A stretch of 39,339 nt of DNA from Isoptericola sp. QY 916 (GTDB lineage: Bacteria; Actinomycetota; Actinomycetes; Actinomycetales; Cellulomonadaceae), in contig JADHZE010000013.1 of the NCBI GenBank assembly GCA_026934365.1, positions 1 through 39,339 on the forward strand. Direction: 5' to 3'. The notes beneath the pieces were generated by a model. That model ran no database searches, was not told the DNA's origin, and worked only from the letters and a program-made list of their open reading frames with translations. The translations under genes were made by a program, and so were the position numbers. This document shows, one piece after another, positions 1-39,339 of this stretch. Within the stretch, counting starts at the first letter, position 1; every line of letters begins with the position of its first letter.

Positions 1-264
1 CGCTCCGTGTCGCGCACGCTGTTCGCCGCCTCCGTCGCGCGGCTGCTGCCCGGCACCACCGCCGACGACCTGCACCCCGCCCCCGCCGGCGTCCGCGCTC
101 AGGCGCTGCACCGCGACGGACGGCTGGTGGACGACTTCCTCGTGCGCACCGCACCCCGGCAGGTGCACGTCATCAACGCGCCGTCGCCCGCCGCCACCGC
201 GTCCCTGGAGATCGCGCGGCACGTCGAGGCGGAGCTGGACCGGACCATGGCGGCCATCGGGTGA
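1..264 (+). CDS. lhgO: L-2-hydroxyglutarate oxidase-like FAD protein, 3' end only
   Basis: The reading frame is open from the first base, so this is the last 88 codons of a gene that begins outside the window. The visible part resembles the C-terminus of LhgO-type FAD-dependent oxidoreductases of the DAO fold. It has the GVRAQAL strand, a DG..VDDF segment and the HVINAPSPAATASLEIA motif that closes the FAD site in this family. Known members oxidise L-2-hydroxyglutarate to 2-oxoglutarate. The N-terminal dinucleotide-binding motif is not in view, so the family call rests on the C-terminal signature alone. Nothing links it to the lasso or glycan genes that follow. The PAP2 gene starts 22 bp downstream on the same strand and may be cotranscribed. 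Confidence 0.72.
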   Translation, partial: RSVSRTLFAASVARLLPGTTADDLHPAPAGVRAQALHRDGRLVDDFLVRTAPRQVHVINAPSPAATASLEIARHVEAELDRTMAAIG

Positions 265-286
265 CGCGCCCAGGACGGCGGGCCGG

Positions 287-928
287 GTGACCGACCGGCG
301 GCACCGCGGCCCGGTCGCGCTCGCCGTGTCCGCCACGTCGGCCGGCCTGTTCGCCGCCCTCTTCGCGGTCGCGGTGCTGACCGAGCCGGGTCAGCGCGCG
401 GACGTCGCGGGTCTCGCGCTCCTGACCGCCCCCGAGCCGATCCTCGCCGGCGCCGCGCGCCTGGTGCGCGCGCTCCTGCCGGTCGTCGCGGCGGGCGTCC
501 TCGTCGCGGTCCTCGTCGTGGCGGTGCGGCGGCGAGCGGGCGGGCGCGCCCTCGTCGTGGGCGGGCTCCCGCTCGTCGTCCTCGGCCTCGCGACCGTCCT
601 GCGGGACGTCGTCCTGCCCCGGCCCTTCCTGGGTGCCCACGGCTACCTCCACAACACCTTCCCGAGCGCCCACACGGCGACGCTCGCGGCCTCGTGCGTC
701 GCCGTGGTCCTCCTGCTCGGTCGCCGCCCGGACGGGTGGGCGACGGCGGTGCTCGCGACCTCCGTGCTCCTGGCTGCCTGGGCCAACGTCGCGACCCAGG
801 CCCACCGGCCCAGCGACGTCGTGGGAGCCCTGCTGCTGGTCGGGGTCGTCGCGCCGTGGGCGGTGCTGGCGAGCCGACCGTGCTCGCGAGACGGTCAGCC
901 GACCCCCGAGTCGACGAACCGGAGGTAG
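287..928 (+). CDS. PAP2-family membrane phosphatase
   Basis: This 213-residue protein has about five or six hydrophobic segments and a PAP2 (phosphatidic acid phosphatase type 2) active-site set: LPRP near residue 110, FPSAH (the PSxH motif, near residue 127) and AHRPSDV (the Hx3D motif, near 165-170). Such enzymes dephosphorylate lipid phosphates or diphosphates, including undecaprenyl pyrophosphate, on the outer face of the membrane. The exact substrate cannot be read from the sequence. The start is a GTG. The 3' end overlaps the convergent nucleotidyltransferase gene by 34 bp. A paralogue with the same motif layout lies at 9465-10136 beside the glycan genes. Confidence 0.85.
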   Translation: MTDRRHRGPVALAVSATSAGLFAALFAVAVLTEPGQRADVAGLALLTAPEPILAGAARLVRALLPVVAAGVLVAVLVVAVRRRAGGRALVVGGLPLVVLGLATVLRDVVLPRPFLGAHGYLHNTFPSAHTATLAASCVAVVLLLGRRPDGWATAVLATSVLLAAWANVATQAHRPSDVVGALLLVGVVAPWAVLASRPCSRDGQPTPESTNRR

Positions 929-2070
929 TCCTCCCGGGCCCGCGCGTCCGGGACGTCGAGGCGCAGCGCCTTCTCCCCGGCGTCGGGCAGCCCCCGCCGG
1001 AGCGCACGCTCGATCCGGCGTTGCGCGACGGCGTGCCCCACCAGAGCCGTCGTCGTCGCCCATGCCCGCGGCCGTGCCGCGGTGTAGAGCCGGCCCCCGC
1101 GGTGCGGGTCGCCGGGCAGGTCGGGGACGCCGCGGCGGCGGTCGAGCGCGGCGGCGGCGCCCCGCAGCGCGCTCGGTGCCCGCAGACCCGTGCCGCCGAG
1201 CGACTCACCGCCCAGGCCACCGAGCACCCGCGCGGCGCGGTCGACGACGAGCGCCACCGGCGCATCGATCCGCATGGCTCGGGCACGCGGGCCGACCTCC
1301 TGCCGCGCACCGTCGCACGCCGCGACGGCGCCGGCGACGTCGACGAGCCACAGGAGCCGCCCCGCACCCGCCTGAGCCGCGTGGAACGCCAGCACCAGGA
1401 CCGAGTCGACCGGGTCGAACGTCGGGACGTCCCGTCCGCCGCCCAGCGCCAGCGTGCGGCGCCGGGCGATCATGGCCTCGGGGTCGGTGCGGAAGCTGCG
1501 CCGCAGCCCGTGCGGCACGGCGAAGTCCCAGTGCAGGTCGAGGTGCACGCCGAGGGGCCCGCGCATCGCGTACTCCGCGCGCCGCTCGCGCGCCATGAGG
1601 GGCCAGTTGCGGTCGACGCCCGTGCAGCCTGCCGCGTGCAGCGCCTCGACCGCCGCCCGGAAGCCCGCCCGCGGCACGTACAGGTCGAGGTCGTAGTACT
1701 CCCGCATGTCCGGCGAGGGCCAGAGCGCGGCCGCCGCCGGCCCCTTGGCCACCACCCACGGCACCCCGGCGCGGTCGAGCGCCGCACCCAGGACGGCGAG
1801 CTCGGCGAGCGCGCCCAGGTGGCGCACCACCTGTTCGTCGCGAGCGCGCCGCAGCGGCGCCCGCCACGGCTCGGGGCAGTCCGGGCGGCCCGCGACGTGC
1901 TTCGCCACCGCGGGCAGGATCCGATGGTCCTGGGCGGCGTCGGCCAGGAGCTCGAGCCGTATGCCGTCGAGGGGGACGGGCGTCGGGCCCGGCGGCGGAC
2001 GGTCGGAGGGCACGACGGAGTCGAGCAGGATCTGCGCCAGCGGGCGGCGCACCGTCGGTCGTGCCCCCAT
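895..2070 (-). CDS. Lasso-peptide-associated nucleotidyltransferase-like protein (PF14907 type)
   Basis: This 391-residue protein resembles the uncharacterised nucleotidyltransferase family often found beside lasso-peptide kinases. The nucleotidyltransferase-fold signature is visible: WVVAKG (residues 105-110), then YYDLDLYVP, whose D127 and D129 form the acidic metal-binding pair. Known biology: I recall that in the Bacillus pseudomycoidin pathway a protein of this type adds sugar to the phosphorylated C-terminal serine. The same role here is inference. The gene stands apart from the main lasso operon, behind a TATCCT box that ends 6 nt before the ATG, so it is probably a leaderless single transcript divergent from the exporter. 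The codons downstream of this ATG match the family throughout. An open frame continues upstream but carries no family similarity. Confidence 0.78.
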   Translation of the reverse strand: MGARPTVRRPLAQILLDSVVPSDRPPPGPTPVPLDGIRLELLADAAQDHRILPAVAKHVAGRPDCPEPWRAPLRRARDEQVVRHLGALAELAVLGAALDRAGVPWVVAKGPAAAALWPSPDMREYYDLDLYVPRAGFRAAVEALHAAGCTGVDRNWPLMARERRAEYAMRGPLGVHLDLHWDFAVPHGLRRSFRTDPEAMIARRRTLALGGGRDVPTFDPVDSVLVLAFHAAQAGAGRLLWLVDVAGAVAACDGARQEVGPRARAMRIDAPVALVVDRAARVLGGLGGESLGGTGLRAPSALRGAAAALDRRRGVPDLPGDPHRGGRLYTAARPRAWATTTALVGHAVAQRRIERALRRGLPDAGEKALRLDVPDARAREDYLRFVDSGVG

Positions 2071-2076
2071 CCCGGC

Positions 2077-2082
2077 AGGATA
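2077..2082 (-). promoter_or_regulatory. -10 box TATCCT of the leaderless nucleotidyltransferase gene
   Basis: Reading leftward, TATCCT is followed by six bases and then the ATG at 2070. This is the spacing expected when transcription starts at the start codon. No Shine-Dalgarno sequence lies between. This supports the chosen start and an independent promoter for the gene. Confidence 0.55.
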
Positions 2083-2160
2083 GGGAGCGCTCGGCGACGG
2101 TGGGGCGTCGGCAGCGGGCGAATTCTCGCCCGGACCGTCCTCCTGCCGCCCCGGCACGGC

Positions 2161-2166
2161 TAGCGT
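2161..2166 (+). promoter_or_regulatory. Candidate -10 box TAGCGT for the lasso exporter gene
   Basis: TAGCGT lies 42 bp before the GTG start of the ABC transporter. The same hexamer serves as the apparent -10 box of four other genes in this window. A GGAGGA ribosome-binding sequence follows near 2192. No TTGACA-like -35 is evident. Confidence 0.4.
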
Positions 2167-2208
2167 GTGTGAGGCCGGGCCGGGCCCCGGCGGAGGACGG
2201 AGCGGTCG

Positions 2209-4098
2209 GTGGCAGACAGCGCGGTGGGCGGGACGCCGGAGAGCGACGAGCGCAGGGGACGCCGCCTGCTGCGCCTGCTCGGCGGCTCCTTGCAGGTGTC
2301 CTGGCGCGCGAGCCGGCCCCTGTTCGTCGCGATGCTGGTCCTCCAGGTCCTCGTCGCGGGGGCGCTGGCAGGCCAGGTGCTCGTCGTCTCCGCGCTGCTC
2401 GACGTGCTGCTCGCGCTCGCCGACGGCACGAGCGGCGTCGCGGCGGTCACCGGACCGGTCCTCGCCCTGGCCGCCCTGACCGGCCTCGCCTCGGTCGCCG
2501 GGGGGCTCCAGGCCTCGGCCCGCCGGGTGCTCGGCGAGCACGTGGCGCGGCTGATGGCCGAGGACGTGCAGGAGGTCGCGACGAGCGTCCCGCTCGAGCA
2601 CTTCGAGTCGCCCGCCTTCTACGACCGTCTGCAGCGGGTCCGCGTCAACGCACTCTCGAGGCCCTTCCAGGTCACGCAGGGGATGTTCGACCTCCTCGGG
2701 TCGTCGATCGCCACGGTCGGCGTGGGCGCCGCGCTGGTCGCGCTGCACCCCGTGCTGCTCCCGCTGCTCGCGCTCGGCGGCCTGCCCCTGCTGTTCACGG
2801 GCCGGCGCGAGGGCAGGCTGGAGTTCGCGTTCAAGGTGGCGCAGACGACCAACGAGCGCGAGCGCATCTACACCAACTACGTGCAGAGCAGCCGCGACGA
2901 GGCCAAGGAGATCCGCGCCTTCCAGTCGGCCCCGTGGCTGCAGGCGCGCTACCGCGAGCTGTACGGCACGTACCTGGCCGACCTCGCCCGCCACGTGCGG
3001 CGGCGGGCGCTGACGAACGGCGCGGGCAACCTCGCCGCGGCCGTGGTGCTCGCGGGGGTGCTGCTGGTGCTGGCCTGGCTCATCACGCGCGGCGAGGTGA
3101 CGTTCTCCGAGGCGGGGGCCGCCGTGGTCGCGGTCCGCATGCTCCAGGGGCAGATCCAGGGCATCTTCGGCGGCGTCCAGCAGATCTTCGAGTCGGGGCT
3201 GTTCCTCGACGACGTGCACGCGTTCCTCACCGACGGGCGGGCCGCGGCGCGCGCGGCCACCGGGAGCGAGGAGCCGCCGGCCGCCTTCCCGGGCGTCTTC
3301 GCCCGTGGTGTCTCCTTCACCTACCCGGGCTCGCGGCGACCGGCGCTGCGCGACGTGGACCTCGCGCTGCGCCCCGGGGAGGTCGTGGCCCTCGTGGGCG
3401 CCAACGGCTCCGGCAAGACCACCCTCGCCAAGCTCCTCGGCGGCCTGTACGAGCCGACGTCGGGCACGGTCCTGTGGGGCGACCGGCCGCTGTCCGGGAT
3501 GCGCGGAGCGGCCGTGCGCCCCCAGGTGGCGGTGATCTTCCAGGACTTCGTCCACTACGCGTACACGGCGACGTGGAACATCGCCCTCGGCCGGCCGGAC
3601 GTCCCGGTAAACCACGAGCGGGTACGGCGCGCGGCCCGGGTCGCCGGCGTGGACGCCGCGCTCGCCGGCCTGCCCGACGGCTACGAGTCGCGGCTGTCGC
3701 GCATGTTCCCGGGCGGCACGGAGCTCTCCGGCGGCCAGTGGCAGCGGGTCGCGATCGCCCGGGCCTTCTACCGGGACGCGGCGCTCGTCATCCTCGACGA
3801 GCCGACCGCCGCGATGGACCCGCTCGCGGAGCACGACCTGTTCTCGTCGCTGCGGGCCACGCTCGACGGGCGGACCGCGCTCTTCGTGTCGCACCGCTTC
3901 TCCACCGTGCGCTCGGCGGACCGCATCGTCGTGCTCGACGACGGCGTGGTGGTCGAGCAGGGCTCGCACGACGAGCTGATGGCCCTCGACGGCGCCTACG
4001 CGGAGATGTTCACGGTCCAGGCCCGGTCCTACCTGGACGCCGCGTCGGCCCCGACCAACGGGCGCGCCGAGGCCTCGCCCACCGACCGGAGGACCTGA
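2209..4098 (+). CDS. Lasso-peptide ABC exporter (fused TMD-NBD)
   Basis: This 629-residue half-transporter has an N-terminal membrane domain of about six helices (residues about 35-330) and a C-terminal ATPase. The ATPase carries Walker A GANGSGKTT (about 397-405), the signature LSGGQWQR (about 506), Walker B LVILDEP (about 527-533) and a switch histidine in FVSHRFS. It forms a homodimer of the D-protein type that exports mature lasso peptides and gives self-immunity. The start is a GTG behind GGAGGA. It points away from the nucleotidyltransferase and towards the kinase gene, whose end it overlaps by 70 bp. Placement inside the lasso locus is the main reason for assigning the cargo. The fold alone would allow other substrates. 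Confidence 0.85.
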   Translation: MADSAVGGTPESDERRGRRLLRLLGGSLQVSWRASRPLFVAMLVLQVLVAGALAGQVLVVSALLDVLLALADGTSGVAAVTGPVLALAALTGLASVAGGLQASARRVLGEHVARLMAEDVQEVATSVPLEHFESPAFYDRLQRVRVNALSRPFQVTQGMFDLLGSSIATVGVGAALVALHPVLLPLLALGGLPLLFTGRREGRLEFAFKVAQTTNERERIYTNYVQSSRDEAKEIRAFQSAPWLQARYRELYGTYLADLARHVRRRALTNGAGNLAAAVVLAGVLLVLAWLITRGEVTFSEAGAAVVAVRMLQGQIQGIFGGVQQIFESGLFLDDVHAFLTDGRAAARAATGSEEPPAAFPGVFARGVSFTYPGSRRPALRDVDLALRPGEVVALVGANGSGKTTLAKLLGGLYEPTSGTVLWGDRPLSGMRGAAVRPQVAVIFQDFVHYAYTATWNIALGRPDVPVNHERVRRAARVAGVDAALAGLPDGYESRLSRMFPGGTELSGGQWQRVAIARAFYRDAALVILDEPTAAMDPLAEHDLFSSLRATLDGRTALFVSHRFSTVRSADRIVVLDDGVVVEQGSHDELMALDGAYAEMFTVQARSYLDAASAPTNGRAEASPTDRRT

Positions 4099-5006
4099 GC
4101 GCCCAGCCCCGGCGCGAACGGTGGCCCCCACGGGACGTCCGCCACCAGCACGGGGACGGTGCGGGCGACGTCGGCGAGGTGGCGCAGGTGGGCGCTCTGC
4201 ACGCGCTCGTCCAGCCAGCCGTGCAGCCGCGGGTAGTGCAACAGCTCGAAGAGCGCCGCGGTGCCGGTCCGTCGGCGCACGACGAGCTCCCCTCCGTCCC
4301 GGTCGGGCTGCGGCACGACGACCGCGCGCAGCGGGCGACGGTCGCGCGCTCCCGCGCCGAGCTGCAGCACGTGCCGGGCGTCGGCGCTCACGCGGCGCCC
4401 GGGCGCCCGCGCGGCGAACCGCTCGGCCAGCGTGTCGGCTCCCTTGCGCAGCCGCACCTCCGTGGCCCCCAGGCGCGCCGCGAAGCCGTCGTCACCGCGG
4501 TCCAGGCGCAGCACGTCGTCGGTGACGAGGGCGGCCCCCTCCGCGCACAGCAGCGTCGCCATCGTCGACTTGCCCATGCCCGAGTAGCCGACGAACGCGA
4601 CCACGCCGTCGTCGTCCTCCACCGCGCTCGCGTGCAGCACCGCCTCGCCGCGCAGGTACAGCTGGAACGCGAGCATCCCGCCGGTGGTGAGCACCCGGCT
4701 CAGCCCGGGGTCGACGCCGTCCGCCTCCCGCAGCACGACGTGGCGCAGGTCGGCCGACACCTCGAAGTCGCACGCGTCGTGGAACCGGAGCAGATAGCCG
4801 TCGGCGCCCAGGTCCCAGGCGGTGTACCAGGGGTCCCCGGCCAGCTCGTGGTGCAGGACCGGCCGCCCGACGGGGGTGGTGCGCTGGTCGGTGCCCGGGC
4901 CGGCGGCGACCACGACGTCGGCACGGGCCGCGCCCTCCTCCGCCCGGTCCTGGTGCAGGTCGAAGGGCGCCTCCACGATCAGGCCGTACAGCAGCTGGCG
5001 GTCCAT
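4029..5006 (-). CDS. HPr-kinase-like lasso peptide kinase
   Basis: This 325-residue protein matches the tailoring kinases of paeninodin-type lasso clusters. A divergent N-terminal half is followed by a P-loop kinase core: LHASAV (His125), Walker A GYSGMGKST (140-148) and LVTDDVLRL with the acidic pair D163-D164. The known paeninodin kinase phosphorylates the C-terminal serine of the linear precursor. The precursor at 6706-6819 ends in serine, as that reaction requires. The ATG lies one base after the stop of the protease gene (TGACATG), so the two are translationally coupled. The last 70 bp overlap the convergent exporter gene. I infer the peptide as substrate; no other plausible target is nearby. 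Confidence 0.85.
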   Translation of the reverse strand: MDRQLLYGLIVEAPFDLHQDRAEEGAARADVVVAAGPGTDQRTTPVGRPVLHHELAGDPWYTAWDLGADGYLLRFHDACDFEVSADLRHVVLREADGVDPGLSRVLTTGGMLAFQLYLRGEAVLHASAVEDDDGVVAFVGYSGMGKSTMATLLCAEGAALVTDDVLRLDRGDDGFAARLGATEVRLRKGADTLAERFAARAPGRRVSADARHVLQLGAGARDRRPLRAVVVPQPDRDGGELVVRRRTGTAALFELLHYPRLHGWLDERVQSAHLRHLADVARTVPVLVADVPWGPPFAPGLGAQVLRSVGEASARPLVGADAASR

Positions 5007-5007
5007 G

Positions 5008-5448
5008 TCACGCTCCCTGGGTGGGGACCGCGAGCGGCCGGAAGCCCGTGCCGCGGTCCAGGTCGAGGTCCTTGTCGTCGATGCGCAGCCAGGCGTGCGC
5101 CCGCACGACGCCGCCCGCCTTGGCGACGCCCAGCACGAGCGCGGGACGACGGTGACGCAGCAGCCGGCCGGCGAGGATCGCCGAGCGCAGGCAGGTGCCG
5201 TTCACGCCGGGCAGCCGCAGCACCCGCCGCAGGACGCGGAGCCGCCGTCGTTCCGCGTCGTCCAGCACGCCGGGATCGAGGTCGCCGGACGCAGGCTCGG
5301 CGGACGCCAGCAGGGCGAGGTCGTACCGCCGGGCGACGCGCGCCACGTCCCACCGGCGCAGCCGGCGCTCGAGCAGCACCAGGGCGCCCAGGAGCCGGAG
5401 CGCCAGCGGGACGGCGCTCACCCGGCGCCACACCCCGGACGGGGTCAC
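5008..5448 (-). CDS. Lasso leader peptidase B2 (transglutaminase-like cysteine protease)
   Basis: This 146-residue protein is the B2 type of split lasso B enzyme. It is a transglutaminase-fold protease that removes the leader once the RRE protein (B1, at 7031-7288) has presented it. The catalytic layout is visible: Cys86 in NGTCLRS, His118 in RAHAWLR and an Asp in the following IDDKDLD strand (about residue 124). The N-terminal 75 residues are the Arg/Leu-rich helical region usual for this family. The start is the GTG of a GTGA overlap with the cyclase stop codon, and it ends one base before the kinase ATG. Its RRE partner is encoded on the opposite strand at the other end of the operon, which is unusual but workable. 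Confidence 0.88.
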   Translation of the reverse strand: MTPSGVWRRVSAVPLALRLLGALVLLERRLRRWDVARVARRYDLALLASAEPASGDLDPGVLDDAERRRLRVLRRVLRLPGVNGTCLRSAILAGRLLRHRRPALVLGVAKAGGVVRAHAWLRIDDKDLDLDRGTGFRPLAVPTQGA

Positions 5449-6599
5449 CGGACCGGCTCCGCCCCGACGGACGCCAGCCACGCCTGCTGCAGCAGCAGAC
5501 TCGTCGGACCGGGCGGGAAGCCGGACAGCCACGCGGCGCGGAGCCCGTCGACGTCGACCAGCGCGGCGTCGACGCCGTCCCCGCCCCACCGGCGGGCGAA
5601 GTCGCGCGTCGCGCTGCCCAGGTACGCGCGGTTGAACGAGGCCTTGTCGGACCGGGCGCACACGGCGTCCGGCAGCAGCGTGCCGAAGACGGCGCGCATG
5701 CCCGCGGTGCGGTCGGGGAAGCCCCAGGGGTGAGCCGCGCCGAGCGCCCCGAGGAAGCCGTCGTCCAGCAGCGGGTGGGCGAGCACGACGTCGTGCTCGG
5801 CGGCCACCTGGCCGAACGTGTCCAGGAAGACCCGGCTCGCACGCCTCCGGCGCAGCCAGCGCAGGCCGCGTGCGTACGACAGCGGCTCGGCCGCGGCGTC
5901 GCGCGCGATCTCGTCGGCGAGCCGAGCTGTCGTCTCGCGCCCCAGCCAGGTGAGCGCCGCCGTGCTGCTCGCCGCGGCGGTGCGCTCGCGCCATCGCCGC
6001 GCGGGCAGCAGCGAGTCCAGGGCGACCCGGCGGGGCGTCCCCGCCCTCCCCCGGCCGCGCGCGACCCTCAGCAGGGCCCGGGAGCGGCGGTCGCCGAACA
6101 CCTCGTCGCCGCCCTCCCCCGTCAGCACCACATGCCCTCGCAGCTCGCGCAGCATCGCGTCCTTCACGTGCATGGTGGCGGGGAAGAGCAGCCCTCGGCG
6201 CACCAGGCTCTCCCGCGCCGCGTCGCCCAGCAGGTCGTTCTCGCCTCCGATGTCGATCCGCCGCCACGTGGAGAGCCCGAGGTGCCGCACGACCGACTCC
6301 TGCCACGCGGACTCGTCGGCCTCCGCGACCCCGGGGTAGCGGAACGTGACGGGCACCGGGTCGGGGTGCCCGTCCTCGCGGGCGACGGCGGTCGCGGCGG
6401 CGAGCACGGCGGACGAGTCCCGCCCGCCCGAGAAGGTGACGGCCACGGGGCGCCCGCCGGTGGCGCGGCGCACGGACGTCTTGATCGCCTCCAGCGGCCT
6501 GCCGACCTCTCGGGGCGTCGTCGGCACAGGGTCGGGCACCAGCCCTGGCAGCCAGCACGCGGCGACCTCGAAGGTCGTCGGGCGGTAGAAGGACGTCAT
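5445..6599 (-). CDS. Lasso cyclase C (asparagine-synthetase-like), lacking the amidotransferase domain
   Basis: This 384-residue protein carries the ATP-pyrophosphatase motif SGGRDS (57-62) and GEGGDEVFG (161-169) of asparagine synthetase B. In lasso pathways this fold adenylates an Asp/Glu side chain and joins it to the N-terminal amine to close the ring. Lasso cyclases are usually near 550-600 residues, with an N-terminal glutaminase-like half. Here only about 50 residues precede the SGGRDS loop, so that half is absent. The frame upstream of the ATG does extend to 6860, but it runs through the palindrome and the precursor gene and looks like no protein, so I read the short form as real. It is the second gene of the operon, 106 bp after the precursor. 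Confidence 0.87.
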   Translation of the reverse strand: MTSFYRPTTFEVAACWLPGLVPDPVPTTPREVGRPLEAIKTSVRRATGGRPVAVTFSGGRDSSAVLAAATAVAREDGHPDPVPVTFRYPGVAEADESAWQESVVRHLGLSTWRRIDIGGENDLLGDAARESLVRRGLLFPATMHVKDAMLRELRGHVVLTGEGGDEVFGDRRSRALLRVARGRGRAGTPRRVALDSLLPARRWRERTAAASSTAALTWLGRETTARLADEIARDAAAEPLSYARGLRWLRRRRASRVFLDTFGQVAAEHDVVLAHPLLDDGFLGALGAAHPWGFPDRTAGMRAVFGTLLPDAVCARSDKASFNRAYLGSATRDFARRWGGDGVDAALVDVDGLRAAWLSGFPPGPTSLLLQQAWLASVGAEPVR

Positions 6600-6653
6600 C
6601 GTCGGTCCAGGCTGCTCGGGGGACGCTGGGGGGAGGTCTCGGAGGACACCGGA

Positions 6654-6689
6654 GGTGCCGGCCGTTCCGACGTCGGAACGGCCGGCACC
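6654..6689 (-). terminator. Perfect 36-bp palindrome between lasso precursor and cyclase
   Basis: Bases 6654-6671 are the exact reverse complement of 6672-6689, giving an 18-bp GC-rich stem with almost no loop. It lies 16 bp after the precursor stop codon and 54 bp before the cyclase start. No T-run follows. A likely role is partial termination or protection of the short precursor mRNA, so that far more precursor than enzyme is made. Hairpins at this position are known in some other lasso operons. A protein-binding site is the alternative. Confidence 0.7.
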
Positions 6690-6705
6690 CTGTCCCTGAG
6701 TGGGT

Positions 6706-6819
6706 TCAGGACGCCTTGCCCTTGTGGAACAGGTCGCCGTCGTAGTCGAAGGCGAACTGCTGCTCGAGCGTGACGTCCTTGACCGAGCCCACCTCGGTGA
6801 TGCGCGGTGCTTCGTACAT
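6706..6819 (-). CDS. Lasso peptide precursor A (37 aa)
   Basis: The product is a 37-residue peptide. Its first 18 residues fit the actinobacterial lasso leader pattern YxxP-x-(I/L)-xxxG-xxxxx-T: Tyr2, Pro5, Ile7, Gly11, Thr17. The conserved Thr is the penultimate leader residue, so the core should be residues 19-37, EQQFAFDYDGDLFHKGKAS. Ring closure would use the amine of Glu1 and the side chain of Asp9 (nine-residue ring) or Asp7 (seven-residue ring). Position 1 is normally Gly, Ala, Ser or Cys, so Glu is unusual. The peptide ends in Ser, as needed by the kinase in the operon. The ATG has a strong upstream GAGGAGAGGGGAG. A longer in-frame version starting near 7209 has no leader-like sequence and is rejected. 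Confidence 0.88.
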   Translation of the reverse strand: MYEAPRITEVGSVKDVTLEQQFAFDYDGDLFHKGKAS

Positions 6820-6858
6820 CGGAGCACTCCCCTCTCCTCGTTCGTGCAGGACGCGCCC

Positions 6859-6888
6859 AACGTCGCGCCGCGTGCAACGACCGGTCAA
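6859..6888 (-). promoter_or_regulatory. Candidate promoter of the lasso operon
   Basis: Leftward reading gives TTGACC at 6888-6883, an 18-bp spacer and GACGTT at 6864-6859. The implied start site leaves a leader of about 30 nt that contains the strong ribosome-binding sequence of the precursor gene. The -35 match is among the best in the window; the -10 is weaker. Confidence 0.45.
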
Positions 6889-6902
6889 GGGCTTCGGGCC
6901 GA

Positions 6903-6947
6903 AGTCACCCCGCTCCCGGACGCCTTTCACCCGACGCCGGGTGAAAC
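6903..6947. promoter_or_regulatory. TTTCACCC-type operator in the divergent lasso control region
   Basis: Two rightward half-sites, TCACCC (6905-6910) and TTTCACCC (6925-6932), are 22 bp apart. A third copy, GGGTGAAA (6939-6946), is inverted and forms a palindrome with the second (TTTCACCCG-acgc-CGGGTGAAA). The half-site and spacing match the five operator sites found in the glycan region, so the same regulator is likely. It lies between the precursor promoter and the -10 box of the RRE gene and could control both. Confidence 0.55.
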
Positions 6948-6983
6948 CTCCGTCCCGCCCCCACCCGGTGCCCCGGATCGGCC

Positions 6984-6989
6984 TATTCT
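6984..6989 (+). promoter_or_regulatory. -10 box TATTCT of the RRE (B1) gene
   Basis: TATTCT lies 41 bp before the ATG at 7031 and is followed by a GAGAGG ribosome-binding sequence at the usual distance. No clear -35 is present, which is compatible with activation from the upstream repeat element. Confidence 0.45.
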
Positions 6990-7030
6990 CGGGGCGGCAC
7001 GACCCGAGAACCGCGACGAGAGGCACGGCG

Positions 7031-7288
7031 ATGAGGCTGCGCGAGGACGGCGTCACCTGGCAGGAGATCGACGGCGAGCTGGTCATCCTCGACCTCGCGT
7101 CGTCCACGTACCTCACGACCAACGGCTCCGGCGCCTTCACGGCGAAGCTGCTGCAGGAGGACCGCACCACCGGCGACCTCGCGGACGCGCTCGCCGTCGA
7201 GTACGACATCCCCGCCGACGTCGCGCGGCGCGACGCCGAGGCCTTCGTGGACGCGCTCCGCGACCGCGGCCTGCTCGTCGAGGAGTGA
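7031..7288 (+). CDS. Lasso RRE protein B1 (PqqD-like leader-binding protein)
   Basis: This 85-residue protein has the PqqD/RRE winged-helix layout. A three-strand N-terminal sheet (residues about 5-30, with VILDLASSTYLTTNGSG) is followed by helices that end in the acidic tail RDRGLLVEE. RRE proteins bind the leader, especially its YxxP segment, and deliver the precursor to the B2 protease and cyclase. In most split-B lasso operons B1 sits between C and B2. Here it is divergent from the precursor and on the other strand, so A-C-B2-kinase and B1 depend on separate promoters. The ATG follows GAGAGG. It ends 6 bp before the convergent dehydratase gene. A PQQ role is excluded because no other PQQ gene is present. 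Confidence 0.9.
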   Translation: MRLREDGVTWQEIDGELVILDLASSTYLTTNGSGAFTAKLLQEDRTTGDLADALAVEYDIPADVARRDAEAFVDALRDRGLLVEE

Positions 7289-7294
7289 GCGCGG

Positions 7295-8247
7295 TCAGGC
7301 CGTGAGCAGGGCGAGGTCGTGCCGCACCATGCGGTCGACGATCTCCTCGAACGCGAGCGTGCCGCCCCATCCCAGCACCGTCCGGGCCCTGCGGGCGTCC
7401 CCCACCTGCTCCGTCGGGTCGGCAGGGCGCACGAACCGCGGGTCGACCGTGACGTGCGGCTCCCAGTCGTGGACGCCGGCCGCGGCGAACGCGGCGGCCA
7501 CGAAGTCGGCCACCGAACGAGTCGTCCCGGACGCCACGACGAAGTCGTCCGCGACCGGGTGCCGGACCGACCGCACCATCGCGTCGACGTAGTCGGGCGC
7601 CCAGCCCCAGTCGCGGCGCGCGTCGAGGTTGCCGAGCGCCAGGGTGCCGGAGCCGCGGTGCGCGATCCGGGCCGCGGCGGCGGTGATCTTGCGGGTCACG
7701 AACGTCTCCGGGCGGCGCGGCGACTCGTGGTTGTAGAGCACGCACGTGGAGACGCCGAGCCCGCGCACCCGGAACACCGCGGCCATCTGGTGGGCGTACG
7801 CCTTGGCGGCGCCGTAGGGCGACGACGGCCGTACCGTCGTGCCCTCGTCCTGCGGCGCACGGTCGGGCACGCCGAAGATCTCCGCGCTCGACGCCTGGAG
7901 CACCCGGACCGCACGCCCCGAGTCCTCCTGCAGGCGCCATGCCGCCTCGTAGAGGGCCACCGCGCCGAGCCCGGAGACGGCACCCGTCTCGACAGGGTGC
8001 CGCCACGAGTACGCGACCGAGCTGATCCCGCCCAGGTTGTAGATCTCGTCCGGCCCCGTGCGACGCACGAGCTCCGCGAGGCCCTCGGCGTCGCGCAGGT
8101 CGCCCACATGGAGGCGCACCCCGCCGGGCAGCCCGACCGGGCGTTCGCCGGCGCGCACCAGACCGTGCACCTCGGCCCCCTCGGCGGCGAGCCGCTCGGC
8201 GAGGTACGACCCGTCCTGGCCCGCGACGCCGGTGACGAGGGCGACCG

Positions 8248-8251
<4 letters not shown>
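7295..8251 (-). CDS. GDP-mannose 4,6-dehydratase paralogue (extended SDR)
   Basis: This 318-residue extended SDR has the Rossmann motif TGVAGQDG (7-14), the acidic catalytic residue in SSAEIFG (Glu124) and Tyr146-x3-Lys150 in SPYGAAK. The NHESPRR, FVTRK and [13 protein letters not shown] blocks are typical of GDP-mannose 4,6-dehydratase. It is clearly homologous to the gene just upstream, with long shared blocks, so the pair arose by duplication. It may repeat the Gmd reaction or have become the partner enzyme that reduces or epimerises the 4-keto intermediate. The sequence does not settle which. It starts with the GTG of a GTGA overlap with the upstream stop, so the two are coupled. Confidence 0.82.
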
Positions 8252-9249
<998 letters not shown>

Positions 9250-9309
9250 CGTTTCTGTGCGCCGAATCAGCGCCGTCCCCCGGCGGCACTCCCCTTCTGG
9301 GACGCCACC

Positions 9310-9378
9310 ACGCTAATCAGCAAGAGGGGCGCGGAGACCGTCCGCACCGGGTGAACAGGGCCCGTACCGGGGTGAAAG
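9310..9378 (-). promoter_or_regulatory. TTTCACCC direct-repeat operator and TAGCGT -10 box of gmd
   Basis: Leftward reading gives TTTCACCC (9377-9370), then GTTCACCC (9356-9349) 21 bp further on, then TAGCGT (9315-9310). The proximal half-site starts 41 bp before the -10 box. No TTGACA-like -35 is present, as expected of an activator-dependent promoter. This is one of five similar sites in the window. Confidence 0.6.
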
Positions 9379-9464
9379 TGCGCCCGGCGCGCCTGCCCGC
9401 CCGCTCGAACTTCATCCGCCCGCGCCCTCGACCGGGCCGCACGCGAGCGAGAACCATCGATGGC

Positions 9465-10136
9465 ATGTCACGCCGGGAGCGGGGACGCCGCGACCACGCC
9501 ACGCGGGCCGCAACGCTGGCCGCAGGCTTCGTGCTGCTGTACGGCGCCGGGGTCGTCACGCCGTGGGGACAGTGGGTCGACGCGGTGGCGTTCAGTGTCC
9601 TGACCGGCGCGGGCGCGATCCTGCACCCCGTCGCAGCCGTCGCCCGTGAGGTCCTGGTGCTGGGGCTCGGCGTCGTCGTCGCGGCGCTCGCCGTCCGCCC
9701 GGTCCGCGACCGGCGATGGCGGGCCCTGGCGGCCTGCCTGGTGCTCGCCGCCGCGGCGGTCCTCGCCCTCGTGCTGCGTGGCGCCGTCCTGCCGCGCCCC
9801 GTGCACGAGGTCGCGCTCGGCTACCCGTACAACACGTTCCCGAGCACGCACGTCGCGGCGACGGCGGCGCTCGCCATCGCGCTCGTCGTCCTCTGGCCCG
9901 GCCGTACCAGGGCCGGGCACGTCGTCGTGCGCGAGGTGGCGGTCGCCGCGGTGCTGGTCGCCTGCGTGGTCAACGTGGTCGCGTTCGCCCACCGCCCCGT
10001 CGACGTCCTGGGGTCGCTCCTGCTCGTCGGGGCTGCCGCCTCGGCGGCCTCCGCCGCGTTCCCCGGAGCGCTTTCACCCCGGGTCGACGGCAAGTTCACC
10101 CAGGTCGCCGCCCTGCGGGCGCGGGACGCGGCATAG
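9465..10136 (+). CDS. PAP2-family membrane phosphatase
   Basis: This 223-residue membrane protein has about six hydrophobic helices and the motifs LRGAVLPRP, FPSTH and AHRPVDV in the same arrangement as the PAP2 protein at 287-928. In a glycan locus the most natural role is recycling undecaprenyl diphosphate, or dephosphorylating a lipid-linked intermediate, outside the membrane. This is inference from context. The start was taken as the ATG of MSRRERG because an AACCAT box lies 7 nt before it and upstream codons show no family similarity. The last 65 bp of the gene contain the operator repeats of the next gene, so coding and regulatory information overlap there. Confidence 0.85.
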   Translation: MSRRERGRRDHATRAATLAAGFVLLYGAGVVTPWGQWVDAVAFSVLTGAGAILHPVAAVAREVLVLGLGVVVAALAVRPVRDRRWRALAACLVLAAAAVLALVLRGAVLPRPVHEVALGYPYNTFPSTHVAATAALAIALVVLWPGRTRAGHVVVREVAVAAVLVACVVNVVAFAHRPVDVLGSLLLVGAAASAASAAFPGALSPRVDGKFTQVAALRARDAA

Positions 10137-10139
10137 CGT
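10072..10139 (+). promoter_or_regulatory. TTTCACCC direct-repeat operator and TAGCGT -10 box of the secreted repeat protein
   Basis: TTTCACCC (10072-10079) and GTTCACCC (10094-10101) are 22 bp apart and lie inside the 3' end of the PAP2 gene. TAGCGT (10134-10139) follows, 40 bp after the start of the proximal copy, and the ATG is 6 nt beyond it. The transcript should be leaderless. Confidence 0.6.
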
Positions 10140-10145
10140 CACCGT

Positions 10146-11975
10146 ATGACCACGCGACGCCGCCGCGCGGCACGGCTCCTGGCCCCCGCCCTCGTCCTCG
10201 CCGCCGGCGCGATCTCCCCGGCCGCGGCCGAGGACGGAGAAGCGCCCGCGCGCACGGAGTCCCGGGCGGTGACCTGGACCTGTACCGGCGAGCCGTGCCC
10301 CTGGGGGGAGACGACCACCGGGAACGCCGCCGTGTGGCCCGACGGCTCGGGCGCGCTGTCGGAGCGGTACGGCTACACGACGTCGGGCGCCATCTACCTG
10401 CCCGACGACGCGGCCGAGGACGCCACGATCACCGTGGTCGAGGGTTCGGCGGGCGTGTGGGCCGGCCAGCTCGACGGCCCGCACCGCCACCTCGCCGCGC
10501 TGTCGGCCGGCGACGCGTTCACGGTCGGCGACCTCGCCGACGGCGAGGTGGTGTCCCTCCAGAACGACGGCGCGACCTTCGCCTACGCGTTCACGCCCGG
10601 GGGCGAGGCCCCGCCCGACCCCGAACCGACGCCCACGCCCACGCCCACGCCCACCACCGAGCCGACCCCCGGGCCGAGCGAGAGCGCCGGCGCCGCGTCG
10701 CGCCCCGTCACCTGGAGCTGCACCGGTGACCCGTGCCCCTGGGGTGCGTCGACGACCGGCCACGCCGTCGCGTGGCCCGCGGGCTCCGGGGCGATCACCG
10801 CACGGCACGGCTACGTGACGTCCGAGCCCGTCTACCTGCCCGCCGAGGCGGCGAACGGCGACACCATCACGGTCGTCTCCGGGTCGGCCCGGCTCTACGC
10901 GGGTACGCCCTCCGGGCCGCACCGGAGCATCGGCCAGCTCTCCGCGGGCGACGAGCTCACCGTCACCGGCCTTCCGGCGGGCGAGGTGCTGTCCGTCCAG
11001 AACGACGACGGTCCGTTCCGCTACCTCCACGTCGCCGGAGACGCCACCACCCCGGAGCCGACGCCCACCCCGACGCCCACCCCGACGCCCACGCCGACGC
11101 CCACGCCGACTCCGACGCCCACGCCCGGCCAGGACGCAGCGTCCCTGCCGGTCACGTGGCGCTGCACCGGCGAGCCGTGCCCGTGGGGAGAGACGACGTC
11201 GGGCCATGCGATCGCCTGGCCCGAGACGTCCGGCGCGATCACGACCCGCCACGGGTACACGACGTCGGAGGCCGTCTACCTGCCCGCCGCCGCGGCCAAC
11301 GGCGACACCGTCGCGGTCCTCACCGGCTCCGCGACCCTGTACGCGGGCACGCCCACGGGGCCGCACCGCAGCATCGCGCGCCTGTCCGCCGGCGAGCAGC
11401 ACACGGTGACCGGCCTGCCGTCCGACCAGGTGCTGTCGGTGCAGAACGACGACTCGTCGTTCACCTACGTGCACACCCCCGGGGACGGCTCGACCCCGGA
11501 CCCCGAGCCGACCCCCACGCCGACCCCCACGCCCACGCCCACCGTCCCCGCGGACGCCGTCGTGATGAGCTCGACGCTCGCGCTCTGGCACTGCGACGCC
11601 TACGCGACGTGCGCGGACGACGGCTGGACGCCGTGGGTGGGCGGCGCGCTCGCCTGGCCGGAGTGGGCCGCGTACCCCACGAACGCGCGCGAGGGTTCGA
11701 ACTCACGCACCGTGCGCGACCTCGACGGCGAGGTCATCCACCCCTACATGGGGTCGTGGGCCGACGGCTGCCGGATCCAGGTGCTCGAGGGCGACGTGCT
11801 GGTGATCGAGTGGAAGCGCGGCACGGACACGTGGCGGCCCACGTACCTGTCCCCCGGCGACGTCTACACGATCGAGCTCGAGGGCGACGAGGACGGCGCC
11901 ATGATCGAGACGCCGGACACGCCCACCACGTTCAGCGTCGCGCTGACCGGCTGCGCCCCGCAGCCGGTGCCCTGA
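10146..11975 (+). CDS. Secreted modular repeat protein with WxCxGxPCPWG domains and Pro-Thr linkers
   Basis: This 609-residue protein has a signal peptide (Arg-rich start, hydrophobic residues 11-28, likely cut after AAA). Three closely similar modules of about 110 residues follow (about 42-150, 187-296 and 335-443). Each opens with WxCTGxPCPWG (two Cys, C-x4-C) and then has TTG/TSGxAxxWP, a GYTTS..YLP strand pair, a GPHR loop and LSAG...VTGLP...LSVQND. A divergent fourth module (about 473-603) has four Cys (483, 489, 542, 603). Pro-Thr linkers separate them, as in actinobacterial secreted glycoside hydrolases. I do not recognise the family. The beta-rich, Trp- and Gly-rich composition suggests carbohydrate binding. 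The promoter carries the glycan-region operator, so a surface-glycan-associated role is likely. Confidence 0.8.
   Translation: MTTRRRRAARLLAPALVLAAGAISPAAAEDGEAPARTESRAVTWTCTGEPCPWGETTTGNAAVWPDGSGALSERYGYTTSGAIYLPDDAAEDATITVVEGSAGVWAGQLDGPHRHLAALSAGDAFTVGDLADGEVVSLQNDGATFAYAFTPGGEAPPDPEPTPTPTPTPTTEPTPGPSESAGAASRPVTWSCTGDPCPWGASTTGHAVAWPAGSGAITARHGYVTSEPVYLPAEAANGDTITVVSGSARLYAGTPSGPHRSIGQLSAGDELTVTGLPAGEVLSVQNDDGPFRYLHVAGDATTPEPTPTPTPTPTPTPTPTPTPTPTPGQDAASLPVTWRCTGEPCPWGETTSGHAIAWPETSGAITTRHGYTTSEAVYLPAAAANGDTVAVLTGSATLYAGTPTGPHRSIARLSAGEQHTVTGLPSDQVLSVQNDDSSFTYVHTPGDGSTPDPEPTPTPTPTPTPTVPADAVVMSSTLALWHCDAYATCADDGWTPWVGGALAWPEWAAYPTNAREGSNSRTVRDLDGEVIHPYMGSWADGCRIQVLEGDVLVIEWKRGTDTWRPTYLSPGDVYTIELEGDEDGAMIETPDTPTTFSVALTGCAPQPVP
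10269..11474 (+). repeat. Three tandem coding repeats of about 330 bp
   Basis: The modules at about 10269-10595, 10704-11033 and 11148-11474 encode near-copies of one domain. Modules 2 and 3 are more alike than either is to module 1; for example both have LYAGTPxGPHRSI and LSVQNDD. This suggests recent duplication of the 2/3 unit. Confidence 0.75.
11052..11126 (+). repeat. Pro-Thr linker micro-repeat (CCNACN units)
   Basis: A run of alternating Pro and Thr codons encodes the longest linker. Shorter runs occur at about 10614-10679 and 11497-11545. Such repeats change length easily by slippage in steps of 6 bp without breaking the frame. Confidence 0.7.
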
Positions 11976-12007
11976 CCGTCGCCGTCGGGCGTGCCGAGGG
12001 GTACGGG

Positions 12008-13060
12008 TCAGGCGCGGTAGAGCGCCTCGTACCGGTCGACGACGCGCTCCAGCGTGAACTCCTGGACGCGCTCGAGCGCCGAGGCCGCGAGCTCCTCCCG
12101 CCGCGCGTCGTCCGCCAGGAGCTCGGCGAGCGCCGTGCCGACGTCCTCCAGCGGCACGACGACGGCGGTGCGGCCGCCGTCCGTCACGTACCGCGCCCCG
12201 GGGTTCGGGGTCGCGACCACGGGCAGGCCCGACGCCATCGCCTCGACGTACGGGATGCCGAAGCCCTCGTAGTCGCTCGGCAGGCAGAACGCCCACGCCT
12301 GCTGGAAGGCGAGCGCCAACTCGTCGTCGGTCAGCCGTCCCAGAGCGCGGACCCCGGGGCCCACGTCGTCGGGCACGTCCTGGCTGACCATCCACAGCTC
12401 CGCGTCGGGGTGCTTCGGCAGCACCGTCTCCTGGAACTGGCGCGCCAGCTCCTCGCCGCGCTTGCGTCCGCGCCAGTAGCCGACGAACAGGACCACCGGG
12501 TGGTCCGCCCGCCGCGCGGCGTCGGGCCGGAACCGGCTCACGTCCGTGCCGCAGGGCACGACGTCGCGCACCCACGGGTACCAGCGGCGCGTCTCGGGCG
12601 AGATGACGACGGTGCGGTCCGCGACGAGGGACGCGAGCACCTCGGACAGCCCGAGGAGCACCATCCGCGTCTTCTCCTTGACGCCCTTGATGGTGCGCGC
12701 CTCCTCGAAGCACGACCCTGCGAGGGTCCGCACGTGCCGGGGCACGCGCCGCCGCCACAGCCAGTAGTCGTCGCCCCAGGCGTGCAGCACGTCGTAGGAC
12801 GAGAGGTCGACGCGGCGCAGCGCGAGCGCGAACCGGAACGTGCGCAGCGAGCCGGTCATCCGCACGTGCCGGTGCCCGTAGACGGCGCCGTCGACCGCCG
12901 GGCAGTCGCTGAGGACCGTCACGTCGTGGCCGCGCCGTGCGAGCTCGGTCGCGAGCTCGTGCACCTGGTAGCCGATGCCCTGCTTGCTGGTGCTGGGCAG
13001 GTAGTAGGAGACGATCGCGATCCGCAGCGGTCGGACGGCACCGGCGGCCTCGGCCGTCAT
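12008..13060 (-). CDS. Glycosyltransferase family 4
   Basis: This 350-residue GT-B enzyme has an N-terminal acceptor domain beginning IAIVSYYLPSTSKQGIGYQVHELATELARRGHDVTV and a C-terminal nucleotide-sugar domain. The latter has FVGYWRGRKRGEE and the E-x7-E signature in EGFGIPYVEAMASGLPVVATPNPGA. It should transfer a sugar from a nucleotide donor to the growing lipid-linked glycan on the cytoplasmic side. Donor and linkage are not predictable. The ATG overlaps the upstream stop codon (ATGA), so it is coupled to the WbsX-like gene, and it is the last gene of the flippase operon. Confidence 0.88.
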   Translation of the reverse strand: MTAEAAGAVRPLRIAIVSYYLPSTSKQGIGYQVHELATELARRGHDVTVLSDCPAVDGAVYGHRHVRMTGSLRTFRFALALRRVDLSSYDVLHAWGDDYWLWRRRVPRHVRTLAGSCFEEARTIKGVKEKTRMVLLGLSEVLASLVADRTVVISPETRRWYPWVRDVVPCGTDVSRFRPDAARRADHPVVLFVGYWRGRKRGEELARQFQETVLPKHPDAELWMVSQDVPDDVGPGVRALGRLTDDELALAFQQAWAFCLPSDYEGFGIPYVEAMASGLPVVATPNPGARYVTDGGRTAVVVPLEDVGTALAELLADDARREELAASALERVQEFTLERVVDRYEALYRA

Positions 13061-14142
13061 CGCAGGCCGTCCCGCAGCGCCTCGAGCCAGCCGCGACCGT
13101 GCCGCAGGTCGGGCTCCAGGTGGTTGCCCTCGGCCCACTCGTTCCACGACTTGACCCACAGCAGTCGTTCCTCGGCCGGCCGGTGCGCGATCGACGCCAC
13201 CGCCTGCCGCACGTTCTCCCCGAACTTCTCCGGGCTCGCACCGTGCAGCACCACGCCCCCGCGGCCGGAGCGCGGCGTGTTGTCCCAGTTGGGGTAGACG
13301 CACGGCTGGACCAGGTCGCCGGTGCGGTTCTGCCCGGCCCAGTCGGTGGAGTACGGGAAGACCTCCGGCCCGCCGGCGACCTTGCGGAAGGCGCGCATCC
13401 GCAGCAGCTCCGACCGCGACGTCCCCGCCGGCATCCGCATGTACACCCCGGCGTCGAACCCGTCCTCCTTGACCCGGTCGTACCGCGGCCCGCCGCCGAG
13501 GAGGTCGCTCATCTCCGCGACGAGGTACAGGCCCTCCAGGCCAGCCCTGCGCGCCAGCTTCTGCCAGAGGTCGACGAAGTCCGCGGCGTCGGGCAGCTCC
13601 TCGGGCCGGAAGACGTAGAACACGGGGCGGCCGCCCACGCGCAGGTAGCGGGGGTCGCGGAACGCGGGCAGCACGGCCTCGAAGTGGGCCGTGTAGTCCT
13701 CGACGCCCGGGTAGTGCTGCTGCACGAGGATCCGGTCGGCCTCGCCGTGCCAGATGCCGCTCCACGTCTGGTTCGCCCACGCCAGGCAGAACGACACGTC
13801 GGGCGCGCCGGAGGCGAGCACCTCCGCGAACGGGCGCTCCAGGATCCGGCGCCCGTTGCCGAACCAGTAGTGCCAGTAGGCGAACGCCTCCACGCCGTAC
13901 TGGTGCGCCAGCTCGGACTGCGCCGCCCGCGCCTCGGGCAGCCGCAGGTCGTAGAACCCGAGGTCCGCGGGCACCAACGGCTGGCGGTGCCCCGGGTAGA
14001 GGCGCCGGGCGCGTGCCACGTTGGTCCACTCCGTGAACCCCGGCCCCCACCACGCGTCGTTCTCGGGGATCGGGTGGAACTGCGGCAGGTAGAAGGCGAC
14101 GGCCCTGGCTTCCAACGTTTCGTCCCTCTCGTTCGACGTCAT
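13057..14142 (-). CDS. WbsX-like glycan biosynthesis protein (PF14307 type)
   Basis: This 361-residue protein matches the WbsX family found in O-antigen and capsule loci. It begins AVAFYLPQFHPIPENDAWWGPGFTEWTNVARA and has FAYWHYWF, WANQTWSGIWHG and, near the C-terminus, VKSWNEWAEGNHLEPD. The fold is a TIM barrel related to GH99-type enzymes, and the conserved acidic and Trp residues line a sugar-binding cleft. The family is annotated as a glycosyltransferase or glycosidase, but the reaction is not established. Both ends use ATGA overlaps with neighbours, placing it in a tightly coupled three-gene operon with the flippase and a GT4. Confidence 0.85.
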   Translation of the reverse strand: MTSNERDETLEARAVAFYLPQFHPIPENDAWWGPGFTEWTNVARARRLYPGHRQPLVPADLGFYDLRLPEARAAQSELAHQYGVEAFAYWHYWFGNGRRILERPFAEVLASGAPDVSFCLAWANQTWSGIWHGEADRILVQQHYPGVEDYTAHFEAVLPAFRDPRYLRVGGRPVFYVFRPEELPDAADFVDLWQKLARRAGLEGLYLVAEMSDLLGGGPRYDRVKEDGFDAGVYMRMPAGTSRSELLRMRAFRKVAGGPEVFPYSTDWAGQNRTGDLVQPCVYPNWDNTPRSGRGGVVLHGASPEKFGENVRQAVASIAHRPAEERLLWVKSWNEWAEGNHLEPDLRHGRGWLEALRDGLR

Positions 14143-15728
14143 GCCCGGCTCGCGGAGACGACCCTGAGCAGCGGCACGGCCACGGCGCGCACCCGCGCCG
14201 GCACGGACCGGGCCACCGCGTCGGCATCGGCGGGCGTGAGGCCCGACCGGGTGAGCCGTACCGCGCCCACGAACAGCCCGAGGCCCAGCACGGCGGCCAC
14301 GACCGCCGACGGCACCGGGGGCGCCCCGACCGCGTCGACGCCCCACCACGTCAGCACCGAGATCGCGGCGCCGAGCAGGAACGGCTGGACCATGGCCAGC
14401 GCCCGCCGGACCGGCAGGTCCAGCGACCGCGCCTCGAGGATCAGCAGGCCGCTGAAGAGCAGCACCGCCGCCGTCGCGTTGCCGAGCACCGCGGCCCAGA
14501 CCCCGAGCGGCCGGATCAGCGCCACCGTCAGCCCGACGTCCACCACCAGGCAGGCGAGGTTGGCCCACAGCAGCCAGGTGCCCTTGAGCCGTGCCATGAG
14601 GAACGCCTTGAGCGGTCCGGCCATCACGAGCAGGCCGCCGGCCACGCTCAGGACGACGAGCACCGGGGGCACGGCGGAGAACTCGGCACCGTAGATCGTC
14701 GGGACGAGCAGCGCGAACGCCGGGGTCGCCGCCGCCACCACGCCCGCCGTCGCGGTCGACGACGCGCGCAGCGCGCGGCCCAGCGCGCGCGCCACCGCCT
14801 CGTGGTCCACCTCGCGCAGCCCCGAGATCGCCGGCACGAGCGGCCCCAGCAGCGACTGCGCCGGGGCGAACAGATGGACGCCGAGCCCGATCGCGAGGGC
14901 GAACACTCCCGCGGCCTCCGGCTCCGACATCCAGGTCAGCACCAGCACCTCGCTGCGCGACGAGACGAACGCCTCGACCAGGCCGGCTGCGCCGGCCGGC
15001 AGCGCGAACGCCCAGAAGCCCGGCGGGAACCGGCGCAGGCGCGGGCGCAGCAGGACCCTGCGGTACATGGGCGCCACGAAGTACAGGTAGGCCACCGCGC
15101 CCAGGCCGGCCGCGACGAGGCGCACCGCCCAGATGGCGTCGGCGGTGCCCACCGTCGTGGACGCGACCACCACCAGGACCTGCGCGACGAGGTTGACGAC
15201 CATCGCCGCCTGCGCGTTCTGCGCCGTCTTGTTCTCGATGGCGAGCGCGTCGCCCGCCCCGGAGAACGTCAGGGGCACCAGCACGCCGAAGACGAGGGCG
15301 ATCACCGTGAGCACGGGATCGGCGTCGATGAGCAGCAGCACCGCCGTCCCCACCACGGGAACGCCCACGAGCATCTTGTAGCCCTGCGCCGCCTGGAGCA
15401 TGTGCCGCACCTCGGAGAACCGGCCCGCGGCGTGCGCCTTCGACCCGAACTGGACGAGGCCGGTCCCGACGCCCAGGTCGATGGTCGTGAGGACGAGCGC
15501 GAGCACGGTCGAGAGGTACGCGAGGCGCCCGTAGTCGACGACACCGAGGACACGCGCGACGACGATGTTGACGGCGAAGGCCAGCGGCAGCATCACGGCG
15601 ACGTGCACCAACGTCCACAGGGCGCCCCGGATCGCCCGGTCCTGGAGCTCGCCACGCGTCATGGCCTCGCCGGGCGTGTCGTCGCTCGGCACCGGCGCCG
15701 GCGGGACGGACTTCTCGTCCGTGCTCAT
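14139..15728 (-). CDS. Polysaccharide flippase (Wzx-like, MOP superfamily)
   Basis: This 529-residue membrane protein has about 12-14 hydrophobic helices. Its N-terminus, RAIRGALWTLVHVAVMLPLAFAVNIVVARVLGVVDYGRLAYLSTVLAL, is typical of oligosaccharide flippases. It would move lipid-linked repeat units across the membrane and hand them to the Wzy-like polymerase at 31780-33249. The chosen ATG (MSTDEK) begins a short hydrophilic tail. A longer frame to 15818 is Pro/Arg-rich and looks non-coding. It is the first gene of a leftward operon with the WbsX-like gene and a GT4, divergent from another GT4 at 15903. Confidence 0.87.
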   Translation of the reverse strand: MSTDEKSVPPAPVPSDDTPGEAMTRGELQDRAIRGALWTLVHVAVMLPLAFAVNIVVARVLGVVDYGRLAYLSTVLALVLTTIDLGVGTGLVQFGSKAHAAGRFSEVRHMLQAAQGYKMLVGVPVVGTAVLLLIDADPVLTVIALVFGVLVPLTFSGAGDALAIENKTAQNAQAAMVVNLVAQVLVVVASTTVGTADAIWAVRLVAAGLGAVAYLYFVAPMYRRVLLRPRLRRFPPGFWAFALPAGAAGLVEAFVSSRSEVLVLTWMSEPEAAGVFALAIGLGVHLFAPAQSLLGPLVPAISGLREVDHEAVARALGRALRASSTATAGVVAAATPAFALLVPTIYGAEFSAVPPVLVVLSVAGGLLVMAGPLKAFLMARLKGTWLLWANLACLVVDVGLTVALIRPLGVWAAVLGNATAAVLLFSGLLILEARSLDLPVRRALAMVQPFLLGAAISVLTWWGVDAVGAPPVPSAVVAAVLGLGLFVGAVRLTRSGLTPADADAVARSVPARVRAVAVPLLRVVSASRA

Positions 15729-15837
15729 CGCACGCACCGGGCCGCCGCCGGACGGTCGGCGCGGAGGAGGACGACGTGTGCTGTCACACCGGCCATCGTT
15801 TCCGACGACAGCCGGCATTCCGAGGGCCGGAGCGGTT

Positions 15838-15895
15838 TTTCAGCCGGGCGCGGGCACGTTTCACCCCCGGGAGGACACCGCTCCCGACCTAGGCT
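15838..15895 (+). promoter_or_regulatory. TTTCACCC direct-repeat operator and TAGGCT -10 box of a GT4 gene
   Basis: TTTCAGCC (15838-15845) and TTTCACCC (15859-15866) are 21 bp apart. TAGGCT (15890-15895) starts 31 bp after the proximal copy and ends 7 nt before the ATG at 15903, so the mRNA should be leaderless. The proximal copy directly abuts the expected -35 position, which has no TTGACA match. Confidence 0.6.
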
Positions 15896-15902
15896 CGACG
15901 GC

Positions 15903-17099
15903 ATGGCCATCGGAGTCCCGGCCGGGAGCCACCTGCACGTGATCACGCCCGGCGACCACTTCTCCCCGTCGACCGGGAGCGCCCTGCCCTCGGTCGTGCA
16001 CGGCCTCGCCGCCGCGACCCCGCCCGGAGCCCCGCGGTCGGTCGTCGCCGTCGCGCGCGGCACCTACCCCGACCGCTACCCGAGCGCGGACGTCGTCGAG
16101 TACGACCCCGTGCCGCAGCAGCGCGCCGACCGCTATCGCGACGCCGCGGCGGCGCGCCTGGGCCTGCCCCGGACCGGCGCCCGGCGGCCACTCGCCGCCG
16201 CGCTCGCGGACCAGGCGCGGTGGCCCGCCTCCGTGGTCCTCGGCCACAACCTCCCCCAGCTCGTCCCGCTCGTGGACGCCGACCGGCACGCGGCCGTGCT
16301 CTACGCGCACAACGAGCTGCTGCGCACGTACTCCCCGCGGGAGGCGGCCCGGGTGCTCGACCCCGCGGGCGCCGTCGTCTGCGTCAGCGGCTACGTCGCC
16401 GAGCGGACCGCGGACCGTCTGCCCCCAAGGCTGCGCGACCGCGTGCGAGTGGTGCACAACGGGGTCGACACCGCGCTCTTCCGTCCCGGTGACGCGGACC
16501 GGGTCGCCGGGGAGCCGCTGCGGGTCGTGTTCGTCGGGCGCACCGTGCCCGACAAGGGGCCGGACGTCCTCGTGGACGCCTTGCTCCGGCTCCGTCGGCC
16601 GGACGTGGTCGCCACCGTCGTCGGCACGCCGCACTTCGCCCCCGGCGCGCCCCTCACCCGGTACGAGCGCGAGCTGCGGGCCGCCGCCCGGCCGCTCGGC
16701 GACGCCGTGCGCTGGCTCCCGTTCCGGCCCCGGGACGAGGTGGCCGCCCTGATGCGCGCCGCCGACGTCGTGGTGGTGCCCTCCCGGTGGGCCGAGCCGT
16801 TCGCCCTCACCGTACTGGAGGGGATGGCGTCCGGCGCCGCTGTCGTCGCCGCACGGACCGGAGGCATCCCCGAGGCGGCCGGCGACGCCGGGGTGCTGGT
16901 GCCGCCCGGGTCTCCCGACGCCCTGGCCGCCGCTCTGGAGGGTCTCGCCGACGACCGCGCGTTGCTGGCCACGACCCGTGAGCGCTGCCTGCGACACGCG
17001 CAGGCGCACGACTGGCGCGCGGCGCGGCGGACCCTCGACGTCGTCCTCGGCGACCTCGGCCTGACGTCCGTCAGGCCGGCGGGGATGCCCGCGGCCTGA
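15903..17099 (+). CDS. Glycosyltransferase family 4
   Basis: This 398-residue GT-B glycosyltransferase has an acceptor domain that includes LYAHNELLRTYSPREA and VVCVSGYVAERT. The donor domain has VVFVGRTVPDKGPDVLVDAL and the E-x7-E region EPFALTVLEGMASGAAVVAARTGGIPEAAG. The overall form resembles bacterial GT4 enzymes that add hexoses to cell-surface glycans. It is a single gene behind a repeat-type operator, divergent from the flippase operon. The ATG lies 7 nt after a TAGGCT -10 box, so the start is well supported. It ends 7 bp before the convergent DUF4038 gene. Confidence 0.87.
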   Translation: MAIGVPAGSHLHVITPGDHFSPSTGSALPSVVHGLAAATPPGAPRSVVAVARGTYPDRYPSADVVEYDPVPQQRADRYRDAAAARLGLPRTGARRPLAAALADQARWPASVVLGHNLPQLVPLVDADRHAAVLYAHNELLRTYSPREAARVLDPAGAVVCVSGYVAERTADRLPPRLRDRVRVVHNGVDTALFRPGDADRVAGEPLRVVFVGRTVPDKGPDVLVDALLRLRRPDVVATVVGTPHFAPGAPLTRYERELRAAARPLGDAVRWLPFRPRDEVAALMRAADVVVVPSRWAEPFALTVLEGMASGAAVVAARTGGIPEAAGDAGVLVPPGSPDALAAALEGLADDRALLATTRERCLRHAQAHDWRAARRTLDVVLGDLGLTSVRPAGMPAA

Positions 17100-17106
17100 G
17101 CCGGCG

Positions 17107-18573
17107 TCAGCCCGGCCCGATCACCAGCAGCCAGTCGCCCCCGCCGTCGGCGTTGCGGCCCGGGGTCCTCATGCGGTCGGTCAGCGCCACAGGAGTCGCC
17201 GCGCCGGACGACGGGTCCACCCAGCGCGCCCTCCCCGCGGAGGCGAGTACCGCCAGGTCGAGGCCGAGCTCGCGCTCCGTCGGGACGTAGACGACCGCGG
17301 CGCGACCGTCCGCCGTGACCGCCGCCGTCGCGCGGTCACCGTGGAGGACGTCCGTCGTGTCACCGGTCCGCGCCGCCCCGGCGCCGGAGAGGACGAGGTC
17401 GTCGGAGGGGCGCAGCTCCCACCAGGGCAGCGCCTCGACCACGTCCCGCACCACGCCGACCTGCCGGAGGCCCGGCGCGTCGAGGCGGCCCTGCCAACCG
17501 TCGAGGAACTCCCAGTCGTCGCTGCCGTAGACGTCCCCCGGCGATCCCGACGTCAGGGCCCACGCGGCCTGCCGTCGCAGCGACTCGGGGGTCGTCGGCG
17601 GCCCGCCGTCGTTGTTCTCGCCCTCGTAGCCGCCCTCGGCGAAGAGCGCGGGGACGGCGGGCTCGCGGTCGTAGGCCTGTCGGACGGCGTCGTAGGCGGG
17701 CGGGTAGGAGTAGACGAAGGTGAAGTCCACCCGGGAGGCCCAGTATCGGTCGTCGGTGGAGACGGAGCGCGGGTAGCCCAGCTGGATCGAGAACGGCCGG
17801 TGGTCTCCCGTGTCGCGGATGCCCTGCACCACCTGGTCGAAGCACCGGTCGACGTCGCTGCCGGCCGCCGGGTCGTCCGCGGCGGGGAAGTAGTCCCCGC
17901 CCGTCATCCAGACGACGCCGGGCAGGTCGGCTGCCCAGGCGCCCACCCGCTCGCCGTAGGTACGGCACTCCTGCTGCGAGGACGGCGAGAACGCGCGGCC
18001 CACCGTCCAGCCGTCCACCGGGTAGAGGAACACCGACATGCCGCGCTCCGCCGCGGCGGCGAGGGTCGCGTGCGCCCGGTCCCAGTACTCCGGCACCCAG
18101 GACAGGACGTCACCGTCCACGAACGGGAGCAGACCGTCCGCGGTCGCGCCGTCGTCGGACGGCCCGCCGTTGGCCGTCGCGCCCAGCAGCGAGACGATCA
18201 GGGCGTTGACCCCGCGCCCCTGCCGGTCGTCCAGGTAGGTCAGCGCCTCCTCGGGGGACAGGTCGACCAGCAGCGACCAGGGCGAGTCTCCGCGCACCAG
18301 GACCGGCGCGCCGTCCTGGTCGACGAAGTACCGCCCGTCCGGACCGATGCCCGTGACGAGGTGTGCCCCGTCCGGCGTCTCGGGCGCCGGCGGCGGCGTC
18401 ACGGGCAGCTCCGCGGCGACCGGCCCGGCCGTGCCACCGATCCGGCTCGCCTGCCCCTGGTGCTCCCGGTCCCACCACCATGCGGCACCGGCGACCGCGA
18501 GCGCGACGACGGCCGTCGTCGCCACGAGGGCGACGACCCGGCGTCTCCGCCCGTGCGACCTCTCCCGCACCAC
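17107..18573 (-). CDS. Membrane-anchored DUF4038 glycoside-hydrolase-like protein
   Basis: This 488-residue protein starts with a basic stretch and one hydrophobic helix (about 13-31) that acts as an N-terminal anchor or uncleaved signal. An extracellular domain of the DUF4038 family (TIM barrel, related to GH140) follows: YFVDQDGAPVLVRGDSPWSLL, LDDRQGRGVNALIVSLL, a WMTGGDYFPA acid-bearing strand and ALFAEGGYEGENN, probably the second catalytic acid. A C-terminal beta domain (about 400-488) ends in GGGDWLLVIGPG, like the domain that often follows DUF4038. It may trim or remodel the exported polysaccharide. It is the last gene of a six-gene operon, 12 bp after the GT2 gene. The start is one of two adjacent GTG codons. 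Confidence 0.82.
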   Translation of the reverse strand: MVRERSHGRRRRVVALVATTAVVALAVAGAAWWWDREHQGQASRIGGTAGPVAAELPVTPPPAPETPDGAHLVTGIGPDGRYFVDQDGAPVLVRGDSPWSLLVDLSPEEALTYLDDRQGRGVNALIVSLLGATANGGPSDDGATADGLLPFVDGDVLSWVPEYWDRAHATLAAAAERGMSVFLYPVDGWTVGRAFSPSSQQECRTYGERVGAWAADLPGVVWMTGGDYFPAADDPAAGSDVDRCFDQVVQGIRDTGDHRPFSIQLGYPRSVSTDDRYWASRVDFTFVYSYPPAYDAVRQAYDREPAVPALFAEGGYEGENNDGGPPTTPESLRRQAAWALTSGSPGDVYGSDDWEFLDGWQGRLDAPGLRQVGVVRDVVEALPWWELRPSDDLVLSGAGAARTGDTTDVLHGDRATAAVTADGRAAVVYVPTERELGLDLAVLASAGRARWVDPSSGAATPVALTDRMRTPGRNADGGGDWLLVIGPG

Positions 18574-18585
18574 GACGCCGCCCGC

Positions 18586-19470
18586 TCAGCCCGCGAACCC
18601 GGCAGCGGTCGCGACGTCGCGGGCCATCCCCCGCCACCTCGGCAGCACCCAGCCCGGCACGATCCGCGACCAGCACCGCGCCTTCTCCCGGAGCGGGAGG
18701 CCCGTCGTCGCGACGGCCCGGTACAGCTCGAGGTTGAGCCGCGTCTGCGGGAAGGCGAAGCGGACCCGCGCGGACGGCGCGTGCCACTTCACCTGCTCCT
18801 GGCCCTGCAGCGAGAGCTGCTCGGGCACCCGCCGCTGCAGGAACGCCCGGTCGTCCACGACGACGGCCGGTCCCTGGCAGAGCAGCTCGGTCAGTAGCAC
18901 GATGTCGTCGCCCACCATCGGGCGCAGCGGGCGCGCGCGGGCCAGCGCCGAGCGCCGGATCACGCCGTACATGACGTGCGACGCCTGCGACCGGAACAGG
19001 CGGCGCAGCCGCTCGTGCGCGGCGTCGGCGTCCAACCCGAGGTCCGCATCCCCGAGGCCGTCGGTGACCGTGCCGTCGCCGTCGACCAGCCGGGCCCGCG
19101 TCATCGCGAGCACGGCGTCGGGGCGCTCGTCGAGGGCCCGCACGCACGAGGAGGCGAACGTGGGGAGCCAGAGATCGTCCACGGCCGCCCAGCTGAACAG
19201 GGGGGCCGAGGACCGTTCGAGGACGCGCCGGTAGTTCCACGTCCCACCGCGGTTCGCCTCCGCGCGGAGGTACCGCACGCGGGGGTCCGCCGCGGCGACG
19301 GCACGGCAGATCTCCTGGGTGCCGTCGGTCGAGCCGTTGTCGGAGACGACGACCTCGAGGTCCTCCAGGTCCTGCGCGAGCAGGGACCGGAGGGCTCCCT
19401 CCAGGAACCGCTCGCCGTTGTACACCGGCAGCCCGAAGGACAGCACGGGGGCCGGCGCGCCCCGCGTCAC
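18586..19470 (-). CDS. Glycosyltransferase family 2
   Basis: This 294-residue GT-A enzyme has LSFGLPVYNGERFLEGALRSLLAQDLEDLEVVVSDNGSTDGT at the N-terminus, the nucleotide-binding start of GT2. The DxD region follows as FSWAAVDDLWLP. The C-terminal 60 residues are amphipathic and basic, suggesting peripheral membrane binding. It should add one sugar to the lipid-linked unit. The start is the GTG of a GTGA overlap with the PIG-L deacetylase stop. A longer frame to 19587 only covers the deacetylase gene out of phase. Confidence 0.87.
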   Translation of the reverse strand: MTRGAPAPVLSFGLPVYNGERFLEGALRSLLAQDLEDLEVVVSDNGSTDGTQEICRAVAAADPRVRYLRAEANRGGTWNYRRVLERSSAPLFSWAAVDDLWLPTFASSCVRALDERPDAVLAMTRARLVDGDGTVTDGLGDADLGLDADAAHERLRRLFRSQASHVMYGVIRRSALARARPLRPMVGDDIVLLTELLCQGPAVVVDDRAFLQRRVPEQLSLQGQEQVKWHAPSARVRFAFPQTRLNLELYRAVATTGLPLREKARCWSRIVPGWVLPRWRGMARDVATAAGFAG

Positions 19471-20117
19471 GGTGTCCCCCGGCCGAGCGACAGCACGCTC
19501 TTGGTCACGGTGTACGCCTCGGCGTAGCGGCTGCGGCACTCCATCCCGCGCAGGCGCAGGAGCCCGAGGAACACCTCGTGGTCCCACCAGTCATGAGCCT
19601 TCTGGGAGGCGTAGCAGGCGTCGAGCAGCTCGACCTTGCGCCGCGCCAGCGCGTCGGGGACCGGCACGTAGGTCGACGGGCGCCCCATGTCGCCGTCCCA
19701 CTTGGGGATCTCGTAGTGCAGCACGACGGCGTCCCGCCAGACCGTCGGAGCCATCGTCCCCACCAGCCGGTGGTCCTGGTGCGCGTCGTCGGGCCGCGGC
19801 GCCAGCACCAGGTCCGGTGCCGGGACCCGCTCGGCGTGCTCGTGCAGGGCGGCCCGCGCCTCTCCCCACCGGTCCGGCAGGCGCCCGTCCGGAAGCCCGC
19901 CGAACACGCTCGTCGCGCCGGGGAGGAAGGCCTCCGCGGCGGTGCGCGCCTCGTCCTGGCGGGACGGGTCGCCGGTGAGCGTGAGGTACGCCGCCTCGAC
20001 ACCACCCCGCGCCGCGAGCGCCAGCAGCGTGCCGCCGCAGGCGATCTCGACGTCGTCCGGGTGCGCGGCGAGGCACACCACCCGCAGCGGGCCGTCGGGG
20101 AGCGCGAGGCCGATCAT
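19467..20117 (-). CDS. PIG-L family deacetylase
   Basis: This 216-residue protein has the zinc-binding motif AHPDDVEIACGGT (His and two Asp, about 19-31) and the second metal histidine in DAHQDHR (about 112-118). These are characteristic of LmbE/PIG-L N-acetylglucosaminyl deacetylases. In surface-glycan loci such enzymes remove N-acetyl groups from a sugar or sugar nucleotide, giving a free amine. The aminotransferase at the head of the operon makes an amino sugar plausible. The ATG overlaps the upstream stop codon (ATGA), and the gene is joined to the GT2 gene downstream by a GTGA overlap. Confidence 0.88.
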   Translation of the reverse strand: MIGLALPDGPLRVVCLAAHPDDVEIACGGTLLALAARGGVEAAYLTLTGDPSRQDEARTAAEAFLPGATSVFGGLPDGRLPDRWGEARAALHEHAERVPAPDLVLAPRPDDAHQDHRLVGTMAPTVWRDAVVLHYEIPKWDGDMGRPSTYVPVPDALARRKVELLDACYASQKAHDWWDHEVFLGLLRLRGMECRSRYAEAYTVTKSVLSLGRGTP

Positions 20118-21349
20118 CGGGCGGCCCCCGACCTCTCGTGCGAGCTGCTGGCGGCGGCCCCGGGGACCGTCGAGGCGAGGACGTCGCGGAGCCGCTCCTC
20201 CTGAGCCGCCAGCCGTCGGGCCGCGTCCGCGAGCACCGGCCGCGTGTCTTGCGCGGGCTCCCGCAGCAGGGCGAGCACCTGGTCCGCCACCTCGTCCGGG
20301 TCGAAGCCGTCGACCGTGTGCACCTGCTCCCCCTGGCCGAACTGCTCGAGCAGCCGTCCCTGCTTCGCGCCGTAGCCGAGCGAGACGGCCGGGACCCCCA
20401 GCCGCAGCGCCGTCACCAGATGGTGGTACCGGGCCGCCGCGACGACCCGTGACCCGGCCGTCTCCCGCGCCACGTCGGCCAACGACCCCGCCTCCACGGC
20501 CTCGACCCGGCCTGGGCCGGCCGACGCCGCACGGGCCGCGACCTCGCGGGCGGTCGGCGCGTCCGGCAGCGCGCCGCCGAGCACGACGACGTCGGCGCCG
20601 GACGCCGCCACCCGCTGGACGACCCGCACCATCCGCGCGACGTAGGCGGCGCGGTCCGCCTCCCCCTCCGCCGTCCCGAGGCCCCGGTAGTCGATGACTC
20701 CCACGACGACCCGCGGCCGCTCACGGCGAGGGGCGGCGGGCGCCGGGAGCCCGAGGACGAGATCGGGCACCACGTCGAGGGGGCGTCGCACCCCGAGCCG
20801 GCGCGCGGCGCGCGCCGACCCGTCGTCGCGCACCGTCACGAGGGTCGCGGCGGAGAGCGTCCAGCGGAACAGTCGCGCCGTCACGGGGTGGAAGGCGGCG
20901 TCGACCCCGACCGACAGGGCGAGGAAGGGCCGCCCTCGGAGGCGGGCGGCGAACGCGTACCAGAAGAGGGTGAGCGGGATCCCCCCGGGGGCGATCGCCA
21001 GCCCCTCGAAGATCCCGGTGCCGGGCACGACCACGGCGTCCAGGTCGCCGACCGTGCGCCACGCGCGCCGCGCGTCGGCCAGCTTGCCGAGCAGGCCGCC
21101 CGCTCCCCCGCGGCGGGCACCGGGATGGTGCAGGGGCACGGCCGCCACGCCGTGCTCCGCCGTCACCGCCTCGCACCGGTCGGCCACCACCACCGGGACC
21201 ACCCGGTCGTCGGCCCGCAGCACGCCCAGCATCGCGGCGAGCGAGGCCTCGTTCCCGAAGTTGTGGACCCCGAACTCGCCCAGCAGCCCGACGTGCACCT
21301 TCACCTCGCCCACCGGGACCTCGTGCACCGGGACCTCACGCGCCGGCAC
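20114..21349 (-). CDS. Polysaccharide pyruvyl transferase family protein
   Basis: This protein of up to 411 residues resembles the PF04230 family (CsaB, WcaK, ExoV). It has LLGEFGVHNFGNEASLAAML near the N-terminus, VVVPGTGIFEG, VTVRDDGSARAARRLG and, in the C-terminal half, VVAARYHHLVTALRLGVPAVSLGYGAKQGRLLEQFG, where the RYHH motif is the family hallmark. Members place a pyruvate ketal on sugars or act as fold-related glycosyltransferases. Pyruvylation would add negative charge to the polymer. The N-terminal 15 residues are a degenerate VPVHEVPVGEV repeat, so a GTG at 21304 (VKVHVGLLGEFG) may be the true start. The GTG at 21349 overlaps the upstream gene by 14 bp. Confidence 0.83.
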   Translation of the reverse strand: MPAREVPVHEVPVGEVKVHVGLLGEFGVHNFGNEASLAAMLGVLRADDRVVPVVVADRCEAVTAEHGVAAVPLHHPGARRGGAGGLLGKLADARRAWRTVGDLDAVVVPGTGIFEGLAIAPGGIPLTLFWYAFAARLRGRPFLALSVGVDAAFHPVTARLFRWTLSAATLVTVRDDGSARAARRLGVRRPLDVVPDLVLGLPAPAAPRRERPRVVVGVIDYRGLGTAEGEADRAAYVARMVRVVQRVAASGADVVVLGGALPDAPTAREVAARAASAGPGRVEAVEAGSLADVARETAGSRVVAAARYHHLVTALRLGVPAVSLGYGAKQGRLLEQFGQGEQVHTVDGFDPDEVADQVLALLREPAQDTRPVLADAARRLAAQEERLRDVLASTVPGAAASSSHERSGAAR

Positions 21350-22187
21350 GAGCCGGACCCACGACCTCGCCGACCTCGACCTCGGGCACGCGCCGCGGCA
21401 CGGGGCGCGCGCCGCTGTCCCACACCGCCCACGGCCGGTCGCCCACGCGGTTCATCTCCTCCAGCGCGGACCGCTCCTTGAGCGTGTCCATCGGCGCCCA
21501 GAACCCGGTATGCGGGTGCACGCGGAACCGGCCGGCGCGAGCGGCGCGCACGCAGGCGTCCATGACGAGGTCCTCGCCCTCGCCCAGGTAGTCGAAGATG
21601 CCCTGCCGCAGCACGAAGTACCCGCCGTTGATGCACATGCTCATGTCGGCCACGGGCTCCAGGTCGCGCATCGTGCCGTCGGGGTCGTAGCGCACCACGT
21701 GGAACGAGTCCTGCGGGGCCACCGCCATGAGCGACCCGACGGCGTCCGTGGCGAGGAAGTCGTCGACGATCCGGTCCATCGGCGCGTCCGTGAGCACGTC
21801 GCCGTAGTTGGCGAGGAACACCTCGTCGTCGTCGAGGAACCGGCGCACGCGCCGCAGCCGCTCGCCGATCGCCGTGTCGATCCCCGTGTCGACGAACGTG
21901 ATGCGCCACTCGCTGATGTCGCTGCTGAGCAGCTCGACGTGCTCGCCGCCCTTGGTGAGGACGAAGTCGTTGGAGTGCGTCTCGGAGTAGTGGAGGAAGT
22001 AGTCCTTCACGGCGTTCGCGCCGTGCCCCAGCGCGAGCACGAACTCCGTGTGCCCGTAGTGCGCGTAGTACTTCATGATGTGCCACAGGACGGGCCGCGA
22101 CCCGATCGGCATCATCGGCTTGGGCAGCGAGTCGGGACCGGACCGCATCCGCATCCCCAGCCCGCCGCAGAACAGCACGACCTTCAT
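21336..22187 (-). CDS. rfbF: Glucose-1-phosphate cytidylyltransferase-like sugar nucleotidyltransferase
   Basis: This 283-residue enzyme has a nucleotide-binding loop FCGGLGMRMRSGPDSLPKPMMPIGSRPVLWHIMKYYAHYGHTEFVLALGH. The HIMKYYAHYG block is closer to RfbF/DdhA cytidylyltransferases than to RmlA. Asp in NYGDVLTD and the metal-binding Asp in WAPMDTLKE are also present. It would activate a hexose-1-phosphate as a CDP- (or other NDP-) sugar, feeding the epimerase and methyltransferase genes nearby. Nucleotide specificity is uncertain. The ATG overlaps the upstream stop (ATGA). The last 14 bp overlap the next gene if its GTG at 21349 is used. Confidence 0.82.
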   Translation of the reverse strand: MKVVLFCGGLGMRMRSGPDSLPKPMMPIGSRPVLWHIMKYYAHYGHTEFVLALGHGANAVKDYFLHYSETHSNDFVLTKGGEHVELLSSDISEWRITFVDTGIDTAIGERLRRVRRFLDDDEVFLANYGDVLTDAPMDRIVDDFLATDAVGSLMAVAPQDSFHVVRYDPDGTMRDLEPVADMSMCINGGYFVLRQGIFDYLGEGEDLVMDACVRAARAGRFRVHPHTGFWAPMDTLKERSALEEMNRVGDRPWAVWDSGARPVPRRVPEVEVGEVVGPARAGA

Positions 22188-23614
22188 GACGTCCCTCCCA
22201 GGGCCTGCCCGTCGTCGGGCGTGTGACGGACACGGCGCGGCGCGGCCCGCTCCCGCAGCGCGGGGGCGACGGGCCGGCCGACGAGGAAGCCGTCGGTGCC
22301 GCCCGCGTCCAGAGCGGCGGCGTAGACGGGCAGCGCCCCGGCGACGGCCTCGACCGTCCGGTCGACGTCCGCGTCGGTGTGCGCGGCGGAGATCACGAAC
22401 GACTGCGCCAGCACGCCGCGGCGCAGCAGCTCGGCGAGGAACAGGGTGCGGTACGCCTGCGAGGGCGCGCCGTCGTGGTCGCGGGTGCCGAAGACCAGGC
22501 ACGCCGGGTGCCCGGACACCGTCACCGAGCCCGTCAGACCGGCGGAGTCGACCACCTGCTGCACCCCGGCACGCAGCCGCTCACCCTGGGCGGCCATCGC
22601 GCCGGGCACGTCGCGCGCGGCGTACTCGCGGTGCACCGCCAGCCACGCCGCGAGCCCGGCCGTCTCCGCGCCGTGCGTCGTCGAGAGCAGGAAGACCCGC
22701 CGTGCGTCCGTCGCCAGGCCGCCGAGCTCCATGAGCTCGCGCCGGCCCGCGAGCGCCGAGACGGCGAACCCGTTGCCCAGCGCCTTGCCCCACGTCGACA
22801 GGTCCGGCACGACGCCGTACACGGTCTGGGCGCCTCCGGCGGACCACCGCATCCCGGTGATGATCTCGTCGAACACGAGCACCGTCCCCGTGCTGTCGCA
22901 CAGGGCGCGCAGCCCCTCGAGGTAGCCGGGCGGGGGGCTCGCGTGCGCGGTCGCGGCCTCGAGCACGAGGGCGGCGACACGGCCCTCGTGCCGGGCGAGC
23001 AGCTCCTGGACGGCGGCCAGGTCGCCGTACGGGAACCGGACCGTGAGGTCGCCGATCGCCCGCGGGATCCCGGCGTCCATCGGCGTGGTGCCGATGAACC
23101 AGTCGTCGGTGGAGAAGAACGGGTGGTCGGCGCAGACGGCGACCAGGTCGCGGCCTGTCGCGGCGCGGGCCAGCCGCACCGCCGCGGTGGTGACGTCGGA
23201 GCCGTTCTTCGCGAACTTCACCATGTCGGCGCCCGGCACCTGCGCGCAGAACGCCTCGGCCGCCTCCAGCTCCCACCGGCTGGGCCGGGAGAAGCTCACG
23301 CCGTCCGCGATCGCCGACGTCACGGCGTCCACCACGGGCCGGAAGCCGTGGCCGAGCGTGACGCTGCGCAGGCCCATCCCGTACTCGACGTACTCGTTGC
23401 CGTCCACGTCCCACACGTGGGCGCCCGCGCCCCGCGCCAGCACAGGGGCCATGCGCTCCGGGTACTGGTCCGCGCCGCGCGCGTACGTGTGCGCGCCCCC
23501 GGGCACGAGACGGTGCAGCCGGGCCTGCGCGGCCGTCGACCGGTCGAAGGACCGGGCGGGGTCCGCGGGCTGCGACGGGTCGGGATGCGTCGCGTGCTGC
23601 GTCAGCTGCGTCAT
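22184..23614 (-). CDS. Class III aminotransferase (glutamate-1-semialdehyde aminomutase-like)
   Basis: This 476-residue PLP enzyme resembles GSA aminomutase-like proteins of glycan loci. It has VPGGAHTYARGADQYP, GHGFRPV, KNGSDVTTAAVRLAR (phosphate-binding), VFDEIITGMR (Asp249, PLP pyridine nitrogen) and the Schiff-base Lys277 in STWGKALGNGF. It probably moves an amino group onto a sugar or a small side chain, rather than acting in haem synthesis; the location and the poorly conserved C-terminal 40 residues favour this. It is the first gene of a tightly coupled six-gene operon. The start is an ATG preceded by a purine-rich GGGGGC stretch. Confidence 0.82.
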   Translation of the reverse strand: MTQLTQHATHPDPSQPADPARSFDRSTAAQARLHRLVPGGAHTYARGADQYPERMAPVLARGAGAHVWDVDGNEYVEYGMGLRSVTLGHGFRPVVDAVTSAIADGVSFSRPSRWELEAAEAFCAQVPGADMVKFAKNGSDVTTAAVRLARAATGRDLVAVCADHPFFSTDDWFIGTTPMDAGIPRAIGDLTVRFPYGDLAAVQELLARHEGRVAALVLEAATAHASPPPGYLEGLRALCDSTGTVLVFDEIITGMRWSAGGAQTVYGVVPDLSTWGKALGNGFAVSALAGRRELMELGGLATDARRVFLLSTTHGAETAGLAAWLAVHREYAARDVPGAMAAQGERLRAGVQQVVDSAGLTGSVTVSGHPACLVFGTRDHDGAPSQAYRTLFLAELLRRGVLAQSFVISAAHTDADVDRTVEAVAGALPVYAAALDAGGTDGFLVGRPVAPALRERAAPRRVRHTPDDGQALGGTS

Positions 23615-23729
23615 GGTGCCCCCGGGTGCGGTCGGGAGGTGGGTCGTGAAGTCTGGTGGGGCCGGCAGGGGGCCGGTCCCGCCGCCAGTCTGCGGCGCGG
23701 CACGGCACGGATGAAGGGCCCGCAGGGCT

Positions 23730-23788
23730 TTTCATCCGGCGCCCGCACCGACTTCACCCGACCGCTCCCCGGACCCTCTCCGTACCGT
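23730..23788 (+). promoter_or_regulatory. TTTCACCC direct-repeat operator and TACCGT -10 box of the RmlC-like gene
   Basis: TTTCATCC (23730-23737) and CTTCACCC (23752-23759) are 22 bp apart. TACCGT (23783-23788) starts 31 bp after the proximal copy, exactly as at 15890, and the ATG follows after 7 nt. An inverted GGATGAAG at 23709-23716 may be an extra half-site serving the divergent aminotransferase operon. Confidence 0.55.
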
Positions 23789-23795
23789 GTGGAGC

Positions 23796-24374
23796 ATGCA
23801 GGTGCTGCCCACGACCCTCGACGGCGTGCTGATCCTCGCCCCCACCCCGCACCGGGACGAGCGCGGGCTGTTCACGCGCACGTTCGACACCGCCACCGCG
23901 GCGCACGCGGGCCTCGACCCGGCGGCGTTCGTGCAGGACAGCCAGTCCCGCTCGCGGCGCGGCGTCGTGCGGGGGCTGCACGGTCGGGTGGGCGGCGGCG
24001 AGGCCAAGCTGGTGCGGGTGGCGCACGGTGCCGTGCACGACGTCGTCGTCGACGCCCGCCCGGGCTCCCCGACGTTCGGGCGCTGGGAGGCGTTCCGGCT
24101 CGACGACGTCGACTTCCACGTCCTGTACGTGCCGCGCGGCTGCCTGCACGGACACCAGACGCTCACCGACACCGCGGACGTCTGCTACCGCATCGACGCG
24201 GAGCACGACCCGTCCGAGGACGTCGCGGTGCACCACCTCGACCCCGACCTCGGGGTGCGGTGGCCGCTGCCCGTCTCGCTCGTCAGCGACCGCGACGCCG
24301 CCGCGGGGCCGTGGGTGGCGCTCGTCCAGCAGCTCGGCGGGGCGGCGTCGGGGCCCGGCGCGGACGTGCTGTAG
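23796..24374 (+). CDS. rfbC: dTDP-4-dehydrorhamnose 3,5-epimerase-like protein
   Basis: This 192-residue cupin has the RmlC order of motifs. DERGLFTRTF is followed by VVRGLHGR with the catalytic-base His, AHGAVHDVVVDARPGSPTFGRWEAF with the paired Asp, YVPRGCLHGHQTL, a CYRIDAEHDP region bearing the active-site Tyr, and a C-terminal DPDLGVRWP. It epimerises C3 and/or C5 of a 4-keto-6-deoxy NDP-sugar. No RmlA, RmlB or RmlD is in the window, so the substrate may be the product of the RfbF-like enzyme rather than a dTDP-sugar. It is a single, probably leaderless gene under the repeat-type operator. Confidence 0.85.
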   Translation: MQVLPTTLDGVLILAPTPHRDERGLFTRTFDTATAAHAGLDPAAFVQDSQSRSRRGVVRGLHGRVGGGEAKLVRVAHGAVHDVVVDARPGSPTFGRWEAFRLDDVDFHVLYVPRGCLHGHQTLTDTADVCYRIDAEHDPSEDVAVHHLDPDLGVRWPLPVSLVSDRDAAAGPWVALVQQLGGAASGPGADVL

Positions 24375-24487
24375 CCCGACGCCGACGAAGTCGTCCCAGG
24401 ACGGCCGACGGCGTCGCGCCGCGTCGAGCCTGCCGTTCCCCTGGGGACGAGCTGCTTCTCCACAGATCTCGTCGACTCCCTGGTCGA

Positions 24488-24509
24488 TCGAACATGCGTT
24501 CGATAGCGT
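24488..24509 (+). promoter_or_regulatory. LexA (SOS) box abutting a TAGCGT -10 box
   Basis: TCGAACATGCGTTCGA (24488-24503) is a perfect match to the actinobacterial SOS-box pattern TCGAAC-N4-GTTCGA. TAGCGT (24504-24509) follows with no gap. Repressor bound here would block the promoter of the DUF222-HNH gene directly. Confidence 0.85.
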
Positions 24510-24543
24510 CCTTCGTGTCATGGCGCGCCGACCGAGGAGAACG

Positions 24544-26025
24544 ATGCCCGCCACCACTGCCCCTGCACCCGTGCCGCCCACCGGCCCGGACCCGGCGAGC
24601 GGCACGGTGTCACGGCTGCTCGACGCCCTGGCCGCCCTCGAGGGCGGGGTCGCCGCGCTCGCGGGGGCCGTCGAGGAGATCGACCTGCACGACGTCGGCC
24701 GGGACGTCCTCGAGCAGGCGTCGGCCCGGCTCCGGAGAGTCGGCTCCCGGGTGGACGCCGCGCGGTGGCGGGTGCTGCCCGCGCTGGAGGCGGACGGCCG
24801 GTGGTCGCTCGACGGGTCGCGCACCTTCGCGCACTGGCTCGCCCGTGCCGAGAACGTCGGGCTGCCCACCGCGCGCCGCGACGTCCGCACGGCCCACGCC
24901 CTGCGCGACGTCCTCCCGGCGACCGGTGCCGCCGCGCTCGCCGGCCGGCTCGGCGCCGACCACCTGCGCGCCATCGTCGACGTCGCCCCGACCTCCGAGG
25001 CCCGCCGAGACGCGCTCCTCGCTCCCGCGCCGACCGCGAGCGAGACGAACCGCACGACGGACAGCGGGACGACGGACGACGAGAACCCGGAAGCGCCGGA
25101 CGCCGGCCTCGCCGCGCCGACCGGCGAGGAGCACCTGCTCGCCACCGGCTCCTGGTACACGCCCGCGCAGTTCCGCCGGCTCGTCAAGCGGTTCGCGTAC
25201 GTGACGGACCCGGAGTCGGACGAGCAGGGCTACGCGCACGCCCGCGAGAAAGAGTTCGTCGACCTGTCGCCCACGTGGGACGGCTACCACCTCGCCGGGT
25301 TCCTCACCGAGGAGCACGGCCAGGCGCTGCGCGCCGCCCTCGACGCCGTCGCCGGCCGGCCCGCCGCCGGGGAGACCCGCACGCCCGCGCAGCGACGCGC
25401 CCAGGCGCTCGCCGACCTCGCACGCGTCGCCCTCGACTCCGGGACCGTGGGGTCGGGCTCCGCCGTGCGCCCGCACCTGACCGTCACCATCTCCCTGACC
25501 GAGCTCCGTCGCCTGCTCGCTGCCGGTCACGGTCGCGCCACCGAGCTCGGCCCTCCCGTCGCGGGATGGGCCGAGTCGCTGGGAGTCGACCCCGCCGAGT
25601 TCGTGGACGGCCGCGGCCCGCTGCCCCCGTCCCTCCTCCGCCGCATCGTGTGCGACAGCGAGGTGACACGGGTGGTCCTCGGCCCGGAGTCGCAGGTGCT
25701 CGACGTCGGGCGTGCCCGGCGCACCGTCACCGGCCAGCTGCGACGCGCCGTCGTCGCCCGGGACCGGCGGTGCACCTGGCCCGGCTGCGACGAGCCACCT
25801 GCACGCTGCGAGGTCCACCACGCCGTGGCCCACTGGGCGGACGGCGGCAGCACGTCCGTCGACAACTCCGCCCTGCTGTGCTGGCACCATCACGACCGCG
25901 TCGACGCGCTCGGCATCACCATGCGTCGCGACGGCGGCACGTGGCACTTCACCGACCGCCACGGTCGCTCGGCGGCTCAGGCGCCGGGCGTCCCGCTCAT
26001 CGCTGACCGCCGCGGTCCCGGCTGA
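24544..26025 (+). CDS. DUF222 / 13E12-repeat protein with C-terminal HNH endonuclease domain
   Basis: This 493-residue protein has an N-terminal DUF222 helical region (about 15-380, with REKEFVDLSPTWDGYHLAGFLTEEHGQALRAALDAV). A C-terminal HNH domain follows: RRCTWPGCDEPPARCEVHHAVAHWADGGSTSVDNSALLCWHHHDRVD, with two zinc-binding Cys pairs, the HH catalytic pair and the final HHH. The family is abundant in actinobacteria (13E12 repeats in mycobacteria), where several members carry LexA boxes; here a perfect box sits in the promoter. The exact DNA substrate is unknown. The ATG at 24544 is preferred because GAGGAGA precedes it; an in-frame ATG at 24520 is closer to the -10 box. The gene interrupts the glycan region and looks like an insertion. 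Confidence 0.87.
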   Translation: MPATTAPAPVPPTGPDPASGTVSRLLDALAALEGGVAALAGAVEEIDLHDVGRDVLEQASARLRRVGSRVDAARWRVLPALEADGRWSLDGSRTFAHWLARAENVGLPTARRDVRTAHALRDVLPATGAAALAGRLGADHLRAIVDVAPTSEARRDALLAPAPTASETNRTTDSGTTDDENPEAPDAGLAAPTGEEHLLATGSWYTPAQFRRLVKRFAYVTDPESDEQGYAHAREKEFVDLSPTWDGYHLAGFLTEEHGQALRAALDAVAGRPAAGETRTPAQRRAQALADLARVALDSGTVGSGSAVRPHLTVTISLTELRRLLAAGHGRATELGPPVAGWAESLGVDPAEFVDGRGPLPPSLLRRIVCDSEVTRVVLGPESQVLDVGRARRTVTGQLRRAVVARDRRCTWPGCDEPPARCEVHHAVAHWADGGSTSVDNSALLCWHHHDRVDALGITMRRDGGTWHFTDRHGRSAAQAPGVPLIADRRGPG

Positions 26026-27196
26026 GCGGCTCGACCTCGACGGGCTCGGGCTCGGCGATCACCCAGCGACCCCCGAGCGCCTCCACCTCGGGGTGCGCGA
26101 ACCGCACCTCGTCGAGGAGGTCGGGCACGAGCAGCAGCACCTTGTCGGGGCGGATCTCGGCAAGGATGTCGGGCCCGAGCACGGGCACCCGCGGCCCGGG
26201 GCCGCCCGGCATGGACCTGCCCCGCTTCGCGGGCGACGCGTCCACCACGGCGAGGACCTCGTCCGCGGTGACGCCGGCGAGCGCGAACAACGCGACCGCG
26301 CGCGACGCGGCGCCGTAGGCGACCACCTTCCCCTCGCTCGCGTCGAGCCAGTCGCGGAGGGCCGCGGCCGACGCGGCCACCTGCCGTTGGAGCGCCGCCA
26401 CGGCCGCCGGCTCCGTGATCCCCGCCGCGGCCTCGGCCGCCAGCTCGGTGGCGACGAGGTCGCCCGCGGCGCGGGCGTGCCGACCGGCGGGCTGCGAGCC
26501 CTCCCGCGCCAGCGCGAGCAGCCGCGTCCCGCCGTACAGCGGATAGCGCCACAGCCCGACCGGGACGAGCCCGGTGCTGCGCGCCATCTCCACGAGCACC
26601 GTGAGCGAGTAGTACGCGAAGTGCCCGTGCCGCAGCGCGTTCCAGGTGCCGTCGCGCAGGATCACGGACAGCGGGTGCACGTGCAGCGCGAGGACGCCGT
26701 CGGGGGCGAGGGAGTCGAGCCGCAGGTCCCAGGCCGCGCGCTGGTCCGCCTCGTGCATGATCCCGAGCGAGTCGACGACGAGGTCCGCGGCGAGCCCGGG
26801 CACCGTGCCGGGGCCGTCGAGCAGCACGGCGTCCGGCACGATCTCCTGCACCCGCGCCAGCCAGGAGCCCCCGTGCGGGGAGCGCATCTCCCCCACCCAC
26901 GTGCCGGGGCCTAGCAGCCCGCCCCCGACGAGGTCGGCCACTCCCGCCCGCGCCTGCGCGACGAGTGCGGCAGGCTCCACTCCGAGCGGCTCCTCGGGAC
27001 CTGTCGGGTCCTCCTCGAGCTGGGCGAGTCGGCACCGGTCGCACATCACCATGCGCAACGGGTGCACGGGGTCAGGAGCGGGTGCCTCCGGCTCGGGGAA
27101 CAGGTCGGCGGCAGGCTGGGAGCCCAGGTCGAGCACCACGGTGGCGCGGTCCGACTGGCACCACCGGCAGCGCCAGCCCGGCACGACGGCGCTCAC
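25997..27196 (-). CDS. Class I SAM-dependent C-methyltransferase-like protein
   Basis: This 399-residue protein is the shorter, more divergent of two tandem paralogues with the three-part layout of sugar 3-C-methyltransferases. It has an N-terminal zinc finger (CRWCQSD and MCDRCRLAQLEED), a central methyltransferase domain and a C-terminal Rossmann-like domain (GKVVAYGAASRAVALFALAGVTADEVLAVVDASPAKRGRSMPG). The SAM-binding loop is weak: the usual ExGSNDG is replaced by GEMRSPHGGS. It may therefore be inactive or a partner of its neighbour. The start is the GTG of a GTGA overlap. The 3' end overlaps the HNH gene by 29 bp. Confidence 0.78.
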   Translation of the reverse strand: MSAVVPGWRCRWCQSDRATVVLDLGSQPAADLFPEPEAPAPDPVHPLRMVMCDRCRLAQLEEDPTGPEEPLGVEPAALVAQARAGVADLVGGGLLGPGTWVGEMRSPHGGSWLARVQEIVPDAVLLDGPGTVPGLAADLVVDSLGIMHEADQRAAWDLRLDSLAPDGVLALHVHPLSVILRDGTWNALRHGHFAYYSLTVLVEMARSTGLVPVGLWRYPLYGGTRLLALAREGSQPAGRHARAAGDLVATELAAEAAAGITEPAAVAALQRQVAASAAALRDWLDASEGKVVAYGAASRAVALFALAGVTADEVLAVVDASPAKRGRSMPGGPGPRVPVLGPDILAEIRPDKVLLLVPDLLDEVRFAHPEVEALGGRWVIAEPEPVEVEPLSRDRGGQR

Positions 27197-28509
27197 GTGC
27201 CCGGCTCGAAGACCTCGAGGCGCGGCAGGAACGTCACCAGCCGGCCTCCCCAGTCGGCGACGTGCGCGAGCTGGGCCGAGATCTCCCGCCGCAGGTTCCA
27301 CGGCATGACGACGACGTAGTCGGGCCGGGCCGCGTCGAGCGCCTCGGGCGCGTGGATGGGGAGGTGCATGCCCGGCGTGAACCGGCCGTGCTTGTACGGG
27401 TTGCGGTCGACGGCGAACTCGATCAGGTCGGGGCGTACGCCGCAGTGGTTGAGCAGCGTGTTCCCCTTGCCGGGCGCCCCGTACGCCACCACGCGCCTGC
27501 CCTCGCGGCGGGCGGTGAGCAGGAAGCGCAGCACGTCGTCGCGCACGGCGGCGACCTGCTCGGCGAAGCCGGCGTGACCTTCCACGGTGTGCAGGCCGGC
27601 GGCGGCCTCTGCGGCGAGCACGCGCGCCACGGCGGCGGACGGCGCGGGCCCACCGCCGGCTGGTGCGCCGTCGGGCGTCGGCACGGACCACGTGCGCAGC
27701 GAGCCGCCGTGGCTGGGCAGCTCGTCCACGTCCACCACGGTGAGCCCGGCGGCGGCCAGCACCCGCTGCGTCGTGAGCAGCGACAGGTAGCTGTAGTGCT
27801 CGTGGTAGATCGTGTCGTACTCGTTGCCCTCGACGAGGCGCAGCAGGTGCGGGATCTCGATCGACACCCGCCCGTCGTCGGCGACGAGCTGCCGCAGCCC
27901 GCGCGAGAAGTCGACGATGTCCGGCACGTGCGCGAAGACGTTGTTGGCCACGACGAGGTCGGCAGGGCCGTGCTCGGCGCGCACGCGCCGCCCCGTCTCC
28001 TCGCCCAGGAACTCCACCACCGTGGGCACGCCCCGCTCGACCGCGGCCGCGGCCACGTTGCCCGACGGCTCGATGCCGAGGCAGCGGATCCCCTGGTCGA
28101 CGACGTGCTGCAGCAGGTAGCCGTCGTTGCTCGCGACCTCGACGACGAACGACCGCTCGGGGGCGAGCCCGAGCCTGTCGACCGCGTCGTCGACGTACCG
28201 CCGCGCGTGCTCCACCCACGACGCGGAGTAGGACGAGAAGTAGGCGTAGTCGTCGAAGATGTCCTCCGCCGGCACGTAGGCGGGCAGCTGCACCAGCAGG
28301 CACTGCTCGCACACCCGCACGTGCAGCGGGTAGAAGACCTCCGGGCCGTCGACCTGCTCGGCGGTGGGGTAGGTCTCGCACGGCGGCGACATCCCGAGGT
28401 CCACGAAGGTACGGGTCAGGGGTGCGCCGCACAGCCGGCACGACGGCGCGGGCACCGCGGACCCCTCGGGCGCGCCGGCGGCGTGCCGCGCCGCCGACAC
28501 GGCGGTCAT
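27193..28509 (-). CDS. NDP-sugar C-methyltransferase (TylC3/NovU-like)
   Basis: This 438-residue protein has the full C-methyltransferase architecture. The zinc-binding N-terminus has CRLCGAPL and CEQCLLVQLP; the SAM domain has FVVEVASNDGYLLQ and VVANNVFAHVPD; the catalytic-type segment is YDTIYHEHYSYLSL; and the C-terminal domain includes VVAYGAPGKGNTLLNHCGV. Such enzymes methylate carbon 3 (or 5) of a 4-keto NDP-sugar, giving branched-chain sugars. It sits between an SDR epimerase and a divergent paralogue, with ATGA and GTGA overlaps at its ends. The three genes form one operon under a repeat-type operator. Confidence 0.88.
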   Translation of the reverse strand: MTAVSAARHAAGAPEGSAVPAPSCRLCGAPLTRTFVDLGMSPPCETYPTAEQVDGPEVFYPLHVRVCEQCLLVQLPAYVPAEDIFDDYAYFSSYSASWVEHARRYVDDAVDRLGLAPERSFVVEVASNDGYLLQHVVDQGIRCLGIEPSGNVAAAAVERGVPTVVEFLGEETGRRVRAEHGPADLVVANNVFAHVPDIVDFSRGLRQLVADDGRVSIEIPHLLRLVEGNEYDTIYHEHYSYLSLLTTQRVLAAAGLTVVDVDELPSHGGSLRTWSVPTPDGAPAGGGPAPSAAVARVLAAEAAAGLHTVEGHAGFAEQVAAVRDDVLRFLLTARREGRRVVAYGAPGKGNTLLNHCGVRPDLIEFAVDRNPYKHGRFTPGMHLPIHAPEALDAARPDYVVVMPWNLRREISAQLAHVADWGGRLVTFLPRLEVFEPGT

Positions 28510-29540
28510 GCCGGCACCGCCGTGGTGCGCAGGTTCTCCAGGTCGAGAGCGCCGCTGGCGGCGAGCTCGCTCACCCGGTGCAGGCGCACGAAGCGCGGGC
28601 CCTCGAAGTCGTCGGCGGTGAGGCCGAACCGGTGGACGTCCTGCCAGATCTGCCGGATCCCGTCGCGCACCGTCCAGCGGGGCGCGGCGGCCGGGAGCTC
28701 GGTGCGGATGCGCGTGAAGTCGACCCGGTAGTTGCGGGTGTCGGCCCCCGCCCCCGCGGCAAAGGTCACGGGGGCGCCGGTGACCTCGCTGACCTGCTCG
28801 GCGACGGTGCGGATCTGGACGACGTCCTCGTCGCGGCCCACGTTGAACGCCCGGTCGTGCACCACCTCGCGGGGAGCCTCGAGCCCGGCGAGGAACGCCC
28901 GCGCGATGTCCTCGACGTGCACGAGGGGCCGCCACGGCGAGCCGTCCGACTGCAGCCGCACCTCGCTGCGCGTGTACGCGGTGCCGGTGAGGTTGTTGAC
29001 CACGATGTCGGCCCGCAGCCGCGGTGACGAGCCGTACGCGGTCGCATTGCGCAGGAACGTGGGCGAGAAGTCGTCGTCGGCGAGCGCGGAGAGGCCGCGC
29101 TCGGCCTGGATCTTCGACTCCCCGTACGGGGTGACGGGGTGGAACTCGGCGCCCTCGTCGACGGGCTCGTCGCCCGCCGCCCCGTACAGGGAGCACGACG
29201 ACGAGAACAGGAACCGCGCCACCCCGGCCGCCTTGGCCGCCCGCGCCATCCGCACGGCGCCGTCCGTGTTGACGGAGAACGTGGCATGCGGGTTGAGGTG
29301 CCCGAGCGGGTCGTTGGAGATGGCCGCCAGGTGCACCACCGCGTCGAAGCCGGCGAGGTCCTCGGGCCGCGCGTCCCGGACGTCGCCGGTGCGCTGCTCG
29401 TACCCCGTCACCGGAGGGCCGAAGTCGCAGCCGTCGTACCAGCCGGCGTCGAGGCCGACCACCTCGTGGCCCGCTGCCTGCAGGAACGGCACCAGCACCG
29501 CACCCACGTATCCGCGGTCACCATCGACGAGCACTCGCAT
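28506..29540 (-). CDS. NAD-dependent epimerase/dehydratase (extended SDR)
   Basis: This 344-residue extended SDR has the dinucleotide-binding motif GDRGYVG (7-13), VVHLAAISNDP, the Ser-rich catalytic strand FLFSSSCSLYG and Tyr-x3-Lys in TPYGESK. The substrate domain has LRNATAYGSSPRLRADIVVNNLTG and RPLVHVEDIARAFLAGL. It most resembles the sugar-nucleotide epimerases or reductases that accompany C-methyltransferases, so it probably acts on the 4-keto intermediate of a branched sugar. It heads a three-gene operon. The ATG lies 77 nt after a TAGCGT -10 box, a longer leader than at most other genes here. Confidence 0.84.
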   Translation of the reverse strand: MRVLVDGDRGYVGAVLVPFLQAAGHEVVGLDAGWYDGCDFGPPVTGYEQRTGDVRDARPEDLAGFDAVVHLAAISNDPLGHLNPHATFSVNTDGAVRMARAAKAAGVARFLFSSSCSLYGAAGDEPVDEGAEFHPVTPYGESKIQAERGLSALADDDFSPTFLRNATAYGSSPRLRADIVVNNLTGTAYTRSEVRLQSDGSPWRPLVHVEDIARAFLAGLEAPREVVHDRAFNVGRDEDVVQIRTVAEQVSEVTGAPVTFAAGAGADTRNYRVDFTRIRTELPAAAPRWTVRDGIRQIWQDVHRFGLTADDFEGPRFVRLHRVSELAASGALDLENLRTTAVPA

Positions 29541-29617
29541 GGTCCGTCCCCCCGTCGTCGTCCGGCCGGTCCCGCGGGCAGGGAGTCCCGCGAGCCGGTG
29601 GCTTCACCGCCGCCTCG

Positions 29618-29686
29618 ACGCTAACCAGCGACCTCCTCCCACCGTGAGGGTTGCCCGGGGTGAAAAGCCTCGTCACCCGGGTGATT
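29618..29686 (-). promoter_or_regulatory. TTTCACCC direct-repeat operator and TAGCGT -10 box of the SDR/C-methyltransferase operon
   Basis: Leftward reading gives AATCACCC (29686-29679), then TTTCACCC (29665-29658) 21 bp further on, then TAGCGT (29623-29618). The proximal copy starts 42 bp before the -10 box. TCACCCGGGTGA (29673-29684) is also a perfect palindrome, so the site could face both operons. Confidence 0.58.
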
Positions 29687-29737
29687 CCGCCCCCGGGACG
29701 TTCCGCGCCCGCACCCCGGCGGCGAGGATCGGGAGCC

Positions 29738-31783
29738 ATGAAGGTCCTGCGCATCTCCCACAGCGCGGTGGTCGACGCCTGGCGCGGCCGCGAGGCCGAG
29801 CTGCGCCGGCGCGGCGACCACGTCCGCGTCGTCACGGCCGCCGTCTGGGACGAGGGCGGCCGCGACGTGCGCCCCGCGCCCTCGCCGGACGAGGAGCTCG
29901 AGACCGCGCGCACGTTCGGCCGGCACCCCGCCCTGTTCCTCTACGACCCGCGGGCCCTGTGGCGGGTGCTCGGCGAGCGGTGGGACGTCCTCGACATCCA
30001 CGAGGAGCCCGTGGCGCTCGCGACCGCGGAGATCCTGGGCGTCCGCGCCGCGCGACGGCTCGTGGACGCGGCGCGCGGGCGCCGCTCCCGCCCCGCGCCC
30101 TACCTCCTCTACTCCGCGCAGAACCTCCTCAAGCGGTACCCGTGGCCGTTCCGGGCGCTCGAGGCGGCCGCGCTGCGCGGCGCCGCGGCCGTCGTCACCT
30201 GCAACCACGACGCCGCCCGCATCGTGCGCTACAAGGGCGCCCGGGGACTGGTCGAGCGGATCCCGCTCGGGCTCGACACGACCGTGTTCTCTCCCGCCGA
30301 CGACGCGGAGCTGGGGACGCAGCCGGCCGGGCCGCGCACGCCGGGACGGGTGCGCGTCGGGTACGCCGGGCGCCTCACCGCCCAGAAGGGGGTGGACGTG
30401 CTCCTCGCGGCTGTCGCCCGGGACGAGGCGCTGGACCTCGTGGTGGCGGGCGCCGGTCCGGAGGAGGCGCGGCTGCGGCGGGTCGCCGCCCGGTTGGGCG
30501 ACCGCGTCGACTTCCTCGGCCCGCTCGACACCGACGACCTCCCCGCCTTCTACCGCGGGCTGGACGTCCTGGTCGTGCCGTCGAGGCACGCCCCGGGCCT
30601 GGCCGAGCAGTTCGGCCGCGTGGTGGTCGAGGCGATGGCGTGCGGCACCCCGGTCGTGGCGACCCGTGTCGGCTCCGTGCCGGACCTCGTCGCCGGCGCC
30701 GGTGTCCTCGTGGCACCGGACGAACCCGAGGCCCTGCTGGACGGCATCCGGCAGGCGACCCACCCACGGACCGCGCGCACGCTGCGCCTGGCCGGGCTCG
30801 ACCGTGCCCGCGAGTGCTCGTGGCCCGAGGTCGCCCGTCGGTACCGCGCGGTCTACGAGGCGGCCCTCGGCGCGCCGGCACGCGACCACGGTCCCGCCGC
30901 GCACGACGGCGCGGCACGTCGGCCGTCCCCCCGTGTCGAGGTGGTGGTCGTCGCCTACGGCCACCCCGACCTGCTGAGCTCCGCGCTCGAGCCTCTGGCG
31001 GGAGCCTTCCCGATCACCGTGGTCGACAACTCGTCCGACCCGCGGCACCGCGCGCTCGCCCAGGTCTTCGGCGCCGCCTACCACGACCCCGGGCGCAACC
31101 TCGGGTTCGCGGCGGCCGTCAACGTGGCGCTCGCGCACCGGCAGGACCCCGGAGCGGACGTGTTCCTCCTCAACCCCGACGCCGTCGTCGGGCCCGAGAC
31201 CGTCGCCACGCTCCACGAGGCCCTGCACGGGGACCCCGGGCTGGCGAGCGTCGGCCCCGCGCAGGTCGACGGTGCGGGCCGGCCGGGACGCGTCGTCTGG
31301 CCGTTCCCCTCTCCGGCGCGGGCATGGCTGGAGGCCGCCGGTCTCGGCCGGCTCCGGCTGCCGCGCGAGCGCACCTTCGTCATCGGCTCCGCGCTGCTGA
31401 TCCGCGCGGCCGCGCTGCGCGGCGTCGGCGGGCTCGACGAGCGGTTCTTCCTCTACGCCGAGGAGACCGACTGGGCGTACCGGGCCGACCGGCAGGGCTG
31501 GCGGCACGCCCTCGTGCCCACCACCGAGGTCGTGCACGAGGGCGCGGGCACGGGTGGTGACGTCCGGGTCCGCGAGCTGCACTTCCACGCGTCGCAGGAG
31601 CGCTACCTGCGCAAGCACTACGGTGCGGCCGGCTGGACCGCCGCCCGTGCCGGTCTCGTCGCGGGCGCGGTGCTGCGCTCCGCCGCGCTCCGCGGGCCTC
31701 GCCGGGAGCACGCCCAGCGGCGTCTGCGCGCGTACCTCGGCGGGCCCGCGTCGCTGGAGGACCGCGAAGCGGTGCCGTCGTGA
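29738..31783 (+). CDS. Two-domain glycosyltransferase: GT4 fused to GT2
   Basis: This 681-residue protein joins two complete enzymes. Residues 1 to about 380 are a GT4 (GT-B fold), with VGYAGRLTAQKGVDVLLAAV and the E-x7-E block EQFGRVVVEAMACGTPVVATRVGS. After a linker of about 20 residues, positions 402-670 form a GT2 of rhamnosyltransferase type: VEVVVVAYGHPDLL, TVVDNSSDP, DPGRNLGFAAAVNVAL, the DxD equivalent LLNPDAV, and GGLDERFFLYAEETDWAYRADRQGW. It could add two successive sugars of the repeat unit. A GAGGAT box 8 nt before the ATG, or the GGGAG preceding it, could drive expression. It heads a four-gene rightward operon. Confidence 0.88.
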   Translation: MKVLRISHSAVVDAWRGREAELRRRGDHVRVVTAAVWDEGGRDVRPAPSPDEELETARTFGRHPALFLYDPRALWRVLGERWDVLDIHEEPVALATAEILGVRAARRLVDAARGRRSRPAPYLLYSAQNLLKRYPWPFRALEAAALRGAAAVVTCNHDAARIVRYKGARGLVERIPLGLDTTVFSPADDAELGTQPAGPRTPGRVRVGYAGRLTAQKGVDVLLAAVARDEALDLVVAGAGPEEARLRRVAARLGDRVDFLGPLDTDDLPAFYRGLDVLVVPSRHAPGLAEQFGRVVVEAMACGTPVVATRVGSVPDLVAGAGVLVAPDEPEALLDGIRQATHPRTARTLRLAGLDRARECSWPEVARRYRAVYEAALGAPARDHGPAAHDGAARRPSPRVEVVVVAYGHPDLLSSALEPLAGAFPITVVDNSSDPRHRALAQVFGAAYHDPGRNLGFAAAVNVALAHRQDPGADVFLLNPDAVVGPETVATLHEALHGDPGLASVGPAQVDGAGRPGRVVWPFPSPARAWLEAAGLGRLRLPRERTFVIGSALLIRAAALRGVGGLDERFFLYAEETDWAYRADRQGWRHALVPTTEVVHEGAGTGGDVRVRELHFHASQERYLRKHYGAAGWTAARAGLVAGAVLRSAALRGPRREHAQRRLRAYLGGPASLEDREAVPS

Positions 31784-33249
31784 GCGCCGGCGGGCCCGGC
31801 GCCCACCACCTGCGCCTTCGGACGGGCGGGGGGCCGCGGACGGGCACGCAGACGGGCATCGCGTCGAGCCTGCGGTCGACGACGCGCGTCGCGACGTGGG
31901 CGGCGGTCCTCGGCGTCGTCGTCCTCGCGGCGACCTACGTGCTCGCCCACGACCTCACCCTCGGGGTGGCCGTGACGTCCGTCGCGGTGCTGGCCTGCGT
32001 GATGCTCTACGACCCCTCGCTGGTCCCCGTGATCGCGATGCCCACGTTCGTCGTGGCCGAGCGGGTGGGCGGGGACGCCCTGAACATGTCGCTGGGCGAC
32101 GTGACCCTGTTCGCGACGTTCTGGGTCGCCGTCCTCTTCTCGCCGCGCCCGTTCACGCCTGCGCTGCGGTCCATGCTCTGGCTGTCGGCGGTGTACCAGC
32201 TCGCGACGCTCTTCGCCGTCGTCGCCACCCCCTTCGCCCAGAACTCGATCGAGTGGTTCCACGCGTGGCTGCTGGTGGGTGGGGCGCTGGTCGTGGGCTG
32301 GGCGGTGGGCCGGTCCGGGCACGCGACGCTCGGACTGACGCTCCTGACCGTGTTCGTGCTCGCGATCGCGCTCGACGCCTGTGCGACCGCGGCCGTGCAG
32401 CTCGCGCAGGGCGACGTGTCGCCGGTCTACCCGAGCTGGCCGTTCGAGCTGCACAAGAACCTCGCGGGTCCGATCTTCGCCTCGGTCGCCCTGCTCGTCT
32501 TCGTGCGCCAGTCGTGGCTGCGGTGGCCGGCCTGGTTCCGGGTCCCGGCCTTCTACCTGCTGGTGCTCGCGCTCATGGCCGTGCAGTCACGCCAGGCGAT
32601 CGTCGGCCTGGGCGTCGGCCTCATCGTCCTCGCGCTGCGTGCCGGCCGCGGACGCCGACAGACCCCGATCCTCATGCTGCTCACCATGGCCCCCGCCGCC
32701 ATCTTCGTCGCGAGCCGGGTGCAGGACGACCTCTCCGGCGACGACCCGTTCAACTCCACGGCGTTCCGCGCCGTGGGCATCGAGGGCGGGTTCGACGTCT
32801 GGCGGGAGCACCTGTGGTTCGGCGCCGGGCTGCGCTGGTGGACCGTGGGGCCCGAGCTCGGGTTCCAACCGCCCAACGCCGTCGCGGAGGTGCTGTCCTC
32901 GGTCGGGATCGTCGGCCTCGCCGGGTTCGCGGTCCTCATGCTGGGCACGCTGGTGGTCGCGTGGCGGATGGACCGCCGGTTCGGGACGCTCGCCGTCGCC
33001 CTGCTCGCGTCGCGCCTCGTGGCGAGCCAGTTCGACCAGTTCTGGGTCGCGATCATCGTGTCCCTGCCCTTCCTGCTCGTGGGGGTCTGCCTCGGCGCCG
33101 AAGGGTTCGCGAAGGCGCCTGGCGCGCCCCTCCTCGACGACCGGCCGGCGCGCGTCCGTCGGCGCGCGGCGCGAGCCGCCCTGACCCCGGTGGAGCCACC
33201 GGTCCCGGCGCAGGGCGAGGAGCTCCTGCTCCCCGGTGGCCGCTCATGA
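31780..33249 (+). CDS. O-antigen polymerase/ligase-like membrane protein (Wzy-like)
   Basis: This 489-residue protein has about 10-12 membrane helices. A large periplasmic-type loop (about 315-370, RVQDDLSGDDPFNSTAFRAVGIEGGFDVWREHLWFGAGLRWW) contains the WREHLWFGAG segment typical of the Wzy/WaaL (Wzy_C) superfamily, and VQSRQAIVG precedes it. It is the natural polymerase for units exported by the flippase at 14139-15728. The cytoplasmic C-terminal tail (about 60 residues) is Arg/Pro-rich. The start is the GTG of a GTGA overlap with the fusion glycosyltransferase, and the end overlaps the next gene (ATGA). Confidence 0.83.
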   Translation: MSAGGPGAHHLRLRTGGGPRTGTQTGIASSLRSTTRVATWAAVLGVVVLAATYVLAHDLTLGVAVTSVAVLACVMLYDPSLVPVIAMPTFVVAERVGGDALNMSLGDVTLFATFWVAVLFSPRPFTPALRSMLWLSAVYQLATLFAVVATPFAQNSIEWFHAWLLVGGALVVGWAVGRSGHATLGLTLLTVFVLAIALDACATAAVQLAQGDVSPVYPSWPFELHKNLAGPIFASVALLVFVRQSWLRWPAWFRVPAFYLLVLALMAVQSRQAIVGLGVGLIVLALRAGRGRRQTPILMLLTMAPAAIFVASRVQDDLSGDDPFNSTAFRAVGIEGGFDVWREHLWFGAGLRWWTVGPELGFQPPNAVAEVLSSVGIVGLAGFAVLMLGTLVVAWRMDRRFGTLAVALLASRLVASQFDQFWVAIIVSLPFLLVGVCLGAEGFAKAPGAPLLDDRPARVRRRAARAALTPVEPPVPAQGEELLLPGGRS

Positions 33250-34271
33250 GGATCACCCACGTCGTCGTGACGGACGCGTACGCCGGGGTCGAGGCCCACG
33301 TCGCGCGCCTCGCCCGAGAGCAGGCGCGGGCAGGCCATGACGTCGCGGTGGTGGGCGGTGCGGAGGAGCCGATTCGCGCCGTCGTCGGCGACGACGTCGA
33401 GCTCAGGCCGGGTTCGACGGTCGCGCGGGCGCGCCGCTCGCTCGTGCGTGGGCCGCAGCCGGACGTCGTCCACGCCCACATGACGGCGGGCGAGATCGCG
33501 GCGTGCCTCGTCCCCCGGGTGCTCCTGCACCGCGTGCCGCTGGTCGTGACGCGGCACTTCGCCCTGGTCCGGGGGCGCAGCGCCGCCGGCCGCGTCGCCG
33601 CGCCGGTGATCCGTCGCACCGTCGCCGCCCAGATCGCGATCAGCGCCTTCGTGCAGGACCGCATCGACGGCCCGAGCCGGGTGGTGGTCGCAGGCCTCGA
33701 GGAGCGGCCGCACTCGCGCGGCGCCGCGCTCCGGTCGCCCGTGGTGCTGATCGCGTCCCGGCTCGAGCCGGAGAAACGGGTCGACTCCGGTGTCCGGGCG
33801 TTCGCGGCGTCGGGGCTCGCCGACCGCGGCTGGCGCTTGCGGGTCGCCGGCTCGGGCTCGCTCGAGGTGGTGACCAAGGAGCTCGTGAGCGAGCTCGGGC
33901 TTGACGGGGCCGTCGATCTCCTCGGCCACCGCGACGACGTGCCCGCGCTCCTGGCCGACGCGGGGCTCTTCCTCGCCCCGACCCCCGGCGACGGCTTCGG
34001 GCTGAGCGTGCTCGAGGCCATGGCGAGCGGCGTCCCGGTCGTGGCCGACGGCTCCGGCGGGCACGTCGAGTCTCTCGGCCCCGCCGGCGGCCCCGGCCTG
34101 TACGCCACCGGGGACGTCGACGACGCGGGGCGGCGGCTGCGCGCCCTCGCGGACGACCCCCGTCGGCGCGACCGCTACGGCGCCGCCCTGCAGACGCGGC
34201 AGCAGGCCGAGTTCTCCGTCGCACGCCAGGCGGCCGCCACCGAGCGCGTGTACCGGCAGGTGCTGTCGTGA
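33246..34271 (+). CDS. Glycosyltransferase family 4
   Basis: This 341-residue GT-B enzyme begins ITHVVVTDAYAGVEAHVARLAREQARAGHDVAVVGG. The donor domain has VLIASRLEPEKRVDSGVRAFA and DGFGLSVLEAMASGVPVVADGSGGHVESLG, with the two E-x7-E acids. It is somewhat shorter than most GT4 enzymes because the inter-domain region is compact. The ATG overlaps the polymerase stop codon, and its own stop overlaps the next gene's GTG, so it is translated within the four-gene operon. Donor and linkage cannot be predicted. Confidence 0.86.
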   Translation: MRITHVVVTDAYAGVEAHVARLAREQARAGHDVAVVGGAEEPIRAVVGDDVELRPGSTVARARRSLVRGPQPDVVHAHMTAGEIAACLVPRVLLHRVPLVVTRHFALVRGRSAAGRVAAPVIRRTVAAQIAISAFVQDRIDGPSRVVVAGLEERPHSRGAALRSPVVLIASRLEPEKRVDSGVRAFAASGLADRGWRLRVAGSGSLEVVTKELVSELGLDGAVDLLGHRDDVPALLADAGLFLAPTPGDGFGLSVLEAMASGVPVVADGSGGHVESLGPAGGPGLYATGDVDDAGRRLRALADDPRRRDRYGAALQTRQQAEFSVARQAAATERVYRQVLS

Positions 34272-35452
34272 CGCCGGACCGCGAGACCGTCACCGGCCCC
34301 GACCTCGTCGTGATGTCGCTCGAGCCGTGGGACGACGTCTGGCGGCGCAACCAGTACCTCGTCGCCGGTCTCCTGCGCGAACGCCCGTCGGCCCGGGTGC
34401 TCTTCGTCGAGCCGGTCAGCGACCCTGTGCACGCAGTGACCCGTGGCGCCTGGCCGCGGCCCGGTCGAGGGCTGCGGCCCGCCCCGGACGTCGAGGGCGT
34501 CGGCCCGCGCCGCCTGTGGCTGCTCGAGCCGACCAAGCTGCTGCCGCGGCGGGTCGCGCCGCACGGCGACGAGCGTCGCGCGGCCGTCGTCCTGCGGGCT
34601 GCCCGGCGCCTCGGGCTCGCGCGGCCGGTGCTGTGGGTCAACGACCCGTACGGCGCCACGCTCGCCCGCGTCAGCGGCTGGCCCACGCTGTACGACGTCA
34701 CCGACGACTGGACGGCGGCCACGCGCGGCCCGGCCGAGTCCCGTCGCGTCGCCGAGTCGGACCGGTACCTGGTGGAGCACGCTGCGGCCGTCACCGTCTG
34801 CTCCCCCACCCTGGCGTCCCGCAAGGCCGACGCCCGGTCGGTCGTGCTGGTCACCAACGGCGTGGACGTCGAGCGGTACCGGCGCCCCGCGGCCCGGCCG
34901 GCGGACCTCCCGCACGGTGCGACGGCCGTCTACGTCGGTACTCTGCACTCCGACCGGCTCGATGTCGGGCTGTGCGAGGCCACCGCCCGCGCCCTGGCCG
35001 GCGTGGGCTCCCTGGTGCTGGTGGGCCCGGTCGCACTGGAGCGGCCCGACGTCGACCGGTTGCGCCGGGCGGGCGTGGTCGTGCTCGGTGCCCGACCGTT
35101 CGACGCGGTGCCGGCGTACCTCCAGCACGCCGACGCGCTCGTCGTCCCGCACGTCGTCGACGACTTCACGGACAGCCTCGACCCGCTCAAGCTCTACGAG
35201 TACCGGGCCGTGGGGCGCCCCGTCGTCTCGACGCCCGTCGCCGGCTTCCGGGACACCTCCGACCCGCGGGTCGCCGTCACCCCGCCGGACGGCTTCGCCG
35301 CTGCCGTCCGGGACGCGCTCGCGGAGCCGACGCGCGGGCCGGCGGGGCGACCCGGCACGGACCTCGAGCCCATCCCCACCTGGGCGCACCAGGTCGCCCT
35401 CATGTCCGACGTCGTCGACGCCGTCCGGCGACCCGCTCCCACACCCCGGTGA
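34268..35452 (+). CDS. GT-B glycosyltransferase
   Basis: This 394-residue protein starts with LVVMSLEPWDDVWRRNQYLVAGLL, as in UDP-sugar transferases that act late in surface polysaccharide assembly. It has LYDVTDDWTAA and VTVCSPTLASRKA in the acceptor half. The donor half has AVYVGTLHSDRLDVGL and the conserved DSLDPLKLYEYRAVGRPVVSTPVAGF, where the PLKLYEY acid binds the donor ribose. It is the last gene of the rightward operon (GTGA overlap at its start). Its 3' end overlaps the convergent chimeric gene by 53 bp. Confidence 0.84.
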   Translation: MTPDRETVTGPDLVVMSLEPWDDVWRRNQYLVAGLLRERPSARVLFVEPVSDPVHAVTRGAWPRPGRGLRPAPDVEGVGPRRLWLLEPTKLLPRRVAPHGDERRAAVVLRAARRLGLARPVLWVNDPYGATLARVSGWPTLYDVTDDWTAATRGPAESRRVAESDRYLVEHAAAVTVCSPTLASRKADARSVVLVTNGVDVERYRRPAARPADLPHGATAVYVGTLHSDRLDVGLCEATARALAGVGSLVLVGPVALERPDVDRLRRAGVVVLGARPFDAVPAYLQHADALVVPHVVDDFTDSLDPLKLYEYRAVGRPVVSTPVAGFRDTSDPRVAVTPPDGFAAAVRDALAEPTRGPAGRPGTDLEPIPTWAHQVALMSDVVDAVRRPAPTPR

Positions 35453-36980
35453 CCGCGTCCGCGGTCCCGCGGGCGGGGAACCGCCGGGTCGCGTCGTCGT
35501 AGGCCGCCCGGGCGCGCCGGTCGGCCGCCCCCGGGTCGTCCAGCACCGCCAGGAGCCCCGCGGCGAGAGCATCCGGGTCTCCGGGCGGCACGAGCACGCC
35601 CAGCTCCTCCCCCGCCGGCCGGACGATCTCCGGCACGCCCCCGGCGTCCGTCGCGACCACGGGGACGCCGCGCACCATCGCCTCCACGACCACCTGACCG
35701 AACGGCTCCGGCACCGGCGAGGCGTGCACGCACACCGACAACCGGTCCAGCTCGCCGGCAGGGTCGTCGCTGAACCCGACCACGTCCACCGCGCCGCGCA
35801 GCCCGAGCCGGTCGATCTCCGCGTCGACGGCGTCCGCGTAGGCCTCCGCGCCGAACAGCGCCCCTCCGACCAGGCGGAACCGCACGTCGGGGCGGTCGTC
35901 GAGCACGGTCCGCGCGGCGCGCACGAGCTCCAGCTGGCCCTTCGTCGGGCTGAGGCGGCCGACCAGGCCCACCACCGGGCGCTCCGGCGGCACCCGCGCG
36001 TCATAGGCGGGCACCGCCTGGTCGGGCGCGTAGCCCGGGTGGACGACGGTGAGGTCGTGCACCCCGGGGAGCGTCCGGGCCGTCGCCTCCGAGTTCGCGA
36101 CGACCGCGCGCGGGCCCCGGCGGGCCAGCGCGCGCAGGAGCCGGACCGCGAGCGTCGGGAGGTAGTCGTCGGCGATCCGGTCGTGGACGTGCCACACCGC
36201 CGGGACCCGGCACCACCGGGCCGCGAGGAGCCCCACGACGTCGGCGCGCAGCGAGTTGGTGTGCACGACGTCGGCGTCCGCCCGCCGGAGCACGCCGGCC
36301 ACCCGGACCCCGAGCCGGATGGTCTCGCCCAGCGCGAGCACCGCGCGCCAGGAGCCGCCGAGCGCGTGCCGGTCCATGCCTCGCGACCGCGCCCCGGCGC
36401 GGACCACCACCGTCCGTACTCCGGCTGCCCGCAGCCGCTCCGCGACCCGGTCGGGCGTGCTCCCCGCCGCCAGACCGGGCAGTGCCGGGTCGTGCGGGTG
36501 GCGCCACACGTGCACCGAGCGCCTCCCGTCGTCGAGGCGCACGACGCCGGGGCCGAGGCCGCCGTCCCGGTCGGCACGGTCGGCACGGTCGGCACGGTCC
36601 CGGTGGTCGCCACGGGCGCGGCGGAACGTGGACGTGCGGGCGCTCGTCGCGAACAGGTGCTCCGGCCCGCGGACCGTACGGCCGCCGACGTCGCGCCCGG
36701 CCACGACGTCGTACGCCACGGTCACCTCGGCCCCGGGGCGCGCGTGCACATGCCGCACCGACCACGACTCGAGCGTGGCGCCGTCGGCCGCGAGCGCCGC
36801 GCCCAGGACGTCTGCGACAGCATCGCCGGTGAGGAGGTCGAGCCAGGCGCGGTGGTCCGCGGGCCGGGTCGGGGTGGGGCTGGTCGGGGTGGGGCTGGTC
36901 GGAGCGGGGCTGGTCGGCACGTCGCCATCCGAGCGGTCGCGCGCGTGCCCCGGGTGAGACGTCGATGAGAGGACTCTCAT
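35400..36980 (-). CDS. Chimeric protein: phosphotransferase N-lobe joined to an N-truncated GT4
   Basis: This frame of up to 526 residues looks like two gene parts joined in frame. Residues about 45-178 resemble the N-lobe of actinobacterial aminoglycoside-phosphotransferase-like proteins (LLTGDAVADVLGAALA, ESWSVRHVHARPGAEVTVAY, then VHVWRHPHDPALPGLA), but the kinase catalytic lobe is missing. From about residue 180 the sequence is a GT4 (ERLRAAGVRTVVV, GGSWRAVLAL, ADVVHTNSLRADVVGLLA, VGLVGRLSPTKGQLELV, EPFGQVVVEAMVRGVPVVATDAGG) that lacks its first 60-70 residues. It may be a non-functional recombination product or a novel fusion. The N-terminus has low-complexity PTSP and RAD repeats. The ATG at 36980 lies inside a palindrome, so a GTG at 36920 is a credible alternative start. 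Confidence 0.75.
   Translation of the reverse strand: MRVLSSTSHPGHARDRSDGDVPTSPAPTSPTPTSPTPTRPADHRAWLDLLTGDAVADVLGAALAADGATLESWSVRHVHARPGAEVTVAYDVVAGRDVGGRTVRGPEHLFATSARTSTFRRARGDHRDRADRADRADRDGGLGPGVVRLDDGRRSVHVWRHPHDPALPGLAAGSTPDRVAERLRAAGVRTVVVRAGARSRGMDRHALGGSWRAVLALGETIRLGVRVAGVLRRADADVVHTNSLRADVVGLLAARWCRVPAVWHVHDRIADDYLPTLAVRLLRALARRGPRAVVANSEATARTLPGVHDLTVVHPGYAPDQAVPAYDARVPPERPVVGLVGRLSPTKGQLELVRAARTVLDDRPDVRFRLVGGALFGAEAYADAVDAEIDRLGLRGAVDVVGFSDDPAGELDRLSVCVHASPVPEPFGQVVVEAMVRGVPVVATDAGGVPEIVRPAGEELGVLVPPGDPDALAAGLLAVLDDPGAADRRARAAYDDATRRFPARGTADAVTGVWERVAGRRRRRRT
36866..36920 (-). repeat. Short tandem repeat encoding (PTSPTPTS)n
   Basis: A 15-bp unit of the form GGTCGGGGTGGGGCT recurs about three times with small changes and encodes the Pro/Thr/Ser stretch at residues 21-39. 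A second short repeat of a 9-bp unit at about 36572-36602 encodes RADRADRAD. Both are slippage-prone and fall only in the phosphotransferase-like part of the gene. Confidence 0.6.
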
Positions 36981-36981
36981 C
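36964..36981. promoter_or_regulatory. 18-bp palindrome GATGAGAGGACTCTCATC
   Basis: Two perfect 8-bp arms flank a 2-bp centre. The site overlaps the first possible ATG of the chimeric gene. It may be an operator with translation starting downstream at GTG 36920, or a short hairpin at the mRNA 5' end. Confidence 0.45.
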
Positions 36982-37037
36982 CGCCCCGGCCGGCCGGACG
37001 GTGCGGGCCCGGTCAGAGGAGCGGTCGGAGGGAGTGG

Positions 37038-38147
37038 TCAGAGGGAGACGTCGTCGAGCCCGAGCCACGCGGCGAGGTCCGCGAGCTCGGCGCGCACCGC
37101 CTGCGACACGTCGGGGTCGAACGGCAGGTCCTCGTGGATCGCGTCCACCCGGAGCACGCCCGCCTTGCGGTCTGCGGTGGCGTCGACCTTGCCGACGAAC
37201 CGGTCCCCGTGCAGCACGGGCAGCGCGAAGTAGCCCCAGCGACGCCGGTCGCGCGGCTTGTACATCTCGAGCACGTAGTCGAAGTCGAAGACCTCCAGGA
37301 GCCGGGCGCGGTCGTGCACCAGGGCGTCGAACGGCGAGAGCACCGCGGTGCGCCCCTCGAACGGCTCGTCGACGGCGTCGAGGGCCGCCGGGTCGACGAG
37401 CCACGTCCGCTCGGTGCCCTCCACCGTGGCCGGCGTGCCCGCCAGGTCCACGTGGTCCTCGTCCCCCGGCAGACCGGGCAGGCGGGCCTGGGTGATCCCC
37501 CGTGCCCGCACGCGGCGCGCGACGCGTTCGCGCGCCGCCTCCGCGCGCGGCAGCGGCTCGACGTCCGGGTACACGCGCTCGGCCAGGTCCCACAGCCGGT
37601 CGCGGCCCCGTCGCCCGCAGACGGCGACGTCACCGTGCAGGTTCGCGAACTCCAGCATCTGCGTGACGTTGCGGTGCCCGGTCCAGCCGGAGGAGCGCCA
37701 GGGCCGCACGCTGGTGTCCGGGACGTCGCGGGCGACGAGCGGCCCGTCGGCCTCGAGCAGGCGCAGGACGTCGTCGAGGAACGGCGCGTTGTCGTGGAAC
37801 CAGCTCGAGCGCCAGTCCCCGAACGGCCACCGGCGCATCTGCTCGAGGTACAGCGGCAGGTCCTCCGTCGGCCGCACCGTGCCGCCGAGGCGGAAGAGCA
37901 TCCGGTCGGCGAGCGCGTCCTCGACGGCGCCGGGCCACGTCGTGCGGCCGAGCCTCGACCACGGGACGAGGTCGACCGCGGGCGCGACGGCGGCGGTCGG
38001 GTCGACCGGGAGCACCATCAGGTGCTCGACCGTCGCGAGGAGGTCGTCCGGGCGGTGGGCGTCGAGCAGCTGGGCACGCACCGCGATGCGGCGGGCCTGG
38101 TCTCGCGTCAGCCGTACGGGCGCGCCCGCGGCTCGGTCGGTGACCAC
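37038..38147 (-). CDS. Winged-helix YcaQ/AlkX-like protein (HTH_42)
   Basis: This 369-residue protein belongs to the HTH_42 family, whose studied members (E. coli YcaQ, Streptomyces AlkZ) are DNA glycosylases that unhook interstrand crosslinks. Matching blocks are LTRDQARRIAVRAQLLD, DPTAAVAPAVDLVPWSRLG, a long winged-helix middle and the C-terminal FEGRTAVLSPFDALVHDRARLLEVFDFDYVLEMYKP and RRWGYFALPVLHGDRFVGKVDATADR. The catalytic QxD/QxQ triplet would fall at residues 47-49, but the sequence there is PVD, so the Gln is replaced by Pro. The protein may have lost or changed activity. TACCGT 6 nt before the GTG start suggests a leaderless mRNA. Confidence 0.85.
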   Translation of the reverse strand: MVTDRAAGAPVRLTRDQARRIAVRAQLLDAHRPDDLLATVEHLMVLPVDPTAAVAPAVDLVPWSRLGRTTWPGAVEDALADRMLFRLGGTVRPTEDLPLYLEQMRRWPFGDWRSSWFHDNAPFLDDVLRLLEADGPLVARDVPDTSVRPWRSSGWTGHRNVTQMLEFANLHGDVAVCGRRGRDRLWDLAERVYPDVEPLPRAEAARERVARRVRARGITQARLPGLPGDEDHVDLAGTPATVEGTERTWLVDPAALDAVDEPFEGRTAVLSPFDALVHDRARLLEVFDFDYVLEMYKPRDRRRWGYFALPVLHGDRFVGKVDATADRKAGVLRVDAIHEDLPFDPDVSQAVRAELADLAAWLGLDDVSL

Positions 38148-38153
38148 CCGACG

Positions 38154-38159
38154 ACGGTA
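38154..38159 (-). promoter_or_regulatory. -10 box TACCGT of the leaderless HTH_42 gene
   Basis: Leftward TACCGT is followed by six bases and the GTG at 38147. The box lies within one arm of an imperfect GC-rich hairpin (38156-38189) that also spans the stop codon of the upstream lysR gene and might act as its terminator, although no T-run follows. Confidence 0.45.
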
Positions 38160-38184
38160 GCGCCGGGTCCCGACACCCGGGCGG

Positions 38185-39126
38185 CTACCCGCGGACGTCC
38201 GCCACGGCCGCCGCGACGGACCTGCCCGCGGCGACCACCTGGTCGAGCACGGCGAGGGTCGCCGGCCCGGGCGCGCCGCCGGTCGTGCGGTGCCGGGCGA
38301 CGATCTGTCGCGTCCCCAGCCCCGGCAGCGCGACGACCTGCACGGCGTCGGGCAGGAGGTCCCCCGCCGCGAGCGCCGGGACGACGGCGACGCCGAGGTC
38401 GGCGGCGACCAGCGCGAGGGCGACCGCGTAGTCGTCGTACCGGTGCGTCAGCGGCGTCGTCGCCCCCGAGGCGGCGTGCGCCCGCTGCACCACCCGGTCG
38501 GCGGCGTGCCCCGGTTCCGCCCCGAGCCAGGTGGCGTGCCGCAGGTCGGTCAGCCGCTCGGGCACGGGGCGGTCGGCGGGCAGCACGACCAGCCACGGCT
38601 CGTCCAGGACCGGCACGTCCCGCATCCCCGCCGGGGTGGTCCGCCCGATGGCGCTCTCGGTCTCGGTGAGGATCAGGTCGAGGTCGCCGCGGCGCAGGTC
38701 CCGCTGCGCGGCCTCGCCCTCCGTCTGGCACAGGTGGACGTCGAGGCCGGGGGCGGTCCGCGCCAGCCGGCCGGCGAGGGGGGCGAGGAGGCCGCCGACC
38801 AGGGTGGGCGACGCCCCCACGGCGACCGTCCCGCTCGGCTCGCCCGCCAGCTCCGCGAGGGCCCGACGCGTGTCGGTGAGCTCGGCCTCGATGCGCTCCG
38901 CCGCCGCGACGACCAGCCGGCCGGCGGGCGTGAGGACGGCCCCGGCCGGCTGCCGGTCCACGAGCCGCTGGCCGGACTCCGCCTCGAGGCGCGCCACCTG
39001 CTGCGAGACCGCCGACGGGGAGACGCCGAGCGCCTCGCCGGCGGCCACGATGCCGCCGTACCGGTGGACGGCGAGGAGGGTGGCCAGCCGGCGCGGGTCC
39101 AGGTGCATCGGAGAACCGTGGTGCAT
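38185..39126 (-). CDS. LysR-family transcriptional regulator
   Basis: This 313-residue protein has the LysR winged helix-turn-helix at residues about 8-66 (LDPRRLATLLAVHRYGGIVAAGEALGVSPSAVSQQVARLEAESGQRLVDRQ). A two-lobed periplasmic-binding-like effector domain follows, with SGTVAVGASPTLVGGLLAPL and DLDLILTE. It is divergent from an EamA-type exporter gene, the usual arrangement for a LysR regulator and the transporter it controls. The ATG at 39126 is supported by TAAGAT 6 nt upstream (leaderless). An in-frame ATG at 39108 gives the more typical N-terminus. Nothing ties it to the glycan or lasso genes. Confidence 0.88.
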   Translation of the reverse strand: MHHGSPMHLDPRRLATLLAVHRYGGIVAAGEALGVSPSAVSQQVARLEAESGQRLVDRQPAGAVLTPAGRLVVAAAERIEAELTDTRRALAELAGEPSGTVAVGASPTLVGGLLAPLAGRLARTAPGLDVHLCQTEGEAAQRDLRRGDLDLILTETESAIGRTTPAGMRDVPVLDEPWLVVLPADRPVPERLTDLRHATWLGAEPGHAADRVVQRAHAASGATTPLTHRYDDYAVALALVAADLGVAVVPALAAGDLLPDAVQVVALPGLGTRQIVARHRTTGGAPGPATLAVLDQVVAAGRSVAAAVADVRG

Positions 39127-39132
39127 CGGAAA

Positions 39133-39190
39133 ATCTTAAGGCAGACCTCGGCAGACTTCGATTGATCTGCACCACGCCTCGGCGCACGAT
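39133..39190. promoter_or_regulatory. Divergent lysR/eamA promoter region with a 10-bp direct repeat
   Basis: For lysR, TAAGAT (39138-39133) ends 6 nt before the ATG. For the exporter gene, TTGATC (39162-39167), a 17-bp spacer and CACGAT (39185-39190) precede the GTG by 6 nt. Between them lie two direct copies of GCAGACYTCG (39141-39150 and 39151-39160), placed where an autoregulating LysR protein would bind. Confidence 0.5.
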
Positions 39191-39196
39191 GGGCCG

Positions 39197-39339
39197 GTGC
39201 CGACGTCGACCCTCCCGCCCCGACCCGTCCGCGGGCACGCCCCGGCCCGAACCGGCGCCGCCCTCGTCGCCGCGGGCGCGCTGCTCTGGGGCACGGGCGG
39301 GGTCGCGGCCGCGACGATCGGCGCCCACAGCGCGATGCC
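39197..39339 (+). CDS. EamA/DMT-family transporter, 5' end only
   Basis: The frame is open from the GTG to the end of the window (47 codons). After a hydrophilic, Pro-rich N-terminus comes the start of the first membrane helix, GAALVAAGALLWGTGGVAAATIGAHS, whose LLWGTGGVA block is typical of EamA (drug/metabolite) transporters. Such proteins export amino acids or other small metabolites. The GTG lies 6 nt after a CACGAT -10 box, so a leaderless mRNA is likely. Only the first helix is visible, so the call is provisional. Confidence 0.7.
   Translation, partial: MPTSTLPPRPVRGHAPARTGAALVAAGALLWGTGGVAAATIGAHSAM

Follow-up and report, generated by a model that had tools for sequence, protein, structure and literature searches.

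To our knowledge, the triggers of surface polysaccharide clusters in actinobacteria such as Isoptericola are seldom known. The window (the whole stretch of 39,339 nucleotides that was analysed) raises the question of what acts on a short box that recurs in like-oriented pairs ahead of its surface-glycan genes. We lean slightly towards the reading that these pairs are operators of one trans-acting activator, most likely of the OmpR/PhoB family, which would control surface-glycan and lasso-peptide genes as one regulon, both in Isoptericola and in neighbouring genera of the family. The operator defines such a regulon from sequence alone and links a lasso-peptide cluster to it.

Direct-repeat pairs were found at six places in the window (Table 1). 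Five had been described in a sequence-only reading, with start-to-start distances of 21 or 22 bp and every copy oriented towards its gene; these coordinates, spacings and orientations were all borne out, and the distances to the −10 elements, the TAGCGT shared by the three long-spacer promoters (gmd, secreted protein, SDR) and the lack of a TTGACA −35 element at all five were reproduced. When spacers of 15–19 bp were scanned, the best −35 matches in the window promoters reached only 2–3 of 6 positions; a recognisable −35 is absent from all six, and three of the six have leaderless geometry. The claim of a shared operator at surface-glycan genes was supported, but proved too narrow: with the sixth pair (6903–6932) the regulon extends to the lasso cluster, and some secreted proteins belong to it too. 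The pair before the secreted protein gene falls within the 3′-terminal part of the preceding PAP2-like gene, so that the operator sites are not all strictly intergenic. The inverted half-site by the lasso precursor gene also occurs in the corresponding intergenic region of three relatives (G003, G004, G010). At the gathering threshold, Rfam gave zero matches in the window. Gene starts were taken from our own codon-usage caller; at least one RmlC gene was overlooked by it (L175, identified later).

Table 1. Operator sites and genes of the window; distances to the −10 element are counted from the start of the proximal copy.
Feature	Position	Strand	Remarks
NTP_transf_5 nucleotidyltransferase, lasso cluster	895–2052	−	PF14907
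ABC transporter, lasso cluster	2209–4098	+	
HPr-kinase-like protein, possible lasso-peptide kinase	4029–5006	−	weak: PF07475, E 5e-4, under gathering score
Lasso peptide B2 protein	5008–5448	−	
Asn-synthase-like protein, probable lasso cyclase (C)	5445–6599	−	PF00733; NCBIfam matches under cut-offs
Lasso precursor peptide	6706–6819	−	37 aa, C-terminal Ser; NF033521
Operator pair AGTCACCC N14 TTTCACCC	6903–6932	+	before pqqD (lasso B1), between divergent lasso-peptide genes; −10-like TATTCT at 59 bp
Inverted half-site TTTCACCC	6939–6946	−	faces lasso precursor gene
PqqD-like protein, probable lasso B1	7031–7288	+	PF05402; lasso_PqqD_Strm under its cut-off
Two GDP-mannose dehydratase/epimerase-family genes	7295–9240	−	gmd = 8248–9240
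Operator pair TTTCACCC N13 GTTCACCC	9349–9377	−	gmd promoter; −10 TAGCGT at 41 bp
Operator pair TTTCACCC N14 GTTCACCC	10072–10101	+	before secreted protein gene; −10 TAGCGT at 40 bp; ATG 6 nt after the −10 (leaderless geometry)
Secreted repeat protein	10146–11975	+	3′ of its operator
Operator pair TTTCAGCC N13 TTTCACCC	15838–15866	+	GT4 promoter; −10 TAGGCT at 31 bp; leaderless geometry
GT4 glycosyltransferase	15903–17099	+	3′ of its operator
Operator pair TTTCATCC N14 CTTCACCC	23730–23759	+	RmlC-like promoter; −10 TACCGT at 31 bp; leaderless geometry
RmlC-like dTDP-sugar isomerase	23796–24374	+	3′ of its operator
SDR (28506–29540) and two C-methyltransferases	25997–29540	−	3′ of their operator
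Operator pair AATCACCC N13 TTTCACCC	29658–29686	−	SDR/C-methyltransferase operon; −10 TAGCGT at 42 bp

The pairs might be chance repeats in GC-rich promoters, or might stem from duplicated promoters of common ancestry. With up to two mismatches, the organism's own genome (4.43 Mb) holds four pairs with N13 and three with N14, and six of these seven lie in the window (binomial 3e-12); 12 more pairs with exactly three mismatches are all outside it, and the reversed pattern, with up to three mismatches allowed, matched 0 and 1 times. A scan of the window over spacings of 9–60 bp (up to two mismatches) returned pairs only at 21 bp (three) and 22 bp (three), and 300 windows simulated by a Markov-1 model contained a mean of 0.003 pairs at 21/22 bp and a maximum of one, against the six observed. 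From 17 genomes of the same genus at least 47 + 40 pairs with up to two mismatches were obtained (a few sites being counted in both totals), versus 1 + 2 for the reversed pattern; among the matches listed at 21–22 bp and this tolerance, G002 has zero pairs and G012 only two. Eighty named loci (1.59 Mb) held four such pairs, three in Isoptericola (one of them coding) and one, also coding, in Hymenobacter. In this genome-wide scan, which had been proposed together with the five pairs, the pairs are not at chance frequency and are concentrated at surface-glycan genes. Spacers and flanks of different promoters, compared by eye, appear unrelated, which argues against duplication, and the boxes are retained in relatives; nothing was found in favour of an origin by chance or duplication, which is refuted and of negligible probability.

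Conservation in orthologous promoters had been named as a further test. Eleven SDR upstream regions, aligned without selection on their boxes, gave mean majority fractions of 0.89 and 0.93 for the two boxes, 0.59 for the spacer and 0.55 elsewhere: the boxes are kept, the spacer is not. An earlier footprint on eight SDR promoters (0.97 versus 0.63) was inflated because those promoters had been picked by their boxes. The strict pair is present in nine of the 11 SDR homologues and a tenth (G005) carries it with two mismatches; no clear pair is seen upstream of SDR in G009 (L204) or of RmlC in G007 (L171). Upstream of RmlC the copies are spaced by 21–22 bp in six genomes and by 32 bp in three, and the distance to the −10 element is 30–31 bp in some species and 40–42 bp in others; such one-turn variants of one promoter across species provide a natural test of face-of-helix activation. 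The window and 60 fetched loci yielded 80 pattern matches, 55 of them noncoding and at most 260 bp from a called gene start. A logo was built from these 55; the search pattern fixes TCA and CC, so that only the remaining columns count as evidence. Sequence comparison shows a compact half-site, WWTTCACCCG, in at least two copies of like orientation that are separated by about one, two or three helical turns.

Exact TTCACCC pairs from 18 genomes of the genus (n = 121 rows tallied, the sum of the per-genome counts) were found 36 times at 11–12 bp, 42 times at 21–22 bp and 11 times at 31–32 bp, with 0–4 at each of the remaining spacings except for eight at 36 bp. By eye, these eight partly resemble conserved coding sequence. 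The 11–12-bp peak is probably a mixture, in which some pairs (L278, L282 and L285, starting GTTCACCC) resemble ordinary PHO boxes. For 35 pairs from nine kinds of orthologous promoter, the 20–71 bp after the proximal box were scanned for TANNNT, which was present in 25 (at 30–31 or 40–42 bp in 21, and at 59 bp in four, all pqqD) and absent within this range in ten. An alternative −10, AAYACT, which was a post hoc choice, lies at 41–42 bp in the lasA, ABC and UppP-like promoters and, in triple arrays, at 62 bp from the outer pairs, and is absent at the L199 ABC site; three of the 11 pairs spaced by 31–32 bp have no −10 match. The activator-like position with shifts of one helical turn, as put forward in the sequence-only reading, is supported by the −10 distances of 30–31 and 40–42 bp, in so far as promoter sequences can indicate it. 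The predicted activator would place one DNA-binding domain on each copy, always on the same helix face, and might recruit RNA polymerase from a position near −40 (class II-like) or near −50 (class I-like), thereby replacing the −35 element.

LytTR operators have two boxes 21–22 bp apart, ∼9-bp direct repeats with a 12–13-bp spacer, and the pairs agree with this spacing. A LytTR-type regulator, suggested earlier on 9-bp repeats with 12–13-bp spacers, was rejected because the Pfam LytTR domain (PF04397) is found in none of four carrier genomes (G000, the organism's own and 99.6% complete, G003, G004 and G010); the proposal is refuted barring a gene in the missing sequence of all four, and its probability is negligible. 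An AraC/XylS operator, in which each half-site of 17–21 bp comprises boxes A and B, was rejected as well, as there is one compact box per half-site here. SARP/BTAD proteins had been proposed in the sequence-only reading. According to PMC10936776, SARP (AfsR-type) operators typically carry direct repeats at distances of 11 or 22 bp, which fits the peaks at 11–12 and 21–22 bp (here also at 31–32 bp), and their 3′ repeat is located 8 bp from the −10 element; here, the proximal box starts 30–42 or 59 bp before it. Two BTAD matches were obtained in the organism's own genome and none in the carriers G005, G007 and G016. A SARP is not supported because of this distance and these three carriers, and is very improbable.

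Tandem direct repeats in helical phase, a feature of OmpR/PhoB-family operators in general, are present here (the three peaks above, that at 11–12 bp probably with PHO boxes among its pairs). As for contiguous half-sites of 10–11 bp that a head-to-tail dimer would fill, arrays spaced by 11–12 bp occur at the sugar transferase locus, and the window pairs are without the middle unit. As suggested earlier, the regulator may be of OmpR/PhoP type; the 11-bp middle unit is missing from the spacers, however, and the half-site is distinct from that of the genus' own PHO box. Read against TTCACC, the middle register matches at 5/6 positions in one of 35 pairs and at 4/6 in four. A contiguous PHO box was rejected on the first base and the absent middle unit. 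The most likely candidate, and our best guess, would be a response regulator of the OmpR/PhoB family whose specificity is near that of the phosphate regulator RegX3/PhoP (GTTCACC) yet distinct from it.

The operator is like the actinobacterial PHO box (PhoP of Streptomyces, SenX3-RegX3 of mycobacteria) in its core TTCACC, its direct repeats and its upstream activator position. The phosphate-starvation regulator RegX3/PhoP itself, with the glycan and lasso genes in the Pho regulon, is an unlikely occupant. The core is also common to the operator and the pstS PHO box, which lies 38 bp from a TANCGT −10, near the 40–42 bp given above, and pstS is adjoined by a regulator gene that we take, from its sequence, to be RegX3-like. 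A pair spaced by 22 bp precedes a phytase-like/GDPD gene in G012, and the same site lies ahead of similar gene starts in both G009 and G011; in G012 and G011 TGGYAT follows 38 bp past the proximal box start, the pstS distance. Against this, all 11 genomes have G as the first base of the first pstS unit, compared with nine of 68 operator half-sites (Fisher 2e-8, no true probability as the sequences are related; the second pstS unit was excluded, its search pattern fixing G), and the 21–22-bp TTTCACCC pair was not found in the pstS promoters displayed. According to PMC4415409, the PHO box of S. coelicolor is GTTCACC in direct repeat units of 11 nt, and phosphate-free teichuronic acid genes are under Pho control in some Gram-positive bacteria, which gives a precedent. 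The 11-bp units recur at pstS here, whereas the operator reads WTTCACCCG, with copies two turns (21–22 bp) apart and the middle unit empty. The MtrA operator of Corynebacterium glutamicum is likewise an OmpR-type direct repeat and, according to PMC3353115, lies upstream of the −35 element when activating; its repeats are 8 bp long, with a linker of 3 bp (consensus RTAACAAT), and are unrelated in sequence to the operator. The GlnR box (gTnAc-n6-GaAAc in PMC10704036), also OmpR-type, resembles the operator spacing in that, within its a-b-a-b arrangement, like sites are separated by 22 bp, but its b site has no counterpart here.

The operator offers a motif for fishing out the regulator. None of the 13 Trans_reg_C matches in the organism's own genome is linked to operator sites. 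The 250 bases upstream, with only TTCA[CTG]C marked, showed no pair at the 10 regulators read, a weak check because of one misplaced start (that of L330 is too far downstream), of regulators directly following a gene, whose promoter may be further upstream (L329, L332, L336), and of three loci that yielded either a neighbouring protein, an atypical one or none at all (L328, L339, L340). An OmpR-family regulator behind TTCACCC boxes in G011 was rejected: none of seven further close orthologues read is preceded by such a pair, and a close orthologue is missing from the carriers G003 and G009.

A LuxR/GerE-type activator, either a MalT-like LAL or a small stand-alone HTH protein beside gcvH, might bind in the fashion of MalT, which the sites described here resemble in their class-II position and in their arrays of boxes that share one orientation. 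The stand-alone GerE-type protein (73–81 aa) is encoded in seven loci read and, among the matches listed, most genomes of the genus have HTH matches in short frames. The TTCAYCC box, however, is absent upstream of the stand-alone gene in these seven loci (one box lies inside the gene in L258), the LAL of G004 has at best a 30%-identical match in the organism's own genome among the matches listed, and neither protein is linked to operator sites; a LuxR/GerE-type activator is distinctly unlikely. The LAL, encoded ∼16–20 kb from the G004 lasso cluster, was rejected, with close orthologues in only some relatives among the matches listed.

The activator of the surface-glycan and lasso-peptide regulon may, more tentatively and at less than even confidence, be a new family-wide envelope regulator working on a helical-turn grid, which would co-activate the surface glycan, the initiating sugar transferase and a lasso peptide with its kinase and nucleotidyltransferase, the peptide perhaps being phosphorylated and glycosylated. 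On such a grid the boxes would lie one, two or three turns apart and the −10 element three or four turns on, and each distance would be able to shift by one turn in evolution. A literature search, with subscription journals mostly outside its scope, returned no paper treating the operator by title or abstract opening. As a point against the operator reading, the arrays at the initiating sugar transferase are mostly oriented away from that gene.

All five direct pairs of TTCACCC-like boxes proposed in the sequence-only reading (before the gmd, secreted-protein, GT4, RmlC-like and SDR genes) were recovered with the spacing, orientation and −10 distance claimed for them, and a sixth, absent from that reading, was found inside the divergent lasso promoter (AGTCACCC-N14-TTTCACCC), followed by an inverted half-site. 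Scanning of the window at spacings of 9–60 bp with up to two mismatches gave three pairs at 21 bp, three at 22 bp and none at any other spacing; chance expectation at 21/22 bp was a mean of 0.003 (300 first-order Markov windows). Genome-wide, six of the seven pairs with two or fewer mismatches lay inside the window. The seventh precedes a gene whose product looks secreted and weakly matches a metallopeptidase, and TACGCT is found 42 bp downstream of its proximal-box start. At three mismatches, a further twelve pairs occur outside the window in this draft genome (4.43 Mb, 438 contigs, completeness 99.6%; 75.7% G+C), in which the window is C35:1–39339.

Coordinates of features in the window and elsewhere in the genome of Isoptericola sp. 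QY 916
Feature	Sequence	Position	Content
Lasso-peptide cluster	Window	895–7288 (0.9–7.3 kb)	Precursor, split B1/B2, cyclase, ABC transporter
Sixth operator pair	Window	6903–6932	
Inverted half-site	Window	6939–6946	
Surface-glycan cluster	Window	about 7.3–37 kb	Flippase, many glycosyltransferases, nucleotide-sugar enzymes, pyruvyl transferase, WbsX, C-methyltransferases
WbsX-type protein gene	Window	13057–14115	PF14307
DUF222/HNH protein gene	Window	24571–26025	
Seventh operator pair	Contig C128	3853	
TTTCACCC box array	Locus L279 (contig C323)	975–1023	

The operator is genuine and conserved, and it is specific to the cluster. In 17 same-genus genomes, 47 matches with a 13-base gap and 40 with a 14-base gap were obtained at up to two mismatches, a few sites being counted under both; a reversed control pattern gave 1 and 2. 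In one relative (G004) all six sites recur with their order kept and lie next to the orthologous genes, save for the GT4 site, where gene calling gave no GT4 gene. All 11 upstream regions of the SDR homologues read were aligned, independently of the boxes, and the conservation looked for in orthologous promoters was evident: the mean majority fraction was 0.89 and 0.93 in the two boxes, against 0.59 across the spacer and 0.55 for the remaining positions. The strict pair is kept in nine of these promoters, and the pair of G005 has two mismatches. Further sites in relatives precede lasso precursor, pqqD, ABC transporter, UppP-like and acyltransferase genes. In 80 named loci surrounding homologues of a single cluster gene, most of them belonging to other actinobacteria, pairs were found only in Isoptericola, apart from one coding match in Hymenobacter.

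The half-site appeared as a single compact box, WWTTCACCCG, in a logo of 55 noncoding pairs (search pattern fixed at TCA and CC, remaining columns free), in which neither a second box nor a middle unit was visible. Exact TTCACCC pairs in 18 genomes (n=121) were spaced by 11–12 bp (36 pairs), 21–22 bp (42) or 31–32 bp (11), with 0–4 at each remaining spacing save 36 bp (8); these last look in part like conserved coding sequence, and the 11–12 bp class probably includes PHO boxes, the pairs of loci L278, L282 and L285 starting with GTTCACCC. At the RmlC promoter the boxes are 21–22 bp apart in six genomes (L175 included) and 32 bp apart in three; one clear box was seen in L171. At six loci (L279, L281, L283, L284, L286, L290), between two and four TTTCACCC boxes, at spacings of 11–12, 16, 20, 26 or 36 bp, form an array that adjoins a divergent gene and a gene for a sugar transferase of ∼500 aa, for which a PF02397 match was confirmed in L279 and L283; the pairs point away from the transferase, with the sole exception of one pair in L290.

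Measured from the proximal box, the −10 element lies at 30–31 bp in the GT4 promoter, some RmlC promoters and the 32-bp-spaced pqqD pairs (L165, L167), at 40–42 bp in the gmd, secreted-protein, SDR and other RmlC promoters, and at 59 bp in the pqqD promoters of our genome, G003, G004 and G010. When 35 pairs were scanned for TANNNT, 21 had it at 30–31 or 40–42 bp and four at 59 bp; it was not found for ten, most of which have AAYACT, a motif picked post hoc, at 41–42 bp. The −10 calls at the GT4, RmlC and secreted-protein genes are supported by their leaderless-transcript geometry, the ATG lying 6–7 nt past the hexamer. Transcription is predicted to begin about 7 bp beyond the TAGCGT-like boxes. 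The box and −10 distances therefore differ by whole helical turns, from box to box and in most cases from box to promoter, as would be expected if the bound protein has to be turned towards RNA polymerase. A role as a phased activator site is well supported by sequence.

The best explanation, held with moderate confidence, is that one activator, most likely of the OmpR/PhoB family, would bind the phased boxes. A winged helix of this type best fits the helical-phase arrangement, which includes 11–12 bp arrays where the initiating sugar transferase is encoded; 13 Trans_reg_C (OmpR-type DNA-binding domain) matches were found in our genome, none linked to the sites. One of the three families suggested by the sequence-only reading, OmpR/PhoP, is retained as the favoured candidate, and the other two, LytTR and SARP, are excluded or very unlikely. 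PF04397 (LytTR) had no matches in our genome, G003, G004 or G010. SARP operators have their 3′ repeat 8 bp from the −10 element (PMC10936776); the proximal box here is mostly 30–31 or 40–42 bp away, and 59 bp at pqqD. No BTAD (SARP domain) match was found in G005, G007 or G016. Two other leads, an OmpR-family regulator (G011) and a LAL, a MalT-like LuxR-type regulator (G004), failed on conservation. A stand-alone LuxR-type HTH protein of 73–81 aa was present in 7/7 loci read (L253–L259), adjoined by a gene that we take to be gcvH-like.

That the regulator is instead RegX3, and the operator genes part of the Pho regulon, seems unlikely. The PHO box at pstS and the operator have TTCACC in common; the pstS promoters of the genus carry GTTCA-type units 11 bp apart, the second lying 38 bp from the −10 element in 10/11 (the eleventh was missed by the search pattern). 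An initial G, present in 11/11 first units of the pstS box, occurs in 9/68 operator half-sites, which argues against RegX3. In its favour, a 22-bp pair precedes a phytase-like/GDPD gene, of a kind found in Pho regulons, in G012, the same site stands ahead of comparable gene starts in both G009 and G011, and the G012 and G011 sites have a −10-like TGGYAT at 38 bp; because of this pair and hexamer, a link of the operator to phosphate is possible. The spacer of the 22-bp TTCACCC pair before the phytase-like/GDPD gene is nearly conserved in L213, L142, L147 and L150. At eleven pstS loci, L271 and L274 among them, the two GTTCA-type units are accompanied by a conserved YCAYCT-like third unit ∼22 bp past the second, nearer the −10 element.

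Surface-glycan synthesis is a shared predicted target of the proposed OmpR/PhoB-type activator, as are the lasso cluster and some secreted proteins. The two clusters were delimited by gene calls and Pfam/NCBIfam scans of the window; the lasso cluster also encodes an NTP_transf_5 protein and, judging by a weak match, one that is HPr-kinase-like, and the precursor ends in Ser in our genome and in all eight relatives' sequences examined. The gene set resembles that of pseudomycoidin, a lasso peptide whose C-terminal Ser undergoes phosphorylation followed by hexosylation (PMC9266682). Shared operators alone suggest that the lasso peptide may be co-regulated with the surface glycan; expression is inferred. 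In the glycan cluster, a Wzy-like protein scored slightly below the Pfam cut-off. The DUF222/HNH protein gene, which has the RmlC-like gene on one side and the C-methyltransferase operon on the other, was not called at this place in G004, and the WbsX-type protein is 77–95% identical across the related clusters in which it was found.
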